This document shows, piece after piece, positions 1 to 64,000 of a stretch of DNA of 64,000 nucleotides. The stretch spans positions 62,001 through 126,000 of the forward strand of contig JAFUBX010000026.1 in assembly GCA_017459985.1 (NCBI GenBank). Direction: 5' to 3'. The stretch's first letter is position 1. Each line of letters starts with the position of its first letter. The notes under the pieces are model-generated. The model saw nothing but the letters and a program-made list of their open reading frames with translations, had not been told where the DNA came from and made no database searches. Made by a program: the position numbers and the translations under genes. The stretch comes from Parasporobacterium sp. GTDB lineage: Bacteria; Bacillota; Clostridia; Lachnospirales; Lachnospiraceae.

Positions 1-594
1 AAACAGGCACCGGGTACGGTTTTCCAGGCTCAGTTCCTTCGGATGCAGCCTGGAATAATGCTCCGGGTCCGCGGTCTCATGCCGCAGAAGATACCGGTCC
101 GCGCCGGCGTCGAAATATTTCTGATAGCTTTCCCGGCTCCGCTCACCGATGGACAATGTCACAGCGCAGTCCGGAAACTGTTGTTTGATCTCCGAAACAA
201 TCCCGCAGATCTCTTCATCCGAGTAGGACATATCTTCCCCGCCCTGCAGGACAAAAGTCCTGAAATCCAGCGCATATCCTTTGCCGCAGCAATCCAGGAT
301 CTGTTCCTTCGTCAGATGATACCGCTCACAATTGCGGTTGCTCCGCCGGATCCCACAATAAAGGCAGTCGTTCCTGCAATAATTGGTAAACTCGATCAGC
401 CCCCGCAAATACACTGCATGGCCGAAATTCTCCTGCTGCCGGATCCGGGCTTTCTCAAAAAGCTGCTCCGCGCTGTCCGGCTCCCTCTGCCCGATCAATT
501 GGATCAGTTCCTCGTCCGGCAGATCCCCTGTTCGGAACAGTTCTTCGATTCTGCCTGCCTGACCGCTCCTTTTCTGAATGTTGCTGTTCTGCAT
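1..594 (-). CDS. hydE: [FeFe] hydrogenase H-cluster maturase HydE (3' end outside window)
   Basis: Radical SAM enzyme that helps build the diiron subcluster of [FeFe] hydrogenase. Reading from ATG at 594 gives a continuous protein whose Cys73, Cys77 and Cys80 form the CX3CX2C radical SAM motif in the context NYCRNDCLYCGIRRSN, typical of HydE rather than biotin synthase. Later segments (VLQGGEDMSYSDEE, SIGERS, RHETADPEHYSRLHP) also match HydE. The frame is open to base 1, so about 198 residues are visible and the C-terminal part is cut off by the window. A GGAAG stretch precedes the start. It runs divergently from the LOG gene. What is seen is the motif set; the assignment to HydE is from family knowledge and is firm. 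Confidence 0.9.
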   Translation of the reverse strand, partial: MQNSNIQKRSGQAGRIEELFRTGDLPDEELIQLIGQREPDSAEQLFEKARIRQQENFGHAVYLRGLIEFTNYCRNDCLYCGIRRSNRNCERYHLTKEQILDCCGKGYALDFRTFVLQGGEDMSYSDEEICGIVSEIKQQFPDCAVTLSIGERSRESYQKYFDAGADRYLLRHETADPEHYSRLHPKELSLENRTRCLF

Positions 595-665
595 CTGCGT
601 TTCTTCCTGCACTCCGCGAAATTTTGTTCTACTCTACATAAAAGTTCCCCGGCCGTCAAGCGGGT

Positions 666-790
666 CCGTCCGGCTTCGCTCCAATCCGTCTGACCTTGCC
701 CCAATCCGTCCGACTTTTACGTCAGTTCATCCGGCTTGACCGCAGTTCATCTAACTCCGCCGCAGTTCATCCGACTTTGCCGCAGTTGAC
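666..790. repeat. Array of six ~20-bp imperfect tandem repeats
   Basis: Units start at 666, 686, 706 (25 bp), 731, 751 and 771. The last three end in CCGCAGTTCAT or its variant CCGCAGTTGAC. The earlier ones end in CCAAT or GTCAGTTCAT. The array fills the gap between divergent hydE and the LOG gene. The last unit supplies most of the -35 box (TTGACT, 786-791) of the LOG promoter. Confidence 0.75.
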
Positions 791-814
791 TCGGAAGGCG
801 CGGGATTGTATGAT
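786..814 (+). promoter_or_regulatory. Sigma-A-type promoter of the LOG gene
   Basis: TTGACT at 786-791 and TATGAT at 809-814 are separated by 17 bases, close to consensus. The ATG lies 34 bases downstream of the -10 box. The -35 box is formed by the end of the 20-bp repeat array. Confidence 0.7.
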
Positions 815-848
815 ATCCGGTACAAAGCAAACAGAAGGGAGAAGCAGA

Positions 849-1439
849 ATGAGAATCTGTGTATATGGGGCTGCCAGCACGCAGATCCCGGAAAAATACA
901 TCAAAGCAGGATATGATCTCTGCCGGAAGCTGGCAGAAAGAGGACATTCCCTGGTATTCGGCGCCGGAGACGGCGGCATGATGGGCGCAGCTGCCCGGGG
1001 ATTCCATGATGCCGGCGGGCATGTCATGGGAGTCGCTCCGAAATTCTTCAAGGAAACCGTCATTGAGAAGCTGTATGAAGACAGCGATGTGATCGTTTAT
1101 ACCGACAGTATGGGGGTACGCAAGTCGATTATGGAGGCAAACGGAGACGCCTTCATCGTGATGCCCGGCGGAATCGGGACTTACGATGAATTCTTCCAGA
1201 TACTGACATTGAAGCAGTTAAAGGTGCTGGACCAGCCCATCGTGCTCTTCAACATCGATCATTTCTATGACCCCATCAAAGCCATGTACAAACAGGCATT
1301 TGACGAGAAATTCCTGCGGTCGGATACGCCGACGCTATTCCGGACATATTCGGAAGAGGATCATGAGGAGCTGATCCGGTATATCGAAGCCGGCTCAGAC
1401 GTGGAAGATCTCACCGTCGACACACAATACGGCAGCTGA
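849..1439 (+). CDS. LOG family protein (nucleotide 5'-monophosphate phosphoribohydrolase-like)
   Basis: A 196-residue Rossmann-type protein of the TIGR00730/LOG family. Members cleave the N-glycosidic bond of (cytokinin) nucleoside monophosphates, releasing base and ribose 5-phosphate. The signature PGGIGTYDE lies at 106-114, preceded by the conserved RK pair (91-92) and the E at 96 of the catalytic helix. A longer reading frame extends upstream, but ATG 849 follows GGGAG and starts exactly at the family N-terminus (MRICVYGAAS). It is monocistronic and transcribed from the promoter at 786-814. The physiological substrate in anaerobic Firmicutes is not established. Confidence 0.88.
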   Translation: MRICVYGAASTQIPEKYIKAGYDLCRKLAERGHSLVFGAGDGGMMGAAARGFHDAGGHVMGVAPKFFKETVIEKLYEDSDVIVYTDSMGVRKSIMEANGDAFIVMPGGIGTYDEFFQILTLKQLKVLDQPIVLFNIDHFYDPIKAMYKQAFDEKFLRSDTPTLFRTYSEEDHEELIRYIEAGSDVEDLTVDTQYGS

Positions 1440-1528
1440 ATGCCGGCAGGCGAAAGCCCGCCTGCCGCTTGCAGAAAATCGCCAGAGGGTCCGGGTTTTC
1501 CGGAAACAACAGCCCGCCGGCGAAACCG

Positions 1529-2155
1529 TTATTTTCCATCCGGGAAGCTGGTAAATGTTCCGTATTCCAGGGCGGGCAGTCCGGCACTTTCCTTTTCTTT
1601 CGCAATGGCGCGGATCATGAACGCCATGTTCCGGGCGAGATTCCGCATGGTCTGCAGGCCTTCCAGATCCTTCCTGACATCCTCCGCGGTGTATCCGTGC
1701 ACCTGATTCCAGTAAGTACTGGACACTACGGGCATGCCGCTGATGGTGAAATACTTGTTCAGCACATCGAAGCTTGCTGTGTTGCCGCCTCTTCTGCAGC
1801 TGACTACTGCAGCGCCGACTTTCATATGTTTGGAAAACGAGGTGCTGAAAAACAGCCGGTCCATAAAAGACAGGATCGTTCCGTTGGGCGAACTGTAATA
1901 CACAGGGCTTCCGACAATCAGACCGTCTGCCTGTTCCAGCTTCGGAGCCGTTTCATTCACCAGATCATCAAAAACGCATTTTCCGGTTTTGGCGCAGGAA
2001 CGGCAGCTGACACACCCGCGGATATCCTGTTTTCCCACCTGGATCAGCTCTGTCTCAATACCCTCCTCCTGCAAAACCCGGATAATCTCATCCAGCGCTT
2101 CCGCCGTGCACCCGTGCACATGGGGACTTCCGTTTAGCAGTAACACTTTACTCAT
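1529..2155 (-). CDS. NADPH-dependent FMN reductase / iron-sulfur flavoprotein family
   Basis: A flavodoxin-fold oxidoreductase of 208 residues. The FMN phosphate loop NGSPHVHG lies at 8-15. A cysteine cluster near residue 47 (CVSCRSCAKTGKC) has the CX2CX2CX5C pattern used by iron-sulfur flavoproteins to hold a [4Fe-4S] cluster next to FMN. The segment GSPVYYSSPNGTILSFMDR is the usual second flavin loop. An AGGAG box sits at normal distance before ATG 2155, so the in-frame GTG at 2164 is less likely. Electron donor and acceptor cannot be told from sequence. It is convergent with the LOG gene and has no operon partner. Confidence 0.82.
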   Translation of the reverse strand: MSKVLLLNGSPHVHGCTAEALDEIIRVLQEEGIETELIQVGKQDIRGCVSCRSCAKTGKCVFDDLVNETAPKLEQADGLIVGSPVYYSSPNGTILSFMDRLFFSTSFSKHMKVGAAVVSCRRGGNTASFDVLNKYFTISGMPVVSSTYWNQVHGYTAEDVRKDLEGLQTMRNLARNMAFMIRAIAKEKESAGLPALEYGTFTSFPDGK

Positions 2156-2352
2156 AATTAACACTCCTGTGATCTCTAAAATTTACTGAATTCATTTTAT
2201 CGTTTATTTCCATTGGTGTAAAGAATTCGTCTATCAATCAAACGTAACCGACATTTTTGTGATCACAGCGGCCAAATCCGCGATCCCGCAGCGCAGACAG
2301 ACAAAACATGCGGACGAGGATCATCACCCGGACTCCATGCAATCATGAAAGA

Positions 2353-2531
2353 TGGCGGGTGACCTATGGAAACCAAAGGATTTTTAAGAATTTACCACCC
2401 ACACTTTGCGGGTGCTGTGGGGGTAAATAAGAAGAAATGTTGTATTTTCCAGCTACATACCCGCCATGGGGCCCGCCAGGTGTGGCGGGTAAAATAAAAA
2501 GAATGTATATTCTACGACACCTTACCCGCCA
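2353..2531. repeat. Family B palindromic element, copy 1 (~180 bp)
   Basis: This copy occupies most of the 2165-2577 intergenic stretch. It starts with TGGCGGGT and ends with TTACCCGCCA. GGCGGGT-type motifs recur at about 2354, 2418 and 2484, each followed about 45 bases later by the inverse TTACCCGCC-type motif, giving three consecutive AT-rich-loop hairpins. The first unit is the most diverged. Copies 2 and 3 lie at 38199-38378 and 50826-51006. No open frame of interest lies inside it. Confidence 0.8.
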
Positions 2532-2577
2532 ACTATGATATGATACGAAGACAAGATCTGCAAAGGAGTTATTGGAA

Positions 2578-3225
2578 ATGTGCACGCGATTTTTCATTGA
2601 CCAGAATCTGGAAGAGCTGTCCGAATACCTTCAGGCAGTGAAAGAATCTCCCCTTCTGCGCCGCTTTGAGGAGAGGGATCCGGCCCCCTTTGTAACCTCC
2701 GGCGAGGTGTTTCCTACGAATATCGCGGTTGTTCTGGCCCCTGGCAAGGATGGCCGGAGATCCGCATTTCCCATGAAATGGGGCTACCGGTTAAATAAAA
2801 AAACCACGCTCTTCAATGCCCGGCTGGAAACCGCCGGGGAAAAGCCCACCTTCCGGGAAGATTATCTGAGGCACCGCTGCATCATCCCGGCCTCCTGGTA
2901 TTATGAGTGGCAGCACAGGATGGGGCCCGACGGCACAAGCAGCGAAACTGCCTCCAGCCGGAAATCCGCGCCCGCAGCCAAATATAAAATCCAGCCAGGC
3001 GGACAATCTGTCACCTGGCTGGCGGGATTATACCGGATCGAAAACGGTCTTCCCTATTTTGTTGTTCTCACCAGAGAGCCCTCCGGGAATCTCCGGAAGA
3101 TCCATGACCGGATGCCTCTGATCCTGCCCGAGAAGGTCCTGGACGACTGGATCTGGCCGGACTCGGACCCCGGAAAGCTGATCAAGTACGCCGTCACAGA
3201 TCTGTATGCGAAGCCCTGCGGCTGA
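2578..3225 (+). CDS. SOS response-associated peptidase (SRAP/HMCES/YedK family)
   Basis: SRAP proteins form a covalent thiazolidine crosslink to abasic sites in single-stranded DNA, shielding them during replication. This 215-residue protein has the required Cys2 (MCTRFF), exposed after removal of Met1, and the conserved Asn80 (FNARLET), Glu110 (WYYEW) and His176 (KIHDRMP). The start must be ATG 2578 because it places cysteine at position 2; AAAGGAG lies at about 2561-2567. The codons TTG-GAA just upstream are in frame but would bury the cysteine. Residues 114-140 form a longer, polar loop than usual. It is monocistronic, directly downstream of a family B element and convergent with the GH43 gene. 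Confidence 0.92.
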   Translation: MCTRFFIDQNLEELSEYLQAVKESPLLRRFEERDPAPFVTSGEVFPTNIAVVLAPGKDGRRSAFPMKWGYRLNKKTTLFNARLETAGEKPTFREDYLRHRCIIPASWYYEWQHRMGPDGTSSETASSRKSAPAAKYKIQPGGQSVTWLAGLYRIENGLPYFVVLTREPSGNLRKIHDRMPLILPEKVLDDWIWPDSDPGKLIKYAVTDLYAKPCG

Positions 3226-3236
3226 TCCACCGCGTT

Positions 3237-4088
3237 CTATAAATCCAGGCCGGTAAACAGGAGATGCTCCTGATATTTATCGTTCGGGTAATGAAGGACG
3301 AACTGCAGCTTCCCCTGCTTATCAGCAAACACCATGCCGTGACCGCCGTTTTCCGGGAAGAAGGGCTTATCCCTCTGTACCCAGGGACCGGCGACGGATC
3401 CGGACTCGGAGCAGGCCAGACCCACCGCGTAGCTTCTGGCACTCCAGCTGGACCAGGTCATGTACAATTTGCCGTCCTTCCGGAACAGGCAGGGGCCATC
3501 AGTAAAGTAGACATCCCCCTCCATTCCGAATTCTTCCTTGGCAAAGGGCACCGGGGTTGCCCAGGGCGCCTCGCAGGCCTCAAAGAGCCGGACCGGATCC
3601 GATACCGCGTGGGTCAGATCCTCCGAGAGCTGCTGGCAGCACATATCCCCGGTCGGACTGTCTTCGAAGGAATGGGAATACACCAGGTAGACCTTGTCCC
3701 CTTCGAAGCAGATGGTTCCGTCAATGCAGGTCCAGTCCTCCGGCGTCAACCGGTCGCCCCAGGGAGCAAAGGGGCCTTCCGGGCGATCCGCCTTCAGCAC
3801 ATAAATACCCTTTTTCTTCTGCGCGCTGCCGAAGGTGGTGAGCAGGTAAAATGCGCCCTGATACTCGATGCATTCCGGAGCCCAGTAATACCGGTCTGCC
3901 CAGAATCCTTCGGGCCTTCGGAAGATCTCAATGGGGCCTTCCCAGTTTTCCAGATCCGTACTCCGATAGACATCAAATCCATCCGCATAGTCGGACCAGG
4001 CGGTTTCGCTTCTGGTGCCGTACAGGTAATAGGTATCCCCATGCAGCAGAATATACGGATCCCGGACACTGAATTCAGATGCTTTCAT
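3237..4088 (-). CDS. Glycoside hydrolase family 43 (beta-xylosidase/arabinofuranosidase-like)
   Basis: A cytoplasmic (no signal peptide) five-bladed propeller glycosidase of 283 residues. Visible GH43 landmarks are RDP at 9-11 (catalytic base Asp10), WAPE at 69-72, Asp123 in CIDG, and TDGP at 196-199 followed by LFRKDGKLYMTWS. The usual EGP/EAP acid motif reads DGP here, as I recall for one GH43 subgroup, so this is not read as inactivation. The start codon overlaps the stop of the upstream binding-protein gene by 4 bp (ATGA), implying translational coupling. Substrate is probably a pentose-containing oligosaccharide; that is inference. Confidence 0.85.
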   Translation of the reverse strand: MKASEFSVRDPYILLHGDTYYLYGTRSETAWSDYADGFDVYRSTDLENWEGPIEIFRRPEGFWADRYYWAPECIEYQGAFYLLTTFGSAQKKKGIYVLKADRPEGPFAPWGDRLTPEDWTCIDGTICFEGDKVYLVYSHSFEDSPTGDMCCQQLSEDLTHAVSDPVRLFEACEAPWATPVPFAKEEFGMEGDVYFTDGPCLFRKDGKLYMTWSSWSARSYAVGLACSESGSVAGPWVQRDKPFFPENGGHGMVFADKQGKLQFVLHYPNDKYQEHLLFTGLDL

Positions 4089-5233
4089 TCTGCAATCTCC
4101 ATGGCTTCGTCAAGGGTGACATTAAACACGTCTTCATAAGTCTCCAGAGTGGCATCCGGATTCAGACCTTTGAAGCTGGCTGCCATATCCTCAGCACTTA
4201 CAAACCAGTTGCCCGCATCGTGGAAGGCATAGATTTTGTCAATCTGCTCTGCTTCCGTAATGGTCCAGCGGGTAACCGGGATCACCAGTCCCTTGCCATT
4301 ATCCCGTGCCGTATCTTCATAACCCATGATCGCATTGACCAGCATCGGAACATAAACGCCGAATACCGTCTCTTCACAGTCATATACGATACATTTGACA
4401 ACGCCCATATCGAAGAAGGTCATATACGTATCATTTGCCTCACCGATGGCAGCCAGGCCGATCTCTTTTCCGGATTCCATAACCGGCTGGAACCACATGG
4501 CAACGTTAAAGGAAGAAACCACGGCATCATAATCTCCGGAGATCACAGCGGTCTGAGCTGCCACGAAATCATCCGTTCCCGGCCATCCGGAGACCACATC
4601 ACCATCGCTGAAATTGGTGTATCCGGCAGCCTCCAGTCCTGCGATAAAGCCCTCTTTCCGGTCGATGAACATCTGAACGCCGAAAGAAGCCCCGCCTTCG
4701 CAATACGCAATGTGCTGATAACCCATGTTGGCAATGGCATAACCCATTTCATATCCGGCCAGATAATCTCCGTTGTGCTCGGTATCTCCGCTGCTGCTCT
4801 GCAGCAGATAAGTTCCTGTGAAGTACTCATTGTCGATGACGGAATCCAGGAAATCTCCGCTGGTCGCGCCGACATAGTACATGCCCTGAGCTGCACATTC
4901 CTTCACGGCTTCCGCTTCCGTCACATTATAGAACGCAAACAGGCCCTTGCAGCCGGCTGCGGCAGCGGAATCGATGAATGCGATCTCATCCTCTGCGGAC
5001 GCAATAGACTCGGAATAAATGAAATCAATATTGTAGCAGGTTTCCAGATAATCATAATAGTCATGAATTGCAAGGAACTGCTCATCTGTGGTGTCGAACA
5101 CTTCCACAGCAATCTTGATCTGTTCCTCCGGCCAGGAGCCGTCAAATGCATAGTCTGTTTCTGCAGCCATGGCTGTGGATGCAATTCCCAGCATCATCAC
5201 TGCGGCGATGAGTAAAGCAATTACTTTTTTCAC
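4085..5233 (-). CDS. Secreted sugar-binding protein (PBP1-type), no lipobox
   Basis: This 382-residue periplasmic-binding-protein-like product has an N-terminal signal peptide (MKKVIALLIAAVMMLG) with a likely cleavage after AMA at about residue 23. Two Rossmann lobes follow (IKIAVEVFD, GLFAFYNVT, HIAYCEGG, DAVVSSFN). The GTG start at 5233 has AGGAGG at ideal distance; the longer in-frame ATG would place that site inside the gene. There is no lipobox cysteine, which is unusual for a Gram-positive ABC binding protein, and no permease or ATPase is nearby. It may bind sugar for a transporter elsewhere, or act as an extracytoplasmic sensor. Co-transcribed with GH43 and divergent from the AraC-GH39 fusion, which probably controls it. 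Confidence 0.78.
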   Translation of the reverse strand: MKKVIALLIAAVMMLGIASTAMAAETDYAFDGSWPEEQIKIAVEVFDTTDEQFLAIHDYYDYLETCYNIDFIYSESIASAEDEIAFIDSAAAAGCKGLFAFYNVTEAEAVKECAAQGMYYVGATSGDFLDSVIDNEYFTGTYLLQSSSGDTEHNGDYLAGYEMGYAIANMGYQHIAYCEGGASFGVQMFIDRKEGFIAGLEAAGYTNFSDGDVVSGWPGTDDFVAAQTAVISGDYDAVVSSFNVAMWFQPVMESGKEIGLAAIGEANDTYMTFFDMGVVKCIVYDCEETVFGVYVPMLVNAIMGYEDTARDNGKGLVIPVTRWTITEAEQIDKIYAFHDAGNWFVSAEDMAASFKGLNPDATLETYEDVFNVTLDEAMEIAE

Positions 5234-5470
5234 GATACATACCTCCTCTGATAACAAATAGATTTTTCGGTATGATCAGCATATCTTAATCTGCCCGTTC
5301 CCGCCACACCTCCTGTTACAGGATTCTTCCTGATTCTGGATCTATCATGAGTTGCATTTCTTTCCGAATCAAATAATTCTTCCTAAGTTTTCCATAATTT
5401 TCAATTATCCTTCCATTTTCATGAAAATCCGGTCAAAAATCCATTCCCGAATATAGGCAGATTCTATCAA

Positions 5471-5482
5471 TTCTGGTATAAT
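5471..5482 (+). promoter_or_regulatory. Extended -10 promoter of the AraC-GH39 gene
   Basis: TATAAT at 5477-5482 is preceded by TGG, giving the TGnTATAAT extended -10 form; no good -35 box is seen. It lies 41 bases before the ATG at 5524, in the 290-bp divergent region shared with the binding-protein gene. Confidence 0.55.
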
Positions 5483-5523
5483 CGTCCCGGTTACCAAAGC
5501 CTTAGTATCGGAAAGGAGCCCAT

Positions 5524-8010
5524 ATGAATCCCTCTGTCAGGCCTTTGGATCTGCCCGGAAGCAGTGCTTTTTTCTCCCATCATTATCTGCTGCCCCAAAG
5601 CAGCGAGATCCTTTATACCGAAGCCGTCTGTTTCGGTCTGGTCCTCGGCGGGGAAGGACAGCTTCAGCACCGCCGGAAAACGGTATACCTGCAGAAAGGG
5701 GATTTCTACTTCTTCCCCCGGCACGCACTGTTTACCCTCTCCAATATCCGGGATCTCCGGATCTATGAGATTCAGATCCTGCCTTATTATTTCCGGACGC
5801 TCTGCCCGGATGAGCAGGAGGTTTCCTTCCGACATTTTCATATCAGTGAAAACAGAACCGATCCCCGCAATACGGAGATCTACAGCTGCCTCGAATCCTT
5901 TGTCAGTTCCTGGCAGCGCAAGGAAGGCAGTCTCGAACTGCTCACCGCCCTGAGCCGGCTGTATTGCTGCGTCTCTTCCTGTTTCCGGGGACCGGACCCG
6001 CACCCTTCCATCGGAGAGGATTATCTCGAACAACGGATCCGCCAGATCCTGACTTATATTTCGGAGCATTACAGAGAGAAGCTCACCGTATCCGGAATCA
6101 GCCGGGCGGTCGGACTGAACCCCCAGTATTTCAGTTCCTTCTTTTCCAGGTGGTTTCATCAGTCCTTTATCGATTTCCTGAATCAGTACCGGATTCACAG
6201 TTCCTTAAGCGAGTTGTGCGACCGGTCTCTGCGGATCACGGATGTTGCCCTGAACTGCGGATTTCAGACCTACAAGTCCTACAGCAATGCGTTCCGGAAG
6301 AGCTATCGTATCAGCCCTCTGGAATACCGGAACCGCCATCATTCCTCCGGTATAAGCAGTCGGACACTGTCTGCCGGCGAAACGGAAGCGGCGGGATTTG
6401 AATTTCTGAAGGTCTATTCCGGGTCCGGGCCGAACCCCCTGCCGGAACATCCTTCCTACCGCAGCGAGATCCCGGTTTCGCTGGATCTTCTGCACGCCCC
6501 TTCCATCGGAGAAACGCGGCGGTTCCTGGCCATCAGTATCGGCAGTGCGTACCAGCTGCAGAATGCTTCCGTGCAGGAACAGCTGAGGCAGGCCGCTACG
6601 GAATGCGGGTTTACCCATGTCCATTTCCACGACCTGTTCAGTGACCTGCTGAACGTCTACACAGAATCCATTCCCGGTCATCCCTATTTTTCCTGGGAAT
6701 CTGTCAATGGAATTCTGCAGAGGATCCTGGATCTTCAGCTGCATCCCTACATTGAACTTGGCATGATGCCCCGGGAGCTGTCCGTCACCGGGGATTGTCT
6801 GGGGTATGGTTCCCGCCCCTGCATCGGAAAACCAAGATCCCTGAAGCTGTGGCAGCAGATGATCCGTTCCTTTCTGAAGAACTGCCTCCGGCTGTTCGGA
6901 ACGGCGGAACTGCATTCCTGGCGGTTTGATTTCTGGAACAGTGCCAACATCCATTCCTCCCATGGCTACTGGAACCATACCAGAGAAGAATTTTTCGATC
7001 TGTATTTCGCGACCTATGAAGTATTTCAGGAATACTCCCTGGAGCATCTTCTCGGTTCCCCGAACTTCTCCTTTCCCGGAGGGATCGACTGGTATGACGC
7101 ATTTCTCGCTCTTTGCCGGGAGAAGCATCTGGAGCCTGGATTCATCGGAGTCCATCTGTATTCCTGTGAAGACCGTATGGAAGACTTTACCGGGATCTTC
7201 CCCTACACGCCAACCACCTATAATTACCTGGCTTCCACCGGGGAAGACGTGATCAACACCCACCTGAATCTGCTGCGGTCCGTTCTGGAAAAATACAAAA
7301 TGGAACATCTTCCCATTCTGGCCGGAGAATGGAATCTCACCTACTACCTTTCCGACCTGATCCGGGATACGGCGTTCATGGCTACTTATGTGGTACGGAC
7401 CTGGATCCAGACTCTGTCCTTAGTGGAAGGCCTGACCTTCTCCTGCCTGTCGGATCTCAGCGAGCAGTTCCGGCCGATGGATCTGCCCTTCTCCGGAGGG
7501 CTCGGTCTTTTCGGCAGACACGGGATCCCTAAACCTGCCTACAACGCCTTTTTCCTGCTCCATCGGCTCGACCGGGAAATCATCTTAAATCAATCTCCCT
7601 GCCTGATCACCCGGGGAGACGGGCAATGGCACATTCTTCTGTATCACATCTGCGAATACGAAAGCCGCACAGAAAAAGAGCCGGAATACCTGTCCACGGA
7701 TTATCGGTACCATGTATTCCGGCAAACAGACCATCTTCTGTTCCGGGGAGTGTTTGTGGTTCCGAAGGGAACCTGGCAGATCACATCCTGGCAGTTCAGC
7801 CAGGAGCATGGAAGTTCTTATGACGCCTGGGTCCGCATGGGAAGTCCCCAGGAGCTGACTCCGGAAATCATTCAGGCCTTGTCCTTTGCTGCTTATCCGC
7901 AGATCGAAGTCCGCCGGACGGAGGTCTCGGAGGAACTCACACTGCAGGCAGAGATCCGGCCCCATTCCGTGTGGCTGTATGAGCTGCAGCCACTGCCGCC
8001 GGATCAGTAA
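5524..8010 (+). CDS. AraC family regulator fused to a GH39-like (xylosidase-like) barrel
   Basis: An 828-residue fusion. Residues 1-115 form a cupin-like sensor (LVLGGEGQLQHRRKTVYLQKG). Residues 165-275 are the paired AraC helix-turn-helix domain (LTVSGISRAVGLNPQYFSSF; ITDVALNCGFQTYKSYSNAF). Residues 300-820 form a TIM barrel plus beta domain like GH39 beta-xylosidase. The barrel retains a WN pair at 471-472 and AGEWN near 605, the expected nucleophile region. However, the acid/base motif WNEP reads WNSA (471-474), so the catalytic glutamate is missing. The barrel is therefore probably a sugar sensor rather than an enzyme. AAAGGAG precedes the ATG. It lies divergent from the binding protein/GH43 pair, its likely target. 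Confidence 0.85.
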   Translation: MNPSVRPLDLPGSSAFFSHHYLLPQSSEILYTEAVCFGLVLGGEGQLQHRRKTVYLQKGDFYFFPRHALFTLSNIRDLRIYEIQILPYYFRTLCPDEQEVSFRHFHISENRTDPRNTEIYSCLESFVSSWQRKEGSLELLTALSRLYCCVSSCFRGPDPHPSIGEDYLEQRIRQILTYISEHYREKLTVSGISRAVGLNPQYFSSFFSRWFHQSFIDFLNQYRIHSSLSELCDRSLRITDVALNCGFQTYKSYSNAFRKSYRISPLEYRNRHHSSGISSRTLSAGETEAAGFEFLKVYSGSGPNPLPEHPSYRSEIPVSLDLLHAPSIGETRRFLAISIGSAYQLQNASVQEQLRQAATECGFTHVHFHDLFSDLLNVYTESIPGHPYFSWESVNGILQRILDLQLHPYIELGMMPRELSVTGDCLGYGSRPCIGKPRSLKLWQQMIRSFLKNCLRLFGTAELHSWRFDFWNSANIHSSHGYWNHTREEFFDLYFATYEVFQEYSLEHLLGSPNFSFPGGIDWYDAFLALCREKHLEPGFIGVHLYSCEDRMEDFTGIFPYTPTTYNYLASTGEDVINTHLNLLRSVLEKYKMEHLPILAGEWNLTYYLSDLIRDTAFMATYVVRTWIQTLSLVEGLTFSCLSDLSEQFRPMDLPFSGGLGLFGRHGIPKPAYNAFFLLHRLDREIILNQSPCLITRGDGQWHILLYHICEYESRTEKEPEYLSTDYRYHVFRQTDHLLFRGVFVVPKGTWQITSWQFSQEHGSSYDAWVRMGSPQELTPEIIQALSFAAYPQIEVRRTEVSEELTLQAEIRPHSVWLYELQPLPPDQ

Positions 8011-8082
8011 GGAACCAGCTTCCCGGTTACTGCCCCGCTCTCTTCCCGGTTCTCTTCCCAGGCCCGCTTCCCGGAGGGCTGC

Positions 8083-8553
8083 TTACTCTTTCTCCGGCGG
8101 ATCCAGAAGCTCTGCGACCTTGTTCTTCAGCTCTTTCACTCCCCTGTGATCCTGGCCGGAGGCCGTCAGTCCGATCACCATAGGAGGTTTACTTACAACC
8201 GCCGGAAAGAAGAAATCACAAAGACTCTGGTCATGACTGACATTGACCGGGATTCCCAGGTCTCTGGCCAGTTCTCCGATCTGCTGATTGACCTTCGGAT
8301 CATTGGTCGCCGCAAATACCAGATCCGCCCCGGAAAGATCCTCCGGTTCAAAGGGTCTGCGGACAAACAGAACCGCAGGATCCTGAAGCAGCGGCTCCAG
8401 TTCCGGCACAATCTCCGGAGCAACGACGGTGATCCTTCCTGCGAACTGCGCCAGGGTCAGAATCCTTCTGGAGGCAATCTTTCCTGCCCCCACCACCAGG
8501 ATCTGCTTCTCAGACAGATCTACAAACAGTGGAAAATACAATGGTTTGCTCAT
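8083..8553 (-). CDS. sirC: Precorrin-2 dehydrogenase / sirohydrochlorin ferrochelatase-like
   Basis: A 156-residue protein like the N-terminal half of CysG and like Met8p. It has the NAD-binding motif VVGAGKIASRR (20-30), an acidic end to the second strand and the FAATNDPKVN segment. It oxidises precorrin-2 to sirohydrochlorin; chelatase activity varies in the family. As last gene of the tetrapyrrole operon it completes uroporphyrinogen III to sirohydrochlorin together with the CobA domain upstream. Its start overlaps the preceding stop by 4 bp. It is shorter than Met8p (about 270 residues) and lacks the C-terminal helical domain, as is common in Firmicutes. Confidence 0.88.
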   Translation of the reverse strand: MSKPLYFPLFVDLSEKQILVVGAGKIASRRILTLAQFAGRITVVAPEIVPELEPLLQDPAVLFVRRPFEPEDLSGADLVFAATNDPKVNQQIGELARDLGIPVNVSHDQSLCDFFFPAVVSKPPMVIGLTASGQDHRGVKELKNKVAELLDPPEKE

Positions 8554-9695
8554 ACCTTTCGTTTCCTTTTCAGCAGATAATTCAGAATTCCGCCCAGCAC
8601 AAGAACCGCTGCGGCGATGATCAGCACCTTTTTCGCGGCCTCCTGGGGGATCTCCCCCTTAGATCCGATGGTCATGTAATAGAAGGAAAGCTCATAGCGG
8701 ATCTCGATCGGATCTCCCATGGCTGTGGTATCCGCGATTACCGGAAAGCCCTCATCCAGGATCGGGATCGGGATCTCAAAGGTGGAATTTCCCCCGTCCT
8801 TCGTCAGATTATAATAGGTTGTATCCCCGATGATCATATAATCATAATGGCTGCTGCTCCACAGAAGCTTCGCATAGGCTTTTCCGTCCCGGACGATCAG
8901 CAGGGTCGGGGAGCTGATACTGGCTCTTCCGCTGCCTCCCACCATATTGACCTCAATGGAATATTCTCCGTCCGGATAATCCAGTTCCACCGGCTGCGGG
9001 GTTCCTTCCAGCAGTTCGCCGGGATCCTCCGATGATTCAGGGTCCTCTTCCTGCGGCCCGGCATCCTTCTCCCAGGTCGGAACCGGAAGATCCCCGTCCT
9101 GTCCGTACGCCATAATGGCATCTTCAATCAGCTGATAATCCGGAAGCGTCACCTGAAGAGCCTCTTCCGGCAGAGAAGACGCGTCAAAGAGGATCTTCCG
9201 GTTATACCATTTCTTTCTCGCTTTACTGTAAGCCGCACAGTCGATTTCTTTGTTCAGCGCTTCCACCGGGATCGTGAAAACCGTATGCCCGTTCTCTTCC
9301 CGGAACCCGATCCAGTCGGACTCCGGAGCCTTTCGTGCCTGTGCAGCTGTTCCCATAAACACATACAGATAACTCATGCTGGGAATCGTGATTTCCGCGC
9401 TCATTCTGCCCTCCGATACCGTCAGTACCGCCTCTGCGATCCTGAAATACGTAGAGCTGGAGCTTCCCTCCACCGGATAAACGCCGTCCTTAATGACATC
9501 TGCATAGACCGGCGTCATCCCGTATCTCGCCGTCCGCGTGGATCGGATGCTGCTTTGGATCCGCTGTACGTTTTCCCAGTACTGTGCATCCTCCTGTGCC
9601 TGTACCGGGCATGCAAGCAGGGCCAGGAAACAAAGAACAACAAAGAGAACCATTCCGGACCGGGCTTTCATGCTGTTCGCGCTTCTGCTTCTCAT
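8550..9695 (-). CDS. Exported membrane-anchored protein with two NEAT-like beta-sandwich repeats
   Basis: A 381-residue protein with a signal peptide (about 15-34), two similar beta-rich domains (about 70-185 and 245-345), a Pro/Glu-rich linker between them, and a C-terminal membrane helix (about 354-374) followed by KRKRKV. Both domains share the progression of a DGK/EGR strand turn, a YxYM-type motif (SYLYVFMG; HYDYMIIG), F-IP and a final strand. They resemble tyrosine-containing NEAT-type haem binders, but I cannot confirm the family. Its place between cbiK and sirC suggests a role in tetrapyrrole or cobalt handling at the cell surface. Start at 9695 overlaps the cbiK stop by 4 bp; an internal ATG at 9671 is possible. 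Confidence 0.6.
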   Translation of the reverse strand: MRSRSANSMKARSGMVLFVVLCFLALLACPVQAQEDAQYWENVQRIQSSIRSTRTARYGMTPVYADVIKDGVYPVEGSSSSTYFRIAEAVLTVSEGRMSAEITIPSMSYLYVFMGTAAQARKAPESDWIGFREENGHTVFTIPVEALNKEIDCAAYSKARKKWYNRKILFDASSLPEEALQVTLPDYQLIEDAIMAYGQDGDLPVPTWEKDAGPQEEDPESSEDPGELLEGTPQPVELDYPDGEYSIEVNMVGGSGRASISSPTLLIVRDGKAYAKLLWSSSHYDYMIIGDTTYYNLTKDGGNSTFEIPIPILDEGFPVIADTTAMGDPIEIRYELSFYYMTIGSKGEIPQEAAKKVLIIAAAVLVLGGILNYLLKRKRKV

Positions 9696-10498
9696 GGTCT
9701 TCTGCTTTCTATCCGTTCTGCCTGCAGGGCATGCTCCACATACAGATCCCGGATCTCCTGATATTCCCCCAGCCCCTTCAGATTGCAGACGACCCTGGGC
9801 CCCATCTGCCGGATCCGGCTCTTCCAGGAATCCTCCGAGGATCCCGCCATATCATGAACCGCATGATCCCCGGCCACCACCAGAAGGGGCGAAAGGATCA
9901 CCTCTTCCGGCATTTTCTGCCGGACCTTTTCCATCACCGGCCGGATCCCGGGGTCAAATTCCACCGTTCCCACACAGTATACGGAAAACCCATCCATCTC
10001 AAACTGCCGGTTCAGAAGATCATAGACCGGCAGCGAAATCCGGCCGCTGCCATGGCCCATCAGGGCCAGCATCTGACCCGGGTCCAGGCTGCCGAAAATC
10101 CGTTCCAGACAGTCGGCCATGGCTTCAATGTCTCCCTGATCCGTCATGAGACACCTTCCGATCCGGACCTGGTCGAAAAGGTCCGAACGATCCCGGATCA
10201 CATCCAGGGTAGAGGCATATTCCGCCCCCTCCAGCAGGTGAGTGGGCTGAACCAGGAGGTCCCGGATCCCGTCCGACTGCATCTGCTCCAGAGCCTCCGG
10301 AACAGAAAGGATCCGGAGTCCTTCCTGCTCCAGGATCTTTTTCCGGACCATTCCGCTGGTAAAGGCGCGGTAAAAGATCCGGTCGGGAAATGCCGTCTGA
10401 AGATCCGTTTCGATGGCTTCAATCGTCCGGCTCCGGGTCTCCGGAAAGGTGGTTCCGAAACTGATAACCAGGAGTGCTTTTGTATTCTTCATGATCAT
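9692..10498 (-). CDS. cbiK: Sirohydrochlorin cobaltochelatase CbiK
   Basis: A class II chelatase of 268 residues that inserts Co(II) into sirohydrochlorin in the anaerobic cobalamin pathway. The N-terminus KALLVISFGTTFPETR, the QPTHLLEG segment with its histidine, MGHGSG, and the LLVVAGDHAVHDMAG segment containing the second metal/substrate histidine are all characteristic of CbiK. Length fits (about 260). The start overlaps the upstream permease stop by 4 bp; a second ATG two codons later is possible. With cbiL it commits sirohydrochlorin to cobalamin, but the remaining cbi genes are not in this window. Confidence 0.9.
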   Translation of the reverse strand: MIMKNTKALLVISFGTTFPETRSRTIEAIETDLQTAFPDRIFYRAFTSGMVRKKILEQEGLRILSVPEALEQMQSDGIRDLLVQPTHLLEGAEYASTLDVIRDRSDLFDQVRIGRCLMTDQGDIEAMADCLERIFGSLDPGQMLALMGHGSGRISLPVYDLLNRQFEMDGFSVYCVGTVEFDPGIRPVMEKVRQKMPEEVILSPLLVVAGDHAVHDMAGSSEDSWKSRIRQMGPRVVCNLKGLGEYQEIRDLYVEHALQAERIESRRP

Positions 10499-11226
10499 AA
10501 ATTCTTTTTCTTATAGATAAATACCACGGCGATCAGCCCGAAAACGAGCAGATATCCGGCAAGGATCAGAAATCCCGCCGCTCCGGGAGACATCCCGTTG
10601 GCGATCCTCCGGATCATTTCGCAGCTCTGGGATAGCGGAAGCACCGAAATCACCTGACGGAATCCCACCGGCATCTGGTCCGTGGAAAAAAACGTGTTGC
10701 ACAAAAAGGACATGGGCATAATGATATAGGAGGTATACCGGGGTGCGTCCGTGTAGCTTTTGGCGAGGAAGGACAGCACCAGGGCGATGGTGGAAAACAC
10801 GGTTCCGTTCAGGAACATGATCACAAAGGAAACCGGCGTGAAGATCAGCCCCGTCCGGATCGGCCAGGTGATCAGCAGGATCAGGCATCCGGCATACATG
10901 CCCCGCAGGCTCCCTCCGATTACCTGACCCAGGATAAACTGCCAGAGCGGGGTCGGAGAGACCATCACCTGATCCAGCGCCTTTTCGTACAGCCGCTGGA
11001 CGCTCATATTCTGGGCAATGGCGCTGAAGCTTCCCGTCATCGTCGCCATTGCCGCGATTCCGGGAATCAGAAAATGCAGATAGGGTTCTCCGTGGGAAGT
11101 GGTCTGAATTCCCAGGCCGAAAATGATCAGATACATCACCGGCGTGATCAGAGCCGCCGCCGTGATCTTAAAGAAATCCCGCCGGAACTCCACCCATTTT
11201 TCCCATAATACCGTAACAATTCCCAT
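10495..11226 (-). CDS. ABC-2 type transporter permease
   Basis: A 243-residue integral membrane protein with about six membrane segments (for example ITAAALITPVMYLIIFGLGI and the last one FLILAGYLLVFGLIAVVFIY). It has the ABC-2 signature region around the conserved GSF and PL motifs, as in NodJ or drug/polysaccharide exporters. ATG 11226 is chosen because GAGGGA lies before it and the protein then begins at a sensible cytoplasmic end; an 18-residue in-frame extension overlaps the ATPase gene. It pairs with the ATPase immediately upstream. Export of a tetrapyrrole-related compound is suggested only by its location. Confidence 0.85.
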   Translation of the reverse strand: MGIVTVLWEKWVEFRRDFFKITAAALITPVMYLIIFGLGIQTTSHGEPYLHFLIPGIAAMATMTGSFSAIAQNMSVQRLYEKALDQVMVSPTPLWQFILGQVIGGSLRGMYAGCLILLITWPIRTGLIFTPVSFVIMFLNGTVFSTIALVLSFLAKSYTDAPRYTSYIIMPMSFLCNTFFSTDQMPVGFRQVISVLPLSQSCEMIRRIANGMSPGAAGFLILAGYLLVFGLIAVVFIYKKKNL

Positions 11227-11242
11227 GTCCGTCCCTCTTTGC

Positions 11243-12079
11243 CTATCCGATCTTCCGCCCGGCACAGTCCACAAAGACATCCTCCAGCGTTGTCCCCCGG
11301 AAAGTAGCCTCCAGCCCTGCTCCTTCCAGATAGCGGATGGCCTCTTCCCGGCTTTTGAAGTAACGGCTGACCAGGCCTTCCTGGGTTGTCACGTCCACCG
11401 CGAAGGCCCCCAGCTCCTCGATCAGGGCCGCCGGGGTATCCAGTTTCTGCAGTTTTCCCCGGTTGATCAGCGCCACCCGGTCGCAGAGGGCCTGCGCCTC
11501 CTCGATGTAATGGGTCGTCAGGATGATCGTCATATGATTGACATTCACCTGCCGGAGCAGATTCCACATCTGCCTCCGGGACAGGGCATCCATACCTGCC
11601 GTAGGTTCATCCAGAAGCAGGATCTCCGGTTCGATCATCAGCGCGCGGCAAATCATCAGTTTCCGTTTCATTCCGCCGGACAGATGCCGTACCGTCCGTT
11701 TCCGGAATTCCTTCAGACCTGCAAATTCCAGCAATTCTTCGCTTTTCTGCCGGATCACCCTGCGGGGCAGGAAATACAGCCGTCCCTGGTATTCCATCAC
11801 CTCGTCCATGGTCATATCCTGGCGCATGGAATATTCCTGGGTGATAACGCTCAGCTTCCGTTTCTGGACGGAGGCCTTCCGGTCCAGCCGCTGCCCGTCG
11901 ATAAAGATCTCCCCTTCCGTCGGGAGCAATACGGTGCTCAGCATGCTGATGATGGTGGTTTTTCCGGCGCCGTTGGGCCCCAGCAGTCCGAAAAACTCCC
12001 CGGTTCCGATCGTCAGATCCAGGTGATCCACGGCGGTAAAATCGCCAAATTTCTTTGTCAGATTCTTCAGCTCCAGCAT
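11243..12079 (-). CDS. ABC transporter ATP-binding protein (NodI/CcmA-like)
   Basis: A 278-residue ATPase. Walker A GPNGAGKTT lies at about 34-42, the Q-loop at about VITQEYSM, the signature LSGGMKRK at about 134-141, Walker B LLLDEPTAGMD at about 154-164, and the H-switch in LTTHYIEEA. A C-terminal extension after residue 215 (about 60 residues) is typical of the DrrA/NodI group that pairs with ABC-2 permeases. It sits 3 bp after cbiL and 16 bp before the permease, so it is inside the tetrapyrrole operon. The substrate is unknown. Confidence 0.9.
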   Translation of the reverse strand: MLELKNLTKKFGDFTAVDHLDLTIGTGEFFGLLGPNGAGKTTIISMLSTVLLPTEGEIFIDGQRLDRKASVQKRKLSVITQEYSMRQDMTMDEVMEYQGRLYFLPRRVIRQKSEELLEFAGLKEFRKRTVRHLSGGMKRKLMICRALMIEPEILLLDEPTAGMDALSRRQMWNLLRQVNVNHMTIILTTHYIEEAQALCDRVALINRGKLQKLDTPAALIEELGAFAVDVTTQEGLVSRYFKSREEAIRYLEGAGLEATFRGTTLEDVFVDCAGRKIG

Positions 12080-12082
12080 GGA

Positions 12083-12769
12083 TTATTTCTGTTCCTTTGC
12101 GATGATCAGGGAGAAATACCCGGCATCATCCGGGATCTCCTCCAGAGAACGATAAACCCGTTCCGTCTCCATACTGCAGTTTTCTACCGCCTGTACGGAC
12201 AGACGGGTTTTCCGGAGCAGATCCTTCACATCCTTCATATGGCTGGCGGATTTCATCAGGACATAATTGCCTTCCTCTGCGAAGGGCGCATCCAGTTTAT
12301 GGACTGCCGGGATAATGTGCAGCGGCTCATCCCACTCCGTCAGAGGCAGATTCAGTCTGGCCGCGGCGGCGCAGAAGGAAGAGATCCCGCTGACCAGCTC
12401 CACCTGGAATCCATCCCGTTCCAGAATATGCTGCAGATAGCTGAAGGTACAGTAAACCGTAGGATCTCCCAGCGTCAGATAGACCACATTCTTTCCCTGC
12501 TCCAGATATTGTTCCAGGATCCTGGCGCCTTTCTGATGCTCTTCTTCAATCTTCTCCCGGTCCCGGATCATCGGCATGTAAATGGGCACCAGCTGCTTCT
12601 TTGCGATCTCCGGAACTGCGGCCGCCGCGATCTGATACGCCACCGCCTCCTTCGCCTCCTTTCCGGGAACCGCGATCACATCGTTTTCCCGGATCAGTCT
12701 TACTGCCTTCAAGGTCATCAGTTCCGGATCTCCCGGACCGACTCCGACTCCATAGGCAATTCCTCTCAT
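12083..12769 (-). CDS. cbiL: Precorrin-2/cobalt-factor II C20-methyltransferase
   Basis: A 228-residue SAM-dependent tetrapyrrole methylase. The N-terminal GVGVGPGDPELMT loop, the central VYLTLGDPTVYCTF motif and the GISSFCAAAARLNLPL region match CbiL/CobI, which methylates C20 of cobalt-factor II (or precorrin-2). ATG 12769 follows AGGAAGG and forms an ATGA overlap with the end of cobA-hemD; an in-frame extension of ten codons lies inside the upstream gene. Together with cbiK this gives the first two dedicated steps of anaerobic cobalamin synthesis. Confidence 0.9.
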   Translation of the reverse strand: MRGIAYGVGVGPGDPELMTLKAVRLIRENDVIAVPGKEAKEAVAYQIAAAAVPEIAKKQLVPIYMPMIRDREKIEEEHQKGARILEQYLEQGKNVVYLTLGDPTVYCTFSYLQHILERDGFQVELVSGISSFCAAAARLNLPLTEWDEPLHIIPAVHKLDAPFAEEGNYVLMKSASHMKDVKDLLRKTRLSVQAVENCSMETERVYRSLEEIPDDAGYFSLIIAKEQK

Positions 12770-14271
12770 CTTCCTTCCTCCTTTGCTTTCTTCACACACT
12801 CCACCAGATCAGGCAATGTGGCCTTTGCCGCTACCCGGATCCGCATCCCCAGCTCTTTAGCTGCGGCCGCGGTCTGGGGCCCGATGCAGATGGCCTGCAC
12901 CTTCTTCAGATCTGCTCCCCGGGCCGCGGCAGCAAATCCGCGGACTGTCGAAGCGCTGGTAAAGACCGCATAATCAAATTCCTCCTGCAGGATCAGTTCC
13001 TTCAGGTCATAGACCGGAGAGGCTTCATAAAGAGTATCATAGGCAGCGATTTCTGTAATACAGACCTTTGGGATCCGCCCCAGTTCTTCCGTCAGTTCCC
13101 GGTTTCCGATAGCGGCACGGGGAATCAGAACATGGGCTCCTTCCTGCAGCTTCTCCGCCAGTTCCCTGCCCAGGGTGGCTCCGTCGTAAACAGACGGGAC
13201 AAAATCCGCTTTCAGGCCGTAGGCGCGAAGTTCCTTTTCGGATCCTGTTCCGATCACGGCGATCTTCGCTCCCGCCAGGATCCGGATATCCCGTTCCTGC
13301 AGCAGCTGATCCATAAAAATCCGGACTCCGCTGGGGCTGGTAAATACGATCCAGTCCACGCTGCCCTGCTCCAGTTCCTGAAATGCCTGTCTGACGGCTT
13401 CCGGGTCCGGTACCAGACGAATGGCCGGAATCTCCCAGACCTCCGCCCCTTCTTCCCGCAGCATTTCAGAAAGCCGGGAGGAAAGCTCCCGGGGACGGGT
13501 CACGACAGCCCGCACTCCCGCCAGAGGCTTTTTCTCATACCAGGCGAACCGCTCCGCCAGAGTACAGACCTGCCCCACCACGATAATTGCCGGTGTCTGT
13601 ACCTTTCGTTCCCGGCACGTCTCCTGCAGATGCATAAGATCGCTGCTGATCCTTCGCTGCCGGGCGGTTGTGCCCTTCTCCAGGACTGCCGCCGGAGTAG
13701 AAGGACCCATTCCCGCCGTTAACAGACCCTGGCAGATCACCGGAAGGGATTCGATCCCCATCAGGAAAATCAAAGTTCCCCGGGTCTCAGCGAGGGCGCG
13801 GAAATCGATTCCGTAATCCTGCCCCTGCCGTTTGTGTCCGGTGATGACATGGACGCTGGAGCAATAGTCCCGGTGTGTGACCGGGATCCCGCAATAGGCC
13901 GGAACTGAGAAGGCGCTGGTAACCCCGGGAACCACTTCAAAGGGAATCCCGTGTTCTTCCAGAAGCTCCAGTTCTTCTCCTCCCCGTCCGAAAAGGAAGG
14001 GATCTCCTCCCTTCAGCCGGACGACCCGGTTTCCTTTCTGTGCTTCCTCCAGAAGGATCCGGTTGGTCTCCTCCTGTTTCAGGGCATGGTTTCCGGAACG
14101 CTTTCCCGCATAGATCCGTCTGGCGGATTCCGGGATCAATCCCAGAAGTTCCTTGCCTACCAGGGCATCATAAACCACCACATCCGCCTGTTCCAGGATC
14201 TCTTTTCCCCGCAGGGTAAGAAGATCCTTCTTCCCGGGGCCGGCTCCCACCAGCCATACTTTTCCGCTCAT
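12766..14271 (-). CDS. cobA-hemD: Fused uroporphyrinogen-III C-methyltransferase / uroporphyrinogen-III synthase
   Basis: A two-domain enzyme of 501 residues. Residues 1-245 are CobA (VGAGPGKKDLLTLRG, RLKGGDPFLFGRGGEE, VPGVTSAF), which methylates uroporphyrinogen III at C2 and C7 to precorrin-2. Residues 255-500 are HemD (VVTRPRE, VFTSPSGVRIF, PRAAIGNREL, VFTSASTVRGF), which cyclises hydroxymethylbilane to uroporphyrinogen III. Such fusions are common in Clostridia. ATG 14271 overlaps the hemC stop by 4 bp and starts exactly at the CobA N-terminus (MSGKVWLVG). The fusion channels the HemC product towards sirohydrochlorin. Confidence 0.93.
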   Translation of the reverse strand: MSGKVWLVGAGPGKKDLLTLRGKEILEQADVVVYDALVGKELLGLIPESARRIYAGKRSGNHALKQEETNRILLEEAQKGNRVVRLKGGDPFLFGRGGEELELLEEHGIPFEVVPGVTSAFSVPAYCGIPVTHRDYCSSVHVITGHKRQGQDYGIDFRALAETRGTLIFLMGIESLPVICQGLLTAGMGPSTPAAVLEKGTTARQRRISSDLMHLQETCRERKVQTPAIIVVGQVCTLAERFAWYEKKPLAGVRAVVTRPRELSSRLSEMLREEGAEVWEIPAIRLVPDPEAVRQAFQELEQGSVDWIVFTSPSGVRIFMDQLLQERDIRILAGAKIAVIGTGSEKELRAYGLKADFVPSVYDGATLGRELAEKLQEGAHVLIPRAAIGNRELTEELGRIPKVCITEIAAYDTLYEASPVYDLKELILQEEFDYAVFTSASTVRGFAAAARGADLKKVQAICIGPQTAAAAKELGMRIRVAAKATLPDLVECVKKAKEEGR

Positions 14272-15188
14272 GGTTTTCTTCCCCCGCTGCAATCCTTCGG
14301 CAGCTGCCTTCTGCATTGCTCCCGCAGCTTTTCCGCCAGCCGGATCCCGATCTGCTCCGCCTGGTCTGCTGCGCCTTCCAGGCTGTCCTTCAGGAATCCC
14401 CCCGTGGTCTCCTCATAGAAAAGACCTGTCAGGCAGATCCGGCCCTCTGCGATTTCCGCATGCGCACAGACCGGGGAAGTGCAGCCGCCATCCAGTTCCC
14501 GGACATAAGCCCTCTCCGCCAGGGCTGCCGCCTGCGCCTCCGGGTCATTGAGCCCCTGCAGCCAGGAGTAATCCTCTTCTGCACGGCCCTGCACCGCAAT
14601 GATCCCCTGTCCGGCGGCAGGCAGGATTTCCCGGATCGTGAAATACCGGCGGATCCGCCCTTCCAGTCCCATGCGTTTCAGGCCGGCAGAAGCCAGTACC
14701 AGCGCACCGAACTGTCCCTCTTCCAGCTTCCTCAGCCGGGTCTGCAGATTCCCCCGGACCGGTTCGATCCGGTATCCCGGGTACAGCTTCTTAAGCTGGA
14801 TCTGCCGTCTGAGGCTGGAGGTTCCGATGGGAAGCTCCGGATCCGGCTCTTCTGCTCCTTCCGGAAGGATCAGGGCATCCCTGGGGTCTTCCCGCCGGGA
14901 AAACGCCACCAGAGGGAGATCCGGCGGCAGTTCCATCGGAATATCCTTCAGGCTGTGAACGGTGATATCCGCCCGGTGCTCCCATAGCGCCCGGTCCAGC
15001 TCCTTTACGAACAGACCCTTTCCTCCCACCTGATCCAGGGTCCGGTCCAGGATCCGGTCTCCGGTGGTTTTCATCGTCAGCAGGACCGGCTCCACGTCCG
15101 GAACGTGCTCCCTGATATAGGAGATCACCATCCGGCTCTGGGCCACTGCCAGCTGACTGTCCCGGCTTCCGACAATGATCTTTCTCAT
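14268..15188 (-). CDS. hemC: Hydroxymethylbilane synthase (porphobilinogen deaminase)
   Basis: Polymerises four porphobilinogen molecules into hydroxymethylbilane. The 306-residue length is normal. Visible motifs are GSRDSQLAVAQS at the start, VHSLKDIP with the active-site Asp region, IGTSSLRRQ, RGNLQTRLRKL, and ELDGGCTSPVCAHA, whose cysteine (in GGCTSPV) carries the dipyrromethane cofactor. Both ends overlap neighbours by 4 bp (hemL upstream, cobA-hemD downstream), so translation is probably coupled. Confidence 0.95.
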   Translation of the reverse strand: MRKIIVGSRDSQLAVAQSRMVISYIREHVPDVEPVLLTMKTTGDRILDRTLDQVGGKGLFVKELDRALWEHRADITVHSLKDIPMELPPDLPLVAFSRREDPRDALILPEGAEEPDPELPIGTSSLRRQIQLKKLYPGYRIEPVRGNLQTRLRKLEEGQFGALVLASAGLKRMGLEGRIRRYFTIREILPAAGQGIIAVQGRAEEDYSWLQGLNDPEAQAAALAERAYVRELDGGCTSPVCAHAEIAEGRICLTGLFYEETTGGFLKDSLEGAADQAEQIGIRLAEKLREQCRRQLPKDCSGGRKP

Positions 15189-16462
15189 TTCACATAATCC
15201 CTCACAACCTGCAGCACCTTCGCCAGATCCTCTTCGGAATGGACTCCGGAGAGAAACAGGGCTTCAAACTGGGAAGGCGCCGTATAAACTCCGCGTTCCA
15301 GAAGATAAGAGAACCAGGATCGGAAGGCTTCCGTATCACTGCTTTGGGCAGAGGTGTAATCACGCACCTTTTGTTCTGTGAAGAACACGCAGCCCAGAGA
15401 GCCCACATGATTCAGACAGTGGGGAACTTTGCCATCCGTCAGGATCCGGTCCATTTCCCGGAAGAAGGCGTCACTTTTCCGGTTCAGGTCGTCATAGAAC
15501 CCCGGGGTATCCTTCAGGATCTTCAGCTGGGCGAGTCCGGCCGCCATTGCCACCGGATTGCCGCTCAGGGTCCCCGCCTGGTAAACATTGCCCAAAGGAG
15601 CCACCACCGACAGGATCTCCTTCCTGCCGCCATAGGCACCCACCGGCATGCCGCCGCCGATGATCTTTCCGAAAGTAGTAAGATCTGGGGTGATCTGATA
15701 ATAGCCCTGGGCTCCGTCCGGCGCCAGCCTGAATCCGGTGATCACTTCGTCAAAAATCAGAAGCGCGCCTTCCTGATCACAAATCCCGCGAAGTCCTTCC
15801 AGGAACCCTTCCTCCGGAAGGACGACGCCCATATTGGCCCCCACCGGTTCCACGATCAGCGCTGCGATCTCCCCCGGATTGGCAGCAAACAGTTCCCGGA
15901 CGCTGTCCAGGTCATTGTAAATAGCAGTCAGGGTATCCCGGGTACATCCCTCCGGAACGCCGGCGCTTCCCGGGATCCCCTGGGTCATCAGACCCGAACC
16001 GGCTTTGACCAGCATGGCATCGGTATGCCCGTGATAACAGCCGGCAAATTTGATGATCTTGTTCCTGCCGGTATAGCCCCTGGCCGTCCGGATGGCACTC
16101 ATCACCGCTTCCGTGCCGGAATTGACCATACGGACCATTTCCACAGAGGGAACCATTTCACAGATCAGTTCCGCCATCTCCACTTCCCTTCTTGTGGCGG
16201 CTCCGAAGCTCAGTCCCTCCCGCACGGCCTGCTCCACACTCTCTGTCACCGCCGGATGGCAATGTCCCAGGATCATGGGGCCCCAGGATCCGACAAAATC
16301 AATATATTCCTTTCCGTCTTCGTCGAAGATCCGGTCCTTCTGTCCTCTGCAGATGAACCGCGGATTCATACCCACGGATCCGAAGGCTCTCACCGGACTG
16401 TTCACGCCGCCGGGAATCACCCGTTTTGCCCGTTCAAATAACGTCTGTGATTTCGTCATCAT
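15185..16462 (-). CDS. hemL: Glutamate-1-semialdehyde 2,1-aminomutase
   Basis: A PLP enzyme of 425 residues that converts glutamate-1-semialdehyde to 5-aminolevulinate in the C5 pathway. The N-terminal PGGVNSPVRAF, MVNSGTEAVMSAIR, GCYHGHTD, IFDEVITGFRLAP and TTFGKIIGGGMPVGAYGG (PLP lysine) are all present. The start at 16462 overlaps the hemB stop; the gene begins ATG-ATG, so Met2 is an alternative start. The end overlaps hemC by 4 bp. Confidence 0.95.
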   Translation of the reverse strand: MMTKSQTLFERAKRVIPGGVNSPVRAFGSVGMNPRFICRGQKDRIFDEDGKEYIDFVGSWGPMILGHCHPAVTESVEQAVREGLSFGAATRREVEMAELICEMVPSVEMVRMVNSGTEAVMSAIRTARGYTGRNKIIKFAGCYHGHTDAMLVKAGSGLMTQGIPGSAGVPEGCTRDTLTAIYNDLDSVRELFAANPGEIAALIVEPVGANMGVVLPEEGFLEGLRGICDQEGALLIFDEVITGFRLAPDGAQGYYQITPDLTTFGKIIGGGMPVGAYGGRKEILSVVAPLGNVYQAGTLSGNPVAMAAGLAQLKILKDTPGFYDDLNRKSDAFFREMDRILTDGKVPHCLNHVGSLGCVFFTEQKVRDYTSAQSSDTEAFRSWFSYLLERGVYTAPSQFEALFLSGVHSEEDLAKVLQVVRDYVK

Positions 16463-17442
16463 CCGATTCTTCCTTCCCTGATAAATCCCGCCAGTTCCTT
16501 TGCAAAATAGGTGATATAAATATCCGCGCCGGCCCGGTAAGCAGAAACTGCCATTTCACAGACGATCCGGTCCTCATCGATCCAGCCGTTCTGCGCGGCT
16601 GCCTTTACCATGGCGTATTCTCCGCTGACACTGTAGGTTGCGACCGGCAGGTCCGTCGTCTCATGGACTTCCCGAACCAGATCCAGAAATGACATTGCCG
16701 GCTTCACCATGATAATATCCGCTCCTTCCTCCACATCCAGAAGGGCTTCTTTCAATGCTTCCCTGCGGTTATGGAAATCCATCTGGTAGCTTTTCCTGTC
16801 ACCAAAGGAAGGCGCCGAACCGGCGGCTTCCCGGAAGGGGCCGTAAAAGGCGGAGGCAAATTTCACCGCATAGGACATAATGGGGAGATTGCTGAAGCCG
16901 TTTTGATCCAGTTCTTCCCGGATCGCCAGGATCCGTCCATCCATCATATCGGAAGGAGCCACCATCTGGGCTCCTGCCTCCGCATGGGATCTGGCGGTCC
17001 GGGCCAGAAGCTCCAGGGTCCGGTCGTTGTCCACATCATGACCGCACAGAACTCCGCAATGTCCGTGGGAGGTATATTCACACATGCAGACATCCGTGAT
17101 CCGGTACAGTTCCGGAAACTGCTCCGCTGTATAGCGCAGGGCACGCTGTACGATCCCGTCCTCCGCGTAGGCCTGACTGCCCACCTCGTCCTTGTGCTGC
17201 GGAATTCCGAACAGAAGAATATTGCGCACCCCGGAATCCATGACTTTCACCAGCTCTTCCTCCACCCGGTCCAGGGTGTAGCGTTTCTGTCCGGGCATGG
17301 CAGGAATCTCCTCCGCTTTATTTACTCCGTCCATGACAAACAGGGGATAGATCAGAGAGGACGCGCTGATCCTGGTTTCCCGGACCATTCTGCGCAGCGT
17401 CTCACTGCTTCTCAATCTTCTGGGCCTTACAAGCATTTCCAT
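16459..17442 (-). CDS. hemB: Delta-aminolevulinic acid dehydratase (porphobilinogen synthase)
   Basis: Condenses two 5-aminolevulinates to porphobilinogen. The 327-residue protein starts RPRRLRSSETLRRMVRET as in the family. It has the cysteine-rich zinc site CMCEYTSHGHCGVLC, so it is a zinc-dependent form. It also has the two active-site lysines in MSYAVKFASAFYGPFR and IIMVKPAMSFLDL. It lies 29 bp after hemA and overlaps hemL by 4 bp. Confidence 0.95.
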   Translation of the reverse strand: MEMLVRPRRLRSSETLRRMVRETRISASSLIYPLFVMDGVNKAEEIPAMPGQKRYTLDRVEEELVKVMDSGVRNILLFGIPQHKDEVGSQAYAEDGIVQRALRYTAEQFPELYRITDVCMCEYTSHGHCGVLCGHDVDNDRTLELLARTARSHAEAGAQMVAPSDMMDGRILAIREELDQNGFSNLPIMSYAVKFASAFYGPFREAAGSAPSFGDRKSYQMDFHNRREALKEALLDVEEGADIIMVKPAMSFLDLVREVHETTDLPVATYSVSGEYAMVKAAAQNGWIDEDRIVCEMAVSAYRAGADIYITYFAKELAGFIREGRIG

Positions 17443-17471
17443 GACTATCTGATAACCTCCTTTATTCTTTC

Positions 17472-18719
17472 TTACATCCAGGTTTTCTTCCGTTCCTCAC
17501 AGATCTCCGCCAGGGAATCCAGTACTTCCCGGAACTTTGGCTCCGGGAGCGTTTCCTTCAGCCGGAACAGCAGATGATTTGCCATCCGGGCGGAGGCCCC
17601 CTTGATCTCGCCCGCAAGAGCGCGTCTGCTCTCTTCGTCCAGACCGCTGTGGCGGAACACCGGGGTCATACGGATCACAACGTCCTCCCCCGCAAATTCC
17701 TTCAGCTGATCGATCCGGGAGATCAGATCCTTACTGTCAAACCAGTCATAGAATCGCTGCTGCTCCTTCCGGATGATCTGCTCTGCCTTTTCCAGATTGT
17801 ATAACACCTTATCGGTATGGAGATCGATTTGGAACGAATCGATATCATACAGACTGATCCGGGGATGTTCTGATACGGCCGGTTCCACATCCCGGGGGAC
17901 GGCCAGATCGATCAGAATCACCGGATTTTCAAGGTTCACTCTGGACAGGGCTTCTTTTGTAATGGTATAATTGGGACTGCTGGTGGCGCTGACAACCAGC
18001 TCACACTCCGGAAGTTTCTGATACCGTTCGTCGTAACTGATCCGCCGGCAGCCCTCCGGAATATCCACAACCCCGTTATGATATTTCCGGACGGTTACGG
18101 TCACCTCAGCGCCTGCCTTCAGAAGGGTCTCCGCCGAAAGTCTCCCCATCATGCCGTTTCCGATCACCAGACATTGCTGGCCTTTAACGGAAAATCCCCG
18201 GGATTCCAGCTTTTCAAGGGCGGTCTGAATGACGGAACGGTCAGAGAGGGAAAGATCCGTTTCCGTCCGGACCTGTTTGCCGGCAGTCACCGCATGCCGG
18301 AACAGCACTTCCAGGGTATGATCCGCAGCCTGCATTCCCCGGGCCATAACCAGGGCTTCCCCGGTCTGGGTCAGAATCTGGCCTTCGCCCAGAATCCGGG
18401 ACTCCAGGCCGGCAGTCAGCCGGAACAGATGCTCTGCCGCTTCCTTTCCCTTCCGCTCCCGGAACAATGCCCGGGATTCCTCTGATTCCATATTCAGAAA
18501 CCGCAGCAGCACTCCCGCCGCGGAAATCTCCGTTTCTTCCGCCAGACTCAGCCAGATCTCCGTCCGGTTGCAGGTGGAAAGCAGGACACATCCGCTGATC
18601 ATCGGGTCCTGCATGATAAAGGCATAGGCCTGCTCCATTTTCTTTTTTGTAAAGGAGAACTGACTCCGGACATCCAGGGATGCCTGATTATGATCGATTC
18701 CCGCCATGCAAAGAACCAT
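17472..18719 (-). CDS. hemA: Glutamyl-tRNA reductase
   Basis: First committed enzyme of tetrapyrrole synthesis; it reduces glutamyl-tRNA to glutamate-1-semialdehyde with NADPH. Motifs are GIDHNQASLDVR at the start, STCNRTEIW with catalytic Cys50, GLESRILGEGQI and the NADPH segment VIGNGMMGRLSAE. The start is uncertain: ATG 18719 follows GGAG at 6 bases and puts the nucleophile at residue 50 as in other HemA proteins; in-frame ATG 18731 and GTG 18755 would add 4 or 12 residues. First gene of the operon. No riboswitch was recognised in the 285 bases upstream. Confidence 0.92.
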   Translation of the reverse strand: MVLCMAGIDHNQASLDVRSQFSFTKKKMEQAYAFIMQDPMISGCVLLSTCNRTEIWLSLAEETEISAAGVLLRFLNMESEESRALFRERKGKEAAEHLFRLTAGLESRILGEGQILTQTGEALVMARGMQAADHTLEVLFRHAVTAGKQVRTETDLSLSDRSVIQTALEKLESRGFSVKGQQCLVIGNGMMGRLSAETLLKAGAEVTVTVRKYHNGVVDIPEGCRRISYDERYQKLPECELVVSATSSPNYTITKEALSRVNLENPVILIDLAVPRDVEPAVSEHPRISLYDIDSFQIDLHTDKVLYNLEKAEQIIRKEQQRFYDWFDSKDLISRIDQLKEFAGEDVVIRMTPVFRHSGLDEESRRALAGEIKGASARMANHLLFRLKETLPEPKFREVLDSLAEICEERKKTWM

Positions 18720-18924
18720 GATCTGCTCCATTTCCGCGTGATACAAGAAAAGCACCTCATTGCTGCGATGCTTTCAGACTCCGGACCTCCATCAATATAA
18801 ATAAACACATACCCATATGGATGTCCGTAAGTGATATATCAGGCATAAATAAGCTGTTCTCTGCTAACTGATAGGTATTTTGCTGATAAGATCAGAGCCG
18901 CATTCCGCTGTCTGTATTGAAATA

Positions 18925-18953
18925 ATTTTATAAACCGGGTTATATTTTACCAA
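18925..18953 (-). promoter_or_regulatory. Candidate promoter of the tetrapyrrole operon
   Basis: On the minus strand TTGGTA (18953-18948) and TAAAAT (18930-18925) are 17 bases apart, in an AT-rich island. This is about 200 bases upstream of hemA, leaving a long leader in which no known riboswitch was recognised. Confidence 0.4.
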
Positions 18954-18985
18954 ATATATCAATATCGTGCAACCCGACCCTGTAT

Positions 18986-19058
18986 CATTTCCGCGGGATC
19001 TATGGCATTTCCGTCAGACTTTGCAACATTTCCGCGGGACCTATGACATTTCCGCGAG
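18986..19058. repeat. ~20-bp imperfect repeats at the 3' end of pncC
   Basis: Units begin with CATTTCCG at 18986, 19006, 19027 and 19047 (20, 21 and 20 bp apart); three carry CGCGGGA/CGCGAG and two share CTATGG/CTATGA. Read on the minus strand, they repeat the last codons and stop of pncC (GCGGAAATGTCATAG) three more times downstream of it. Confidence 0.65.
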
Positions 19059-19544
19059 TGCATCCGTGACAGCATCTGCCACAACATCCGCCATGTACAG
19101 TTTATAGGCCAGCCGCGAGGACTGGGGCGGCACCTGCAGATGGCGGCTTCGGACCATCTTTGGGAAGGCGATCGCAAAATATACTTCTCCGGGAACGCTG
19201 TCCGGATTCTCCGGATCCGCATTTCCGAAGGTTCCGGTCACGCCGATCCCGATGTCGGCCTGATAAGCATCGCGGCAGGCGGTTGCCATGGCTTCGGCGG
19301 TTTCGGTGGAATAGACCCCGTAAGCACGGATCACCTCCGCCGGAACCCCCTGCCGGATCTTGGCCTCATTGCTGTAGGTGACAAACGCGCCCTTTATGAT
19401 CGCGGAAGCCCCTTCCGTGTCCGTGATCAGCGATGCGATCTGGCCGGAGGTACAGCTTTCCATGGTGGTAATGCTCCGTCCTTCTCTGATCAGCCGCAGA
19501 GTCAGCTGTCTGTACTTTTCCCGAATTGTCATTTCATCAATCAT
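19041..19544 (-). CDS. pncC: Nicotinamide-nucleotide amidohydrolase (CinA C-terminal domain)
   Basis: A 167-residue stand-alone CinA-C domain that deamidates NMN to nicotinate mononucleotide in NAD salvage. It shows the family start (TTMESCTSGQIASLITDTEGAS), FVTYSNEAKIRQGVP, YGVYSTETAEAMA and IGIGVTGTFGNADPENPD. No clear ribosome binding site precedes ATG 19544 or the in-frame ATG at 19532, so the start is approximate. The C-terminal codons form the first unit of a ~20-bp tandem repeat. It lies upstream of hemA on the same strand but 285 bp away. Confidence 0.88.
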   Translation of the reverse strand: MIDEMTIREKYRQLTLRLIREGRSITTMESCTSGQIASLITDTEGASAIIKGAFVTYSNEAKIRQGVPAEVIRAYGVYSTETAEAMATACRDAYQADIGIGVTGTFGNADPENPDSVPGEVYFAIAFPKMVRSRHLQVPPQSSRLAYKLYMADVVADAVTDALAEMS

Positions 19545-19567
19545 ATTATTATCATGTCCGCCGATAT

Positions 19568-20087
19568 TCAGAAACTGAATTGTTCCAGTTCCCGATGGAT
19601 CAGTGCAAAATCCACCTCACACTTGCCTTCGGAGATCAATACCGGAATCCGACAGGACTTCTGCAACAAAGTCCGGTGCCCCGACGTATTTATTCTTCTT
19701 CAGATCTTCTTTCCTGCATAAAATCATGACATCCGGCTGTACCATGGTTTTATTGTCCCGATCCAGCTGCACATCGGCCGGTGCAGCAAAAGCCATCCAC
19801 CGGCAGTGATTTGAAGAAATGCATTGATCCAGAATACTCCATAGCTTCAGAACGATTCTTTGATGCACATAATCCGGAGCTGCCATATCAAAGATATATC
19901 CATCAATCAATTCTGTTCTCTGATCCTCCGGCAACGCATAATAGTCTTGTATGGTATATGGACCGATACTGTCTGCATCATAACTTACTCCCGGATCCTG
20001 AAGAGCAGAAACCCCGGAAAGTTCCGCGATCTTTTCGTTGGAGTATCCCAGTTCCTTTTATCTTGTGATCATCTCATCAATGGTCAT
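19568..20087 (-). pseudogene. Uma2 family endonuclease (DUF820), decayed
   Basis: The remains of a Uma2 PD-(D/E)XK-type nuclease. Translation from ATG 20087 gives MTIDEMITR, then an in-frame TAA (20060-20058). The same frame continues with KELGYSNEKIAELSGVSA (HTH-like) and the Uma2 core (TELIDGYIFDMAAPDYVHQ, VQPDVMILC, GAPDFVAEVLSDSG). Just after the EVLS motif the frame runs into a stop (RRQV*), while the neighbouring frame reads LISEGKCEVDFALIHREL to a stop at 19568, as expected for the family C-terminus. The segment with the remaining catalytic residues is missing. One nonsense change plus an internal deletion with frameshift therefore inactivate it. Intact relatives often sit in multicopy families in cyanobacteria and Firmicutes. 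Confidence 0.85.
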
Positions 20088-20324
20088 ACGAGGGTCTCCC
20101 TGCTGATTTTTGATTCATTGTATCATGTCCATCTCAGGAATGCAGCCATTTATCAATCGTTTTTCAACCGTTCAATCCTTTTTAAATCCGCATTGCAAAT
20201 ATTTCTGTGATTACAGTCTCGTTTATCATGGATCGATCAGGGCAGATTATGATATCCTGTTTTGACCGGTGTCCGCTGCGATCACATCATTCGCATGACT
20301 TTCCTTCCCGGATGTCATGCGATT
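20088..20324. other. Intergenic stretch without recognised gene
   Basis: AT-richer sequence between the Uma2 pseudogene and the first family A element. No convincing reading frame, RNA gene or terminator was seen. It may hold the former promoter of the pseudogene. Confidence 0.5.
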
Positions 20325-20545
20325 TACCGCAATGCTGCATTTTTTCGTCAGCCGCTGTCAAAGATCTCACGCATTGCTGCAATTTTTCGTCAATGCAGTT
20401 CTGAAAGGGGCATTTCTGCCAGAAATCTCACGCATTGCTGCATTTTTTCGGCAAAAACCAGGTCCGCAAGAGATGTCTGCCGAAAATCTCACGCATTGCT
20501 GCAAATTTTCGGCAGCCCCTGTCAAAAACTGCGAGCATTGCGGTA
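20325..20545. repeat. Family A element, copy 1 (221 bp, inverted ends)
   Basis: It begins TACCGCAATGCT and ends AGCATTGCGGTA, which are perfect 12-bp inverted repeats. Five GCAATGC/GCATTGC cores start at 20329, 20371, 20432, 20493 and 20535 (spacing 42, 61, 61, 42). Several cores lie in the loop of a hairpin with CTGCCGAAAA / TTTTCGGCAG-like arms. Copy 2 at 49624-49844 has the same length and spacing with roughly 80% identity by eye. There is no open frame. Confidence 0.85.
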
Positions 20546-20657
20546 CCTGACGGAAGGTACCACAGGAAAACGCTTCATTTCCAACACCCGGCCTTCCGCC
20601 AGACAGAGAATTAAAAACAATTCATCATGACAAAGAATCATGGAAAACGGGTTGTTT

Positions 20658-20689
20658 TTCATCTGATTTTCATTTAGCATGCTTATAAT
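20658..20689 (+). promoter_or_regulatory. Promoter of the two-component operon with 11-bp TTCAT repeats
   Basis: TTCAT occurs at 20658-20662 and 20669-20673, exactly 11 bp apart, and TATAAT follows at 20684-20689. The repeats cover the place of a -35 box, as for PhoB/OmpR-class activators. The same arrangement is found at 23081, 28648 and 49348, which points to autoregulation by the encoded response regulator. Confidence 0.7.
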
Positions 20690-20741
20690 GATGATGAAAT
20701 GCGGATCTGCGCAAAGATTCAGAAAAGGGATGGGAAAAGAT

Positions 20742-21419
20742 ATGAGGATTTTGCTGGCGGAAGATGAAAAATCCATCAACCGCGTGATCACAAGGCGGCT
20801 CGTCTGGGAGGGATATTCGGTGGACTCCTGTTTTGACGGACAGGAGGCGCTGGATTATCTGAATGCCATGGAATATGATGCTGTCATACTGGATGTAATG
20901 ATGCCGAAGATCGATGGTTTTGAGGTGCTGACTCAGATGCGGGAGCGGGGAGATGATACGCCGGTATTATTTCTGACTGCAAGGGATTCCCTGGCTGATA
21001 AGGTGGAAGGGCTGGACCTCGGCGCGGATGACTATCTGGTAAAGCCCTTCGAATTCGATGAGCTGATGGCAAGGCTCCGGGTGCTCACAAGGCGCAAGGT
21101 TACTTCTCCGACCAGCCTTTATGTCTGCGAAGACCTCACCCTGGACAGCACCCATCACAAAGTGAACCGGGGAGATCAGGAACTGACCCTGACCGCCAAG
21201 GAATTTGCCCTGCTGGAATATCTGATCCGCAACAAGGGAGTCGTACTCAGCCGGGAGCAGATCGAATCCAATCTCTGGAACTGGGACTGTATCGTCGGTT
21301 CCAACGTGGTGGATGTTTATATCCGTATGTTGCGGAAAAAGGTGGACGCGCAGTTTGATCATAAGCTGATCCAGACTGTCCGGGGCTACGGATATGTGCT
21401 GAAGGAAGTGGAAGAATGA
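20742..21419 (+). CDS. OmpR/PhoB family response regulator
   Basis: A DNA-binding response regulator of 225 residues. The receiver domain (1-118) has the acidic pair in LLAEDEKS, phospho-acceptor Asp in DAVILDVMMPKIDG, Thr in LFLTARDS and Lys in LVKPFEFDE. The C-terminal winged helix (about 128-222) has LTAKEFALLEYLIRN and RKKVDAQFDHKLIQTVRGYG. ATG 20742 begins exactly at the receiver strand; longer in-frame starts lie upstream. It overlaps the kinase gene by 4 bp. Winged-helix regulators of this class bind 11-bp direct repeats, matching the TTCAT arrays at its own promoter and three others here. Confidence 0.93.
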   Translation: MRILLAEDEKSINRVITRRLVWEGYSVDSCFDGQEALDYLNAMEYDAVILDVMMPKIDGFEVLTQMRERGDDTPVLFLTARDSLADKVEGLDLGADDYLVKPFEFDELMARLRVLTRRKVTSPTSLYVCEDLTLDSTHHKVNRGDQELTLTAKEFALLEYLIRNKGVVLSREQIESNLWNWDCIVGSNVVDVYIRMLRKKVDAQFDHKLIQTVRGYGYVLKEVEE

Positions 21420-23023
21420 AGCTGCAGACAAAGCTGACTTTATGGTTTGCCGCTCTGCTCCTTTTGGTGGCGGGAGCCTTACTGCTCGCGCTTCAGATGG
21501 TCTCCGGCAGCGCTGCCCGAAACACGGCTTCGACCACATTGAAAAATGCGGTCAACAGTTTTGCAGGCGAGCTGGATTATGACCACGGCCAGCTGCGCAT
21601 CAGTAAATCCGGCACTTATGACGACGGCGCATACCTGCAGGTATACAGCGCCGACGGAAGTGAACTGCTGGCCGGATCGGATGTGTTTTCGATCCAGTCC
21701 CTGATGCCGGATTTCCTGTGGTCCCACGATGCGGGACAGGTCTTTCCTATTGACACGGAGGAAGCCAGTGTCTATTGCCTGATCCGCTGGCTGTCGGAAG
21801 ACGCAGATGACCACGGTCATTCCGGAAAGAAAGGCGGCGCCGAAGAGCCGTTTTCTGTAAAGGACGGGGAGGACGGGTCGAAGCCCGCCAAATCAGACGA
21901 AAACGGGACGAAGTCCGCCAGATCAGACGAAGACAGAACGAAATCCGCTGAATCAGACACTGGTGAGGAAAGCCCGAAGCTCACCAGACAGGAATCAGAA
22001 GACTCCGGAGAAATCCTGAATTTTCAAAATGGCAGCAGCCCGGAGGATGGGGAATCAGGCGGAGTCTGGATCGTTGGGATCCTGCCCCGGGACAGTATGG
22101 ATAATCTCATGAATTCCATCATGCGGATGGGATATATCGGGCTTCCGGTCATTCTGCTGCTCGCCGTTTTGGGAGGCTGGGCAATTGCCGGCTCCTCCCT
22201 GCGGCCGCTGCGCAGCATCACGGAATCCGCCAGAAAGATCCGTGACGGCAGCGACCTGTCCCGCCGGATCGAGATCCGGGATGGAAAGGATGAAGTTCAC
22301 GAACTCGCGGAAACCTTCAACAGCATGATGAGCCGTCTGGAGCGTTCCTTCAACGCGGAGCGGCAATTCACCAGCGATGCTTCCCACGAGCTGCGCACCC
22401 CGACGACCGTTATCCTCGCCGAATGTGAAATGGCGGAAAAGGCAGCCGGAGAGGAAGAGGTCGTTCAGGAGTCCATCCGGGAGATCCACAAGCAGGCCCG
22501 GAAAATGTCTGAGCTGATCGGAAAGCTCCTCTCCTACACCCGTCTGGAACAGGGAACCCGCCGGATCGACCGGGAAGCAGTGGATCTTTCGGAACTGGTG
22601 GAGGATGTCTGCGAAGAACAGCGGACCGTGGCAGTCCGGGGAATTCAGATCCGGAGCGAGACGCAGCCGGATCTTATGGTTATGGGGGATACCTCCCTTC
22701 TCATCAGCCTGATCCAGAACCTGGTGTCCAATGCAGTCAAATACGGAAAAGACAATGGCCATGTCCTGGTCAGAACTTATGTGCAGGGAAAGAATGCCTG
22801 CGTCCTGGTCCGGGACGACGGCATCGGCATTGCCCGGGAAGACCTGGATCATATCTGGAACCGGTTCTATCAGACAGACCGTTCCCGCAGCGATGAATCC
22901 CGGGGCGTCGGCCTGGGGCTCAGCCTTGCCAGCCAGATCGCCCGCCTGCATCATGGCGAAATCACGGTGACCAGCACATTGGGGGAAGGCAGCGAATTTA
23001 TCTTCTCCATGCCCGCCGAATAA
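21416..23023 (+). CDS. Sensor histidine kinase with large extracellular Ser/Asp/Lys-rich segment
   Basis: Partner of the adjacent response regulator; 535 residues. Membrane helices lie at about 8-30 and 235-258, enclosing an extracellular domain. Residues about 135-205 of that domain are low-complexity with repeats such as SDENGTKSARSDEDRTKSAE. HAMP is at about 258-310 and HisKA at about 318-380 with the phospho-histidine in ASHELRTP. The ATPase domain carries the N-box QNLVSNAVKYGK, DDGIGIA and GVGLGLSLA. The repeated charged stretch is unusual for a sensor and resembles the tail of the PepSY protein at 28736. A hairpin terminator follows the gene. Confidence 0.92.
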   Translation: MKLQTKLTLWFAALLLLVAGALLLALQMVSGSAARNTASTTLKNAVNSFAGELDYDHGQLRISKSGTYDDGAYLQVYSADGSELLAGSDVFSIQSLMPDFLWSHDAGQVFPIDTEEASVYCLIRWLSEDADDHGHSGKKGGAEEPFSVKDGEDGSKPAKSDENGTKSARSDEDRTKSAESDTGEESPKLTRQESEDSGEILNFQNGSSPEDGESGGVWIVGILPRDSMDNLMNSIMRMGYIGLPVILLLAVLGGWAIAGSSLRPLRSITESARKIRDGSDLSRRIEIRDGKDEVHELAETFNSMMSRLERSFNAERQFTSDASHELRTPTTVILAECEMAEKAAGEEEVVQESIREIHKQARKMSELIGKLLSYTRLEQGTRRIDREAVDLSELVEDVCEEQRTVAVRGIQIRSETQPDLMVMGDTSLLISLIQNLVSNAVKYGKDNGHVLVRTYVQGKNACVLVRDDGIGIAREDLDHIWNRFYQTDRSRSDESRGVGLGLSLASQIARLHHGEITVTSTLGEGSEFIFSMPAE

Positions 23024-23052
23024 CCCCTGCCGGCTTCATGAACACGAATCCG

Positions 23053-23082
23053 GAGCAGCCACTTTCAAAGGCTGCTCTTTTT
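23053..23082 (+). terminator. Rho-independent terminator of the two-component operon
   Basis: GAGCAGCC (23053-23060) pairs with GGCTGCTC (23070-23077) around a 9-base loop and is followed by a T run. It directly abuts the TTCAT array of the next promoter. Confidence 0.8.
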
Positions 23083-23134
23083 CATTTGATTTTCATCTTT
23101 GCTTCATAACAGTTTCATGTCCTCTTTGTAAAGT
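23081..23134 (+). promoter_or_regulatory. Promoter of the redox operon with four 11-bp TTCAT repeats
   Basis: TTCAT begins at 23081, 23092, 23103 and 23114, a perfect 11-bp period. A -10-like TAAAGT follows at 23129-23134, the same distance from the last repeat as at 20684, 28696 and 49396. No separate -35 box is seen, consistent with a strictly activated promoter. The ATG of the operon is at 23173 with AGGAGG upstream. Confidence 0.72.
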
Positions 23135-23172
23135 ATCATCCATATCATGGTTTTATTTTACAAGGAGGATTT

Positions 23173-24453
23173 ATGCTGAATACAAAACAGATCCGGATGG
23201 CCTCCGGGCCAGTCCGTCCCGCAGCGGCTTATACAGAAGAATTTATGGAAACGCTCCATCGGATCCGGCAGGATCATCCCCAGCTTTCCTCACTGGGGTA
23301 TTTCCTGGATACCGCGGAGCAATGGTTCGGCTGGGCGTCCGAAGCCCGGCCGGAAGTGGTGGTTCTCGGACCGGACCTTCCGGAGGAGCTGATCCTGGCT
23401 GCAGGGGCTGTCCCCTACTGGCTTCTGGGCGGAAGCTTATTCAGCACTTCCTGGTCAGATGATCTGGTCCCCCGGGACACCGATCCCGTCAGCCGTTCAA
23501 TCCTGGGATATATTCACCGTCCCGGCGGTCCCGATTTTTCGGAATCCCTGTTCCTTATCCCCTTATCCTGCGACAGTATGCGCAAGATCGCGTATCAGCT
23601 GAAGCAGGAAGGCAAAAAGCTCTTTCTTGTGGACATTCCGCCGGAACAAAACAGACGGGAATCGATTCTTCAGTGGCAGAAACAGATGTTCCGGATGATG
23701 GAGGCCGTTGCGGATCATACGAACACCCGCGTTACCCGGCGCAGGCTGATCGATGCCCGGCTGACGGTTTCCCGGGCCAGAAAACTGCTGTCCGTCTTTC
23801 TGGATCTGGCCCGCGGCAGGGAAGATCTGCTGACCTTTGCCGCCCGGCAGCTGGTCAGAACCAGCTATTACTACACGGAAGATCCGGAGGAATGGTCGGA
23901 TCACCTTGAGATCCTCTGCCAGGAACTCAAATCGCATACTGCCCGTCTGTATCCCCGCTTCCGCCGGCCCGGGATCCTGCTGGCAGGTTCCCCAGTCCTA
24001 TTTCCGAATTATAAGATCCCGTTTCTTCTGCAGGAGATCGGACTGGATATCCGGGAATGTGTCGATCCCGCTGCCCTGAAGCAGTACGGCACCAATACCG
24101 GGCGGATCCTGCAGGGAGGCCGGGACCGTATGATCCGGGCCATCGCGGCGGAACGCTACCGGTACAATGCGTCTTCCTCCTTTGTTTCCAATGACGCGAT
24201 GTACCGTTATATCATCGGCAGTCTGATGCATGGTGACATCGAAGGAGTTGTGTACCATGTCCTCAAAGGACAGATCGAATACGACTTCGAGCTGGAGCGT
24301 CTGGAATCTCTGTTTTCCGATTACGGCATTCCTGTTTTCCGTCTGGAAACGGACTATCAGTATCAGGACGTGGAGCAGCTCCGGATCCGTATGGAAGCCT
24401 TTGCGGAAATGCTGGAGCAGAATCGTTATCAGGAGGTGAAGCAGGCGCAATGA
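23173..24453 (+). CDS. Degenerate 2-hydroxyacyl-CoA dehydratase (HgdB/BcrC)-like subunit
   Basis: A 426-residue protein of the HgdB/BcrB/double-cubane superfamily. It shares fold landmarks with the product of 25610 (LAGSPVLFPNYKIPFLLQEIG; IEGVVYHVLKGQIEYDFE; FRLETDYQYQDVEQLRIR). Most cluster ligands are lost: the PRDxC position is Asp104, CDC reads C133-D-S135, and the RGC position is Gln367; only Cys133 remains of those. It has just three cysteines (133, 249, 296). It may be a structural partner of the cysteine-rich paralogue rather than a cluster-binding catalyst. It overlaps the polyferredoxin gene by 4 bp and is first in an operon controlled by the TTCAT promoter. Confidence 0.82.
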   Translation: MLNTKQIRMASGPVRPAAAYTEEFMETLHRIRQDHPQLSSLGYFLDTAEQWFGWASEARPEVVVLGPDLPEELILAAGAVPYWLLGGSLFSTSWSDDLVPRDTDPVSRSILGYIHRPGGPDFSESLFLIPLSCDSMRKIAYQLKQEGKKLFLVDIPPEQNRRESILQWQKQMFRMMEAVADHTNTRVTRRRLIDARLTVSRARKLLSVFLDLARGREDLLTFAARQLVRTSYYYTEDPEEWSDHLEILCQELKSHTARLYPRFRRPGILLAGSPVLFPNYKIPFLLQEIGLDIRECVDPAALKQYGTNTGRILQGGRDRMIRAIAAERYRYNASSSFVSNDAMYRYIIGSLMHGDIEGVVYHVLKGQIEYDFELERLESLFSDYGIPVFRLETDYQYQDVEQLRIRMEAFAEMLEQNRYQEVKQAQ

Positions 24454-25601
24454 GATCCCGAAAAAAACTCGTCATCACGGTCCTGGCCTGCCTGGGGATC
24501 GCATGTCCGGCTTACTTTGCTGGCAATCTTTTGTTTTTCGGATTCCCGGAAGAGGGGACGGATTATCCTGGCACCCTGCTGCCCTTCCTGATCATCCTCG
24601 CAGCATCGGCCGCCGGCATCATACTCTGTGTATTCCTGCGCCGCAGGATTTCCGGAACCGAACGGATCCAGGCCCGCGCTTCCCGAACCGGCAGGTCCGG
24701 CGCGAAGGATCTGATCCCGAAGCAGAAGCCTTCGGTATTTATGATCCTTCGCTGGGGACTTATGATCGTTTTTTCCTTCTTTATGATCGCCGGGGGACTG
24801 CTGTTCGGCCTCAGGATCTCCAGCCTCAGCATTCCGGTGCTGTCCTGCCCCTGGAACCGGGAGCAGATGGCGGAAGCAAGCTGCTATTATCTCTCCCATC
24901 TGAATGAACTGTTCGAGCTTCCTCTCACCGACATTCTGCTCTTTTTTGCCAGTACGCTGGGATTTACGATCGTGCTGGGACGGATCATGTGCGGGTTCTT
25001 ATGCCCTATGGGACTGATCCAGGATCTGATGGACAAACTGCGTCAGAAGCTTTGCATGAATGGCTTTACCATGAACGAAAAACGCTACCAGGCCGTAAAA
25101 CCGGTTAAATGGTGTCTGTTATTTCTCTTTTTCGGGCTCTGGTTTGCAGGGGGTAATTTCTGCAATTTCTGTCCCGCGATTACCGTTTCCCCGATCCTGG
25201 CAGGAATGAGCACCAGTTTGTATGTCAGCGGATTTCTCATGATTCTGGTCCTGATCGGAAGCTTTTTTAAACGGCGGATGTGGTGTCTGGTCTGCCCTCT
25301 GGGATATCTGGTCGGTCTGCTGCATAAAATCTCCCTGTTCCGGATCAGAAAGGACTGTACCGCCTGCACGGAATGCGGCGCCTGTTACGAAGCCTGTCCC
25401 ATGGGAATCAAGCTGATCTACACTGAGCGGGAGAACACGGATGTCACAGATGTCAACTGCATTATGTGCGGGGAATGCATCCGGAAATGTCCGGAAGACA
25501 ACGCCCTGTCCATGACATTTGCCGGAAAGCAGATCTACACAGCCTCCCGGGCACAGGTCATGAGCAGCTACCAAAGGAATCTGCGAAAGGAAGAAAGGTG
25601 A
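24450..25601 (+). CDS. Membrane polyferredoxin (NapH/CcoG-like 4Fe-4S protein)
   Basis: A 383-residue membrane protein. Helices lie at about 10-28, 43-62, 96-120, 160-178, 220-240 and 255-275. Two cytoplasmic cysteine motifs of the NapH type, CGFLCPMG and CLVCPLG, follow membrane spans. The soluble C-terminus has two ferredoxin motifs, CTACTECGACYEACP and CIMCGECIRKCP, for two [4Fe-4S] clusters. NapH-type proteins pass electrons across or along the membrane. Here it is placed to feed low-potential electrons to the activator/reductase proteins encoded next to it. Overlaps the upstream gene by 4 bp. Confidence 0.87.
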   Translation: MRSRKKLVITVLACLGIACPAYFAGNLLFFGFPEEGTDYPGTLLPFLIILAASAAGIILCVFLRRRISGTERIQARASRTGRSGAKDLIPKQKPSVFMILRWGLMIVFSFFMIAGGLLFGLRISSLSIPVLSCPWNREQMAEASCYYLSHLNELFELPLTDILLFFASTLGFTIVLGRIMCGFLCPMGLIQDLMDKLRQKLCMNGFTMNEKRYQAVKPVKWCLLFLFFGLWFAGGNFCNFCPAITVSPILAGMSTSLYVSGFLMILVLIGSFFKRRMWCLVCPLGYLVGLLHKISLFRIRKDCTACTECGACYEACPMGIKLIYTERENTDVTDVNCIMCGECIRKCPEDNALSMTFAGKQIYTASRAQVMSSYQRNLRKEER

Positions 25602-25609
25602 GATCCCAT

Positions 25610-26962
25610 ATGCAAACGGAAGAACAAAAAAGCAAAACAGCTCCGGGGCGGGAACCGCAGACAAAGTATCTCCGGGAGCAGCAGAAGAAGCAGCGCCAGC
25701 AGCAGCGTTTTATTAAGAAAGAAACTCAGACCGCCGCGAGATATCTCGGAAGGCTGGAGCAGCTGTCCGGGGCTCCGGCAGCGATGCAGCCCTTCGTCGA
25801 GGTACTGCGCCGGATCTATGTGGAAATGCAGGGAGTGGAGACCGACCGGCCCACCATCGGAACCTATTGTGTCATGGTTCCGCAGGAGCTGATTTACGCC
25901 GCCGGCGCCCAGCCGGTAAAACTGTGCTCCGGGAACTATACGGCATTTTCCATCGGAGATGACCTGACGCCAAGAGATGCCTGTCCGCTGGTAAAGGCGG
26001 TGGCCGGATTCCAGCATACCGGTCTCATGCCGGTTTACCGGGACTGCTCCATGATGGTGGTTCCGATCACCTGTGACTGCAAAAAGAAGATCGCCGGCAT
26101 GCTGAGGGATTCTGTGGAACTGATAACGCTGCATGTCCCCGCTTCCCGGGAGGATGCGGATATGGAAGCCTATCTGCGGCAGCTCTATGAATTGATGGAA
26201 CGGCTGGAGGCGGCGACCGGCAGTCCGATCAGTTCCGGTTCGCTGGCGGAGGGATTTCAGATGGTCGGACGGGCACAGGCAGAGTTTTCGGAATTTATCC
26301 GTCTTCGGAAATCCTCTCCTGCCCTCCTCCGGGGTACTCATTCCATGGCTATGATGAATGCTTCTGCCTACATGTCCGCGGATCGGTGGGCAGACGCCAT
26401 GCACGGGGTGAATCTGGAATTAAAGGAACGGATCCGCACGGGAGAAAAGATCAGCAGCCGTTCTCTTCCCCGGATCCTTCTGACCGGCTCCCCCATCGTA
26501 TTTCCGAATATCAAGATCCCTCTTCTGATTGAGGAAATGGGCGGCCTGGTCTCCGCGGATGAAACCTGCATGGGCGAGCGGGGGATGTGGGACCCGGCGG
26601 TGATCACCGATCACAGCTTTAACGGAATGCTGCGGGCTCTGGCGAACCGGGCTCTGCGGCCCTGTCCCTGCCCCACCTTCGCGGATAATACTCAGAGAAT
26701 CTATCGTCTGAAACAGATGATCCGTGACAATGAGATCCAGGGAGTCATCTATCATGTGCTGCGGGGATGCCTGGTCTATGATTTTGAATACAGGCAGATC
26801 GAGGAGGAACTCGGAAAACTGGAGATCCCGGTGATCCGGCTGGAAAGCGATTATAACGAAGAGGATGTGGAGCAGCTCCGGATCCGGATCGAAGCATTTA
26901 TCGAACTGATCAAGCTGCGGCAAGAACCGGTCCGCAGGACCGGCATCCGCGAATCATTCTGA
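25610..26962 (+). CDS. Cysteine-rich 2-hydroxyacyl-CoA dehydratase / double-cubane cluster protein-like
   Basis: A 450-residue member of the HgdB/BcrC superfamily with ten cysteines (87, 106, 125, 146, 155, 157, 320, 352, 354, 387). The three classical [4Fe-4S] ligand positions are present: PRDAC (125), PITCDC (155/157) and RGC (387). Additional cysteines (KLC106, RDC146, DETC320, RPCPC352/354) exceed what ordinary dehydratases need and recall the double-cubane [8Fe-9S] proteins, which reduce small molecules with ATP. An N-terminal Gln/Lys-rich extension (1-40) is unusual. ATG 25610 is used; upstream in-frame sequence overlaps the polyferredoxin gene. The next gene encodes the expected ATPase activator. 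Substrate is unknown. Confidence 0.8.
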   Translation: MQTEEQKSKTAPGREPQTKYLREQQKKQRQQQRFIKKETQTAARYLGRLEQLSGAPAAMQPFVEVLRRIYVEMQGVETDRPTIGTYCVMVPQELIYAAGAQPVKLCSGNYTAFSIGDDLTPRDACPLVKAVAGFQHTGLMPVYRDCSMMVVPITCDCKKKIAGMLRDSVELITLHVPASREDADMEAYLRQLYELMERLEAATGSPISSGSLAEGFQMVGRAQAEFSEFIRLRKSSPALLRGTHSMAMMNASAYMSADRWADAMHGVNLELKERIRTGEKISSRSLPRILLTGSPIVFPNIKIPLLIEEMGGLVSADETCMGERGMWDPAVITDHSFNGMLRALANRALRPCPCPTFADNTQRIYRLKQMIRDNEIQGVIYHVLRGCLVYDFEYRQIEEELGKLEIPVIRLESDYNEEDVEQLRIRIEAFIELIKLRQEPVRRTGIRESF

Positions 26963-26980
26963 AAGGAGATTTGATGCAAT

Positions 26981-27766
26981 ATGGGAAAATATTATATCGG
27001 ACTGGACGGCGGTTCCACATACCTGAAAGCGGCCCTGATCGGAAACGGACAGGTTGTCGATACGATGGTGCGAAGCACCGGCATCGACAACAACGGTACG
27101 GCACAGCTTCTTGCCCGGGAACTCTGCAATCGGAATGCCGTCACCCCCTCAGAGGTGGGGTACATTATGGCCACCGGCTACAGCCGCAAGGTTCTGGAAA
27201 TGGCGGATGACGATATTTCCGAGATCACCGCCCATGCCTACGGCGTGCGCCTTACCGCTCCGAAGGAATACCAGCCAGGTATGATCATCGATATCGGAGG
27301 ACAGGACAGCAAGATCATTTACCTGGACAGTCACTATGCGGTAAAGAATTTCAGCATGAATGACAAATGCGCCGCCGGTACCGGCAAGTTCATGGAGGTT
27401 ATCGCGCAGATCCTGGAAACCACTATCGATCAGGTGGGACCGCTGTCTCTGGAAAGCACCAGTCCCTGCGATATCAACAGCACCTGTGTTGTATTTGCCC
27501 AGTCGGAGGTGATCTCCCTGGTGGCCCGCAAATACGACCGGCGGGATATCCTGGCAGGAATGCATCTGTCCATGGTCCGGCGCATCATAAAAATGATGAA
27601 GAAGTCGGAAAAGCAGGGGGACATCCTGATGACCGGCGGCGGCGCCCTGAATATCGGGCTGCACAAAGCCTTTGAAGAGGAGCTGATGCGGGATGTCTAT
27701 GTGGCGTCCTGGCCTCAGTTCAACGGAGCGATCGGCGCTGCGCTGATCGGCAGTGAAAGGGGATAA
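26981..27766 (+). CDS. BadF/BcrA/HgdC-type ATPase activator (reductase)
   Basis: A 261-residue ASKHA-fold ATPase that, as a homodimer with one bridging [4Fe-4S] cluster, drives single low-potential electrons into a dehydratase or double-cubane partner at the expense of ATP. Phosphate-1 motif GLDGGSTYLKAAL lies at 6-18, IDIGGQDSK at about 103-111, the cluster cysteines in KCAAGTGKF and STCVVFAQSE, and the adenosine motif MTGGGALN near 220. AAGGAG precedes the ATG. It immediately follows the cysteine-rich partner gene. Confidence 0.92.
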   Translation: MGKYYIGLDGGSTYLKAALIGNGQVVDTMVRSTGIDNNGTAQLLARELCNRNAVTPSEVGYIMATGYSRKVLEMADDDISEITAHAYGVRLTAPKEYQPGMIIDIGGQDSKIIYLDSHYAVKNFSMNDKCAAGTGKFMEVIAQILETTIDQVGPLSLESTSPCDINSTCVVFAQSEVISLVARKYDRRDILAGMHLSMVRRIIKMMKKSEKQGDILMTGGGALNIGLHKAFEEELMRDVYVASWPQFNGAIGAALIGSERG

Positions 27767-27770
27767 AACA

Positions 27771-28505
27771 ATGGGGATCACAATATTAATCGAAAGTCTG
27801 ACAACCGCTGCATCTGTGGGAATGGGATGCGGCACCTGCTGCGGCAGCGGGATCAGCGCCGCCCTGTATGGATATCTGACCACCCATGCCAGGAATTTCC
27901 GGCAGACCCTGCGGGCATTTCTGGATTTCTTTCTCGGCAAAGCCCTGGCAGTAATCCTTCTGTGTTCCCTGGCGGCGATTCTTGGCCAGAATATCATCGA
28001 TGAAAACGGCAGCCTGTTCGGGATCAATCTGCATCTGATCGTGGATGCCTTCATGATCCTTCTGGGGATCCGGCTGCTGATCGGATGGCGGAAGGAACAC
28101 GCCGGCCGGAGTTCGGCAGGACATTCCAATCCGCATGGTTGCGGAAGCTGCCGGCACTGCGTTTCCGGAAAGCAGGATTCTCCTCTTCCGGAGCCGCCTG
28201 CAGCAAATCCCAGCAAGGCTGCACTACTCAGTATGGGATTTGGCTATGGTATCTCCCCCTGTGCCCCGCTCCTCATGATGATGGGATATGCAGCCACATT
28301 ACCGGTCGGATTTGCCGCAGTCCTCGGGGGCGTCTTCGCTGCTGCCAGTACTATTTCCCCGGCACTGCTGCTCCTTTTTCTCTCTGGCATCCTGGCTGGA
28401 AAAATGCGGAAAGAGATCCCGCAATACCTGAACTGGTTCCGCCTTGCCTGCTATCTGCTGCTGATCATCCTGTTTGCCGTCAGTCTGCTCCGGGATCTTC
28501 TATGA
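27771..28505 (+). CDS. Cysteine-containing membrane protein (DsbD/UreH/TauE-like)
   Basis: A 244-residue protein with about six membrane helices in two related halves (GKALAVILLCSLAAILG, LIVDAFMILLGIRLLIG; MGFGYGISPCAPLLMMMGY, LGGVFAAASTISPALLLLF). It resembles the DsbD_2/UreH-like group, which moves thiol electrons or metal ions across the membrane. Cysteines cluster at the N-terminus (MGCGTCCGSG), in a cytoplasmic loop (CGSCRHC) and in the second half (SPCAP), so thiol/disulfide transfer is plausible. ATG 27771 follows AAAGGGG; an in-frame GTG at 27753 overlapping the activator gene is less likely. Last gene of the redox operon. Confidence 0.72.
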   Translation: MGITILIESLTTAASVGMGCGTCCGSGISAALYGYLTTHARNFRQTLRAFLDFFLGKALAVILLCSLAAILGQNIIDENGSLFGINLHLIVDAFMILLGIRLLIGWRKEHAGRSSAGHSNPHGCGSCRHCVSGKQDSPLPEPPAANPSKAALLSMGFGYGISPCAPLLMMMGYAATLPVGFAAVLGGVFAAASTISPALLLLFLSGILAGKMRKEIPQYLNWFRLACYLLLIILFAVSLLRDLL

Positions 28506-28647
28506 TTTCCTTCCGGCAGTTCTCCCTTTCTTCAGATTCTCTTCTTCAGAAGGTTCGAACTGCAGTCGATATCGCTGTAGAAGATGCATTTGCATTTTCG
28601 GTGCTGCGGAATGACCTGGTTCCGGTGCCTCAGGACAGAGTTCTTTT

Positions 28648-28701
28648 TTCATCTGTTTTTCATAACTGCTTCATGGAGGTTTCATGTCATTTCCATAAAA
28701 T
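28648..28701 (+). promoter_or_regulatory. Promoter of the PepSY gene with four 11-bp TTCAT repeats
   Basis: TTCAT begins at 28648, 28659, 28670 and 28681, exactly 11 bp apart. TAAAAT follows at 28696-28701, 10 bases after the last repeat, as in the other members of this promoter set. The start codon is at 28736 with CAGGAGG upstream. Confidence 0.75.
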
Positions 28702-28735
28702 CACAACATCAAATTCAAAACAGGAGGAATAAAAA

Positions 28736-29326
28736 ATGAAGAAAACAGCAATCACAACCATCGCGCTTCTGGCGCTCAGTGTACTTGTATCCACAACAGC
28801 ATTTGCCGCCGAAACACCGGCAGAAAAAGAAATACCGGATTCCGTTTCTGCGGCAGTGCCTGAGAGGCCGGCTGTCACAGCGAAACTTTCGGAACAGGAA
28901 GCTCTGGCCGCTGCGCTCAAGGATGCCGGAGTATCACAGGCTGCTATTACTGTGACAAGAACTCAGCTGGCAGAGAAGCAGACAGACACCGGGGAAACCA
29001 TCCCTGTCTATACCGTGAAATTCTCTTCTGACACAACAAGCTATAAATACTATATTGATGCGAATTCCGGCTCCGTTCTTTATAAGAACATTGAGTATTC
29101 CGGCAAGGAATTCACTCTGAAGGAACGCAGCCATGATCGGGAGACCACAGAAAAATCCGACAGTGACTCCTCAAAAAACTATGAAAAATCCGACAGCGAC
29201 TCACCGAAAGGCTCTGAAAAAGCAGGCAGTCATTCTGTAAAGGGTAAAGGAGCTTCCGGCAGCAACTCCTCAACAGCTGAGAGTAATACCATTGCTTCCG
29301 GCAGCGGCCGGGATATTCTTAACTGA
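28736..29326 (+). CDS. Secreted PepSY domain protein with Ser/Lys/Asp-rich tail
   Basis: A 196-residue exported protein. Signal peptide 1-24 (KKTAITTIALLALSVLV, cleavage near AFA), one PepSY-like domain at about 50-125 (LSEQEALAAALKDAGV, IPVYTVKFSSDTTSYKYYID, GSVLYKNIEY), then a low-complexity tail with repeats of the kind EKSDSDSSKNYEKSDSDSPK. PepSY domains are often inhibitory or ligand-binding modules of extracytoplasmic proteins. The tail resembles the repeated extracellular stretch of the kinase encoded at 21416, and the gene has its own TTCAT promoter, so it may feed back on the sensor. A strong terminator follows. Confidence 0.8.
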   Translation: MKKTAITTIALLALSVLVSTTAFAAETPAEKEIPDSVSAAVPERPAVTAKLSEQEALAAALKDAGVSQAAITVTRTQLAEKQTDTGETIPVYTVKFSSDTTSYKYYIDANSGSVLYKNIEYSGKEFTLKERSHDRETTEKSDSDSSKNYEKSDSDSPKGSEKAGSHSVKGKGASGSNSSTAESNTIASGSGRDILN

Positions 29327-29370
29327 GAAACAAAGGATCCTGAACAATCACGAACTTCATTAACAACAAG

Positions 29371-29394
29371 AGCCCGGAAATTTCCGGGCTTTTT
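29371..29394 (+). terminator. Rho-independent terminator after the PepSY gene
   Basis: A perfect palindrome AGCCCGGAAATTTCCGGGCT (29371-29390) is followed by TTTTG. Confidence 0.9.
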
Positions 29395-29454
29395 GCATGC
29401 AGCGGGTTCCGTCAGTATTCCTCAGAGTTCCGCCGGTATCTTCCCACGCTCTTG

Positions 29455-29673
29455 TCAGTATTCCTTCTTCAGTTCGCTGACTTTGTAGGTGTCTTTGAAT
29501 TCCTGCAGGTCCTTGTCATTACGGATCCGCATGATCTCATGAAATATCCCCGATGCATTGTCCCGGAATCCTGCAGTCTGCTCTCCCGTACAGATGCTGC
29601 AGCGAAGCACCGGAGTGAAATGTGCCAGGTCATAGGTTGTGACAGGTTCTGTTTTTTTCTTTTTAAATAACAT
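29455..29673 (-). CDS. Small conserved protein with CxxC, unknown function
   Basis: A 72-residue protein starting MLFKKKKTEPV with RCSICTGEQTAGFRD in the middle. Similar small proteins are frequent in Lachnospiraceae genomes and sometimes carry misleading enzyme names. A single CxxC could bind metal in a dimer; nothing else is recognisable. ATG 29673 follows AGGAG at good distance and matches the usual N-terminus. An in-frame ATG at 29709 that touches the upstream stop would add 12 residues. It follows the YczE-like gene on the same strand. Confidence 0.65.
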   Translation of the reverse strand: MLFKKKKTEPVTTYDLAHFTPVLRCSICTGEQTAGFRDNASGIFHEIMRIRNDKDLQEFKDTYKVSELKKEY

Positions 29674-29705
29674 GACTTTCGCTCCTGGAAGTCCCCACTC
29701 TGTTT

Positions 29706-30392
29706 TCATCCCCCCGTGATCAGGCTCCGGGTGACTTCGATCACGCTCCGATGACGGACCTTCCTGGGTTCAAAATGCAGGATATGATAGACCAGCTGCA
29801 TCACAGCGCCGGCACCAACGGTACTGATCAGGGTTCCGATCCCGACCGGCCCGCCCAGCAGCCATCCGATCACCAGCACCACCGCCCACTGCAGAATCTC
29901 CACAGCGCCGATCGGAATCTTCGGCAGGCGTTTGCCGACCCCCACCAGAAGGGAATCCCGCGGGCCGCAGCATTGCGCCGCCTTCATATACACCAGCATT
30001 CCCAGTGCCATGAAGACAAATCCAACCAGCATCAGTGCGATCCCCAGCCACAGATTATGGTTCTCCGGAAAGGGATTGAGATCATTGAACAGCTGCACGA
30101 AATTGCCGGTCAGGACCGCGTCAATGATCGTGCCGTAACCGATCTTCTCTTTCAGCAGAAGATCGATGACCAGAATCACAATGCTCATTGCCGTCATAGA
30201 GAGCCCGTAATTCAACGGGGTGTGATAGGAGATTCCCATCCCCAGGCAGTCCCAGGGAGCCAGACCGATATTCGCGAAGATCGTCAGATGCACGCCAAAT
30301 GCAAATACAAACAGTCCCGCCACGATCTGCAGCCATTCCGCAAATATCCTCGTCCGGTTCCGAAAGTTCTTCCTTTCCGTCATTCTTAACAA
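29706..30392 (-). CDS. YitT/YczE-like integral membrane protein
   Basis: A protein of about 228 residues with five or six membrane helices (WLQIVAGLFVFAFGVHLTI, LSMTAMSIVILVIDLLL, IALMLVGFVFMALGMLVYM, ILQWAVVLVIGWLLGG). The ANIGLAPWDCLGMGIS and CCGPRDSLLVGVGKRL segments are typical of the YczE group, whose function is not established. The start is uncertain: AAGGAGG lies 7 bases before TTG 30392 (chosen), while ATG 30383 is too far and ATG 30416 lies before it. It sits between nahK and the small CxxC protein gene in one minus-strand group. Confidence 0.7.
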   Translation of the reverse strand: MLRMTERKNFRNRTRIFAEWLQIVAGLFVFAFGVHLTIFANIGLAPWDCLGMGISYHTPLNYGLSMTAMSIVILVIDLLLKEKIGYGTIIDAVLTGNFVQLFNDLNPFPENHNLWLGIALMLVGFVFMALGMLVYMKAAQCCGPRDSLLVGVGKRLPKIPIGAVEILQWAVVLVIGWLLGGPVGIGTLISTVGAGAVMQLVYHILHFEPRKVRHRSVIEVTRSLITGG

Positions 30393-30421
30393 GATCTGCC
30401 CTCCTTCATGCCGCATCCGTT

Positions 30422-31507
30422 TCACCCGAGCATTTCTGCAACAATCCGCTCCAGTTCTTCCTTCTTCGCCCGGATATCCCTGGCCAGAGCCAGCTGACAC
30501 TTCGTCCGGACCAGATTGTGGCCGGGATAATCCACCTTAAAATAGGTATCTCCCGTCAGGTAGTCATCCAGAAACCGGCTGGCCAGTTCCACCGTGATGG
30601 CAAAGGTCCCGGTCACCAGATTATCCCGCTCCACCTTTGTCAGGCTGTCACCCACCGCTCCGAGATACCCCCGGCAGAAGATGCGGAACCGCTCCGTATC
30701 AAAGACCACCTTCACAAGATCCTGCTCGTCCTCCGCCGCAGGATTGCAGATGGACCGGACCGCGTCTCCGAAATCGTACACAGACATTCCCGGCATGATG
30801 GTATCCAGATCCACCACCACGAGGGGTTGTTTCGTATCCCGGTCAAACAGAACATTATTTGACTTTGTGTCATTGTGGGTCACCCGGACCGGGAATTTCC
30901 CGCTGTTATACAGATCCGCCAACGCACCTGCCTCCTGCCGGACGGCAGAGATATACCCAATCTCCTCCGCTGCATCCTGATTGCGGCCGAGGGCATTGTC
31001 CTCCACATCCCGGAAAAGCGTATCCAGACGTTTTCTGGTATTGTGAAAATCAGGGATCGTCTCATGAAGCAGGCTCCCGTCCAGGTCCGCCAGCTGGTTC
31101 TGGAACCGGCCAAAGGCCTCCCCGGTGCCCCGGATCACCTCCGGATCCTCACTGGTGTCAAAACTCACGGAATCCACAAAATCCATGACACGCCAGAAAC
31201 CGCCGTCCGGATCGTACAGAAAATTCCGGCCATCCTCCGTGTGGTAAAAATGCAGCGTCACCTCATCCGGATAACGGCTGCGGATGTGCTCCGTCACCAG
31301 ATCAATATTTTCCATGATCCCCTCCGGTTCATGAAACACATTCGTGTTGATCTTCTGGAAGATATAGGAATGCGGCTGCCCGTCCGGCATCTCATAGGTC
31401 ACTTTGTAAGTCGAGTTGATATTGCCGGCGGTGATCATACTGCTGCCGCGCAGATCCCCCTCCAGCTGAAACGCTCTTCCAATGACCGACAATTGTTCCC
31501 TGCTCAT
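30422..31507 (-). CDS. nahK: N-acetylhexosamine 1-kinase-like phosphotransferase
   Basis: A 361-residue aminoglycoside-phosphotransferase-fold kinase. It closely follows bifidobacterial NahK, which phosphorylates GlcNAc and GalNAc at C1 in the lacto-N-biose/galacto-N-biose pathway: matching segments are GNINSTYKVTYE, YIFQKINTNVF, RVTHNDTKSNNVLFD (catalytic Asp), DLDTIMPGMSVYDFGD (metal Asp), RFLDDYLTGDTYFK and YPGHNLVRT. Length matches (about 360). ATG 31507 with AAGGAG upstream. No lacto-N-biose phosphorylase lies next to it, so it may act on free N-acetylhexosamines; the GH94 gene at 35059 is in another operon. Confidence 0.82.
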   Translation of the reverse strand: MSREQLSVIGRAFQLEGDLRGSSMITAGNINSTYKVTYEMPDGQPHSYIFQKINTNVFHEPEGIMENIDLVTEHIRSRYPDEVTLHFYHTEDGRNFLYDPDGGFWRVMDFVDSVSFDTSEDPEVIRGTGEAFGRFQNQLADLDGSLLHETIPDFHNTRKRLDTLFRDVEDNALGRNQDAAEEIGYISAVRQEAGALADLYNSGKFPVRVTHNDTKSNNVLFDRDTKQPLVVVDLDTIMPGMSVYDFGDAVRSICNPAAEDEQDLVKVVFDTERFRIFCRGYLGAVGDSLTKVERDNLVTGTFAITVELASRFLDDYLTGDTYFKVDYPGHNLVRTKCQLALARDIRAKKEELERIVAEMLG

Positions 31508-31540
31508 GATTTCCTGCTCCTTTTCCGGATATACCTGTTT

Positions 31541-31569
31541 ATTATGCCCATTATTCCCCGGAAAGTAAA
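31541..31569 (-). promoter_or_regulatory. Candidate promoter of the nahK operon
   Basis: On the minus strand TTTACT (31569-31564) and CATAAT (31546-31541) are 17 bases apart, 34 bases before the nahK start. Confidence 0.45.
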
Positions 31570-31683
31570 GTCCCGGAAATAGTCCCGGCGCATACATTTG
31601 GTTTCTGTAACCTCTCCGGCACAACAGAACGAGGAAGGTATCTGACGAATGAATAAGGATGCCTGCCCGCGAACCATCCATCC

Positions 31684-31712
31684 TTGTAATCCTCCGGATC
31701 AAAGCTTATACT
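31684..31712 (+). promoter_or_regulatory. Candidate promoter of the M42 peptidase gene
   Basis: TTGTAA (31684-31689) and TATACT (31707-31712) are separated by 17 bases. The leader to ATG 31836 would be about 117 bases; no known riboswitch was recognised in it. The remaining part of the 31508-31835 gap holds only the divergent nahK promoter. Confidence 0.5.
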
Positions 31713-31835
31713 TGTAATGCCGAAGATGCTGTTTGCATTTCAATCCGGAATATTGCCGCAACAGTCACTGTATCCGGTGCTGCGGCCATCAGCTGATCCG
31801 GCACGCAGTAAGCAGGCACCGGCAGAAGGAGAATC

Positions 31836-32876
31836 ATGATGAAGAACTTTGATGAATCTTATTGTATTGAATGTTTTCAGAAACTGCTGCAGGTGGACAG
31901 CACCACCGGGCAGTATGAAGAAATCCAGGATCTTCTTTGTTCCATGCTGGAGGATCTGCAGGTGCCGTTTCAAACGATCCGCAAAGGCGGCGTGATCGCG
32001 GATCTGGGCGGGGAAGGAGATGCTGTCTGTGTAACCGTCCACCTGGATGATATCGGCCTCATGGTCCGACACATCAATGCGGACGGCACGCTGAATGTCT
32101 GTCCTGTGGGAGGTCTGTATCCATTTTACTGCGTCACGGAAAATGTCCGCATCCATACCAGGGACCGAAAGGTCTATACCGGTTCGGTCTGCAGAACGCC
32201 CAATTCCATTCATGTAACAGAGGAAGAGCTGCGGGATGTGGCTCCGGATTTTCGGAAAAACGTCTGTGTCGTGCTGGATCAGGATGTTTCCAGTGCTGCA
32301 GACACCGCTGCCCTCGGGATTGATACCGGCGATATGATTGCGCTGGAGCCCCGGTTTGCAAGATCCGGCGATTATCTCAAATCCCGGTTCGTCGATGATA
32401 AGGCCTGCGCCGCAGTCCTGCTGACCTGGATCCGTGCGATCCGGGAAGATGGGCTGGCCCTGAAGCGCAAGGTCTATGCATATTTTGCCATGTACGAGGA
32501 GATTGGCCACGGAACATCCTGGCTTCCGGCAGATGTCCGGGATATGCTGGCCATTGATATTGCGCCGACCGGCCCCGATCAGAATTCCGACGAGCACAAG
32601 GTGTCCATCTTCGCCAAGGATTCCCGTTTTCCATATCACTGGGAAATGACCAATGAGCTGCGCCGGGCAGCCATTGAAGCCGGGGTTGACTACGTCATGG
32701 ATATCTTTACGCCGCATTACGGAACAGACTGCGATACCAGCATTGTCGCCGGTTACGATATCCGCCATGCAGCCATCGGTCCCGGTACCGCCAACAGCCA
32801 TGGCTATGAGCGCACCCATATCGACGGGCTGAGAAATACTTACGACCTTCTGAATGCCTATCTGGCTACGACCTGA
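31836..32876 (+). CDS. M42 family metallo-aminopeptidase
   Basis: A dinuclear metal aminopeptidase (TET/FrvX/PepA group) of 346 residues, cytosolic and usually forming dodecamers. Metal and catalytic landmarks are VTVHLDDIGLMV (His and Asp), FVDDKACAAVLL (bridging Asp), MYEEIGHGTSWLP (catalytic and metal Glu), a conserved Asp in MLAIDIAPTG, and the C-terminal AAIGPGTANSHGYERTH (His ligand). AAGGAG precedes the start, which is ATG 31836 or the adjacent ATG 31839. It removes N-terminal residues from oligopeptides; specificity cannot be told from sequence. Confidence 0.9.
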   Translation: MMKNFDESYCIECFQKLLQVDSTTGQYEEIQDLLCSMLEDLQVPFQTIRKGGVIADLGGEGDAVCVTVHLDDIGLMVRHINADGTLNVCPVGGLYPFYCVTENVRIHTRDRKVYTGSVCRTPNSIHVTEEELRDVAPDFRKNVCVVLDQDVSSAADTAALGIDTGDMIALEPRFARSGDYLKSRFVDDKACAAVLLTWIRAIREDGLALKRKVYAYFAMYEEIGHGTSWLPADVRDMLAIDIAPTGPDQNSDEHKVSIFAKDSRFPYHWEMTNELRRAAIEAGVDYVMDIFTPHYGTDCDTSIVAGYDIRHAAIGPGTANSHGYERTHIDGLRNTYDLLNAYLATT

Positions 32877-32962
32877 GGCGCCGGTATCTGCGGCGGATCC
32901 GGCCTATCCCGGCGAAACGGCAGACCGGTGAAACGGCGGAACGGCAAACCGGGCATTTTTGC

Positions 32963-34192
32963 CTATGCCCAGGTTCCGTTCCGGAAGATCGGTTCCGATG
33001 TGCCGTCCGGGCGGATTCCGTCAATGGACAGATCATCGGCTCCGATCATAAAGTCTACATGGATCAGGGAATCATTGATTCCCTTTTCTTTTGCCTGCTC
33101 CACGGTCAGATCATCCCCGCCGGGGAGCACTTCCTTGAAGCCCATGCCGACGGCACAGTGGCAGCAGGCATTTTCATCGAACAAGGTATTATAGAACAGG
33201 AACCCGCACTGGTTCACCGGACTTTCCTTGGGCACCAGAGCGACTTCTCCCAGCATGGCGGCACCTTCATCCATCTGCAGCATCTGCTCCAGCAGTTTCT
33301 GTCCCTTCGCTGCTTTGCAGGAGACCGCTTTTCCCTGCTCAAAGGTAATGGAGAAGTCTTCGATCAGCTGGCTGTTCCAGGAGAGGGGTTTGACCGCCAC
33401 CAGGGTGCCCTCACAGGCTCCGGCCATCGGAGATGTGAAGATCTCTTCCGTCGGCATATTGGGAATGTAGAACACCTGATTCACCGGATTTGTCGCACCG
33501 GCGCCTTCCCATCTGGCTTCCGGGATTAAAGATACCGTAAAATCCGTTCCGTTATCGCTGTGATATTTCAGGGAGGAAAATCCCTGCGCATTCAGCCAGG
33601 CTGCCTTCTTTTCTATAAAATCCGTATGCTTCTTCCACTCCGCCACCGGATCATTGTCCTGCTGAACCCGGACGGTCCGAAGGACCGCATCCCACAGCCG
33701 GTCCAGGGCATCCGGGCTGTCCGGAAAACATTTCTTTGCCCATTTTTCAGAAGGATAGGCTGCGATCAGCCACTGGTATTTCCCGTCGATGGCATTGCGG
33801 TAGGGCTTCAGTACCTTTGTCCGGCTCTGCGCAACCGCTGTGATCTTCCCCGGATCAATGCCGTTCATGGCATCCGGATCATCCGATTCAATGTAAATGC
33901 GGACCGGCAGATCCTCCACCATCTGCTTCATTTTTTCCTCTTCCCAGGGAAGCACCCTTGCCAGCACCTCCTGCTCCGCATACTGAAAATTCAGCCTGCT
34001 CTGGACATCACTGAGCCAGTCCACGTTGACCTTTTTCGCTCCGGCCTTATAACAAGCTTCTATCACCATCGCGGCGAATTCATACTGCTCCACGGAAACT
34101 GCCAGCTGCACAATCTGTCCCGGCTGGACATTTGCGCCGGTACGCACCATAAGCTCTGCGTATTTTTGAAGCAACTGCTCTGAAATCTTCAT
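32963..34192 (-). CDS. M29 family aminopeptidase (AmpS/PepS-like)
   Basis: A 409-residue thermophilic-type metallo-aminopeptidase. Characteristic stretches are YAELMVRTGANVQPGQIVQL at the N-terminus, NMPTEEIFTSP, the AMLGEVALVP region (metal Glu), FYNTLFDENACCHCAVGMGF and HVDFMIGADDLSIDG at the end (His and Asp ligands). ATG 34192 follows GGGAG and starts at the family N-terminus; an upstream in-frame ATG is not supported by a ribosome binding site. It ends the operon zinc ribbon-GH94-alarmone synthetase-AmpS. Confidence 0.9.
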   Translation of the reverse strand: MKISEQLLQKYAELMVRTGANVQPGQIVQLAVSVEQYEFAAMVIEACYKAGAKKVNVDWLSDVQSRLNFQYAEQEVLARVLPWEEEKMKQMVEDLPVRIYIESDDPDAMNGIDPGKITAVAQSRTKVLKPYRNAIDGKYQWLIAAYPSEKWAKKCFPDSPDALDRLWDAVLRTVRVQQDNDPVAEWKKHTDFIEKKAAWLNAQGFSSLKYHSDNGTDFTVSLIPEARWEGAGATNPVNQVFYIPNMPTEEIFTSPMAGACEGTLVAVKPLSWNSQLIEDFSITFEQGKAVSCKAAKGQKLLEQMLQMDEGAAMLGEVALVPKESPVNQCGFLFYNTLFDENACCHCAVGMGFKEVLPGGDDLTVEQAKEKGINDSLIHVDFMIGADDLSIDGIRPDGTSEPIFRNGTWA

Positions 34193-34291
34193 AAACTCTC
34201 CCTCTTTCTTCCTGCAGGCTGGGCCTGCTGCAATATTTTTATGATAGCATGCCGCCGGCGAAAGCAAATTCCGAACAGGCGGCCCCAGTCA

Positions 34292-35044
34292 TCAGAATTG
34301 AATATCAAACCTTTTCAGTTTCTCATATAATTTGTCCAGATCGGTCTCTTCCTCCCGGACTTCATCCATCCGGGAACGGATATGCATCATGGTCTGATCC
34401 GTGGCGGCGATGGTATCCGCGCATTCCTTCAATTCCGCAATCAGGCTTTCGGCCTGGGGCACATTCTTCTTGTACTTGATTCCGTGCTCAAGGCTTGCCC
34501 AGAAGTCCATTGCGATGGTCCGGATCTGCACTTCCGCTTTTACGATCTTCTTCTCATCTGAGAGAAAGACCGGCACGGTGACGATGAGATGGAGACTTCG
34601 GTATCCGTTGGGTTTCGGATTCCGGATATAATCCTTTTTTTCCAGCAGTTCAATATCATCCTGCCGCACCAGAGCATCGGCGATCTGGTAGATGTCATCA
34701 ATATAGGAGCAGATGACCCGGAGTCCCGCGATGTCATTCAGGTTCTGTTCCACGTTGTCCCGGGTGACCGGAATGCCTTTCCGCTCCATTTTTTCGATGA
34801 TGCTGGTCTGGCTTTTCAGTCTGGTGTGGATGGAACTGATGGGATTGCGGCTGACCCGGTTTGCGAACTCGGTATCCAGGATCTCCAGCTTGGTCCGGAT
34901 CTCCTTAATCGCGCAGGAATATACCATCATCATGTTTTTGTAATCCAGAACCGCGTCCAGCATATCATTTGCCTGGGAAACCAGATTAAAATGCTCCAGG
35001 CTTGCGGTAATTCGTTTATGTGCCAGGGTGTATTTTTCTTCCAT
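34292..35044 (-). CDS. Small alarmone synthetase ((p)ppGpp synthetase, RelQ/YjbM-like)
   Basis: A 250-residue stand-alone RelA/SpoT synthetase domain without hydrolase or ACT domains. It has the synthetase motifs NDIAGLRVICSYIDD, KDYIRNPKPNGYRSLH and AEVQIRTIAMDFWASLEH. It makes (p)ppGpp from ATP and GDP/GTP. The C-terminal helical part (190-250) is charged and probably mediates oligomerisation as in RelQ. It lies 14 bp after the GH94 gene, an uncommon partner, linking an alarmone enzyme with carbohydrate phosphorolysis. Confidence 0.92.
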   Translation of the reverse strand: MEEKYTLAHKRITASLEHFNLVSQANDMLDAVLDYKNMMMVYSCAIKEIRTKLEILDTEFANRVSRNPISSIHTRLKSQTSIIEKMERKGIPVTRDNVEQNLNDIAGLRVICSYIDDIYQIADALVRQDDIELLEKKDYIRNPKPNGYRSLHLIVTVPVFLSDEKKIVKAEVQIRTIAMDFWASLEHGIKYKKNVPQAESLIAELKECADTIAATDQTMMHIRSRMDEVREEETDLDKLYEKLKRFDIQF

Positions 35045-35058
35045 ATTGCAGCTTGCTC

Positions 35059-37455
35059 CTACATCTGTACAATAATTTCATTCTGCGGATTCAGGATCTG
35101 CACCGGGATATAATTGCCGTCCAGCGGTTCTCCATTTACAAGGATCCTTCTGACGCCGGATTCCTTCTGATCCGGATTCTCCACCCGGATGGAAAGATGT
35201 TTCCCCCGGAAATCTTTTTCGATCGTCAGCTCCCTCCATTCCGGAGAAATGGAAGGATCGACCCGGATCCCGTAAAAATCCGGCCGCAGTCCCAGAATGC
35301 CTTCCACACAGCCAACCATCACCGTGGAGGCGGTTCCCGTCAGCCAGTGCACATGAGATCTACCCGCATGCGGGGAATCCTTGCCCTCCGTAAACTGTCC
35401 GTGACAGTAGGGCTCCAGCCTGCGGATCTCTGCCCGGTCATTCATAGCCGCCGGAGAGGTTTCCTCAAAATAGGCAAATGCCCTTTTGCCATGTCCCAGC
35501 AGCGCTTCTGCCAGGATCAGCCATCCCTGACTCTGGGAGAAGATTCCGCCGTTTTCCTTGGTGGAGGGATTATACAGCAGCATCAGTGCCCCGTCAAAGG
35601 CATGGCGGATATAGGGTGGATTCATCAGCATGGCTCCATAGGGGGTATTCAGTTCCTGCTCCACCAGGTCCATGGCCTTTAGCGCCTGTTCCCGGTCCGC
35701 CAGCCCGGAGATTACCGCCCAGGACTGGGGATTCAGCCACATACTGGCCTCCGGATCCTTTGAGGAGCCGATGACCTGGCCATCCTCCTTGAATCCCCTG
35801 ACAAACCGGTCATTTTCCCAGCAGAACTTCTGAATCTTCTCTCCCAGCTCTTTCTGACTGGTCCGCAGATATTCCAGATAGGGGGCGTCCTGTCTCTCCT
35901 CCGCGAAGGACAGGAGGATGGAAAATGCCTGGTACAGCTGCATTGCCACAAAGGTGGATTCTCCTTTGGAACCCAGCCGCAGGCAGTCGTTCCAGTCCGC
36001 ATGCAGTCCCGCCGGCATTCCGTGAACGCCCAGCCGCTGCATGGAAAAATCGATGGCCCGCTTCAGATGCTCATACACACTGCCTTCCCCTCCGTTGGCA
36101 AACAGGATCACTTCGTCCAGAAATGCCAGATTGCCGGTCTCGGCAATATACTTATAGATCGTGGGGAACAGCCACAACGCATCATCCGCCCGGTAAGCCG
36201 GATGTCCGGTGGCCTTTACATAGGAAGCATCCTCCGGGGTGTCCTCCTGCCCGGCATGATGGTCGTATTTTACCAGCGGCAGGCCTCCGCCATTGTTGAC
36301 CTGAGCGGACAGCATAAACCTAATCTTTTCCAGCGCCATTTCCGGATCCAGATGCAGGATTCCCTGAATATCCTGTACGGTATCCCGGTACCCATAGCCG
36401 TTTCGCAGTCCGCAGTATAGGAAGGACGCTGCCCGGGACCAGATAAAGGTGATAAAGCACTGATAGGCATTCCAGGTGTTTACCATGTGATTGAAGGCTT
36501 CGGAGGGGGTGTGAACCTGAAGATGGGACAGCTTCCCATGCCAGTACTCTTTCAGTTCCCGGATTTCCTCCTCCGCCGTTTTCCCGGGATGTTGATAGGA
36601 TTCCAGGATCTGCTGCGCCTCCGGCTCTTCTTTCATGCCGCAGATAAAAGCGATCTCCCGCTCTTCTCCCGGCTGCAGGGTGATCCTGGTATGGAGCGCG
36701 CCGCAGCTGTTGGAATTGTAATTCAGGGAATTGCTGCAGCTGCCCTGCTCCACCGCCCGGGGATTCTGGTAGCCATGATAATTGCCCAGGAATTCCGCTT
36801 TATCCCCATCATAGGAGGCGACCTGGCTGCCCGCCAGTCCGAAAAACCGGGAGGCCGCTTTATTTCCATCCACATCCTCCCGGATATTCTCGTTGATGGT
36901 CTGGCAGATCAGATTCTGTTTAAAATACGTTCGGGTAATAAAAAGGGTATACTGCAGATTCACCTGATCCTGCTCATAATTGCAGTCATTGGTAAATTCG
37001 CAGTATCCGAATACAGAAAGGTGCCGCTTTCTTCCGGAACTGTTTGCCAGCTTCAGTTTCCACACCTCATAGGTTTTGTGAAGCGGCACATAGTAGGCGG
37101 CTTCTGAACGGATCCCGGCATATTCCGCAGTCAGTCTGCTGTAACCGGTGCCATGGCGGCATTCGCTCCGGTAGGTTTTCAGATCCTTCCCCACCGGCTG
37201 CCAGGACGCGGACCAGTAATCCGCCTCGTCGTCATCCCTCAGATAAATATACCTTCCCGGCTGATCGAACTGATTAAAAATATAACGCAGGATCCGCCCA
37301 TGGGCGCCGCTTTTTTCAAAGCTGTATCCTCCTGCGTTATTGGAGATGATCGCGCCGTATTCCGGTGACCCCAGGTAGTTGGCCCACGGTGCCGGTGTAT
37401 CCGGCCTTGTGATCACATATTCTCTTGCTTCGTCATCGAAATATCCGTACTGCAT
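35059..37455 (-). CDS. GH94 phosphorylase (cellobiose/chitobiose phosphorylase-like)
   Basis: An 798-residue inverting phosphorylase that cleaves a beta-glucoside with phosphate to give a sugar 1-phosphate. The N-terminal beta-sandwich begins MQYGYFDDEAREYVITRPDTP. The (alpha/alpha)6 barrel contains HADWNDCLRLG with the general-acid Asp, RNGYGYRDTVQD and GRSHVHWLTGTAS. Length and the N-terminus fit cellobiose or N,N'-diacetylchitobiose phosphorylases; I cannot separate these by sequence alone. It is cytoplasmic. ATG 37455 (AAAGGCGG upstream) is preferred to an upstream in-frame ATG. Second gene of the minus-strand operon. Confidence 0.88.
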   Translation of the reverse strand: MQYGYFDDEAREYVITRPDTPAPWANYLGSPEYGAIISNNAGGYSFEKSGAHGRILRYIFNQFDQPGRYIYLRDDDEADYWSASWQPVGKDLKTYRSECRHGTGYSRLTAEYAGIRSEAAYYVPLHKTYEVWKLKLANSSGRKRHLSVFGYCEFTNDCNYEQDQVNLQYTLFITRTYFKQNLICQTINENIREDVDGNKAASRFFGLAGSQVASYDGDKAEFLGNYHGYQNPRAVEQGSCSNSLNYNSNSCGALHTRITLQPGEEREIAFICGMKEEPEAQQILESYQHPGKTAEEEIRELKEYWHGKLSHLQVHTPSEAFNHMVNTWNAYQCFITFIWSRAASFLYCGLRNGYGYRDTVQDIQGILHLDPEMALEKIRFMLSAQVNNGGGLPLVKYDHHAGQEDTPEDASYVKATGHPAYRADDALWLFPTIYKYIAETGNLAFLDEVILFANGGEGSVYEHLKRAIDFSMQRLGVHGMPAGLHADWNDCLRLGSKGESTFVAMQLYQAFSILLSFAEERQDAPYLEYLRTSQKELGEKIQKFCWENDRFVRGFKEDGQVIGSSKDPEASMWLNPQSWAVISGLADREQALKAMDLVEQELNTPYGAMLMNPPYIRHAFDGALMLLYNPSTKENGGIFSQSQGWLILAEALLGHGKRAFAYFEETSPAAMNDRAEIRRLEPYCHGQFTEGKDSPHAGRSHVHWLTGTASTVMVGCVEGILGLRPDFYGIRVDPSISPEWRELTIEKDFRGKHLSIRVENPDQKESGVRRILVNGEPLDGNYIPVQILNPQNEIIVQM

Positions 37456-37471
37456 GTTCTGATGCCGCCTT

Positions 37472-37864
37472 TCATTTATTCCGGAGGTTTTTCCACTCTT
37501 CATTGTCCCAATAGGATCCGCCGCAATGATCGCAGACGGAATGTTTGCTGGTATCGATCAGGGATCCGCAATACTCACAGGTAATGAAGGGGCTGCTGGA
37601 TCTCTCTTCGGCTTGAGACTGCTCCTCCTGCCGGAACTGGCCGCATTGATCCGTCCCTTCGTTCTGATACGTCCAATGAGGCTGTTCCTCCCGTTCTTCT
37701 TTTTTATTTTCGGCATCCCGCTCCATTCTCTTTCTGGCGGTTCTGGCAACCAGAAAGATCACAAAGATCAGGATCGGATATCCGAACACATGGGCCGTTC
37801 TGACGGTAATTGCCAGACTGATCAGTACGACCAGGATTCCTGTAATCAAGTATCTTTTTTTCAT
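37472..37864 (-). CDS. Small membrane protein with C-terminal zinc ribbon
   Basis: A 130-residue protein: basic start (MKKRYL), two closely spaced membrane helices (about 5-40: ITGILVVLISLAITVRT and YPILIFVIFLVA), a charged Glu/Arg/Gln linker (about 45-85), and a C-terminal zinc ribbon CEYCG...CDHCG. No function is recognised. ATG 37864 is chosen because GAGG lies 9 bases before it; ATG 37870 would be too close to that site. It is 16 bp upstream of the GH94 gene and likely the first gene of that operon. Confidence 0.65.
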   Translation of the reverse strand: MKKRYLITGILVVLISLAITVRTAHVFGYPILIFVIFLVARTARKRMERDAENKKEEREEQPHWTYQNEGTDQCGQFRQEEQSQAEERSSSPFITCEYCGSLIDTSKHSVCDHCGGSYWDNEEWKNLRNK

Positions 37865-37870
37865 TATCAT

Positions 37871-38198
37871 GTACCTCTCTTTCCGGTAATCATAGACCAA
37901 AAGAAGGTTTTGGAAAACCTGTTTTTCAGTGGATGTACAAAAGCTATTTCTCAGATGCTGCAATATACAGAACCCCGGCATAGCCGGATTCCCGCCGGTA
38001 CAAGTCCGCTGCTCTCATGACGACATCCGGATCGTCTGTGATCAGCCCTGTTTTTATCCATACGTTTTCCCCGTTCCTTTCCTATCATGGTTCTTTTTAT
38101 TCTGCAAGTCTTTATTATGGTTTTTATGGAAGAAATCTGTCCTGCGCACTCAGACATCAGACCTGTAGTATCTTCGTATCATCTCAGCATCTCTCTGG
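37871..38198. other. Intergenic stretch without recognised gene
   Basis: Separates the zinc-ribbon operon from the second family B element. Reading frames here lack ribosome binding sites and family resemblance. It probably contains the promoter of the minus-strand operon; no clear boxes were identified. Confidence 0.5.
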
Positions 38199-38378
38199 TG
38201 GCGGGTAAGTTATTGCAAATTCAACATTTCTGCAAATTTACCCGCCACATGGCAGGCAGCTTGTGGCGGGTATAGAGTTAGAAAAATCAATATTTTTGCA
38301 GATTTACCCGCCAGAGTACCGGCAGACTGTGGCGGGTAAAACTGAAAAATTCCTATATTCCCGAAGCCTTACCCTCCA
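38199..38378. repeat. Family B palindromic element, copy 2
   Basis: GGCGGGT motifs start at 38200, 38265 and 38331 (65 and 66 bp apart), each answered by a TTACCCGCC-type arm; the last arm reads TTACCCTCCA (38369-38378). AT-rich loops contain a second small stem of A and T runs. The element lies upstream of the hybrid kinase gene. Confidence 0.85.
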
Positions 38379-38569
38379 CAAAGTGTTTTCAGGGACGATC
38401 ATCTGTCCCGACAGGCCGAAGCAATTTTATAAAACAACGCTCTGAACCCGGCAGATCCGGAGCAAAAGACCCGGAAGCACGGGAATCTGTGGTTCCGAAT
38501 GGAGTAGGACTGGAAAATGAACTTCCCATACGCTACAATAGCAGAAACAGACAAGAATGGAGGCTTCCA

Positions 38570-41224
38570 GTGAATTCAAAAAAAATTACCACTCTGATCG
38601 CAGTGATTGGCATCGTTGCTGTTATGGTAATCCTGGTTTTCGGCAACATCTGGATGGGACATTCAGCAAGACAGGCTTCGAATGAGGCGGTCCGGACGGT
38701 CAGCCTTCTTTATCTGGATGAACTGGCCGGGCGCCGGGAGCAGGTCGTCGCGGACAATCTGAAGAGCCGGACCTCAGACATGCAGACCGCGCTTGATCTG
38801 ATGACGGAGGAAGACCTGAGCGACATGGAACACCTTCAGGCATATCAGGCCAAAATGAAACGGCTCTTTACCCTGGAGAAGTTCGCCTTTGTCGATGAAA
38901 ACGGCCTGATCTATACCTCCCTGGGGACCCAGACAGACATTGAAAACTACCGGTTTGATTATCTGGCTCTGGAGGGGCCGGATATTTCCATTAAAAACCT
39001 GAACACATCTGAGAAAACGGTGATCATCGCCGTACCGCTGGAACGGATTTCCTTCAACGGAGAAAAGCTGGTGGCATGCTTTATGGAAATCAGTATGAAG
39101 GAAATGCTGGCGGGTGTTTCCATGAATACACAGAACAGCGAAGCCACCTTCTCCAATCTTTATACAAAGGACGGTGTTGCCCTCAGCGATACCGTGTTGG
39201 GCGGTCTGGCAGAAGAAGACAATCTTCTTGCGGCCCTCTCCATGGCAGATTATGAAGAGGGTTATTCCTATGAGAAGGTCTGCCAGGATTTTGAATCCCT
39301 TACCAGCGGAGAAGCCTCCTTTACCTATAACGGAATCCGGGAAACTCTGAGCTATGCTCCCGTTGAGGGCACGGACTGGCTCCTGACTTACCTGATCCGG
39401 GAAAGTGTGATCAGCGACCAGATCGGCTCCATTTCTGACAGAATCATCCGCCAGAGTATTGTCCAATCCATCGTAACCGTTCTGGTCATGCTGGCGGTGT
39501 TCGCCTATATCATTGCGCAGAACCGGAAGAACAACCGTCTGCGTCTGGAAAAAGAAACGGCGGATGCGGAGATCCGGGGAAAGCAGGAGGAACTGGAGCA
39601 GCGCATTGCCCTGCAGAAACAACTGGAAGATCAAAGTCAGGCTCTCAGTGATGCCCTGCATGCCGCCGAGCAGGCCAACAAGGCCAAGACCGCGTTTCTC
39701 TCCAATATGAGTCACGAGATCCGGACTCCGATGAATGCGATCATCGGACTGGATAATATTGCCCTCAACGATCCCGAGATTTCGGACCGGACCAGAGAGT
39801 ATCTGTCCAAGATCGGCGCCTCTGCCGACCATCTGCTGGGACTGATCAATGATATTCTGGATATGTCCCGGATCGAGTCGGGACGAATGACACTGAAAAA
39901 TGAAGAATTCTCCTTCTCCAAACTGCTGGAAGCCATCAATACCATGTTCAGCGGCCAGTGCCAGGAAAAGGGACTGGATTACCAATGCCGTATTCATGGC
40001 CACGTGGATGATTACTACATCGGCGATAACATGAAGCTGCGGCAGGTGCTGATCAATATCCTCGGCAACGCTGTGAAATTTACTCCGGAAGGCGGCAGCG
40101 TGGCCCTGACCATCGACCGGATGGCGCAGTATGAAAATCAGTCCACTCTCCGTTTCACCATCGCGGATACCGGGATCGGTATGAGCCCGGATTATCTGCC
40201 CCATATCTTTGAGACCTTCAGCCAGGAGGATTCCTCCTCCACCAGCAGATACGGCAGTTCCGGTCTGGGCATGGCCATCACGAAAAGCATTGTGGAGATG
40301 ATGAACGGCAATATCCAGGTGGATAGCGAAAAAGGCAAAGGCACCACCTTTACCGTAACCCTGACCCTGATGGATTCCGACCGGACAGATACTGATGCAG
40401 ATGCATCAGAAATCCATCTGAGCGATATGGCCGTTCTGGTGGTAGATGACGATCCCGTCGCCTGCGAACATGCAAAGCTGGTTCTGGAGAAAGCATGTAT
40501 CGCCGTCGAAACCGCCTCCTCCGGCGAAGAAGCCCTGTCGATGGTACAGCTCCGCCAGACACGGATGAATCCGTACAATCTCATTCTTGTTGACTGGAAA
40601 ATGCCGGAAATGGACGGGGTGGAAACGACCCGCCGGATCCGCTCTATTGTCGGCGATGATTCCGCCATCATCATTCTGACCGCATACCGCTGGGATGATG
40701 TATTGGAAGAAGCGCTGCAGGCCGGCGTAGACAGTTTCCTCCCCAAACCGCTTTTTGTCGCATCGGTGATCGAGGAATTTCAGTCCGCTGCCAGAAAAAA
40801 AGAACAGGCACTCCATAAAAACCAGAAAAAGGCGGATCTCACCGGCCGCCATATTCTGCTGGCAGAGGATATGGAGGTGAATGCAGAGATCATGACCATG
40901 GTACTGCAGATGCGCCAGATGGAGCCGGATCTTGCGGAAAACGGTCGGATCGCCGTGGAGAAATTTGCCTCCCATCCCGCCGGATACTATGATGCGATTC
41001 TGATGGATATGCGGATGCCGGAGATGGATGGGCTGGAAGCCACCAGAAGGATCCGGGCCATGGACCGGGAGGATGCCGGTACCATCCCGGTCATTGCGCT
41101 GACGGCAAATGCCTTTGATGAAGATGTGCAGCGCAGCCTGCAGGCCGGACTCAACGCTCACCTGAGTAAACCGGTTCAGCCGGAGGTTCTTTATGAAACG
41201 CTGGAAAATCTGATCCGTGACTAA
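38570..41224 (+). CDS. Hybrid sensor histidine kinase with two receiver domains
   Basis: A membrane sensor of 884 residues. Membrane helices lie at about 8-28 and 300-322, enclosing an extracellular Cache-like domain. A short coiled coil (about 325-370) leads to HisKA with NMSHEIRTPMNAIIGLD, an ATPase domain (NILGNAVKFTPEGG, ADTGIGMS, GSSGLGMAI), a first receiver (VLVVDDDP, ILVDWKMPEMDG) and a second receiver (ILLAEDMEVN, ILMDMRMPEMDGLEATR). There is no output domain, so it must signal through another protein or phosphotransfer module. The GTG start at 38570 has GGAGG 6 bases before it; an in-frame ATG further upstream is less likely. It converges with the MBL gene, their ends overlapping by 4 bp. 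Confidence 0.9.
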   Translation: MNSKKITTLIAVIGIVAVMVILVFGNIWMGHSARQASNEAVRTVSLLYLDELAGRREQVVADNLKSRTSDMQTALDLMTEEDLSDMEHLQAYQAKMKRLFTLEKFAFVDENGLIYTSLGTQTDIENYRFDYLALEGPDISIKNLNTSEKTVIIAVPLERISFNGEKLVACFMEISMKEMLAGVSMNTQNSEATFSNLYTKDGVALSDTVLGGLAEEDNLLAALSMADYEEGYSYEKVCQDFESLTSGEASFTYNGIRETLSYAPVEGTDWLLTYLIRESVISDQIGSISDRIIRQSIVQSIVTVLVMLAVFAYIIAQNRKNNRLRLEKETADAEIRGKQEELEQRIALQKQLEDQSQALSDALHAAEQANKAKTAFLSNMSHEIRTPMNAIIGLDNIALNDPEISDRTREYLSKIGASADHLLGLINDILDMSRIESGRMTLKNEEFSFSKLLEAINTMFSGQCQEKGLDYQCRIHGHVDDYYIGDNMKLRQVLINILGNAVKFTPEGGSVALTIDRMAQYENQSTLRFTIADTGIGMSPDYLPHIFETFSQEDSSSTSRYGSSGLGMAITKSIVEMMNGNIQVDSEKGKGTTFTVTLTLMDSDRTDTDADASEIHLSDMAVLVVDDDPVACEHAKLVLEKACIAVETASSGEEALSMVQLRQTRMNPYNLILVDWKMPEMDGVETTRRIRSIVGDDSAIIILTAYRWDDVLEEALQAGVDSFLPKPLFVASVIEEFQSAARKKEQALHKNQKKADLTGRHILLAEDMEVNAEIMTMVLQMRQMEPDLAENGRIAVEKFASHPAGYYDAILMDMRMPEMDGLEATRRIRAMDREDAGTIPVIALTANAFDEDVQRSLQAGLNAHLSKPVQPEVLYETLENLIRD

Positions 41225-42084
41225 CTCACAGCCCTCTTCCGATCCAGCAGAATCGCATAGAAACCGGGCTTTCCGATATCCGCCAGGGTCTTACCGTCCA
41301 GGGCACAGATCCGGATGTCATCGAGGTCCGGCATGAGCGGTGTAAAGAATGGGATTCCCTTCTCATAATCCGCCTCCAGGGCGGCTCTTTTAAACATCTC
41401 CACATCCTGCAGGGAGAAGGGCTGGTCCGCATGCCCGCCGTAAATCTGTTCCGGCGCGAGGGAAAGGATTTTATCCAGGGTCCGGATGTAGGTCGCTTTA
41501 TCCGCAGCCTCTTCCCCGAACAACCACAGGAACAGATTGGCCGCATCTCCGGCATAGAGCCGGTTCTTTTCTTCATACAGCAGGGAGATGCTTCCCCGGG
41601 TATGGCCGGGTGTGGCAATCGCCCGCAGCGTTTTCCCGCCCAGGGAAAATATCATTCCCTCCTCTAAGGGCTGAATATTCCCGCAGCCTCCTGAAAGATA
41701 GGGATCCGGATCAAAATCCTCCGGCAGTGTATTGATCTCCTCTCCGGTGACCAGATCCCGGGAATGCCGTGCCAGTTCTACGGAACGGGCGCGGAAAGAC
41801 GGGTCATTATGGCGTTTCAGCAGATCCCGGTCCGCATCCGCCAGGAAAATGGCTTCTCCAAACTGATAATTGCCGCAGGTATGGTCCACATGCCCGTGGG
41901 TATTCACGATCTGAAGGGGTTTGTCCGTGATCTGACGGACTGTCTCCTTCAGCGGGCCGAATCCATATCCGGTATCGATCAGAAGCGCTCGCTCCGTACC
42001 GACCAGAAGCTCCATATATACATTTTCCGGGCTGGTAATCCGGTAGGTTCCTTCCTCTACCGCAGTCACACGATAATAATCCAT
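41221..42084 (-). CDS. MBL-fold metallo-hydrolase
   Basis: A 287-residue metallo-beta-lactamase-fold hydrolase. The metal-binding motif THGHVDHTCGN (HxHxDH) is at about 62-72, with GHTRGSISLLY and YAGDAANLFL supplying further His and Asp ligands and GGHAD near 220 the last histidine. Substrate class cannot be assigned; relatives include glyoxalase II-like and lactonase-like enzymes. It is located 21 bp downstream of the bidomain esterase gene on the same strand and may be co-transcribed. Confidence 0.85.
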   Translation of the reverse strand: MDYYRVTAVEEGTYRITSPENVYMELLVGTERALLIDTGYGFGPLKETVRQITDKPLQIVNTHGHVDHTCGNYQFGEAIFLADADRDLLKRHNDPSFRARSVELARHSRDLVTGEEINTLPEDFDPDPYLSGGCGNIQPLEEGMIFSLGGKTLRAIATPGHTRGSISLLYEEKNRLYAGDAANLFLWLFGEEAADKATYIRTLDKILSLAPEQIYGGHADQPFSLQDVEMFKRAALEADYEKGIPFFTPLMPDLDDIRICALDGKTLADIGKPGFYAILLDRKRAVS

Positions 42085-42105
42085 CTTTCTGCTCCTTATT
42101 CAGAA

Positions 42106-43836
42106 TTATTGTTCCGCAAAAACCTGATCATAGATGGCCTGGGCAAAGACACAGTTCCCATCCTCATTCGGATGCAGACCATCTGCCAGCAGCTCCGGAT
42201 GTCCGTCCGTCAGAGAATAGATATCAATGGTGGGAATCCCCAGTTCCTCTGCGATCTCCCGGATCATAGGACGGATTTCCTGATTCAGAATATCCAGATC
42301 CACCCGGTATGCCAGAGCACGGGGATTTTCCTCGTCCTTATAGACCGCAGGACTGATCAGAACGTAGACATTCGTTGATTCCCCGAGTCCTGTATAGGCG
42401 TTTAAAAATGCCGTATAATCTCTGCGGAATGCTTCCGGATCCCATTTTTCTCCGGCCATGCTGTCATTGGAGCCCAGCATCAGGAAATAATAGTCCGCAC
42501 CCAGATCCAAAGACTCCTGAAACAGATCCAGATCCATGTAGGAGAACCGCTCTCCGGAAACCATCTGGGCTCCCGGCTGCCCGTAATTATTCACTTCGTA
42601 TGCATCTCCCAGCAGCTCTGCCAGCACCTCCGGATATCCTGCTGCCGTAATACTGTCTCCGACACAGACCACTTCAATGAGATCTGAAGCAGCCGAAGTG
42701 TCTGCCGGAAGGGCATTTTCCGAATGGCCTTTGTTTTCCATCATAAATGCATCCGCTTCCTGCGGCCACAGGGCACATTCCTCCGGAAGTTTCTCTCCGC
42801 CGACTCCGTATCCATGTCCGGCGCCTTCAATAACCTGCAGCAAGGCGGGAACATTCCGGGAAACTGCCAGATCATAAATTGCCTGCCGGTCCTCCACTCC
42901 AAACAGCGGATCCTCCGTTCCCACGCTGAGGTACAGAGCGGGAAGATTGGGATTGGCACAATCCTCCTCAATCGTTCCTCCATAGATCAGCATGGCCACA
43001 TCCAGGTCGCTGCTCACCCCATCGATCTCATCCGGTTCATAGGAGGGATCAAACACCGTCGGGGTGAGCGCTCCGTACAGGTAATTAATCGCTCCGGCAA
43101 TACACATGGAACCGGCAGACCATCCGGCAGCAGCGATCATATCCTGACCGCCCCAGCCTTCCTGCTGTGCGTAATACCGGATCATCCGGACTGCCCTCTG
43201 GGTATCCATATACATATCTTCCCAGGAATATGGCGCGATCCTGTATTGCAGAACGAATGTATTATACCCCAGTTCCCGGAACACTTCCACTGCCGGATAA
43301 GCCTCGCCCGCATTGCTCCGGTTCGAACCGGCTCCGCCGGATACCAGAAGAATGTTTCCCTTTGCCTGAGACGGATCATCCAGCAGCTGTTTGATCAGAA
43401 ACGGAACGAATCCCACTCCGTCCAGCGGGGCGGCATCCAGTTCTTCCTCCGTCAGTTCTTCCCCCTCCAAAGCCGGAATGTGGTCTTTGTCCCACAGGAA
43501 AATTACACTGTCAGCAACGGAACTGTTCATCCGGATGCTGTTCTGCGCTTCGATGAATTCTTCCCGGGATCCTTCCGCTTTCTGTTTCAGATGAACATTG
43601 GCTTTATAAAGGGTCTGGAAGGAATCCGGATCCGTCAGCAGTTCCAGGGACTGAATGAACTTGTAATTCCGAAGGGCCAGAACGGCAAATTCCTCATCCG
43701 GAAGATCTTCCGACAGATCCCAGAGATAATCCTGATAATCTGACGGATCTTCCTGCGCTTCCTGCGCCGATACAAATGGAGCAAACACTCCCAGAGCCAT
43801 TACGGCCAACAGGATCCATGTGATGATTTTTTTCAT
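42106..43836 (-). CDS. Secreted two-domain esterase (alpha/beta hydrolase plus SGNH hydrolase)
   Basis: A 576-residue exported protein with signal peptide 1-25 (KKIITWILLAVMALGVF, cleavage after VSA). Residues about 140-365 form an alpha/beta hydrolase domain of the BD-FAE/acetyl-esterase type with nucleophile motif AGWSAGSM and late EGAGHGYG. Residues about 385-575 form a GDSL/SGNH esterase with GDSITAAG, GQPG, MLGSNDS and DGLHPNEDG, the four SGNH blocks. Both active sites look intact. Such a fusion suggests removal of two kinds of ester substituents (acetyl or feruloyl) from a polysaccharide. ATG 43836 is preceded by AGAGG; follows the carboxylesterase gene by 87 bp. Confidence 0.82.
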   Translation of the reverse strand: MKKIITWILLAVMALGVFAPFVSAQEAQEDPSDYQDYLWDLSEDLPDEEFAVLALRNYKFIQSLELLTDPDSFQTLYKANVHLKQKAEGSREEFIEAQNSIRMNSSVADSVIFLWDKDHIPALEGEELTEEELDAAPLDGVGFVPFLIKQLLDDPSQAKGNILLVSGGAGSNRSNAGEAYPAVEVFRELGYNTFVLQYRIAPYSWEDMYMDTQRAVRMIRYYAQQEGWGGQDMIAAAGWSAGSMCIAGAINYLYGALTPTVFDPSYEPDEIDGVSSDLDVAMLIYGGTIEEDCANPNLPALYLSVGTEDPLFGVEDRQAIYDLAVSRNVPALLQVIEGAGHGYGVGGEKLPEECALWPQEADAFMMENKGHSENALPADTSAASDLIEVVCVGDSITAAGYPEVLAELLGDAYEVNNYGQPGAQMVSGERFSYMDLDLFQESLDLGADYYFLMLGSNDSMAGEKWDPEAFRRDYTAFLNAYTGLGESTNVYVLISPAVYKDEENPRALAYRVDLDILNQEIRPMIREIAEELGIPTIDIYSLTDGHPELLADGLHPNEDGNCVFAQAIYDQVFAEQ

Positions 43837-43923
43837 ATCCTGATACCTCTTTTCTTTCCTGAATTGCACGGGGCCGGCAGAGCGCCGACCCCCGTATTGT
43901 ATAAATGATCGTATATCCGGTGT

Positions 43924-45951
43924 TTATCTCGCTGTCCAGGGATTTTCGCTTGCAACTGCGTCATCCCAGATCCACTGCGCATCCATACCCATAAATCCCG
44001 TCAGATCATATTCCACATTAATAATGCCGTCATCTACAGTTCCTTCCACTGCCTGCGCTTCCCCAAATGTTACAAAGGTAAAGAAGAAACGGCTGAAATC
44101 ATCATTGGTAGCTGCTGTAATTTCTGCATCCCCAAATCCATAGGTTCCATTAAATACTTTCACCTGTGTATATTCGTCCGGAATTTCAACCAGCGCAACA
44201 TCGGAAGAATCTCCTTCCGAATCGGCGGATTCACCCTCTGCGGACTCGCCTTCTTCGGATTCACCTTCCTCAGACTCGCCCTCAGCCTCAGCTTCTTCCG
44301 CAGCCTCCGCATCCTCTGCTGCGGACTCGCCGGAACTGGACGGTGCTTCACTGATCAGGTCAAAGATCTCTTTGTCGAAGAAGTTGTACTTCATCTCGCT
44401 GTTTGCGCCGTCAAATACCATCGTGGCGCCGTTCTCCGGTGTGTATGCTTCCCACTCCAGATCTTCCGTGCTCGGATTTCCTGTGTAGGCAAAGGCTGCC
44501 AGGGCTCCGGACACCGCTGTGCCCATGGCATATGCGCCTTCCTCATCGCCTGCGATGAATTCCGGAATGTCGTCCACGTTGTTGAACCAGAACGGGATGG
44601 AGCTTGCGGTATGGATCGGCACGATCCCGCCGTACATCGCATAGTCATATGCCAGCAGGCTGTTGTAGCAGGTGCCGCCATAGGAAGCCATGGCATCCAG
44701 CATGCCGAAGGCTCCGAATCCGTTGTAACGGTCATTCAGGTACAGACCGTCCTTCATGGGATGGTTCGGGTATGCGGCTGCAAAGGCTTCCATGATCTGC
44801 GGGCCGTAATCCTCGCCCCACTTGGACACATATTGTGCGGCCACTGCCTCATCATCCATGTAGGCCAGCATGTTGTGGACATCATAGTTCGGGGAATAGG
44901 GAACTACTTCCGCATAGTTGGTGGAGAACTCGCCGAGCACGTTCGATGCGATGAACGGGATGTCTGCGGAGATCTCATAGGTGCCGGTCGGGATATAGTC
45001 GCCGTCTACGACAGGACCATAGGAAACGCCGGCTGCGGTGCAGGCTGCAAAGAGCTCTTCATAGGGAAGATCCACCAGGGCCTGGACGATCTCGTCATCA
45101 GAACCTTCCAGTCCGAGGTACTCCACCACTGCGGCTGCTTCTGCCTGGGACTGCTCGGTGGTACGGGTGATCTGCGCACTGCCGCCGGACAGGGCGACTG
45201 CCTTCTGGAACAGGCCCTTTGCGGACGGGGTGCTCATCAGTGTGGTGACCTTTCCGCCGCCGCCGGACTGGCCGATGATAGTGACATTGGAAGAATCTCC
45301 GCCGAAGGCTGCGATGTTGTCCTGCACCCACTGCAGCGCCAGCTGGATATCCATCTGGCCGACATTTGCGGAATATTTGTAAGCGTCGCCATAAGCGGAG
45401 ACATCAAAATATCCCAGGCAGTTCAGACGATGGTTTACGCTGACGAAGACCACATCATAGGCTCTGGCCATAGCTTCTCCGAAATAAAAATTAAACATCA
45501 GAGAGGATCCTGCGGAATATCCGCCTCCGTGAAGCCATACAATGACCGGGCGGGCCGCTTCGGTGCCGGTGCCCTGGGTCCAGACATTCAGGTTCAGACA
45601 GTTGTTCTCACTTTCTGTTAAAATCATATTATACGGAAAGCTGTTGAACAGATCCCGGGCTGCCGTATCATGGGCAGACTGAGGACAAACTTCACCCATG
45701 ACGTTTGCGCAGTACATGCCTTCCCAGGAAGCTGCCTGTGCAGGCTGGAAACGCTCTGCGGTTCCGTAGGGGATAGCAAAAAACGTATCCACCCCATCAT
45801 AACGATATCCCATCACATCTCCGCCGGTGACAGTTGCAGGGACACCGGTGACCGGTTCCGCAGCCTTCGCAGGAGATGCCAGCGCTGTTACCGATGTTAA
45901 GATCAGAACAGCCGTCAGAATGACTGCAATTACAGAACTCTTTTTTCTCAT
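43924..45951 (-). CDS. Secreted type B carboxylesterase with acidic repeat and C-terminal domain
   Basis: A 675-residue exported esterase. Signal peptide 1-30 (SSVIAVILTAVLILTSVTA). The carboxylesterase domain spans about 35-530: HGGGYSAGSS oxyanion region, NHRLNCLGYFD, IGQSGGGGKVT with the nucleophile serine, and a late His region. Residues about 535-590 are a Glu/Ser/Ala-rich low-complexity linker with GESEEGESEEGESAEGESA repeats, followed by a ~80-residue beta-rich domain of unknown type. AAAGGAGGG precedes the ATG. Divergent from the AraC gene at 46167, and upstream of the two-domain esterase on the same strand. Confidence 0.87.
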   Translation of the reverse strand: MRKKSSVIAVILTAVLILTSVTALASPAKAAEPVTGVPATVTGGDVMGYRYDGVDTFFAIPYGTAERFQPAQAASWEGMYCANVMGEVCPQSAHDTAARDLFNSFPYNMILTESENNCLNLNVWTQGTGTEAARPVIVWLHGGGYSAGSSLMFNFYFGEAMARAYDVVFVSVNHRLNCLGYFDVSAYGDAYKYSANVGQMDIQLALQWVQDNIAAFGGDSSNVTIIGQSGGGGKVTTLMSTPSAKGLFQKAVALSGGSAQITRTTEQSQAEAAAVVEYLGLEGSDDEIVQALVDLPYEELFAACTAAGVSYGPVVDGDYIPTGTYEISADIPFIASNVLGEFSTNYAEVVPYSPNYDVHNMLAYMDDEAVAAQYVSKWGEDYGPQIMEAFAAAYPNHPMKDGLYLNDRYNGFGAFGMLDAMASYGGTCYNSLLAYDYAMYGGIVPIHTASSIPFWFNNVDDIPEFIAGDEEGAYAMGTAVSGALAAFAYTGNPSTEDLEWEAYTPENGATMVFDGANSEMKYNFFDKEIFDLISEAPSSSGESAAEDAEAAEEAEAEGESEEGESEEGESAEGESADSEGDSSDVALVEIPDEYTQVKVFNGTYGFGDAEITAATNDDFSRFFFTFVTFGEAQAVEGTVDDGIINVEYDLTGFMGMDAQWIWDDAVASENPWTAR

Positions 45952-45984
45952 AATACCCTCCTTTTATTGTAATGTTTCGGCTTG

Positions 45985-46011
45985 ACTAAACAGTTCTGTT
46001 TTCAGTTTAGT
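45985..46011. promoter_or_regulatory. Inverted repeat in the divergent esterase/AraC region
   Basis: ACTAAAC (45985-45991) and GTTTAGT (46005-46011) are perfect 7-bp inverted arms 13 bases apart, 34 bases upstream of the esterase start and between it and the AraC gene. Likely operator or part of the promoter; binding protein not known. Confidence 0.45.
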
Positions 46012-46166
46012 AAAACGGATCCGGAAAAGATATGTTGAAAAGCAACACGAAAACTACATATATTTACATCTATTTCTGTTTACGATAATTATTTACAATG
46101 AAATCTTCTCAATTTTGTACATTCTGATCATTGAAAAAATCTCCCGTTCTATTGCACAATCAATGC

Positions 46167-47273
46167 ATGGCAGAAAATTACTATGTAACCCCTAAAATGA
46201 TAAAGGAATACAATCTCACACTAAAAAAAGAGGATCAGTCTCCTCCTTCTTTTTATGAGATGCTGCTGCAGATGCAGGATGCGGGACTGCTTTCGGAGGA
46301 TCCTCTTCCGATGCCTTTCATCAATGGCAAAATGGAGGTCCCGGAATTTCTGGAAGCCTATGACAGCATCCCGTTTCAGGTCAACAGCCAGCTAATCGCG
46401 ATTGCGGATGAACGGGAAGAAAAGGGGCTGGTGGTCTTTCCGGATCATACGGATCTTCTCTGCATGCAGCAGCTTCATAATAATATCTATTTTGACCAGA
46501 CAATTAACAATGCCTACGCCATTACTTATGTTTATAAGGGATTCTGCAGCTATACCTTTGATGACAGAACTCTGACGGTACATCCAGGGGATATTTTCAT
46601 TGCAACGCCCGGATTCAGCCACAGGATCTTTACGGTTTCCGGAACATTCGCTTTGGTCATTATGTTCCGAAGCACGGCGTTTCAGATCCTGTTTCAGGAT
46701 TTTCTGACTGCGGATACTGCTTTTTCAGACTTTTTCCGAAAGACGATCACGGAAAAGGAGAGCGGAAACTACTGCGTGATTAACGGTGCTCCCGAAGACG
46801 GGGACCTGACTTTTTACCTGCAGTCGCTGGTCTGTGAGACGTTCTCGGAGCATCCCTACTCCAACTCCAATGCGGCCTGTATGCTTAAGCTGTTTCTGTC
46901 CACAGCCTATGATAAATACAGTGACCACATGCGGATCTACAAACGTTTCCCCGGTACCGAACGGGCGGATGCCAAAACTGTTCTCCAATATATCCAGAAC
47001 AATTACCAGGATATTTCCCTGAATCAGGTGGCATCGCATTTTCATTATAATAAGACGTATCTTTCCCGATTCATCCATTCCCATTTTGGGAAGACTTACT
47101 GCGAAATCGTCAATGAATTAAAGATTGAACACGCAAAAGAATATCTGCGCAAGACAAATAAAAGTATCACGGAAATTTCCCAGCTCGCGGGATTTGAATC
47201 CTACGACCATTTTTCCCGGACATTCCGAAAATACACCGGATGTTCGCCGGGAAATTTCCGCAAAAGAAAGTAG
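46167..47273 (+). CDS. AraC family transcriptional regulator
   Basis: A 368-residue regulator. The N-terminal part contains a cupin sensor (about 95-180: YVYKGFCSYTFDDRTLTVHPGDIFIATPG). The C-terminal 100 residues are the paired helix-turn-helix domain (ISLNQVASHFHYNKTYLSRF, HFGKTYCEIVNEL, ITEISQLAGFESYDHFSRTF, YTGCSPGNFRK). The first 80 residues form an extra, poorly known segment. ATG 46167 gives a natural start (MAENYYVTPKM), but no good ribosome binding site is seen; TTG 46131 would add 12 residues. Divergent from the two secreted esterases, which it probably regulates. Confidence 0.85.
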   Translation: MAENYYVTPKMIKEYNLTLKKEDQSPPSFYEMLLQMQDAGLLSEDPLPMPFINGKMEVPEFLEAYDSIPFQVNSQLIAIADEREEKGLVVFPDHTDLLCMQQLHNNIYFDQTINNAYAITYVYKGFCSYTFDDRTLTVHPGDIFIATPGFSHRIFTVSGTFALVIMFRSTAFQILFQDFLTADTAFSDFFRKTITEKESGNYCVINGAPEDGDLTFYLQSLVCETFSEHPYSNSNAACMLKLFLSTAYDKYSDHMRIYKRFPGTERADAKTVLQYIQNNYQDISLNQVASHFHYNKTYLSRFIHSHFGKTYCEIVNELKIEHAKEYLRKTNKSITEISQLAGFESYDHFSRTFRKYTGCSPGNFRKRK

Positions 47274-47301
47274 TGCCAAAAAGAGCCTGATACTCCTCCG
47301 G

Positions 47302-49269
47302 TCAGGTTCCGGATACTTCCAGAATCACGTTTTCATAGGTTCCCGGCTCCGGCTGCGCTATCAGAGTGCCTCCTTCATAGCCGGGATTCGCGTTGGATGC
47401 ATCCGCACTCACGTAAATGGAAAGGCTCATGCCTTCCGGCACCGTAAGCACGGCTCCCTCCTCCAGGGTAAGGGAGGATACCGTGGAGGTTCCGGTCACG
47501 ATCCAGACACCGCCTGCCGTCACCGTTACGTCCGCTCCCAGATTTTCCGTTTCCGCATAAGCGGCATCCTCAGATCGGATCAGGTTTTCCCGGACTTCCT
47601 GAACCCATGACTCACCGGCAAACGGGACTTCCTGATATCCGTCTTCCTGCAGGACTTTCCGGAGTGTTTCCTCGCTCCAGAGGTCATTCCATCCCTGCCA
47701 GGTTCCCGACACAACCGCTCCCTGAAGCGTGCCGTTTTCTCCGATGGTAACGGACATGCGGCGCTGGTAATCCTGATGCAGGATATCACCGGTATACTCT
47801 CCATTCAGGAAGGTCACGTTTATACCCGGTACGTCTTCACCCTGCCCTGCAGAGAGATATCCGACGGCAGCGGGCGGATCAAAGGTCACCACGGACTGAA
47901 CCAAAACGTCGTTGGAGGTACGGGCATCGGTGTGGTCGAAGGTAAAATCCCCGTTCATGGACCGGATCAGGATCAGGGATCCGTAAAGATTGCGATTGTA
48001 GAAATAAGCCGATCCGGATCCGACGCCGAAGGGTGCCTCCGGATCCAGGAAGAAGGCGTCATCCGCCGCCATCGGTGTTACTGTTTCCGGAAGGTCCTGC
48101 GTCAGGGTGGAAAGGATCGCATCTTTAAAATTGCCCTCTGCGACCCGGTCCAGTCCCGGAATAGAGGTATGAACGACCACGGCATTAAACGGACCGGCAA
48201 TGATCGTCGGCTGCTCCTGTACAGTATAATCCGGAGTCTTGCTCATGGCATCCACATCCGCCATCGCATCCGCAGCGGTTCCGGTCTGCAGCAGGGAGGT
48301 TCCGCACAGAAAGGCTCCATACTGGCCGCCGTACAGCTGGGAAGCATACAGTTTCATCGCATAGGTCAGATAGGTGCCGTATCCTCCTTCCGTAGCGGTT
48401 CCGCAGGAGTTGACCACATAGGTGACGGCGTCCACAGAATCCTGTGAGATCGCGCCCCAGTTGTTCGAGGTCACTTTACTGTTGATGAACCAGCTGTTAT
48501 TCCGGGTCATCAGCAGTGTGGCGCGGCTTCCGCCCGCAAGCAGCTTGAAGGGCGGCATCCAGAGTTCTGCTTTGTCGGTATGCGTCGTGATCTCCGAATC
48601 CATCACCACGAGAGAGGTGGCTTCCGGCTGCGCAGTCCCGAACAGATACACCGGCACTGAGCGCGGGCCCTCCGAAGACAGGCGGCTGTTCCGGACCCAT
48701 AATTCTCCGGTATTTACTGCCACACCCACGCCATAGGCCGCTTCGTATCCCAGATCGTTATTTTTGAGGCCGGCGGATGCGGAGATTTCAGAATTCCCGA
48801 TCACATAGGTATCGGTTTCCTGAGGCAGGGAGATCGCAATTCCGTTGGACTCGTTGGCCGTGATGCTTGCGCCGTCCATTCCCTGTTCCGAAATCTCGCC
48901 GGAAATGCTCCCGTCCCAATCTTCGGCATAGGTGACCGTGCCATTCTCGATCCGGATCCCGGCCGCATCGGAGATCTCCTGGAACGTGCCGAATTCCTGG
49001 CCGGCTCCTCCCGGCCCGCCGGGACCTCCCGGACTGTCGACTCCGCCCTGGCTGTCGGCTCCTCCCGGAATATCTGTTCCGCCTGATTCGCCGGCGGCGG
49101 ATTCGCCCGGCTCGGATTCCCCGGGTACATTAACAGATATCTCACCACCTATCTGTCCGGCACCTTCTCCCGGCTGCACACCGGAGGCCAGTACCGCGGC
49201 TGAAGACAGTGATAATGTCAGCAACAATGCCAGAAAAGCGACGGCTGTTTTTTGCTTAAGATATTTCAT
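47302..49269 (-). CDS. Large secreted beta-rich surface protein with short collagen-like segment
   Basis: A 655-residue exported protein. Signal peptide 1-29 (KTAVAFLALLLTLSLSSAAV). Residues about 40-92 are Gly/Ser/Glu/Pro-rich with a short Gly-X-Y-like run (DSPGGPGGPGGAGQEFG). From about 110 on it is made of short beta strands with Asn/Thr/Gly turns (AGLKNNDLGYEAAYGVGVAV, LLMTRNNSWFINSKVTS), as in right-handed beta-helix or pectate-lyase-like surface proteins. No LPXTG or membrane anchor is visible at the C-terminus. Function unknown. It is divergent from the small-RNA promoter at 49348-49401. Confidence 0.7.
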   Translation of the reverse strand: MKYLKQKTAVAFLALLLTLSLSSAAVLASGVQPGEGAGQIGGEISVNVPGESEPGESAAGESGGTDIPGGADSQGGVDSPGGPGGPGGAGQEFGTFQEISDAAGIRIENGTVTYAEDWDGSISGEISEQGMDGASITANESNGIAISLPQETDTYVIGNSEISASAGLKNNDLGYEAAYGVGVAVNTGELWVRNSRLSSEGPRSVPVYLFGTAQPEATSLVVMDSEITTHTDKAELWMPPFKLLAGGSRATLLMTRNNSWFINSKVTSNNWGAISQDSVDAVTYVVNSCGTATEGGYGTYLTYAMKLYASQLYGGQYGAFLCGTSLLQTGTAADAMADVDAMSKTPDYTVQEQPTIIAGPFNAVVVHTSIPGLDRVAEGNFKDAILSTLTQDLPETVTPMAADDAFFLDPEAPFGVGSGSAYFYNRNLYGSLILIRSMNGDFTFDHTDARTSNDVLVQSVVTFDPPAAVGYLSAGQGEDVPGINVTFLNGEYTGDILHQDYQRRMSVTIGENGTLQGAVVSGTWQGWNDLWSEETLRKVLQEDGYQEVPFAGESWVQEVRENLIRSEDAAYAETENLGADVTVTAGGVWIVTGTSTVSSLTLEEGAVLTVPEGMSLSIYVSADASNANPGYEGGTLIAQPEPGTYENVILEVSGT

Positions 49270-49347
49270 TGTAATTCCTCCTGATACCGAATCTCACATT
49301 TATTTTCAATTTATCATAATGAAGGACTTTTGAAAACCGCTTCATTC

Positions 49348-49401
49348 TTCACATAACTTTCACATCCCGTTCATAATTTTTTCACGGCCGGCAAGTATTA
49401 T
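49348..49401 (+). promoter_or_regulatory. Fourth 11-bp TTCAY-repeat promoter, drives no protein gene
   Basis: TTCAC 49348, TTCAC 49359, TTCAT 49370 and TTCAC 49381 have an exact 11-bp period. TATTAT at 49396-49401 lies 10 bases after the last repeat, the same geometry as the promoters at 20658, 23081 and 28648. Orientation is rightward, away from the beta-rich surface protein gene. Confidence 0.68.
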
Positions 49402-49407
49402 ACAGAC

Positions 49408-49528
49408 ACTTGCAGAACAGCAAGCAAGTATTTTTCATAATCAGAGTGCTCCCCCGGCACTCACCTCCCCTTTTTTAGTTATACGTTTAACACAAACCGA
49501 AAACAGCGCCCCAGAAGGCGCTGTTTTT
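49408..49528 (+). ncRNA. Putative C-rich small RNA controlled by the two-component system
   Basis: Predicted from promoter plus terminator; no match to a named RNA family was recognised. The start is about 7 bases after the TATTAT box. The ~120-nt RNA would have a 5' stem ACTTGC/GCAAGT (49408-49413 with 49424-49429). A second stem GAGTGC/GCACTC (49444-49449 with 49457-49462) exposes the loop TCCCCCG, and is followed by the single-stranded ACCTCCCC (49463-49470). Last comes the terminator at 49501-49527. The C-rich loop and linker could pair with ribosome binding sites. No start codon with a ribosome binding site lies in it. Design resembles CiaR-dependent csRNAs and RsaE-like RNAs. Confidence 0.55.
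49501..49527 (+). terminator. Rho-independent terminator of the putative small RNA
   Basis: AAACAGCGCC (49501-49510) pairs perfectly with GGCGCTGTTT (49517-49526) around a 6-base loop, ending in TTTTT. The A run on the 5' side makes it partly bidirectional. No protein gene lies upstream on this strand within 2 kb, which supports a non-coding transcript. Confidence 0.88.
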
Positions 49529-49623
49529 CATCTCTGATGTCCTGCAGTTTTGTCCCGGATCTCCTTCTGAAGTTTTTGATTTCCGCGTGGCCTTCTTCGT
49601 CGGAATTCAATGGCCGGCAGATC

Positions 49624-49844
49624 TACCGCAATGCTGCAATTTTTTGGCAGCCGCTGTCGAAAAACTCACGCAATGCTGCAATTTTTCGGCAATGCAGCTT
49701 TCAGAGACCCCTTTCTGCCGAAAATTTCACGCAATGCTGCATTTTTTCGGCAAAATCCGGGTCTATCGGGGCTGTCTGCCGAAAATCTCACGCATTGCTG
49801 CAATTTTTCGGCAGCTGATGTCAAAAATGTCGAGCATTGCGGTA
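49624..49844. repeat. Family A element, copy 2 (221 bp)
   Basis: Same ends as copy 1 (TACCGCAATGCT ... AGCATTGCGGTA) and the same spacing of GCAATGC/GCATTGC cores: 49628, 49670, 49731, 49792 and 49834 (42, 61, 61, 42). Stems of the CTGCCGAAAA type flank the cores. It lies between the small-RNA terminator and the convergent ADP-ribosylglycohydrolase gene. Confidence 0.85.
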
Positions 49845-49929
49845 ACGCTGCCGGAACCTTCGAGCATTATGTACTTATCCCCGGCATCCTCACGGCAAGG
49901 CCGTGTGTTATCACTGACATAAGCCCGCG

Positions 49930-50724
49930 TCAGCATTTTGAGACAAAACGGTCCAGCACCTCCAGCATATCATCCGGCAGTCTCCTTCGGCACTCTGCCT
50001 TCAGATCGTCCGGTACTCCATAGCAGGCCTCTGCCATGGCTCCCGCGATGCAGGTCAGTGTATCGCAATCACCTCCGAGAGAAACTGCTGTCCGGATCAC
50101 ATCCTCAAAATCCGTACCCTCCAGAAATGCGGTAATTGCTTCCGGGACTGTTTCCTGGCAGCTCTCCACATGGTGATACCCGGGTCTGATCTCATCACAG
50201 GTTCTTGACAGGTCATAGCCAAATTCCCGGACGATATATTCCCTGATATCCGTCTTCGAAGCACCCGTCCTCGCCAGAAAAACCGCACTTGCCGTTGCTT
50301 CGGCGCCCTTGATGCCCTCCGGATGATCATGGGTCACCTCCGCTGTCAGTTTTGCAGCTCTTCTTGTCTCTTCCAGCGTATCAAAAAGCCATCCGGCGGA
50401 TGAAACTCTCATTGCAGAGCCGTTCCCCCAACTGCCATAGGGCTGCGGTTCTTCAGCGAACAGCCAGTTTATAAATCTCGCACCATAGCCCGCACATGGA
50501 TAACGTCTTCCCCAGATCTGCATAGCCCGGGAAACCGCCTGATGCACAGTTTCCGCATCCGCTCCCGGAGTCACTCCCAGAAGCGCTTCCGCCACGGCAA
50601 TGGTCATTACAGAATCATCCGTGAACTGCGAATCCTCAGAGAAAAGCGGGAAATCCTTTGTTTTATTTCCTCTGTCAAATTCATACGGGGCCCCGATCAT
50701 ATCTCCTAATATTGCTCCATACAT
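49930..50724 (-). CDS. ADP-ribosylglycohydrolase family protein
   Basis: A 264-residue DraG-type hydrolase that removes ADP-ribose from modified proteins or small molecules. The dinuclear metal motifs are both present: TDDSVMT near residue 34 and the C-terminal SLGGDCDTLTCIAGAM. GAPYEFDRGNKTKDF, GYGARFINWL and GSWGNGSAMRVS are also typical. AAGGAGG directly abuts the first ATG at 50733, so the second in-frame ATG at 50724 (normal spacing) is taken as start. No ADP-ribosyltransferase or macrodomain gene is adjacent. Confidence 0.9.
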   Translation of the reverse strand: MYGAILGDMIGAPYEFDRGNKTKDFPLFSEDSQFTDDSVMTIAVAEALLGVTPGADAETVHQAVSRAMQIWGRRYPCAGYGARFINWLFAEEPQPYGSWGNGSAMRVSSAGWLFDTLEETRRAAKLTAEVTHDHPEGIKGAEATASAVFLARTGASKTDIREYIVREFGYDLSRTCDEIRPGYHHVESCQETVPEAITAFLEGTDFEDVIRTAVSLGGDCDTLTCIAGAMAEACYGVPDDLKAECRRRLPDDMLEVLDRFVSKC

Positions 50725-50825
50725 AACCTGCATCCTCCTTTACTTTCCTGATGAGGTAAGTATAACAGAAAGCCAGAATGAAATGGTCGTTTGACAGACG
50801 ACCTTGCAAAAATCTGGTGACCTTA

Positions 50826-51006
50826 TGGCGGGTAATATGTTTGAAAAACCAGCATTTTTGTAAATTTACCCGCCACGCTCAGATGGTAACGTGGCGGGTA
50901 AACAGACAAAAATATTGAATTTTCTATATCAGTACCCGCCAGGAAGTGAATCATGTGTGGCGGGTAAATCCGCAGGAATCTTTTATTCCCGCAAGCATAC
51001 CCGCCA
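50826..51006. repeat. Family B palindromic element, copy 3
   Basis: GGCGGGT motifs start at 50827, 50893 and 50959 (66 bp apart). Inverse arms TTACCCGCCA-type end at about 50874, 50940 and 51006. The regular period and three-hairpin design match copies 1 and 2. It lies between the ADP-ribosylglycohydrolase gene and the SDR gene. Confidence 0.88.
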
Positions 51007-51260
51007 GAAATCAGAACTGTCTTCCCAACAACTGCCCTCCGTCCTTATCGGTTGGAATATTGGGGCGTTCCGTCCTGTGTGTAGCCGATAAAGTACCTTT
51101 TTCTCTGTTCCACAATTCGATCCACAATTCGATAGTCAGGAAAACGCGCCTTTCACATTTCCCCAACTATATTTCTGTGATATACTTCACAGGGTATCGG
51201 CCCCTGAAGGACCTGCTCTGTGAACTGTTGTTCTGTCGTTTTGATTATTCGGAAAATACT
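51007..51260. other. Leader region of the SDR gene, no gene recognised
   Basis: About 250 bases between the third family B element and the SDR start. No clear promoter pair, riboswitch or reading frame with a ribosome binding site was found. Confidence 0.45.
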
Positions 51261-52061
51261 ATGAAATATTTGATCATCACCGGCGCTGCCGGCGGGATGG
51301 GATGGGCTGCTGCCCGGATGCTGACACAATCGGAATATCTGGTATTCGGACTTGATCTGCGGGAGCCGGATCCGCTTCCGGGCCTTCAGTATATTCGCAC
51401 CGACCTTACAGACCCGGAGTCCATACATCAGGCGCTGAATCGCATCCGCAGCACGACGGACCGCATCAGCGGCATCATCCATATGGCCGGCATCTATGAT
51501 CTGGATTCACTGATCGAGATCTCCGATACGGATTTTCAGAAGATATTTGAGGTCAACCTGTTCGCTGTATACCGGGTCAATCAGGCGTTTTTCCCGCTGC
51601 TGGAAAAGGGCGGGCGGATCATAATCACAACCAGCGAACTGGCGCCTCTGGACCCGCTTCCCTTCACAGGTATCTATGCGGTCACCAAATCCGCTCTGGA
51701 CAAATATGCCTGCTCCCTCCGTATGGAGCTTCAGCTTCTCGGATACTATGTCATTGTTCTCAGGCCCGGCGCCGTGGACACGGCGATGCTGTCGGATTCC
51801 GTCAGAGCGCTGGACGATTTCTGCTCCGGCACACGGCTCTACCCGGACAATGCCGCCAGATTCCACCAGATCGTGGATCACATTGAATCCCGGAATGTGG
51901 ATCCTTCCAGGATCGCTTCAATCCTGCGGAAAGCGCTTCATGCGAAGCATCCCCGGCAGGTGTATTGTGTAAACCGCAACCCGCTTCTGCTCCTCATGAA
52001 TCTTCTTCCCTCCGGCCTGCAATCCCGGATCCTCCGAAGGGTTCTGGCCCGGCGCCCATAG
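51261..52061 (+). CDS. Short-chain dehydrogenase/reductase
   Basis: A 266-residue NAD(P)-dependent oxidoreductase of the classical SDR type. The cofactor loop is TGAAGGMGWAAARM (about 7-20), followed by HMAGIYD (NNAG equivalent), ITTSELAPLDPLP with the serine, and YAVTKSALDKYA with the YxxxK pair. The C-terminal 40 residues are basic and hydrophobic (LLLLMNLLPSGLQSRILRRVL), perhaps membrane-associated as in steroid or lipid SDRs. ATG 51261 begins at the fold; a weak GGAAA precedes it and a long in-frame extension upstream runs into the family B element. Substrate unknown. Confidence 0.85.
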   Translation: MKYLIITGAAGGMGWAAARMLTQSEYLVFGLDLREPDPLPGLQYIRTDLTDPESIHQALNRIRSTTDRISGIIHMAGIYDLDSLIEISDTDFQKIFEVNLFAVYRVNQAFFPLLEKGGRIIITTSELAPLDPLPFTGIYAVTKSALDKYACSLRMELQLLGYYVIVLRPGAVDTAMLSDSVRALDDFCSGTRLYPDNAARFHQIVDHIESRNVDPSRIASILRKALHAKHPRQVYCVNRNPLLLLMNLLPSGLQSRILRRVLARRP

Positions 52062-52154
52062 TCTAATGAATGCATCTGCCGGCAATTCCGTTACAGAACT
52101 TTTGAATTCTATGCACAAAATTATATTTCTATGCACAAAATTTTCCCGGAAAAT

Positions 52155-52184
52155 TAAAAACCCCGGGGACCTGAGTCTCCGGGG
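52155..52184 (-). terminator. Terminator of tRNA-Cys
   Basis: On the minus strand CCCCGGAGAC and GTCCCCGGGG form a 10-bp stem with one mismatch and a four-base loop, followed by TTTTT. It starts 11 bases after the tRNA end. Confidence 0.85.
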
Positions 52185-52194
52185 AATTCCTGAG

Positions 52195-52265
52195 AGGCGT
52201 CGACCGGAATCGAACCGGTGATAGAGGTGTTGCAGACCTTTGCCTTACCGCTTGGCCACGACGCC
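52195..52265 (-). tRNA. tRNA-Cys (GCA)
   Basis: A 71-base cloverleaf on the minus strand: acceptor arms GGCGTCG and CGACGCC, D-arm GGCCAAGCGGTAAGGC, anticodon loop CTGCAAC with anticodon GCA, and T-arm CCGGTTCGAATCCGG. Discriminator base is T (U), as required for cysteine. CCA is not encoded. Confidence 0.95.
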
Positions 52266-52306
52266 ATATGAGGTATTTTCACGTATATGATTTCACGCGC
52301 TTGAAT

Positions 52307-52335
52307 AGTATAACAGCGGGAGCATTTTCCGTCAA
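52307..52335 (-). promoter_or_regulatory. Promoter of tRNA-Cys
   Basis: On the minus strand TTGACG (52335-52330) and TATACT (52312-52307) are separated by 17 bases. The start point would fall about 35 bases before the tRNA. Confidence 0.8.
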
Positions 52336-52418
52336 GCAGAAAATCGCCTTTTTGCTGCCGGCTGTTCCTGCCGGCTTCCGGAGTCATGGCAGTCATTACA
52401 GCCGGGCCAAACGTGTGT

Positions 52419-52447
52419 TTGCCAGCAGCGATTGTATCTGATATAAT
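52419..52447 (+). promoter_or_regulatory. Promoter of the GIY-YIG gene
   Basis: TTGCCA (52419-52424) and TATAAT (52442-52447) are separated by 17 bases, 33 bases before the chosen ATG. Confidence 0.7.
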
Positions 52448-52480
52448 CCGGGTTGAAATATGGCTCTGCAGGAGACATGT

Positions 52481-52975
52481 ATGTTTTCCGAAACACTCTT
52501 TTCCGAAGTAAATCCCAGATATCTGATTGGGGCTGCTGCCGCAGTTTTATTGCTGTTCCTTCTGATCCTGATCATCAGGCGGGCCAGATCGCTTCCCAAG
52601 AAGATCGCTTCGAAGATCAGACGCCGGAAATATATCAGCATGGAGAATTTCCTGGATTCCTGGCACGAAAGCAAGGAAGACTTTCCCGGCTGCTATGTCA
52701 TCCTGATCTACGACAAGCGGCTGATCGTCAATCCCATGAACTATGACGATATCTACGTCGGACAGTCTGTCAATGTCAGGCACCGGGTATTCTCCCACCT
52801 GATGGGACACGGAAACGGGAATGTCTATTACGGGCTGAAGAGCGGCTGCCGGGTGTATCTCATTATCTGCAAATTGAGGCGCAGGAAGCTGAACCGGGCG
52901 GAGAAAGAGCTGATCGATTATTTCCATGCCACCTCATCCCTCAATATGACCCGGGGCGGCTCCGCCAGAAGATAG
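52481..52975 (+). CDS. Membrane-anchored GIY-YIG domain protein
   Basis: A 164-residue protein. An N-terminal membrane helix (about 15-34, YLIGAAAAVLLLFLLILII) is followed by a basic stretch (RRARSLPKKIASKIRRRK). A GIY-YIG-like domain follows (about 60-160): GCYVILIYD for GIY, DDIYVGQSVNVRHRVFSHL for YIG with its Arg, and LNRAEKELIDYFHA with the metal Glu. GIY-YIG nucleases cut or nick DNA; an N-terminal anchor is unusual and the DNA-binding partner domain is missing. AGGAG at 52470 sets ATG 52481; ATG 52460 would add seven residues. Function unknown. Confidence 0.75.
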   Translation: MFSETLFSEVNPRYLIGAAAAVLLLFLLILIIRRARSLPKKIASKIRRRKYISMENFLDSWHESKEDFPGCYVILIYDKRLIVNPMNYDDIYVGQSVNVRHRVFSHLMGHGNGNVYYGLKSGCRVYLIICKLRRRKLNRAEKELIDYFHATSSLNMTRGGSARR

Positions 52976-52990
52976 GAGGATTGCTGTCAG

Positions 52991-53019
52991 TTGCAATCTG
53001 CAATTCTTCATGCTACGAT
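52991..53019 (+). promoter_or_regulatory. Promoter of the desulfoferrodoxin gene
   Basis: TTGCAA (52991-52996) and TACGAT (53014-53019) are 17 bases apart. AGGAGG lies before ATG 53067. Confidence 0.55.
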
Positions 53020-53066
53020 AGCAGCGGATTCATACACAAGATAAACCAAAGAACAGGAGGGATCGT

Positions 53067-53441
53067 ATGGAATTTTATATTTGCGAGCATTGCGGCAATA
53101 TCATTGCAATGGTGAAGGACAAAGGTGTCCCGGTAAAATGCTGCGGACAGAATATGACGAAGCTGGAGCCCGGCACTTCCGATGGCGCGGTGGAAAAACA
53201 TGTCCCGGTATTTCGGGTGGACAATCATCTTGTAACGGTTACGGTCGGCTCCGTGGAGCATCCGATGGTGGACGCACACTATATCGAATGGATCGCCATC
53301 AAGACCGCTCAGGGTGCACAGCGCAAACTCCTGCAGCCGGGGGATGCTCCGAAGGCAGTCTTCGCGCTGACGGAAGACGATGCGCTCCAGGAGGTCTATG
53401 CATACTGTAATCTTCATGGATTGTGGAAGAGCGAAGTCTGA
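53067..53441 (+). CDS. dfx: Desulfoferrodoxin (two-iron superoxide reductase)
   Basis: Reduces superoxide to hydrogen peroxide without making oxygen, an anaerobe defence. 124 residues. The N-terminal rubredoxin-like iron site is Cys6, Cys9, Cys25 and Cys26. The catalytic neelaredoxin domain has His45 (EKHVPV), His65 (VEHPM), His71 (AHYIEW), Cys114 and His117 (YCNLHGLW), so both iron sites are complete. Monocistronic, with its own promoter. Confidence 0.95.
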   Translation: MEFYICEHCGNIIAMVKDKGVPVKCCGQNMTKLEPGTSDGAVEKHVPVFRVDNHLVTVTVGSVEHPMVDAHYIEWIAIKTAQGAQRKLLQPGDAPKAVFALTEDDALQEVYAYCNLHGLWKSEV

Positions 53442-53514
53442 TTGGCGGGCTAGATTCTAAAGGATCCCTGGTTCTGAAGGTTCCCGGATCCCGGAAATGC
53501 CCGGGGCCGGCGGA

Positions 53515-54231
53515 TTAGATCCGGAAGATTCCGAGAACACTGTTGATGATCGTCATCAGATAGTTGTTCTCATAGATAAAATTCAGAAATACGCTTCCGC
53601 GGATGGTGCGTTCGCAGGTGAGTCCAAAGTCCGTACCGGACATCATCATGATGATCATACAGATCACCCACAGGAACACCACGCCCTCCGCAAGGCCGAC
53701 GATCCCGCCGGCGATCCGGTTGATCCCGCCCAGGACAGGGATATGGTTGATCAGATTAGACAGCCGCAGGATCAGGCGCAGCACAATATAAATCACCAGG
53801 AACAAAATCACATAGCTTAAGATCCGGATGATCAGGGTGGTCAGGTTCACAGACAGGTATTCTGTAAAACTGCTGACACCCTGATCCACATATCCGGAAA
53901 GGGTATTGCGGGCTTTCAGATCCTGTTTCATGGAAGACGGCAGCGGCAGCGCTTCGATAAAGGAATTCTCCACCGCGTCGGCGGAGGCCGAAACATTGGA
54001 CAGCTTGGAGTCCACATATTCTTCGATCCGATGCTGGACCCGGGGACCAACCACCGTCCCGTTTTCCGCGAAATCCGCCAGCGGTTTGGAAAGAGTTCCC
54101 GCCAGCACCACGGTGAGCACCAGGGAAAATGTGGTCAGAAGGATCCGCAAAAATCCCCTGATGAAGCCGTTCAGCAGGAATACCAGCAAAAATATAACAA
54201 CTGCGATGGTTGCAATCAAAGATGCATTCAT
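53515..54231 (-). CDS. CvpA family membrane protein
   Basis: A 238-residue protein with four predicted membrane helices. The first two match CvpA (NASLIATIAVVIFLLVFLLNG, GFLRILLTTFSLVLTVVLAG), followed after a soluble stretch of about 70 residues by two more (LIIRILSYVILFLVIYIVL, GIVGLAEGVVFLWVICMI). CvpA relatives are linked with colicin V secretion in E. coli and envelope functions elsewhere; the molecular role is unclear. It lies 4 bp after the DUF5711-like gene in a conserved-looking group. Confidence 0.82.
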   Translation of the reverse strand: MNASLIATIAVVIFLLVFLLNGFIRGFLRILLTTFSLVLTVVLAGTLSKPLADFAENGTVVGPRVQHRIEEYVDSKLSNVSASADAVENSFIEALPLPSSMKQDLKARNTLSGYVDQGVSSFTEYLSVNLTTLIIRILSYVILFLVIYIVLRLILRLSNLINHIPVLGGINRIAGGIVGLAEGVVFLWVICMIIMMMSGTDFGLTCERTIRGSVFLNFIYENNYLMTIINSVLGIFRI

Positions 54232-54235
54232 ATCG

Positions 54236-55405
54236 TTATCTGATCGTTAAAAACTGTGTATTGGAATTCGTTCCGTATACAAAATGTCTTCCGTCCCCGG
54301 AGATCAGCGCCTCGATATGCTGGTCAAAGGACAGATATACCTTCTCGACTCCCGCAAAGGAATACATCAGACATTCATTATAGGAGGACAGAAGCACATT
54401 CTCTCCTGCAAATGCCGCTCTCCCGTATGAAAAGTCCGTCCCCTGCTCCAGCTGGATATTTCCTGTCAGATCCAGGACCCGGATCTGATACCTGGTGTCG
54501 CTGTCCGGAGCTTCCACGATCATGCCGATGTACTGCTCATCGAAGAACAAAGACTGGATCTCCCAGGGAAGTTCCAGATCCTCATAAACCAGCTCCGGCA
54601 CATCCTTAAACTGATAGATGGAAATGCCCAGATCCCCGATGGCACAGACCGTATCATCCGCCAGAAACCGGATCGTCGTCATCATGATCGACTCATACTG
54701 ATCGAAGACACCGACGATAATATCGTCACTGCCGCTCTCTCCGGAAAGATCATAGAAAACCACCTTCGATCGCAGGGTTCCCTTGTCAATGGACACAAAG
54801 ACCGCCGCCAGCCTCGTGCCATCGTCCGACAGGGTCAGATCCATCAGATATCCCCGGGAAGAGAAGACACTCTTTTCCGTCATGATCTCATTTCCGTTCC
54901 GGTCCAGGATCTCCAGATAGTTGATATTGCCTTCATTGGAGGCCACCGCCACCATGCCGGTCCGGGAGACCTCCACATCCGTGATATTATGGGACAGATT
55001 GATCCGGTTCACAAAGCCGCTTTTGTCATACAGGTAAATATTCCTCTGTCCGATATCCGCGGCGGCAATGTATTCCTCACAGATGTCCGTGATCGGCTGC
55101 AGCATGGAATAATACTCGCTCCAGATGATCCGGTTCCGGTCAAAATAGATAATCCCGTCCCCGGCACATTTCAGATAGCCATTCCCGTATTGGTAATATT
55201 CCGTATTCTCTTCGGAGTTGCTGATCGAGATCGTACTGTCCGTCGAATACCAGGAAAACGTCCTGTATTTTTCAAAAAGGATAATCCCGACGGTCAGGGC
55301 CGCAATCAGGATCAGGATCACGATCAGGATGATAAACGGCTTCCTTCCGCCTCTCCGGTTCCTCTGTCTGCGTTTCTTCCGGTTCCTACTTGCTCTTCTG
55401 GACAT
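54236..55405 (-). CDS. Membrane-anchored beta-propeller-like protein (DUF5711-like)
   Basis: A 389-residue protein with a very basic cytoplasmic start (SRRASRNRKKRRQRNRRGG), one membrane helix (about 24-45, FIILIVILILIAALTVGII) and an extracellular domain of repeated four-strand units with Asp/Gly turns (DGIIYFDRNRIIW, IYLYDKSGFVNRI, EILDRNGNEIMTEK), suggesting a WD/NHL-like propeller. It resembles the DUF5711 family that accompanies CvpA in Lachnospiraceae. Start ATG 55405 lies inside the end of the upstream gene (20-bp overlap) behind AGGAAG. Function unknown. Confidence 0.75.
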   Translation of the reverse strand: MSRRASRNRKKRRQRNRRGGRKPFIILIVILILIAALTVGIILFEKYRTFSWYSTDSTISISNSEENTEYYQYGNGYLKCAGDGIIYFDRNRIIWSEYYSMLQPITDICEEYIAAADIGQRNIYLYDKSGFVNRINLSHNITDVEVSRTGMVAVASNEGNINYLEILDRNGNEIMTEKSVFSSRGYLMDLTLSDDGTRLAAVFVSIDKGTLRSKVVFYDLSGESGSDDIIVGVFDQYESIMMTTIRFLADDTVCAIGDLGISIYQFKDVPELVYEDLELPWEIQSLFFDEQYIGMIVEAPDSDTRYQIRVLDLTGNIQLEQGTDFSYGRAAFAGENVLLSSYNECLMYSFAGVEKVYLSFDQHIEALISGDGRHFVYGTNSNTQFLTIR

Positions 55406-56711
55406 TTAATGCTTCCTGGATCGTAACCGCTCTTCCTTCACTGATAATGGAGATCAGTTCGTCAATCTTATCCGCCTTGATCATTTTCTCGCCGAACAGA
55501 CCATTATATCCTTCCATGGCGCTGACTGCTTCGTTGTATCGGTCAGTCTTTACGGCGTAGTCTTCCCGGATCTGCTCGATCTCCTTCTCCAGTTCCTGGA
55601 ACATCGGGGCTTTCTCTACCTCCATGTTCTCACGGAGCTGAACGGAGTCTTCATTTTCGAATTTCTCCACTGCTGCTTCCCGGCGGTTTTTGGCATCTTC
55701 ATAATCCATTCTGGCCGCTTCAAGAGCCTGGTCATACTCGTAGAGATTATACTGGCTTTCATCCGGGTCTGCCTTGATATCCTTATTCCGGTTCCGGATA
55801 TATTTCTTATTGCCTGCGATCCGGTCCACATTGTGGCGCATGCTCTTCAGGGCTTCATTTTTCTCTCCCTTCTTGGTCCAGGAAGAGATCAGGAAATAGA
55901 TCGCTGCAAATACCACCACCAGAAGAACCCAGATCAGGATCCGGGAGGACAGACTGGAGAAGAACCGGGTGACAATAAAGGGGATCACCCCTGCGAAGAG
56001 CACAATAGCGGCCGCGCAGATCAGATAGTCGGTTTTCCTCAGCGGCATGAACAGGGAGTAGTACAGACTGGAGCGGCAGATCGCGGGCACCTTATAATCC
56101 CTGAATTTGGATTTCACTTCCGCCGTCAGCACCTTGTTCTCGTCCACCGTGGAGGAGTTCTCTCTCTTCATTCTCTCATTGATGGCAGCGGCCTTTGCGT
56201 TTTTCTTCTGGGTCTCCGCCTCTTTGATCGCTTTCTCCGCGGCGTTGATTTCTTCGTCAAATCCCTTTTCCAGTTCGGAACGGGCCTTCTTCACTGCGGA
56301 ATTGATCTTCTCTTCCACTCTCTTTCTCTGGACATCCAGCTCCTTCTGCTTTGCTTTCAGAGACTTGTCCGCCTCCTTGCAGGCCTGTTCGGTCTGTGAA
56401 AGATTGGCCATTGCTTCCTTGACGGCTTCCAGGCGGGCAACTTCCTCCGCCCGCTGCTCGCTGAAATCCTCTTCCGGCTCCTCTACAGGCTCTGCTGCGG
56501 CCTCTGCCTCCGGATCCGGCTCCTGCGCTGAAGCCTCTTCCTCCGGAACGGCTTCTTCTGCAGGCTCCTCTTTATTGATTCCCAGAACATCGCCCAGTTC
56601 CAGAACGATCTTCGGTTCCTCCGGCGTCTCATTCATCTCCGGAGCGTCTGACTCATTTCCCAGTTCCAGAACGATTCCGTCCTCATCATGTATCTTATTC
56701 TCGTTTTCCAT
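55386..56711 (-). CDS. Coiled-coil membrane protein of unknown function
   Basis: A 441-residue protein. Residues 1-80 are acidic and Glu/Ala/Pro-rich, with two similar motifs (IVLELGNESDAPEMNE and IVLELGDVLGINKEE). Residues about 85-190 form a coiled coil rich in Lys/Glu/Ala. Two membrane helices follow (about 227-250 and 256-275: YLICAAAIVLFAGVIPFIV, ILIWVLLVVVFAAIYFLI), then a second coiled coil (about 280-420). No enzymatic motif is seen. It lies between the Sir2 gene and the DUF5711-like gene; AGGGCAATTC precedes the start. Confidence 0.65.
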   Translation of the reverse strand: MENENKIHDEDGIVLELGNESDAPEMNETPEEPKIVLELGDVLGINKEEPAEEAVPEEEASAQEPDPEAEAAAEPVEEPEEDFSEQRAEEVARLEAVKEAMANLSQTEQACKEADKSLKAKQKELDVQRKRVEEKINSAVKKARSELEKGFDEEINAAEKAIKEAETQKKNAKAAAINERMKRENSSTVDENKVLTAEVKSKFRDYKVPAICRSSLYYSLFMPLRKTDYLICAAAIVLFAGVIPFIVTRFFSSLSSRILIWVLLVVVFAAIYFLISSWTKKGEKNEALKSMRHNVDRIAGNKKYIRNRNKDIKADPDESQYNLYEYDQALEAARMDYEDAKNRREAAVEKFENEDSVQLRENMEVEKAPMFQELEKEIEQIREDYAVKTDRYNEAVSAMEGYNGLFGEKMIKADKIDELISIISEGRAVTIQEALNVQKSK

Positions 56712-56722
56712 GAATTGCCCTC

Positions 56723-57445
56723 CTATACCAGCTGGGAGAATACTTCTCCGATTTTCCCGTTAATGATCAGATCTGCCGCCTTATCCCTCGGCGTGCTGCT
56801 CTTATTGACGAGCACCAGTTTATTGCCTCTGTAATAATCAATCAGTCCGGCGGCCGGATAGACCACCAGGCTGGTTCCGCCGATGATCAGGACATCCGCC
56901 TGACTGATGGCGGTGACAGCTCCGGCGATGGTGTCATTATCCAGTCCCTCTTCGTAAAGGACCACATCCGGCTTGATCATGCCGCCGCAGGCGTCGCAGC
57001 GGGGAACGCCCTCACAGTCCCGGATGTATTCCGGCTTGAAGAACTTTCCGCATTTCATGCAGTAGTTGCGGTGCACAGAACCATGCAGCTCATAGACGGT
57101 CCTGCTTCCCGCAGCCTGATGCAGTCCGTCGATATTCTGGGTGATCACAGCTTTCAGTTTGCCCTCCTGCTCCCATTTTGCCAGGGCCAGATGGGCTTTG
57201 TTGGGTCTGGCATCCAGAACCAGCATCTTATCCTTATAGAACCGGTAGAACTCCTCCGGATTTCTCATAAAGAATGTATGGCTCAGGATCGTCTCCGGCG
57301 GATAATCATACTGCTGATTATAAAGTCCGTCCACACTCCTGAAATCCGGGATATTGCTTTCCGTGGACACGCCCGCGCCGCCGAAAAACACAATATTGCT
57401 GCTTTGATCGATCCATTCTTTCAGTTTCCTGATTTCATCTGTCAA
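56723..57445 (-). CDS. cobB: NAD-dependent protein deacylase (Sir2 family)
   Basis: A 240-residue sirtuin that removes acyl groups from lysine using NAD. Motifs: GAGVSTESNIPDFRS (NAD loop), TQNIDGLHQAAGS with the catalytic-His segment VYELHGSV following, zinc site C..C (CMKCG, CDACGG), and GTSLVVYPAAG. The segment after GAGVS lacks the Tyr/Arg pair of class III (SIRT5-like) enzymes, so ordinary deacetylase activity is the simplest reading. First gene of the group that ends with CvpA. Confidence 0.92.
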   Translation of the reverse strand: MTDEIRKLKEWIDQSSNIVFFGGAGVSTESNIPDFRSVDGLYNQQYDYPPETILSHTFFMRNPEEFYRFYKDKMLVLDARPNKAHLALAKWEQEGKLKAVITQNIDGLHQAAGSRTVYELHGSVHRNYCMKCGKFFKPEYIRDCEGVPRCDACGGMIKPDVVLYEEGLDNDTIAGAVTAISQADVLIIGGTSLVVYPAAGLIDYYRGNKLVLVNKSSTPRDKAADLIINGKIGEVFSQLV

Positions 57446-57526
57446 TGCATACCACCCCCATGATTCTGTGTATTCCCGGTATATCCGGGCTTGTCATTGT
57501 CTGTCGCCATATGCTACAATCCCCAC

Positions 57527-57793
57527 ATGTTCAGATTATGGGGCAAACTGTATAAAGATCATAAAATCATCGCAGACCTGACGGTCCAGGATCCCTCCGG
57601 GGATACCCGGACCCACAAGGTCTTTTCCGCTGTCTCACAGATCTGCCTTCAGTTTGACCTTTCTCAGCCGATCTGGCTGGATTCCAATATTTCCGAATTC
57701 CGGAAACGGTCCAGGACCCGGTTCACGCAGGACAGCTTTATCGATGAGATCGACTTCGATTATCTGGAGATCCAGATCATCGAAGAAGACTGA
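57527..57793 (+). CDS. Small conserved protein of unknown function
   Basis: An 88-residue protein starting MFRLWGKLYKDHKIIADL and ending FDYLEIQIIEED. It has conserved-looking stretches (THKVFSAVSQICLQFDLSQ, PIWLDSN, FRKRSRTRFTQDSF) known to me from small Lachnospiraceae proteins without assigned role. No signal peptide, helices or metal motif. ATG 57527 is the natural start; the ribosome binding site is weak. It is convergent with pgi, ending 11 bp from it. Confidence 0.68.
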   Translation: MFRLWGKLYKDHKIIADLTVQDPSGDTRTHKVFSAVSQICLQFDLSQPIWLDSNISEFRKRSRTRFTQDSFIDEIDFDYLEIQIIEED

Positions 57794-57803
57794 TTCTCCA
57801 GGT

Positions 57804-59117
57804 TCAGTTCTTATATTTTGCCAGCAGCTCCTTGATGGATTTCTTGTAGGCTTCCACGCCCGGCTGATTGAAGGGATTGACTCCTTCGATGTAGGCGCTG
57901 ACGCCGCAGACAAATTCGAAGAAATAGAACAGCTCGCCCAGGCTGAACTCCGTCTTGTCCGGAACTCCGATATAAACCTGCGGAACATCCCCTTCCATAT
58001 GGGCCAGGGCAACTCCGTTCACCGCGGTCTGATTCAGCAGACTTACCGGCTGTCCCTCCAGATATTTGAATCCGTCGAAATCCTCTTCAAAAGCCGGGAT
58101 CACAGGATCCTGAGGCTCTGCTTCCACATTGATTACGGTTTCAAAGATATTTCTCTCTCCCTCCTGGATCATCTGTCCCATGGAGTGAAGATCGGAAGTG
58201 AAGTTGACAGACGCCGGGAAGATTCCGAAGTTTTCCTTGCCTTCGCTTTCCCCGAACAGCTGCTTGAGCCATTCGCCCAGAAGTCTGAGGTCCGGATCAT
58301 AGTTGGCAAAGATCTCGATGTACCGGTCCCAGTCATACAGCTGCTGCCGCAGTGCGGCATAGCACAGGGCTTCATTCAGTTCCTCCGGCTGGGCCGTCAG
58401 TTCCTCTCTCATGGAAGCGGCGCCGGCCATCAGCTGATCGATGTCACAGCCGGCTGCGGCAATCGGCAGAAGTCCGACAGCCGTCAGCACAGAATAACGT
58501 CCGCCGATCTCGTCCGGAACCACGAACTCTTCATAGCCCTCCTTGTCTGCAAGGCCCTTTAAGGCACCTTTGCGCTTGTCGGTGGTTGCATAGATCCGGG
58601 AAGCGGCTTCTTCCTTTCCGTACTTGTCTTCCAGCATTTTCTTGAAGATCCGGAAGGAAATGGAGGTCTCCATGGTGGTTCCCGACTTGGAGATGACATT
58701 CACGGAGAAATCCCTGTCTCCGATGATTTCGATTACATCGTTGATATAAGCGGGAGACATGTTATTGCCGGTGAAATACACCTCGATGTCATCCTTTCCG
58801 GAGCCCTTCAGCTTGAGGTTATACATGGCGCCCTTCAGGAAATCCAGCGCTGCCGCTGCTCCGAGATAGGAACCGCCGATCCCGCAGACGACCAGAACCT
58901 GGGATTCTCCGCGGATTTTTGCTGCGGCCTTTTTGATCCGGTCAAACTCTTCTTTATCGTATGCCGCGGGAAGCTCCACCCATCCGGTAAATTCCGCTCC
59001 CGGTCCCTTCTTTTCCACGAGGGTGCTGTACGCCAGCAGGGCTTCATCCTCAAACTGTTCTGTTTCCTCCTCCGGCAGCCAGTCGATTCCGCCGAATCTG
59101 ATGTTCAGATGTTTCAT
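57804..59117 (-). CDS. pgi: Glucose-6-phosphate isomerase
   Basis: Interconverts glucose 6-phosphate and fructose 6-phosphate. 437 residues, the short bacterial form. Visible signatures: VCGIGGSYLGAAAALDFLKG, ISKSGTTMETSISFRIF (phosphate loop), GGRYSVLTAVGLLPIAAAG, catalytic Glu region GESEGKENFGIFPAS and the C-terminal GVEAYKKSIKELLAK with the catalytic lysine. AAGGAG precedes ATG 59117. It follows the amidohydrolase gene by 15 bp. Confidence 0.95.
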   Translation of the reverse strand: MKHLNIRFGGIDWLPEEETEQFEDEALLAYSTLVEKKGPGAEFTGWVELPAAYDKEEFDRIKKAAAKIRGESQVLVVCGIGGSYLGAAAALDFLKGAMYNLKLKGSGKDDIEVYFTGNNMSPAYINDVIEIIGDRDFSVNVISKSGTTMETSISFRIFKKMLEDKYGKEEAASRIYATTDKRKGALKGLADKEGYEEFVVPDEIGGRYSVLTAVGLLPIAAAGCDIDQLMAGAASMREELTAQPEELNEALCYAALRQQLYDWDRYIEIFANYDPDLRLLGEWLKQLFGESEGKENFGIFPASVNFTSDLHSMGQMIQEGERNIFETVINVEAEPQDPVIPAFEEDFDGFKYLEGQPVSLLNQTAVNGVALAHMEGDVPQVYIGVPDKTEFSLGELFYFFEFVCGVSAYIEGVNPFNQPGVEAYKKSIKELLAKYKN

Positions 59118-59132
59118 TTTGCAATCTCCTTT

Positions 59133-60461
59133 TCATGATTTCATTCCCAGTCTGGAAGAGATCTCTTCACAGCGGGCAAATACTTCCTTTTCATCAATGG
59201 TCAGCAGCCGGCCTTCTTCCATGACGATCTGACCGTTCACGATCACCGTCCGGACCTCTGATCCGTTGGCTGAGTATACCAGGGCGCTGACCGGATTATT
59301 GGCCGGGATAAACTGCGGAACGTCAAGATCCAGCAGGATCAGATCCGCCAGTGCGCCGGGACGGATCACGCCCAGTTCCCCTTCCATCTGAAGGGCCTTC
59401 GCCCCCTGGCTGGTGGCAAACCTGAGGACATCCTCCGCATCCACGCACCGGGCCTTTTTCTCCGCTCCTTTATATACAAGTCCGGCAAAATTCATCTCCT
59501 GGAACAGGTTCTGGGTGTTGTTGCTTCCGCTGCCATCGGTTCCAAGACACACATTGATCCCGGCTTCCAGCATACGCCCCAACGGAGCGAATCCGTTTCC
59601 CAGCTTCATGTTGCTGCGGGGATTGATCGCCACACTGACGTTGTGCTCCTTCAGGATCCTGAGATCCTCCTGCGTCACCTGAACGCAGTGGGCGGCGATC
59701 ACCGGAAGATCGAACAGGCCGCTTTGCTCCACGTACTGTACCGGAGTGATCCCGTCATGATCCCGGGCCATATTCCGGAATTCCGTCTCGCTCTCCGCGA
59801 TATGGATCGTAGCCATCATCTGCCGTTCCAGACCGATGTCCCGCAGCCGTTTCAGCAGATCCGGCATGCAGGAATAGGTCGCATGGGGTCCTAAGAGGAA
59901 CCGGATCCTCGGATTGTCCCGGTGAAGCTCCATTTCCGGGAGCCATTCGGAAAGACGCCGTCTGGTTCCATCGTCACAGGCTTCTCCCACCATGCCCCGG
60001 CTCAGAAATGCCCGGATCCCGCTGTCATTCACCGCCGCGCTGACTGCGCCTTCGGGACCAGACACTGCCCCGGTCTTCGTGCTGTGCATATACATATCCA
60101 CAAAGCTGGTGGTGCCTGTCCGTAGCATCTCCGCAATGGACAATAAGGTCGCCCAATAGCTGTCTTCCAGCGTCATCCGGTCTTCCACGAGCTGGACCTT
60201 CTCCAGCCACTGAAAAAACTCCAGATCATCGGCATAATTCCGGAACAGCCCCATATACGCATGGGTATGGGCATTGATCAGTCCCGGCATGACGAGTCTT
60301 CGTTCCCCGTCGAGGATCCTGGTATCGTCTGATGCCTTCGCTTCTTTCGGAGGAAGGATCTGTCCGATCCTGTCTCCTCTGATTACAAGGTCCGCTTCTT
60401 CCACCCGAAAGCGGTCGCCGTCCGGAAGAAGCAGCCTGGTGTTTCTGATTAATAAATTCAT
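59133..60461 (-). CDS. mtaD: Amidohydrolase, 5-methylthioadenosine/S-adenosylhomocysteine deaminase type
   Basis: A 442-residue member of the TRZ/ATZ amidohydrolases. Metal motif PGLINAHTHAYM, conserved HIAESETEF, AHCVQVTQEDLRIL, SNMKLGNGFAP and CLGTDGSGSNNTQNLFQEM with the catalytic Asp are all present, in the form typical of MtaD, which deaminates methylthioadenosine and S-adenosylhomocysteine. Substrate choice within this family (guanine-, MTA- or SAH-type) is inference. The start ATG 60461 lacks a strong ribosome binding site. Co-directional with pgi. Confidence 0.85.
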   Translation of the reverse strand: MNLLIRNTRLLLPDGDRFRVEEADLVIRGDRIGQILPPKEAKASDDTRILDGERRLVMPGLINAHTHAYMGLFRNYADDLEFFQWLEKVQLVEDRMTLEDSYWATLLSIAEMLRTGTTSFVDMYMHSTKTGAVSGPEGAVSAAVNDSGIRAFLSRGMVGEACDDGTRRRLSEWLPEMELHRDNPRIRFLLGPHATYSCMPDLLKRLRDIGLERQMMATIHIAESETEFRNMARDHDGITPVQYVEQSGLFDLPVIAAHCVQVTQEDLRILKEHNVSVAINPRSNMKLGNGFAPLGRMLEAGINVCLGTDGSGSNNTQNLFQEMNFAGLVYKGAEKKARCVDAEDVLRFATSQGAKALQMEGELGVIRPGALADLILLDLDVPQFIPANNPVSALVYSANGSEVRTVIVNGQIVMEEGRLLTIDEKEVFARCEEISSRLGMKS

Positions 60462-60582
60462 ATAGTACCCCTATGATAAACAATATAAAATATACCACTT
60501 TACAGCCTTTCGTTACAACCGGAAAATGCAGAATCCGCCCAAGTTCACCAAATTTCCACTGTTATTCTGCGGCCAAAGAAGT

Positions 60583-60588
60583 TATAAT
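60583..60588 (+). promoter_or_regulatory. -10 box upstream of murG
   Basis: A perfect TATAAT at 60583-60588, 45 bases before the ATG; the -35 region is poor. Confidence 0.4.
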
Positions 60589-60633
60589 GGCTACGGTCTT
60601 CGGGCCATACCATCACAGGGGAGTTTAAACAGC

Positions 60634-61701
60634 ATGAAACGAATACTTCTGACGGGCGGCGGGACCGCCGGTCATGTCACGCCGAATCTGGCTCTGGTGC
60701 CTTATCTTCGCCAGGCCGGATTCGAAATAGAATATATGGGATCGTATGAAGGGATTGAAAAGGGTCTGGTGGAGGCCGCCGGCATTCCATACTATGGCAT
60801 CTCCTCCGGAAAGCTGCGCCGGTACCTGGACGTCAAGAACCTGACCGATCCGGCCAGGATCCTGAAGGGCCTTCATGAAGCCCGTCGGTATATGAAAACC
60901 CACAGGCCGGACGTGGTCTTCTCCAAGGGAGGGTTTGTCTCTGTTCCGGTGATCATGGCAGCTTCCGAGCGCCGGATCCCCATCGTGATCCATGAATCTG
61001 ATCTGTCTCCCGGGCTGGCAAACAAGCTGTCCATCCCCCGGGCAACCAGAGTATGCTTCAGTTTTCCGGAAACCTCCAGGTATCTGTCCCAGTCCAAATC
61101 AGTCCACACAGGACTTCCGGTCCGTCAGGAGCTGATGAACGGTTCCCGGGAGGAAGGCCTTGCCATGACCGGATTTGACGGCAACCGGCCGGTCCTGACA
61201 GTCATCGGCGGAAGCCTCGGAAGTCTGGTGGTTAATGAAGCGGTGCGGGCTTCCCTGCCGGATCTGATGCAGGATTTCCAGGTGATCCATATCTGCGGCA
61301 AGGGCAAGACGGATCCATCCCTGGACCATCTGGCCGGATACCGGCAGTATGAATATGTCAACGAGGAGCTGCCCCATCTGTTTGCCGCCTCTGATCTGGT
61401 GATCTCCCGGGCCGGTGCCAATGTGATCAATGAGCTGGCGGCCCTGAAAAAGCCCTCTGTCCTGATCCCGCTCGGCACCAACGCAAGCCGGGGCGATCAG
61501 CTGCTGAATGCCGAATCTTTCCGGAAGCGCGGCTTCTCCGCTGTGATTAAAGAAGAAGACCTGACAGCCGATGCCCTCGCATCCACTGTCAGGACAGTAT
61601 ACACCAATCGTGCTTCTTATATTGAGACCATGCAGTCCGCTGCCCAGGACGATGCCGCCGCCAAAGTCGCCGGGATCATCCTGTCGGTGCTGAAAAGCTG
61701 A
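60634..61701 (+). CDS. murG: UDP-N-acetylglucosamine--lipid-II precursor GlcNAc transferase
   Basis: A GT28 glycosyltransferase that adds GlcNAc to lipid I to make lipid II at the inner membrane face. 355 residues. GGGTAGHVTPNLAL is the N-terminal glycine loop; GLVEAAGIPYYGISSGKLRR, VFSKGGFVSVPV, IHESDLSPGLANK, VIGGSLGSLVVNE and SRAGANVINELAAL follow in the expected order. ATG 60634 starts exactly at the fold after GGGGAG; in-frame codons upstream are not family-like. It stands apart from other cell-wall genes here. Confidence 0.95.
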   Translation: MKRILLTGGGTAGHVTPNLALVPYLRQAGFEIEYMGSYEGIEKGLVEAAGIPYYGISSGKLRRYLDVKNLTDPARILKGLHEARRYMKTHRPDVVFSKGGFVSVPVIMAASERRIPIVIHESDLSPGLANKLSIPRATRVCFSFPETSRYLSQSKSVHTGLPVRQELMNGSREEGLAMTGFDGNRPVLTVIGGSLGSLVVNEAVRASLPDLMQDFQVIHICGKGKTDPSLDHLAGYRQYEYVNEELPHLFAASDLVISRAGANVINELAALKKPSVLIPLGTNASRGDQLLNAESFRKRGFSAVIKEEDLTADALASTVRTVYTNRASYIETMQSAAQDDAAAKVAGIILSVLKS

Positions 61702-61704
61702 GGC

Positions 61705-62271
61705 TCACTCTTCCGGACTGTATAAGGGCTCGATGTACTCTTCTGTATAATCTTCGAAAACCTCTGAGACGGCCTCGATGATCTCTGCCGCATAATCCTG
61801 CCGGATGCTGTACAGCACGCAGGTCTGATCATCGGGGATCCCGGCTTCTGCCCGGTATTCATTGATCTGTCCGTTCCATCCGGCCCGGAAGCGGATTTCT
61901 TTCCGGTCCCGGGTATCCCCGATCCGGGTGATCTGAAGATCCCGGACAGAATCTGCGGCATCGCCGGACAGAGGCTGCGGCACAAATCCGTTTTCGAAGA
62001 TCAGTTCCTTTCTTCCTTCGCCGTCGGTCCCGGCGGTAAATGCTGCTGTAATATCCCCTGAGGGGGTGCCGGTTTCCAGTGTATCAATCACACCGGTGCG
62101 GATGATTTGTTCCAGAAAATGATAGATCTGTTCCACCTGAGCCTCGCTGACGCCTTCGATCGCAGCGTCCGCCGCGGTATATCCGGATGTCCGGTCTTCG
62201 CCCGCCCATACACTGCCGGGTACAGCCAGAACAAGACACATCACAAGGATAAGACAAAGTTTCTTTTTCAC
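61705..62271 (-). CDS. Secreted protein of unknown function
   Basis: A 188-residue exported protein with signal peptide 1-23 (KKLCLILVMCLVLAVPGSV, cleavage after WAG or nearby). The mature part has an N-terminal helix (SEAQVEQIYHFLEQIIRT) and an acidic, mixed alpha/beta remainder ending in an Glu/Tyr-rich tail. No enzyme motif or lipobox (the cysteine at residue 12 lies inside the hydrophobic core). It converges with murG, ending 3 bp from it. Confidence 0.68.
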   Translation of the reverse strand: MKKKLCLILVMCLVLAVPGSVWAGEDRTSGYTAADAAIEGVSEAQVEQIYHFLEQIIRTGVIDTLETGTPSGDITAAFTAGTDGEGRKELIFENGFVPQPLSGDAADSVRDLQITRIGDTRDRKEIRFRAGWNGQINEYRAEAGIPDDQTCVLYSIRQDYAAEIIEAVSEVFEDYTEEYIEPLYSPEE

Positions 62272-62446
62272 GATTTATTCCTCCGTAAAAATGATAATCC
62301 GATTGTAGCATACTGCCGGTTATCTATGAAGTACCCTTTTGAGAGAAAACACTACACCCTTCCGGAGATTGACTTTCCGCTCCGGGGAACGTACACTACA
62401 GAGCAGAAAAGACTCCCGGCCGCAGGCCCGGGCAAAAGGGGGAAAT

Positions 62447-63373
62447 ATGAAACAGGATTTTTATTATTTATCCGCAGACAAAGAAACAAAGATCCACGCT
62501 TCGTCATGGGTTCCTTCGGAGGGACAGCCCCGGGCAGTGCTCCAGATCGTCCACGGCATGGTAGAATATATCGGCCGCTATCAGGAGTTCGCGGAATATC
62601 TGGCAGCCAGAGGGTTTTATGTGACCGGAAACGATCATCTGGGACACGGTGAATCCGTAACTTCCGATGAGAAGCACGGATATTTCCATAAGACCCATGG
62701 AAACCAGTATGTGATCGAAGATATTCACACTCTGAGGACCCGCACCGCAGAACAGTTTCCGGGCGTTCCCTATTTCATGCTGGGGCACAGCATGGGTTCC
62801 TTCCTGCTGCGGCAGTATATCGGACTTCACGGAGAGGGGCTTCAGGGCGTTATCATTATGGGAACCGGCAATCAGCCCGCCGCGGTGCTGCGGGCCGGCA
62901 AAGCCATCTGCCGTGTGCTGTCTCTTTTCAAAGGGGATACCTACCGCAGCGCCTTTGTCAACAACATGGCCTTCGGCAGTTACAACAAACAGTTTGAGCC
63001 TGCCCGCACTACCCATGACTGGCTGACAAAGGATACCGCGATTGTCGATAAATATCTGGCCGATCCCTGGTGCACCTTTGTCTTTACCCTCAACGCCTAT
63101 TATCATATGTTTTCCGGAATTCAGATTGCCCAGAGCAAAGAGCATATCGGAGCCATTCCCAAGGATCTCCCGATGCTGATCGTCTCCGGAGACAAGGATC
63201 CGGTCGGCCGGTTCGGAGCGGATATCAAAGCCGCTTATCAGATCTATAAAGAAGCCGGTCTCCGGGATCTGCAGATGAAGCTTTATCCCGAAGACCGGCA
63301 TGAGATCCTGAATGAACTTGACAGGAATCAGGTCTATGAAGATCTGGAAAAATGGCTCACAGACCGGATCTGA
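62447..63373 (+). CDS. Alpha/beta hydrolase (monoacylglycerol lipase-like)
   Basis: A 308-residue cytosolic serine hydrolase. The oxyanion turn is VHGMVEYIGRY, the nucleophile elbow LGHSMGSFLLRQY, the catalytic Asp in VSGDKDPVG and the catalytic His in YPEDRHEILNE, all in the lysophospholipase/monoacylglycerol lipase pattern. ATG 62447 follows AAAGGGGG; upstream in-frame sequence has no ribosome binding site. It stands alone and converges with glpK. Confidence 0.88.
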   Translation: MKQDFYYLSADKETKIHASSWVPSEGQPRAVLQIVHGMVEYIGRYQEFAEYLAARGFYVTGNDHLGHGESVTSDEKHGYFHKTHGNQYVIEDIHTLRTRTAEQFPGVPYFMLGHSMGSFLLRQYIGLHGEGLQGVIIMGTGNQPAAVLRAGKAICRVLSLFKGDTYRSAFVNNMAFGSYNKQFEPARTTHDWLTKDTAIVDKYLADPWCTFVFTLNAYYHMFSGIQIAQSKEHIGAIPKDLPMLIVSGDKDPVGRFGADIKAAYQIYKEAGLRDLQMKLYPEDRHEILNELDRNQVYEDLEKWLTDRI

Positions 63374-63449
63374 CGGACTGTGCCTGCATCAGGCAGTAAA
63401 CCATTGGCCGATACCGTACTTTACAGGCCTTATGGGCCTTATAGGCCTG

Positions 63450-64000
63450 TTAATGATGGGCCCAGTCAATCGCACAATTGACCGCTCTGGACCAGCCTTT
63501 TAACAGGCTGGTTCTTTTTTCCTGATCTGCCCTGGATTCAAATACCCGACTGCATTTCCAGTTTGTCCGGATCTGATCCTGATCCTTCCAGAAACCGGCT
63601 GCCAGTCCGGCCAGATAGGCAGCTCCCAGGGCTGTCGTTTCGATGCACTCCGGCCGCTGGATCTGCACATCGGAAATATCCGCCTGGAACTGCATCAGGA
63701 AATTGTTGGCACAGGCGCCGCCATCCACCTTCAGCGCCGCAATCTCAAGTCCGGATGCGGTCCTCATAAACTGCAGCAGGTCGTTGGTCTGGTATGCCAG
63801 GGATTCCACCATCGCCCGGATCAAATGGGCTTTTCCCGCCCCGCGGGTGAGGCCGACGATGGTTCCTCTGGCATAGGGTTCCCAGTAAGGTGCTCCCATT
63901 CCGGAGAAGGCCGGCACCACATAGACTCCGTTGGTATCCTCCACCGATTCGCAGAAATACTCTGTTTCGGATGCCCGGTCGATCAGCCGCAGCTCATCTC
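63450..64000 (-). CDS. glpK: Glycerol kinase, C-terminal part (5' end outside window)
   Basis: Phosphorylates glycerol to glycerol 3-phosphate. The visible 183 residues are the C-terminal domain: [48 protein letters not shown] and [19 protein letters not shown], ending [13 protein letters not shown]. The frame stays open to base 64000, where [14 protein letters not shown] matches the upstream family sequence, so the gene is cut by the window and not truncated. Confidence 0.95.
63491..63520 (+). terminator. Terminator-like hairpin inside the 3' end of glpK
   Basis: ACCAGCC (63491-63497) and GGCTGGT (63506-63512) form a 7-bp stem with an AT-rich loop, followed by TCTTTTTT on the plus strand. 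It lies 118 bases after the alpha/beta hydrolase stop and inside the convergent glpK reading frame. Confidence 0.55.

Follow-up and report, generated by a model that had tools for sequence, protein, structure and literature searches.

Four promoters in a 64,000-nucleotide stretch of a Parasporobacterium sp. genome (hereafter the window) carry tandem TTCAT or TTCAC repeats, which raises the question of whether a single two-component system controls all four, and of what the most distant one transcribes. The 11-bp TTCAY period noted in a preliminary description of the window is exact at all four places (Table 1), and the 10-base spacing to a TANNNT -10 box that it reported is present in every promoter. 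The arrays thus have the direct repeats of about 11 bp adjoining a -10 box that mark OmpR/PhoB-type promoters, and an OmpR-family regulator gene is linked to three of them (i.e. those at 20658, 23081 and 28648). When the four-copy pattern was searched within the window at up to three mismatches, five places were found, which correspond to three arrays (shuffled sequence: mean 0.07, largest 2).

Table 1. Features of the window discussed in the text (N10, ten bases between the last repeat and the -10 box).
Feature	Position	Strand	Remarks
Two-copy TTCAT array, regulator promoter	20658-20662, 20669-20673; -10 box TATAAT 20684-20689	+	N10
OmpR/PhoB-type response regulator	20742-21419	+	Response_reg and Trans_reg_C; closest NCBIfam model cztR_silR_copR (247 bits, under the cut-off of 279)
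Sensor histidine kinase	21416-23023	+	HAMP, HisKA, HATPase_c
Four-copy TTCAT array	23081-23118; -10 box TAAAGT 23129-23134	+	N10
Putative redox operon	23173-28505	+	Operon suggested by spacing; two double-cubane/HGD-D proteins, NapH-type ferredoxin protein, BadF-type activase, DsbD_2 membrane protein
Four-copy TTCAT array	28648-28685; -10 box TAAAAT 28696-28701	+	N10
PepSY-domain protein	28736-29326	+	Signal-peptide-like start, by eye
Four-copy TTCAC/TTCAT array, predicted small-RNA promoter	49348-49385; -10 box TATTAT 49396-49401	+	N10
Predicted small RNA	49408-49529	+	Putative start and end, about 120 nt; folding z-score -6.25
Anti-start segment AUUUUUCAUAAU	49430-49441	+	Conserved
Hairpin GAGUGCU/GGCACUC	49444-49462	+	CCCCC loop; covariation computed on the family form only
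Anti-Shine-Dalgarno segment ACCUCCCC	49463-49470	+	
Terminator-like hairpin ending in a U-run	49499-49528	+	Listed by the consensus scan on the minus strand only

The geometry also holds beyond the window. The genome-wide scan proposed in the preliminary description (3.53 Mb, 94.75% complete) returned six exact four-copy arrays, namely the three in the window and those at C61:8543, C85:114656 and C100:70013, and a TANNNT lies exactly 10 bases past a fourth repeat in all six; the reversed pattern gave no array on either strand of the whole genome. The array at C100:70013 has five copies, the fifth falling within the 10-base spacer. Relaxing the search to three mismatches added six seemingly unrelated places, and allowing three copies with one mismatch added two (C59:167003 and C111:88546), the former with no TANNNT at the 10-base distance by eye.

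The repeats themselves do not form the single shared code that had been claimed. Two motif types can be told apart: the arrays at 20658, 23081 and 28648 are pure TTCAT, whereas that at 49348 reads TTCACA-N5-TTCACA-N5-TTCATA-N5-TTCAC. One further TTCAT array elsewhere in the genome stands in front of a Cthe_2159 gene. These four TTCAT arrays appear to fit the OmpR-type regulator encoded at 20742, because the only arrays in the contexts of its orthologs directly precede that regulator. Twenty such contexts (324 kb) contain two arrays in all, at L388 and L389, both with the same two-copy TTCAT-N6-TTCAT-N10-TANNNT site upstream of the regulator, although these two contexts entered the set after their site had already been seen, and the regulator's own site is absent from the other 18. 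Pairing of regulator and kinase is kept in 20/20 contexts. Within the genome, a search for regulators preceded by their own array, covering 13 of the 16 PF00486 places (three weak ones omitted), gave the 20742 gene as the only one with a TTCAY pair in front of it.

What follows the array at 49348 appears to be noncoding and not a protein gene, so that the remote transcript of the preliminary description is better read as a predicted small RNA, a second copy of which lies on C85. At the gathering score, Rfam 15 gave no RNA match at 18 loci of this element, nor in the window apart from one tRNA, and only below-threshold matches were obtained for window and loci. The core of the element is laid out as U5-6CAUAAU, a covarying hairpin and CUCCUC; with the hairpin omitted, it is the complement of a start site composed of Shine-Dalgarno sequence, AUG and AAA-AA, and 78 of 80 sequences then have 3-8 nt between the anti-AUG and anti-Shine-Dalgarno segments.

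The predicted RNA family is widespread in Lachnospiraceae, judging by record titles. A DNA search for the core found 12 copies in five of 14 genus genomes and no match in the other nine; 11 of these copies have an array at 18-20 of 20 positions with a full TANNNT at the 10-base distance, and one (L054) has no array. An RNA model matched 73 of 200 family genomes, and among its best matches (n = 68) the upstream regions of 58 outscore all 1360 mononucleotide shuffles. A pattern built on the RNA only recovered at least 119 loci in named records, and an upstream array at 18/20 or better with a full -10 box is present in 107 of 116 of them. Upstream scores reach 22-23 of 23 in 105/115 loci; the controls peak at 21 (1150 dinucleotide shuffles), 19 (reverse strand) and 18 (downstream). 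Arrays of the RNA carry TTHAC in repeats 1-2, followed by TTCAT. Arrays without the RNA downstream were also seen, at L104, L111, L120, L121, L356 and L357 (short ORF plus ABC-transporter ATPase) at L346 and L349 (putative VTC-like protein), at L351 and L354, and at L114, which is simple-repeat-like.

The hairpin covaries in the family form. Pairing holds in 495/495 cells across 45 distinct sequences, and covariation is 0.450 compared with 0.227 in shuffled and at most 0.137 in slid alignments, for a set of 46 of 73 length-matched loci in which the search pattern itself fixes three of the 11 pairs. The hairpin is also more stable on the plus strand in 118 of 119 loci, the strand that carries the promoter array and -10 box. 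Both observations on strand speak against reading the core as the start site of a tiny minus-strand gene (Shine-Dalgarno sequence, hairpin, AUG-AAA-AA). The reverse complement without the hairpin would be an ideal start site, and MKKFIY begins 50 of 119 minus-strand frames, but their median length is 14 codons and the longest has 39, and we regard such a gene as highly improbable. Open frames of at least 90 aa overlap seven of 76 cores, which weighs against the small-RNA reading.

The element could instead be a cis-acting leader or an antisense RNA for a neighbouring gene (e.g. a convergent (p)ppGpp-synthetase-like gene). Among 76 loci examined, the next downstream gene is convergent in 67/74, and the largest cluster of next-gene proteins, presumably RelA/SpoT-like, comprises 45 proteins, 43 of them convergent. 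However, other neighbours occur in the remaining loci and in this window, and a leader is at odds with a next gene that is co-directional in only 7/74. A role in cis is therefore quite unlikely in our judgement. Any 3' end assigned to the family form would be provisional: a terminator-like element lies within 170 nt at only 24 of 116 loci, where 13.4 would be expected at random places, and nine of the 67 convergent next genes leave a gap below 20 nt.

As to the regulator of the small RNA, the preliminary description had assigned all promoters to one regulator. This holds, as far as the sequences suggest, for the OmpR-type regulator with arrays before itself, the redox operon and the PepSY gene, but ownership of the fourth array is not supported: genus relatives (G005, G006, G012 and G013) keep RNA and array and have no ortholog of the 20742 regulator. 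Across 200 family genomes, taken to be the first 200 listed, the RNA occurs in 14/37 genomes with the regulator and 59/162 without it (Fisher p 0.85). This independence in occurrence makes another OmpR/PhoB-type regulator the likely driver of the RNA promoter. A single regulon, in which the 20742 protein would bind all arrays of this genome, including the small-RNA promoter, through broad recognition of TTCAY half-sites, is favoured by the identical period and spacing of all arrays and by the presence of both RNA copies alongside four TTCAT sites in one genome. We nevertheless consider it unlikely, given the relatives named above, the independence of RNA and regulator across the family and the TTHAC of repeats 1-2 in RNA arrays, where the others are pure TTCAT.

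Another possibility is that the small RNA belongs to the phosphate-starvation (Pho) regulon and its arrays are Pho boxes, since TTHAYA repeats with an 11-bp period and an adjoining -10 box resemble the Bacillus PhoP box. By contrast, a TIGR02136 PstS match (E <= 0.001) is absent from 10 of 20 RNA-bearing genomes tested, this one included, and the upstream regions of five over-cut-off pstS genes show TTTAC-like, not TTCAT, repeats by eye, which leaves a Pho assignment very unlikely. A WalR/YycF-like regulator on C59 (best NCBIfam model YycF, 281 bits, below the cut-off of 340) was set aside as well. Each of the 13 other genus genomes has an ortholog of it, at 79-95% identity, which makes it a candidate by universality only; the WalR/YycF site, TGTWAH, does not resemble TTCAT.

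Complementarity to start sites suggests how the RNA may act. Against 116 predicted start sites, the window RNA reaches a mean of -13.1 kcal/mol, compared with -11.0 (sd 0.19) for shuffled RNA and -9.3 for gene-internal sites. This energy gain is that of any anti-Shine-Dalgarno sequence, and no single target is picked out. A search for the start-site pattern as a contiguous sequence in 10 genomes found 14 places in six genomes and two for the reversed control; no gene recurred among them, and this genome had no such place. In the sampled sequence of this genome AAA-AA starts are rare (ATGAAAAA at 4/116 and ATGAAA at 12/116 predicted start sites), and a supposed bias to genes of MKK-starting exported proteins is therefore unsupported here. 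A generic brake can be imagined, in which the hairpin holds the anti-start UUUUUCAUAAU and the anti-Shine-Dalgarno CUCCUC at real ribosome-binding-site spacing, so that one RNA would shut a whole class of SD-AUG-AAA-AA mRNAs when the two-component system fires. We regard this only as a tentative proposal, rather doubtful at present, and the rarity of such starts among the 116 sampled sites leads us to rate it slightly lower than we did initially.

Comparable promoters and RNAs are known from other bacteria. PhoB/PhoP and HssR promoters have OmpR/PhoB-family tandem half-sites one helical turn apart; likewise, the arrays here place 11-bp direct repeats by the -10 box, with TTCAT as the repeat, a fixed 10-base spacer and predicted binding. 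The HssR repeat may be GTTCATATT, a sequence that had no occurrence in the papers found. LhrC RNAs pair via CU-rich single strands. The csRNAs of Streptococcus are controlled by CiaR, occur as several similar small RNAs per genome and have the promoter repeat TTTAAG-N5-TTTAAG; their anti-Shine-Dalgarno and anti-AUG segments lie in unpaired regions and are proposed to block translation initiation (PMC3091779). The Lachnospiraceae RNA is alike in having several similar copies per genome, in a direct-repeat promoter with predicted response-regulator control and in both segments, and we liken it to csRNAs by its proposed mode of action without filing it among them: its promoter has TTHAC/TTCAT-N6 with four half-sites and fixed N10 in place of the csRNA repeat, and it is set apart by its structure (a covarying hairpin parts anti-AUG from anti-Shine-Dalgarno, where those of csRNAs are described in unpaired regions) and by its other host group. 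LhrC1-5 of Listeria, a small RNA family that acts with LisRK in heme-stress adaptation (PMC6305404), is similar as a family tied to a two-component system. Among clostridia, the RgaR two-component system of Clostridioides difficile also acts by way of a small RNA (PMC10602386), with another regulator and another role. The best reading is of a putative response-regulator-controlled RNA that would work against translation initiation in the manner of streptococcal csRNAs; the literature searched yielded no earlier description of an RNA of this kind from these anaerobes.

In brief, we consider it reasonably probable that two regulons share a single promoter grammar, i.e. tandem half-sites one helical turn apart and 10 bases from the -10 box, and that one regulon serves an anti-translation-initiation small RNA. 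The 20742 regulator would activate its own gene as well as the redox operon, the PepSY gene and the distant Cthe_2159 gene through TTCAT arrays, while a different OmpR/PhoB-type regulator would activate both RNA copies through TTHAC...TTCAT arrays. Once transcribed, the RNA would expose the anti-start segment and CUCCUC/CCUCCC as single strands flanking the hairpin, jointly antisense to a Shine-Dalgarno sequence, about 5 nt and AUG AAA AA, and its pairing with such start sites may block ribosome loading.

Together, the promoter array, its spacing rule and the RNA core form a compact module found in many genera. This adds an RNA family without an Rfam 15 match and a structural idea, namely that one RNA may recognize start sites as a class. 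If the generic brake were true, it would represent global, start-site-generic translational control and not a regulator of few targets. The shared grammar, in turn, would make the regulons of several OmpR-type systems readable from sequence.

The four arrays of tandem TTCAY repeats at an 11-bp period, each 10 nt ahead of a TANNNT -10 box, are present in the window exactly as the preliminary description placed and described them. A four-copy pattern with up to three mismatches occurs there at five overlapping places, which belong to three of the arrays (dinucleotide-shuffle expectation 0.07). The whole-genome scan proposed in that description (G000; 3.53 Mb, 131 contigs, 94.75% complete) returned six arrays with the exact four-copy pattern against 0 in the control, and all six are kept when the N10-TANNNT tail is added, which bears out the proposed link to a -10 box. 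A three-copy pattern with one mismatch adds only two places (C59:167003 and C111:88546). The arrays are not sufficiently explained by chance.

Repeat arrays and associated features in the window and in other contigs (C) of the same genome
Feature	Position	Strand	Context
Array	20658		before the OmpR-type regulator gene, then its kinase gene
Array	23081		before a gene row: two double-cubane/HGD-D proteins, NapH-type ferredoxin protein, BadF-type activase, DsbD_2 protein
Array	28648		before the PepSY protein gene
Array	49348		before a noncoding element, not a gene
Array	C85:114656		before the same noncoding element, not a gene
Array	C61:8543		before the gene of a Cthe_2159 carbohydrate-binding-domain protein
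Array	C100:70013		before a CBS-domain gene; second promoter-like sequence between them (by eye)
OmpR-type regulator	20742	+	adjoins the kinase gene
Predicted small RNA	49408..49529	+	second copy on C85
655-aa protein	47302-49269	-	divergent from the small RNA
Intergenic repeat	20360-20503		beside the first array
Intergenic repeat	49659-49802		beside the fourth array

Two types of array can be told apart. Pure TTCAT arrays make up the first class and open with a common string, TTTTTCATYTGWTTTTCAT, at 20658, 23081 and 28648 (with one difference in C61); the second class opens with TTCACA-N5-TTCACA at 49348 and with TTCACATATTTTTCACA in C85. The C100 array is of mixed type and was placed in neither class. 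The attribution of all four window arrays to one regulator is supported for the three that precede the regulator, operon and PepSY genes, whereas the array at 49348 precedes a noncoding element and probably answers to another regulator. An intergenic repeat, GAAAATCTCACGCATTGCTGCA, lies in three copies at 61-bp spacing beside the first array and in three copies beside the fourth; allowing up to 3 mismatches, the window has no further copy.

Relatives of the local regulator (E <= 1e-66) are found in 87 of 397 family genomes, G000 included, with 50-63% identity in the others. Upstream regions were read for the 29 best relatives (the start could not be placed in four, and the contig ends ~250 bases upstream in two more); TTCAT-N6-TTCAT-N10-TANNNT precedes the regulator in two, L361 (genome G241) and L365 (G178). 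Regulator and kinase adjoin in all 20 larger contexts (324 kb), which were taken from the 86 other genomes, are mostly best hits and knowingly include G241 and G178. Scanning for two copies with a -10 box, or three or more copies, gave two arrays in all 324 kb and none in the other 18 contexts. Because both lie directly upstream of the regulator, they support a putative autoregulation via the TTCAT motif in the lineages carrying it.

The noncoding element is a predicted small RNA, whose core consists of an anti-start (CAU) segment, a hairpin and an anti-SD (CUCC) segment. By DNA search, 5 of the 14 genomes of the genus carry it, with 12 copies in total (two in G000, three in G006, one each in G012 and G005, five in G013). 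In 11 copies the four-repeat array fits 18-20 of 20 positions and a full TANNNT stands at N10, and one (L054) is without the array. Across the family, the array pattern with one mismatch occurs in 87 of 397 genomes, at about a hundred places against 5 in the reversed control (summed by eye). Among 30 array loci read (L036, L097-L125), a script found the RNA core in 23, a variant was seen by eye in L106 and L108, and five have none. Fifteen further places, judged by eye, comprise RNA relatives (L344, L345, L347, L348, L352, L353, L355, L358), VTC-like cases (L346, L349), an ABC-transporter unit (L356, L357) and others (L350, L351, L354). In L346 and L349, from two genomes, TTCAC arrays lie at about position 536, just upstream of the gene of a protein that we take to be VTC-domain-like. 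In L104, L111, L120, L121, L356 and L357, all from other family genomes, 11-bp-period TTCAC arrays precede a short ORF (LEWYWWL-like as far as it was read in each), followed by an ABC-transporter ATPase gene in those loci read far enough; these arrays may mark a third regulon that shares this promoter grammar.

An RNA model (R1) of 18 sequences has matches at E <= 0.01 in 73 of 200 family genomes and hits 19 of 246 in an order-wide sample, all of the same family (the out-of-family share of the 246 is not given). These counts are lower bounds, since the genus form of the window is too divergent for R1. Because the R1 sequences came from array-selected loci, named GTDB contigs were also searched with a pattern that uses nothing but the RNA core, giving at least 119 stretches. 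The 80 record titles listed among the matches are mostly Lachnospiraceae or genera that we presumed to belong there, and roughly a dozen are labelled otherwise (Clostridia bacterium, Eubacteriales, and metagenome bins called Bacillus or Muribaculaceae). Of the regions upstream of 116 such matches, 84 agree with the four TTHAY repeats at every one of the 20 positions and have TANNNT at N10, and 107 agree at 18 or more and have the full -10 box; poor fits include L215, L223, L235 and L271, and controls score far lower.

The local regulator is probably not the controller of this RNA, since the 21 regulator loci found in the 13 other genus genomes always match the C97, C21 or C59 protein of G000 best. 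In the family, the two occur statistically independently: the RNA is present in 14 of 37 genomes with the regulator and 59 of 162 without (p 0.85, assuming the 200-genome set). PhoB is not obviously the controller either; each of the 14 genus genomes has a YycF-like regulator, but we found no tie between it and the array.

The hairpin covaries, with 495 of 495 cells paired and both-side changes at 5 of 11 pairs (3 pairs being fixed by the search pattern), and is more stable on the plus strand in 118 of 119 loci. Folding z is -6.25 for the window copy and -3.71 for the C85 copy. A coding role is unlikely because an SD plus ATG lies inside the transcript region in just 4 of 119 loci and minus-strand frames have a median of 14 codons, although an open frame of at least 90 aa overlaps 7 of 76 cores. 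The 5' flank of the core is often ACATAGATAAATTTTTTCAT (L211-L329), and its minus-strand reading opens MKKFIY in 50 of 119 loci. Located 3' of the anti-SD segment, AGTTATACGTTTA (window 49477-49496 and the C85 copy) is common to most genus copies and a longer AGTTATACGTTTAACACAAA occurs in about half of the 12; both are absent from the family form. In many genomes the RNA is convergent with a presumably RelA/SpoT-like gene (43 of 45 clustered proteins, at loci among L211-L329). The divergently encoded 655-aa protein begins like a signal peptide and matches no Pfam or NCBIfam model, and its gene lies near carboxylesterase and GDSL-lipase genes.

With the hairpin left out, the reverse complement of the core is ...AAAATGAGGAGTTATTATGAAAAA for many family members, while the genus form gives ...AAAAGGGAGGTGATTATGAAAAA. 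In 78 of 80 sequences, a gap of 3-8 nt separates CAU from CUCC (5 nt in 39 of them); in the remaining two, the fold picked another helix. A simple script, run on the window and seven further stretches, predicted 116 start sites; duplexes of the RNA with these have lower energies than duplexes formed by shuffled RNA or with gene-internal sites. Only 4 of the 116 contain ATGAAAAA, which speaks against MKK genes as its special targets. Rfam 15 gave no match to the small RNA, and our literature searches found no report of it. Response-regulator control (here predicted), several copies, and anti-SD and anti-AUG segments also characterize the csRNAs of streptococci (PMC3091779; see also PMC4507080), which serve as the functional model. 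We read the small RNA as one that would cover start sites.
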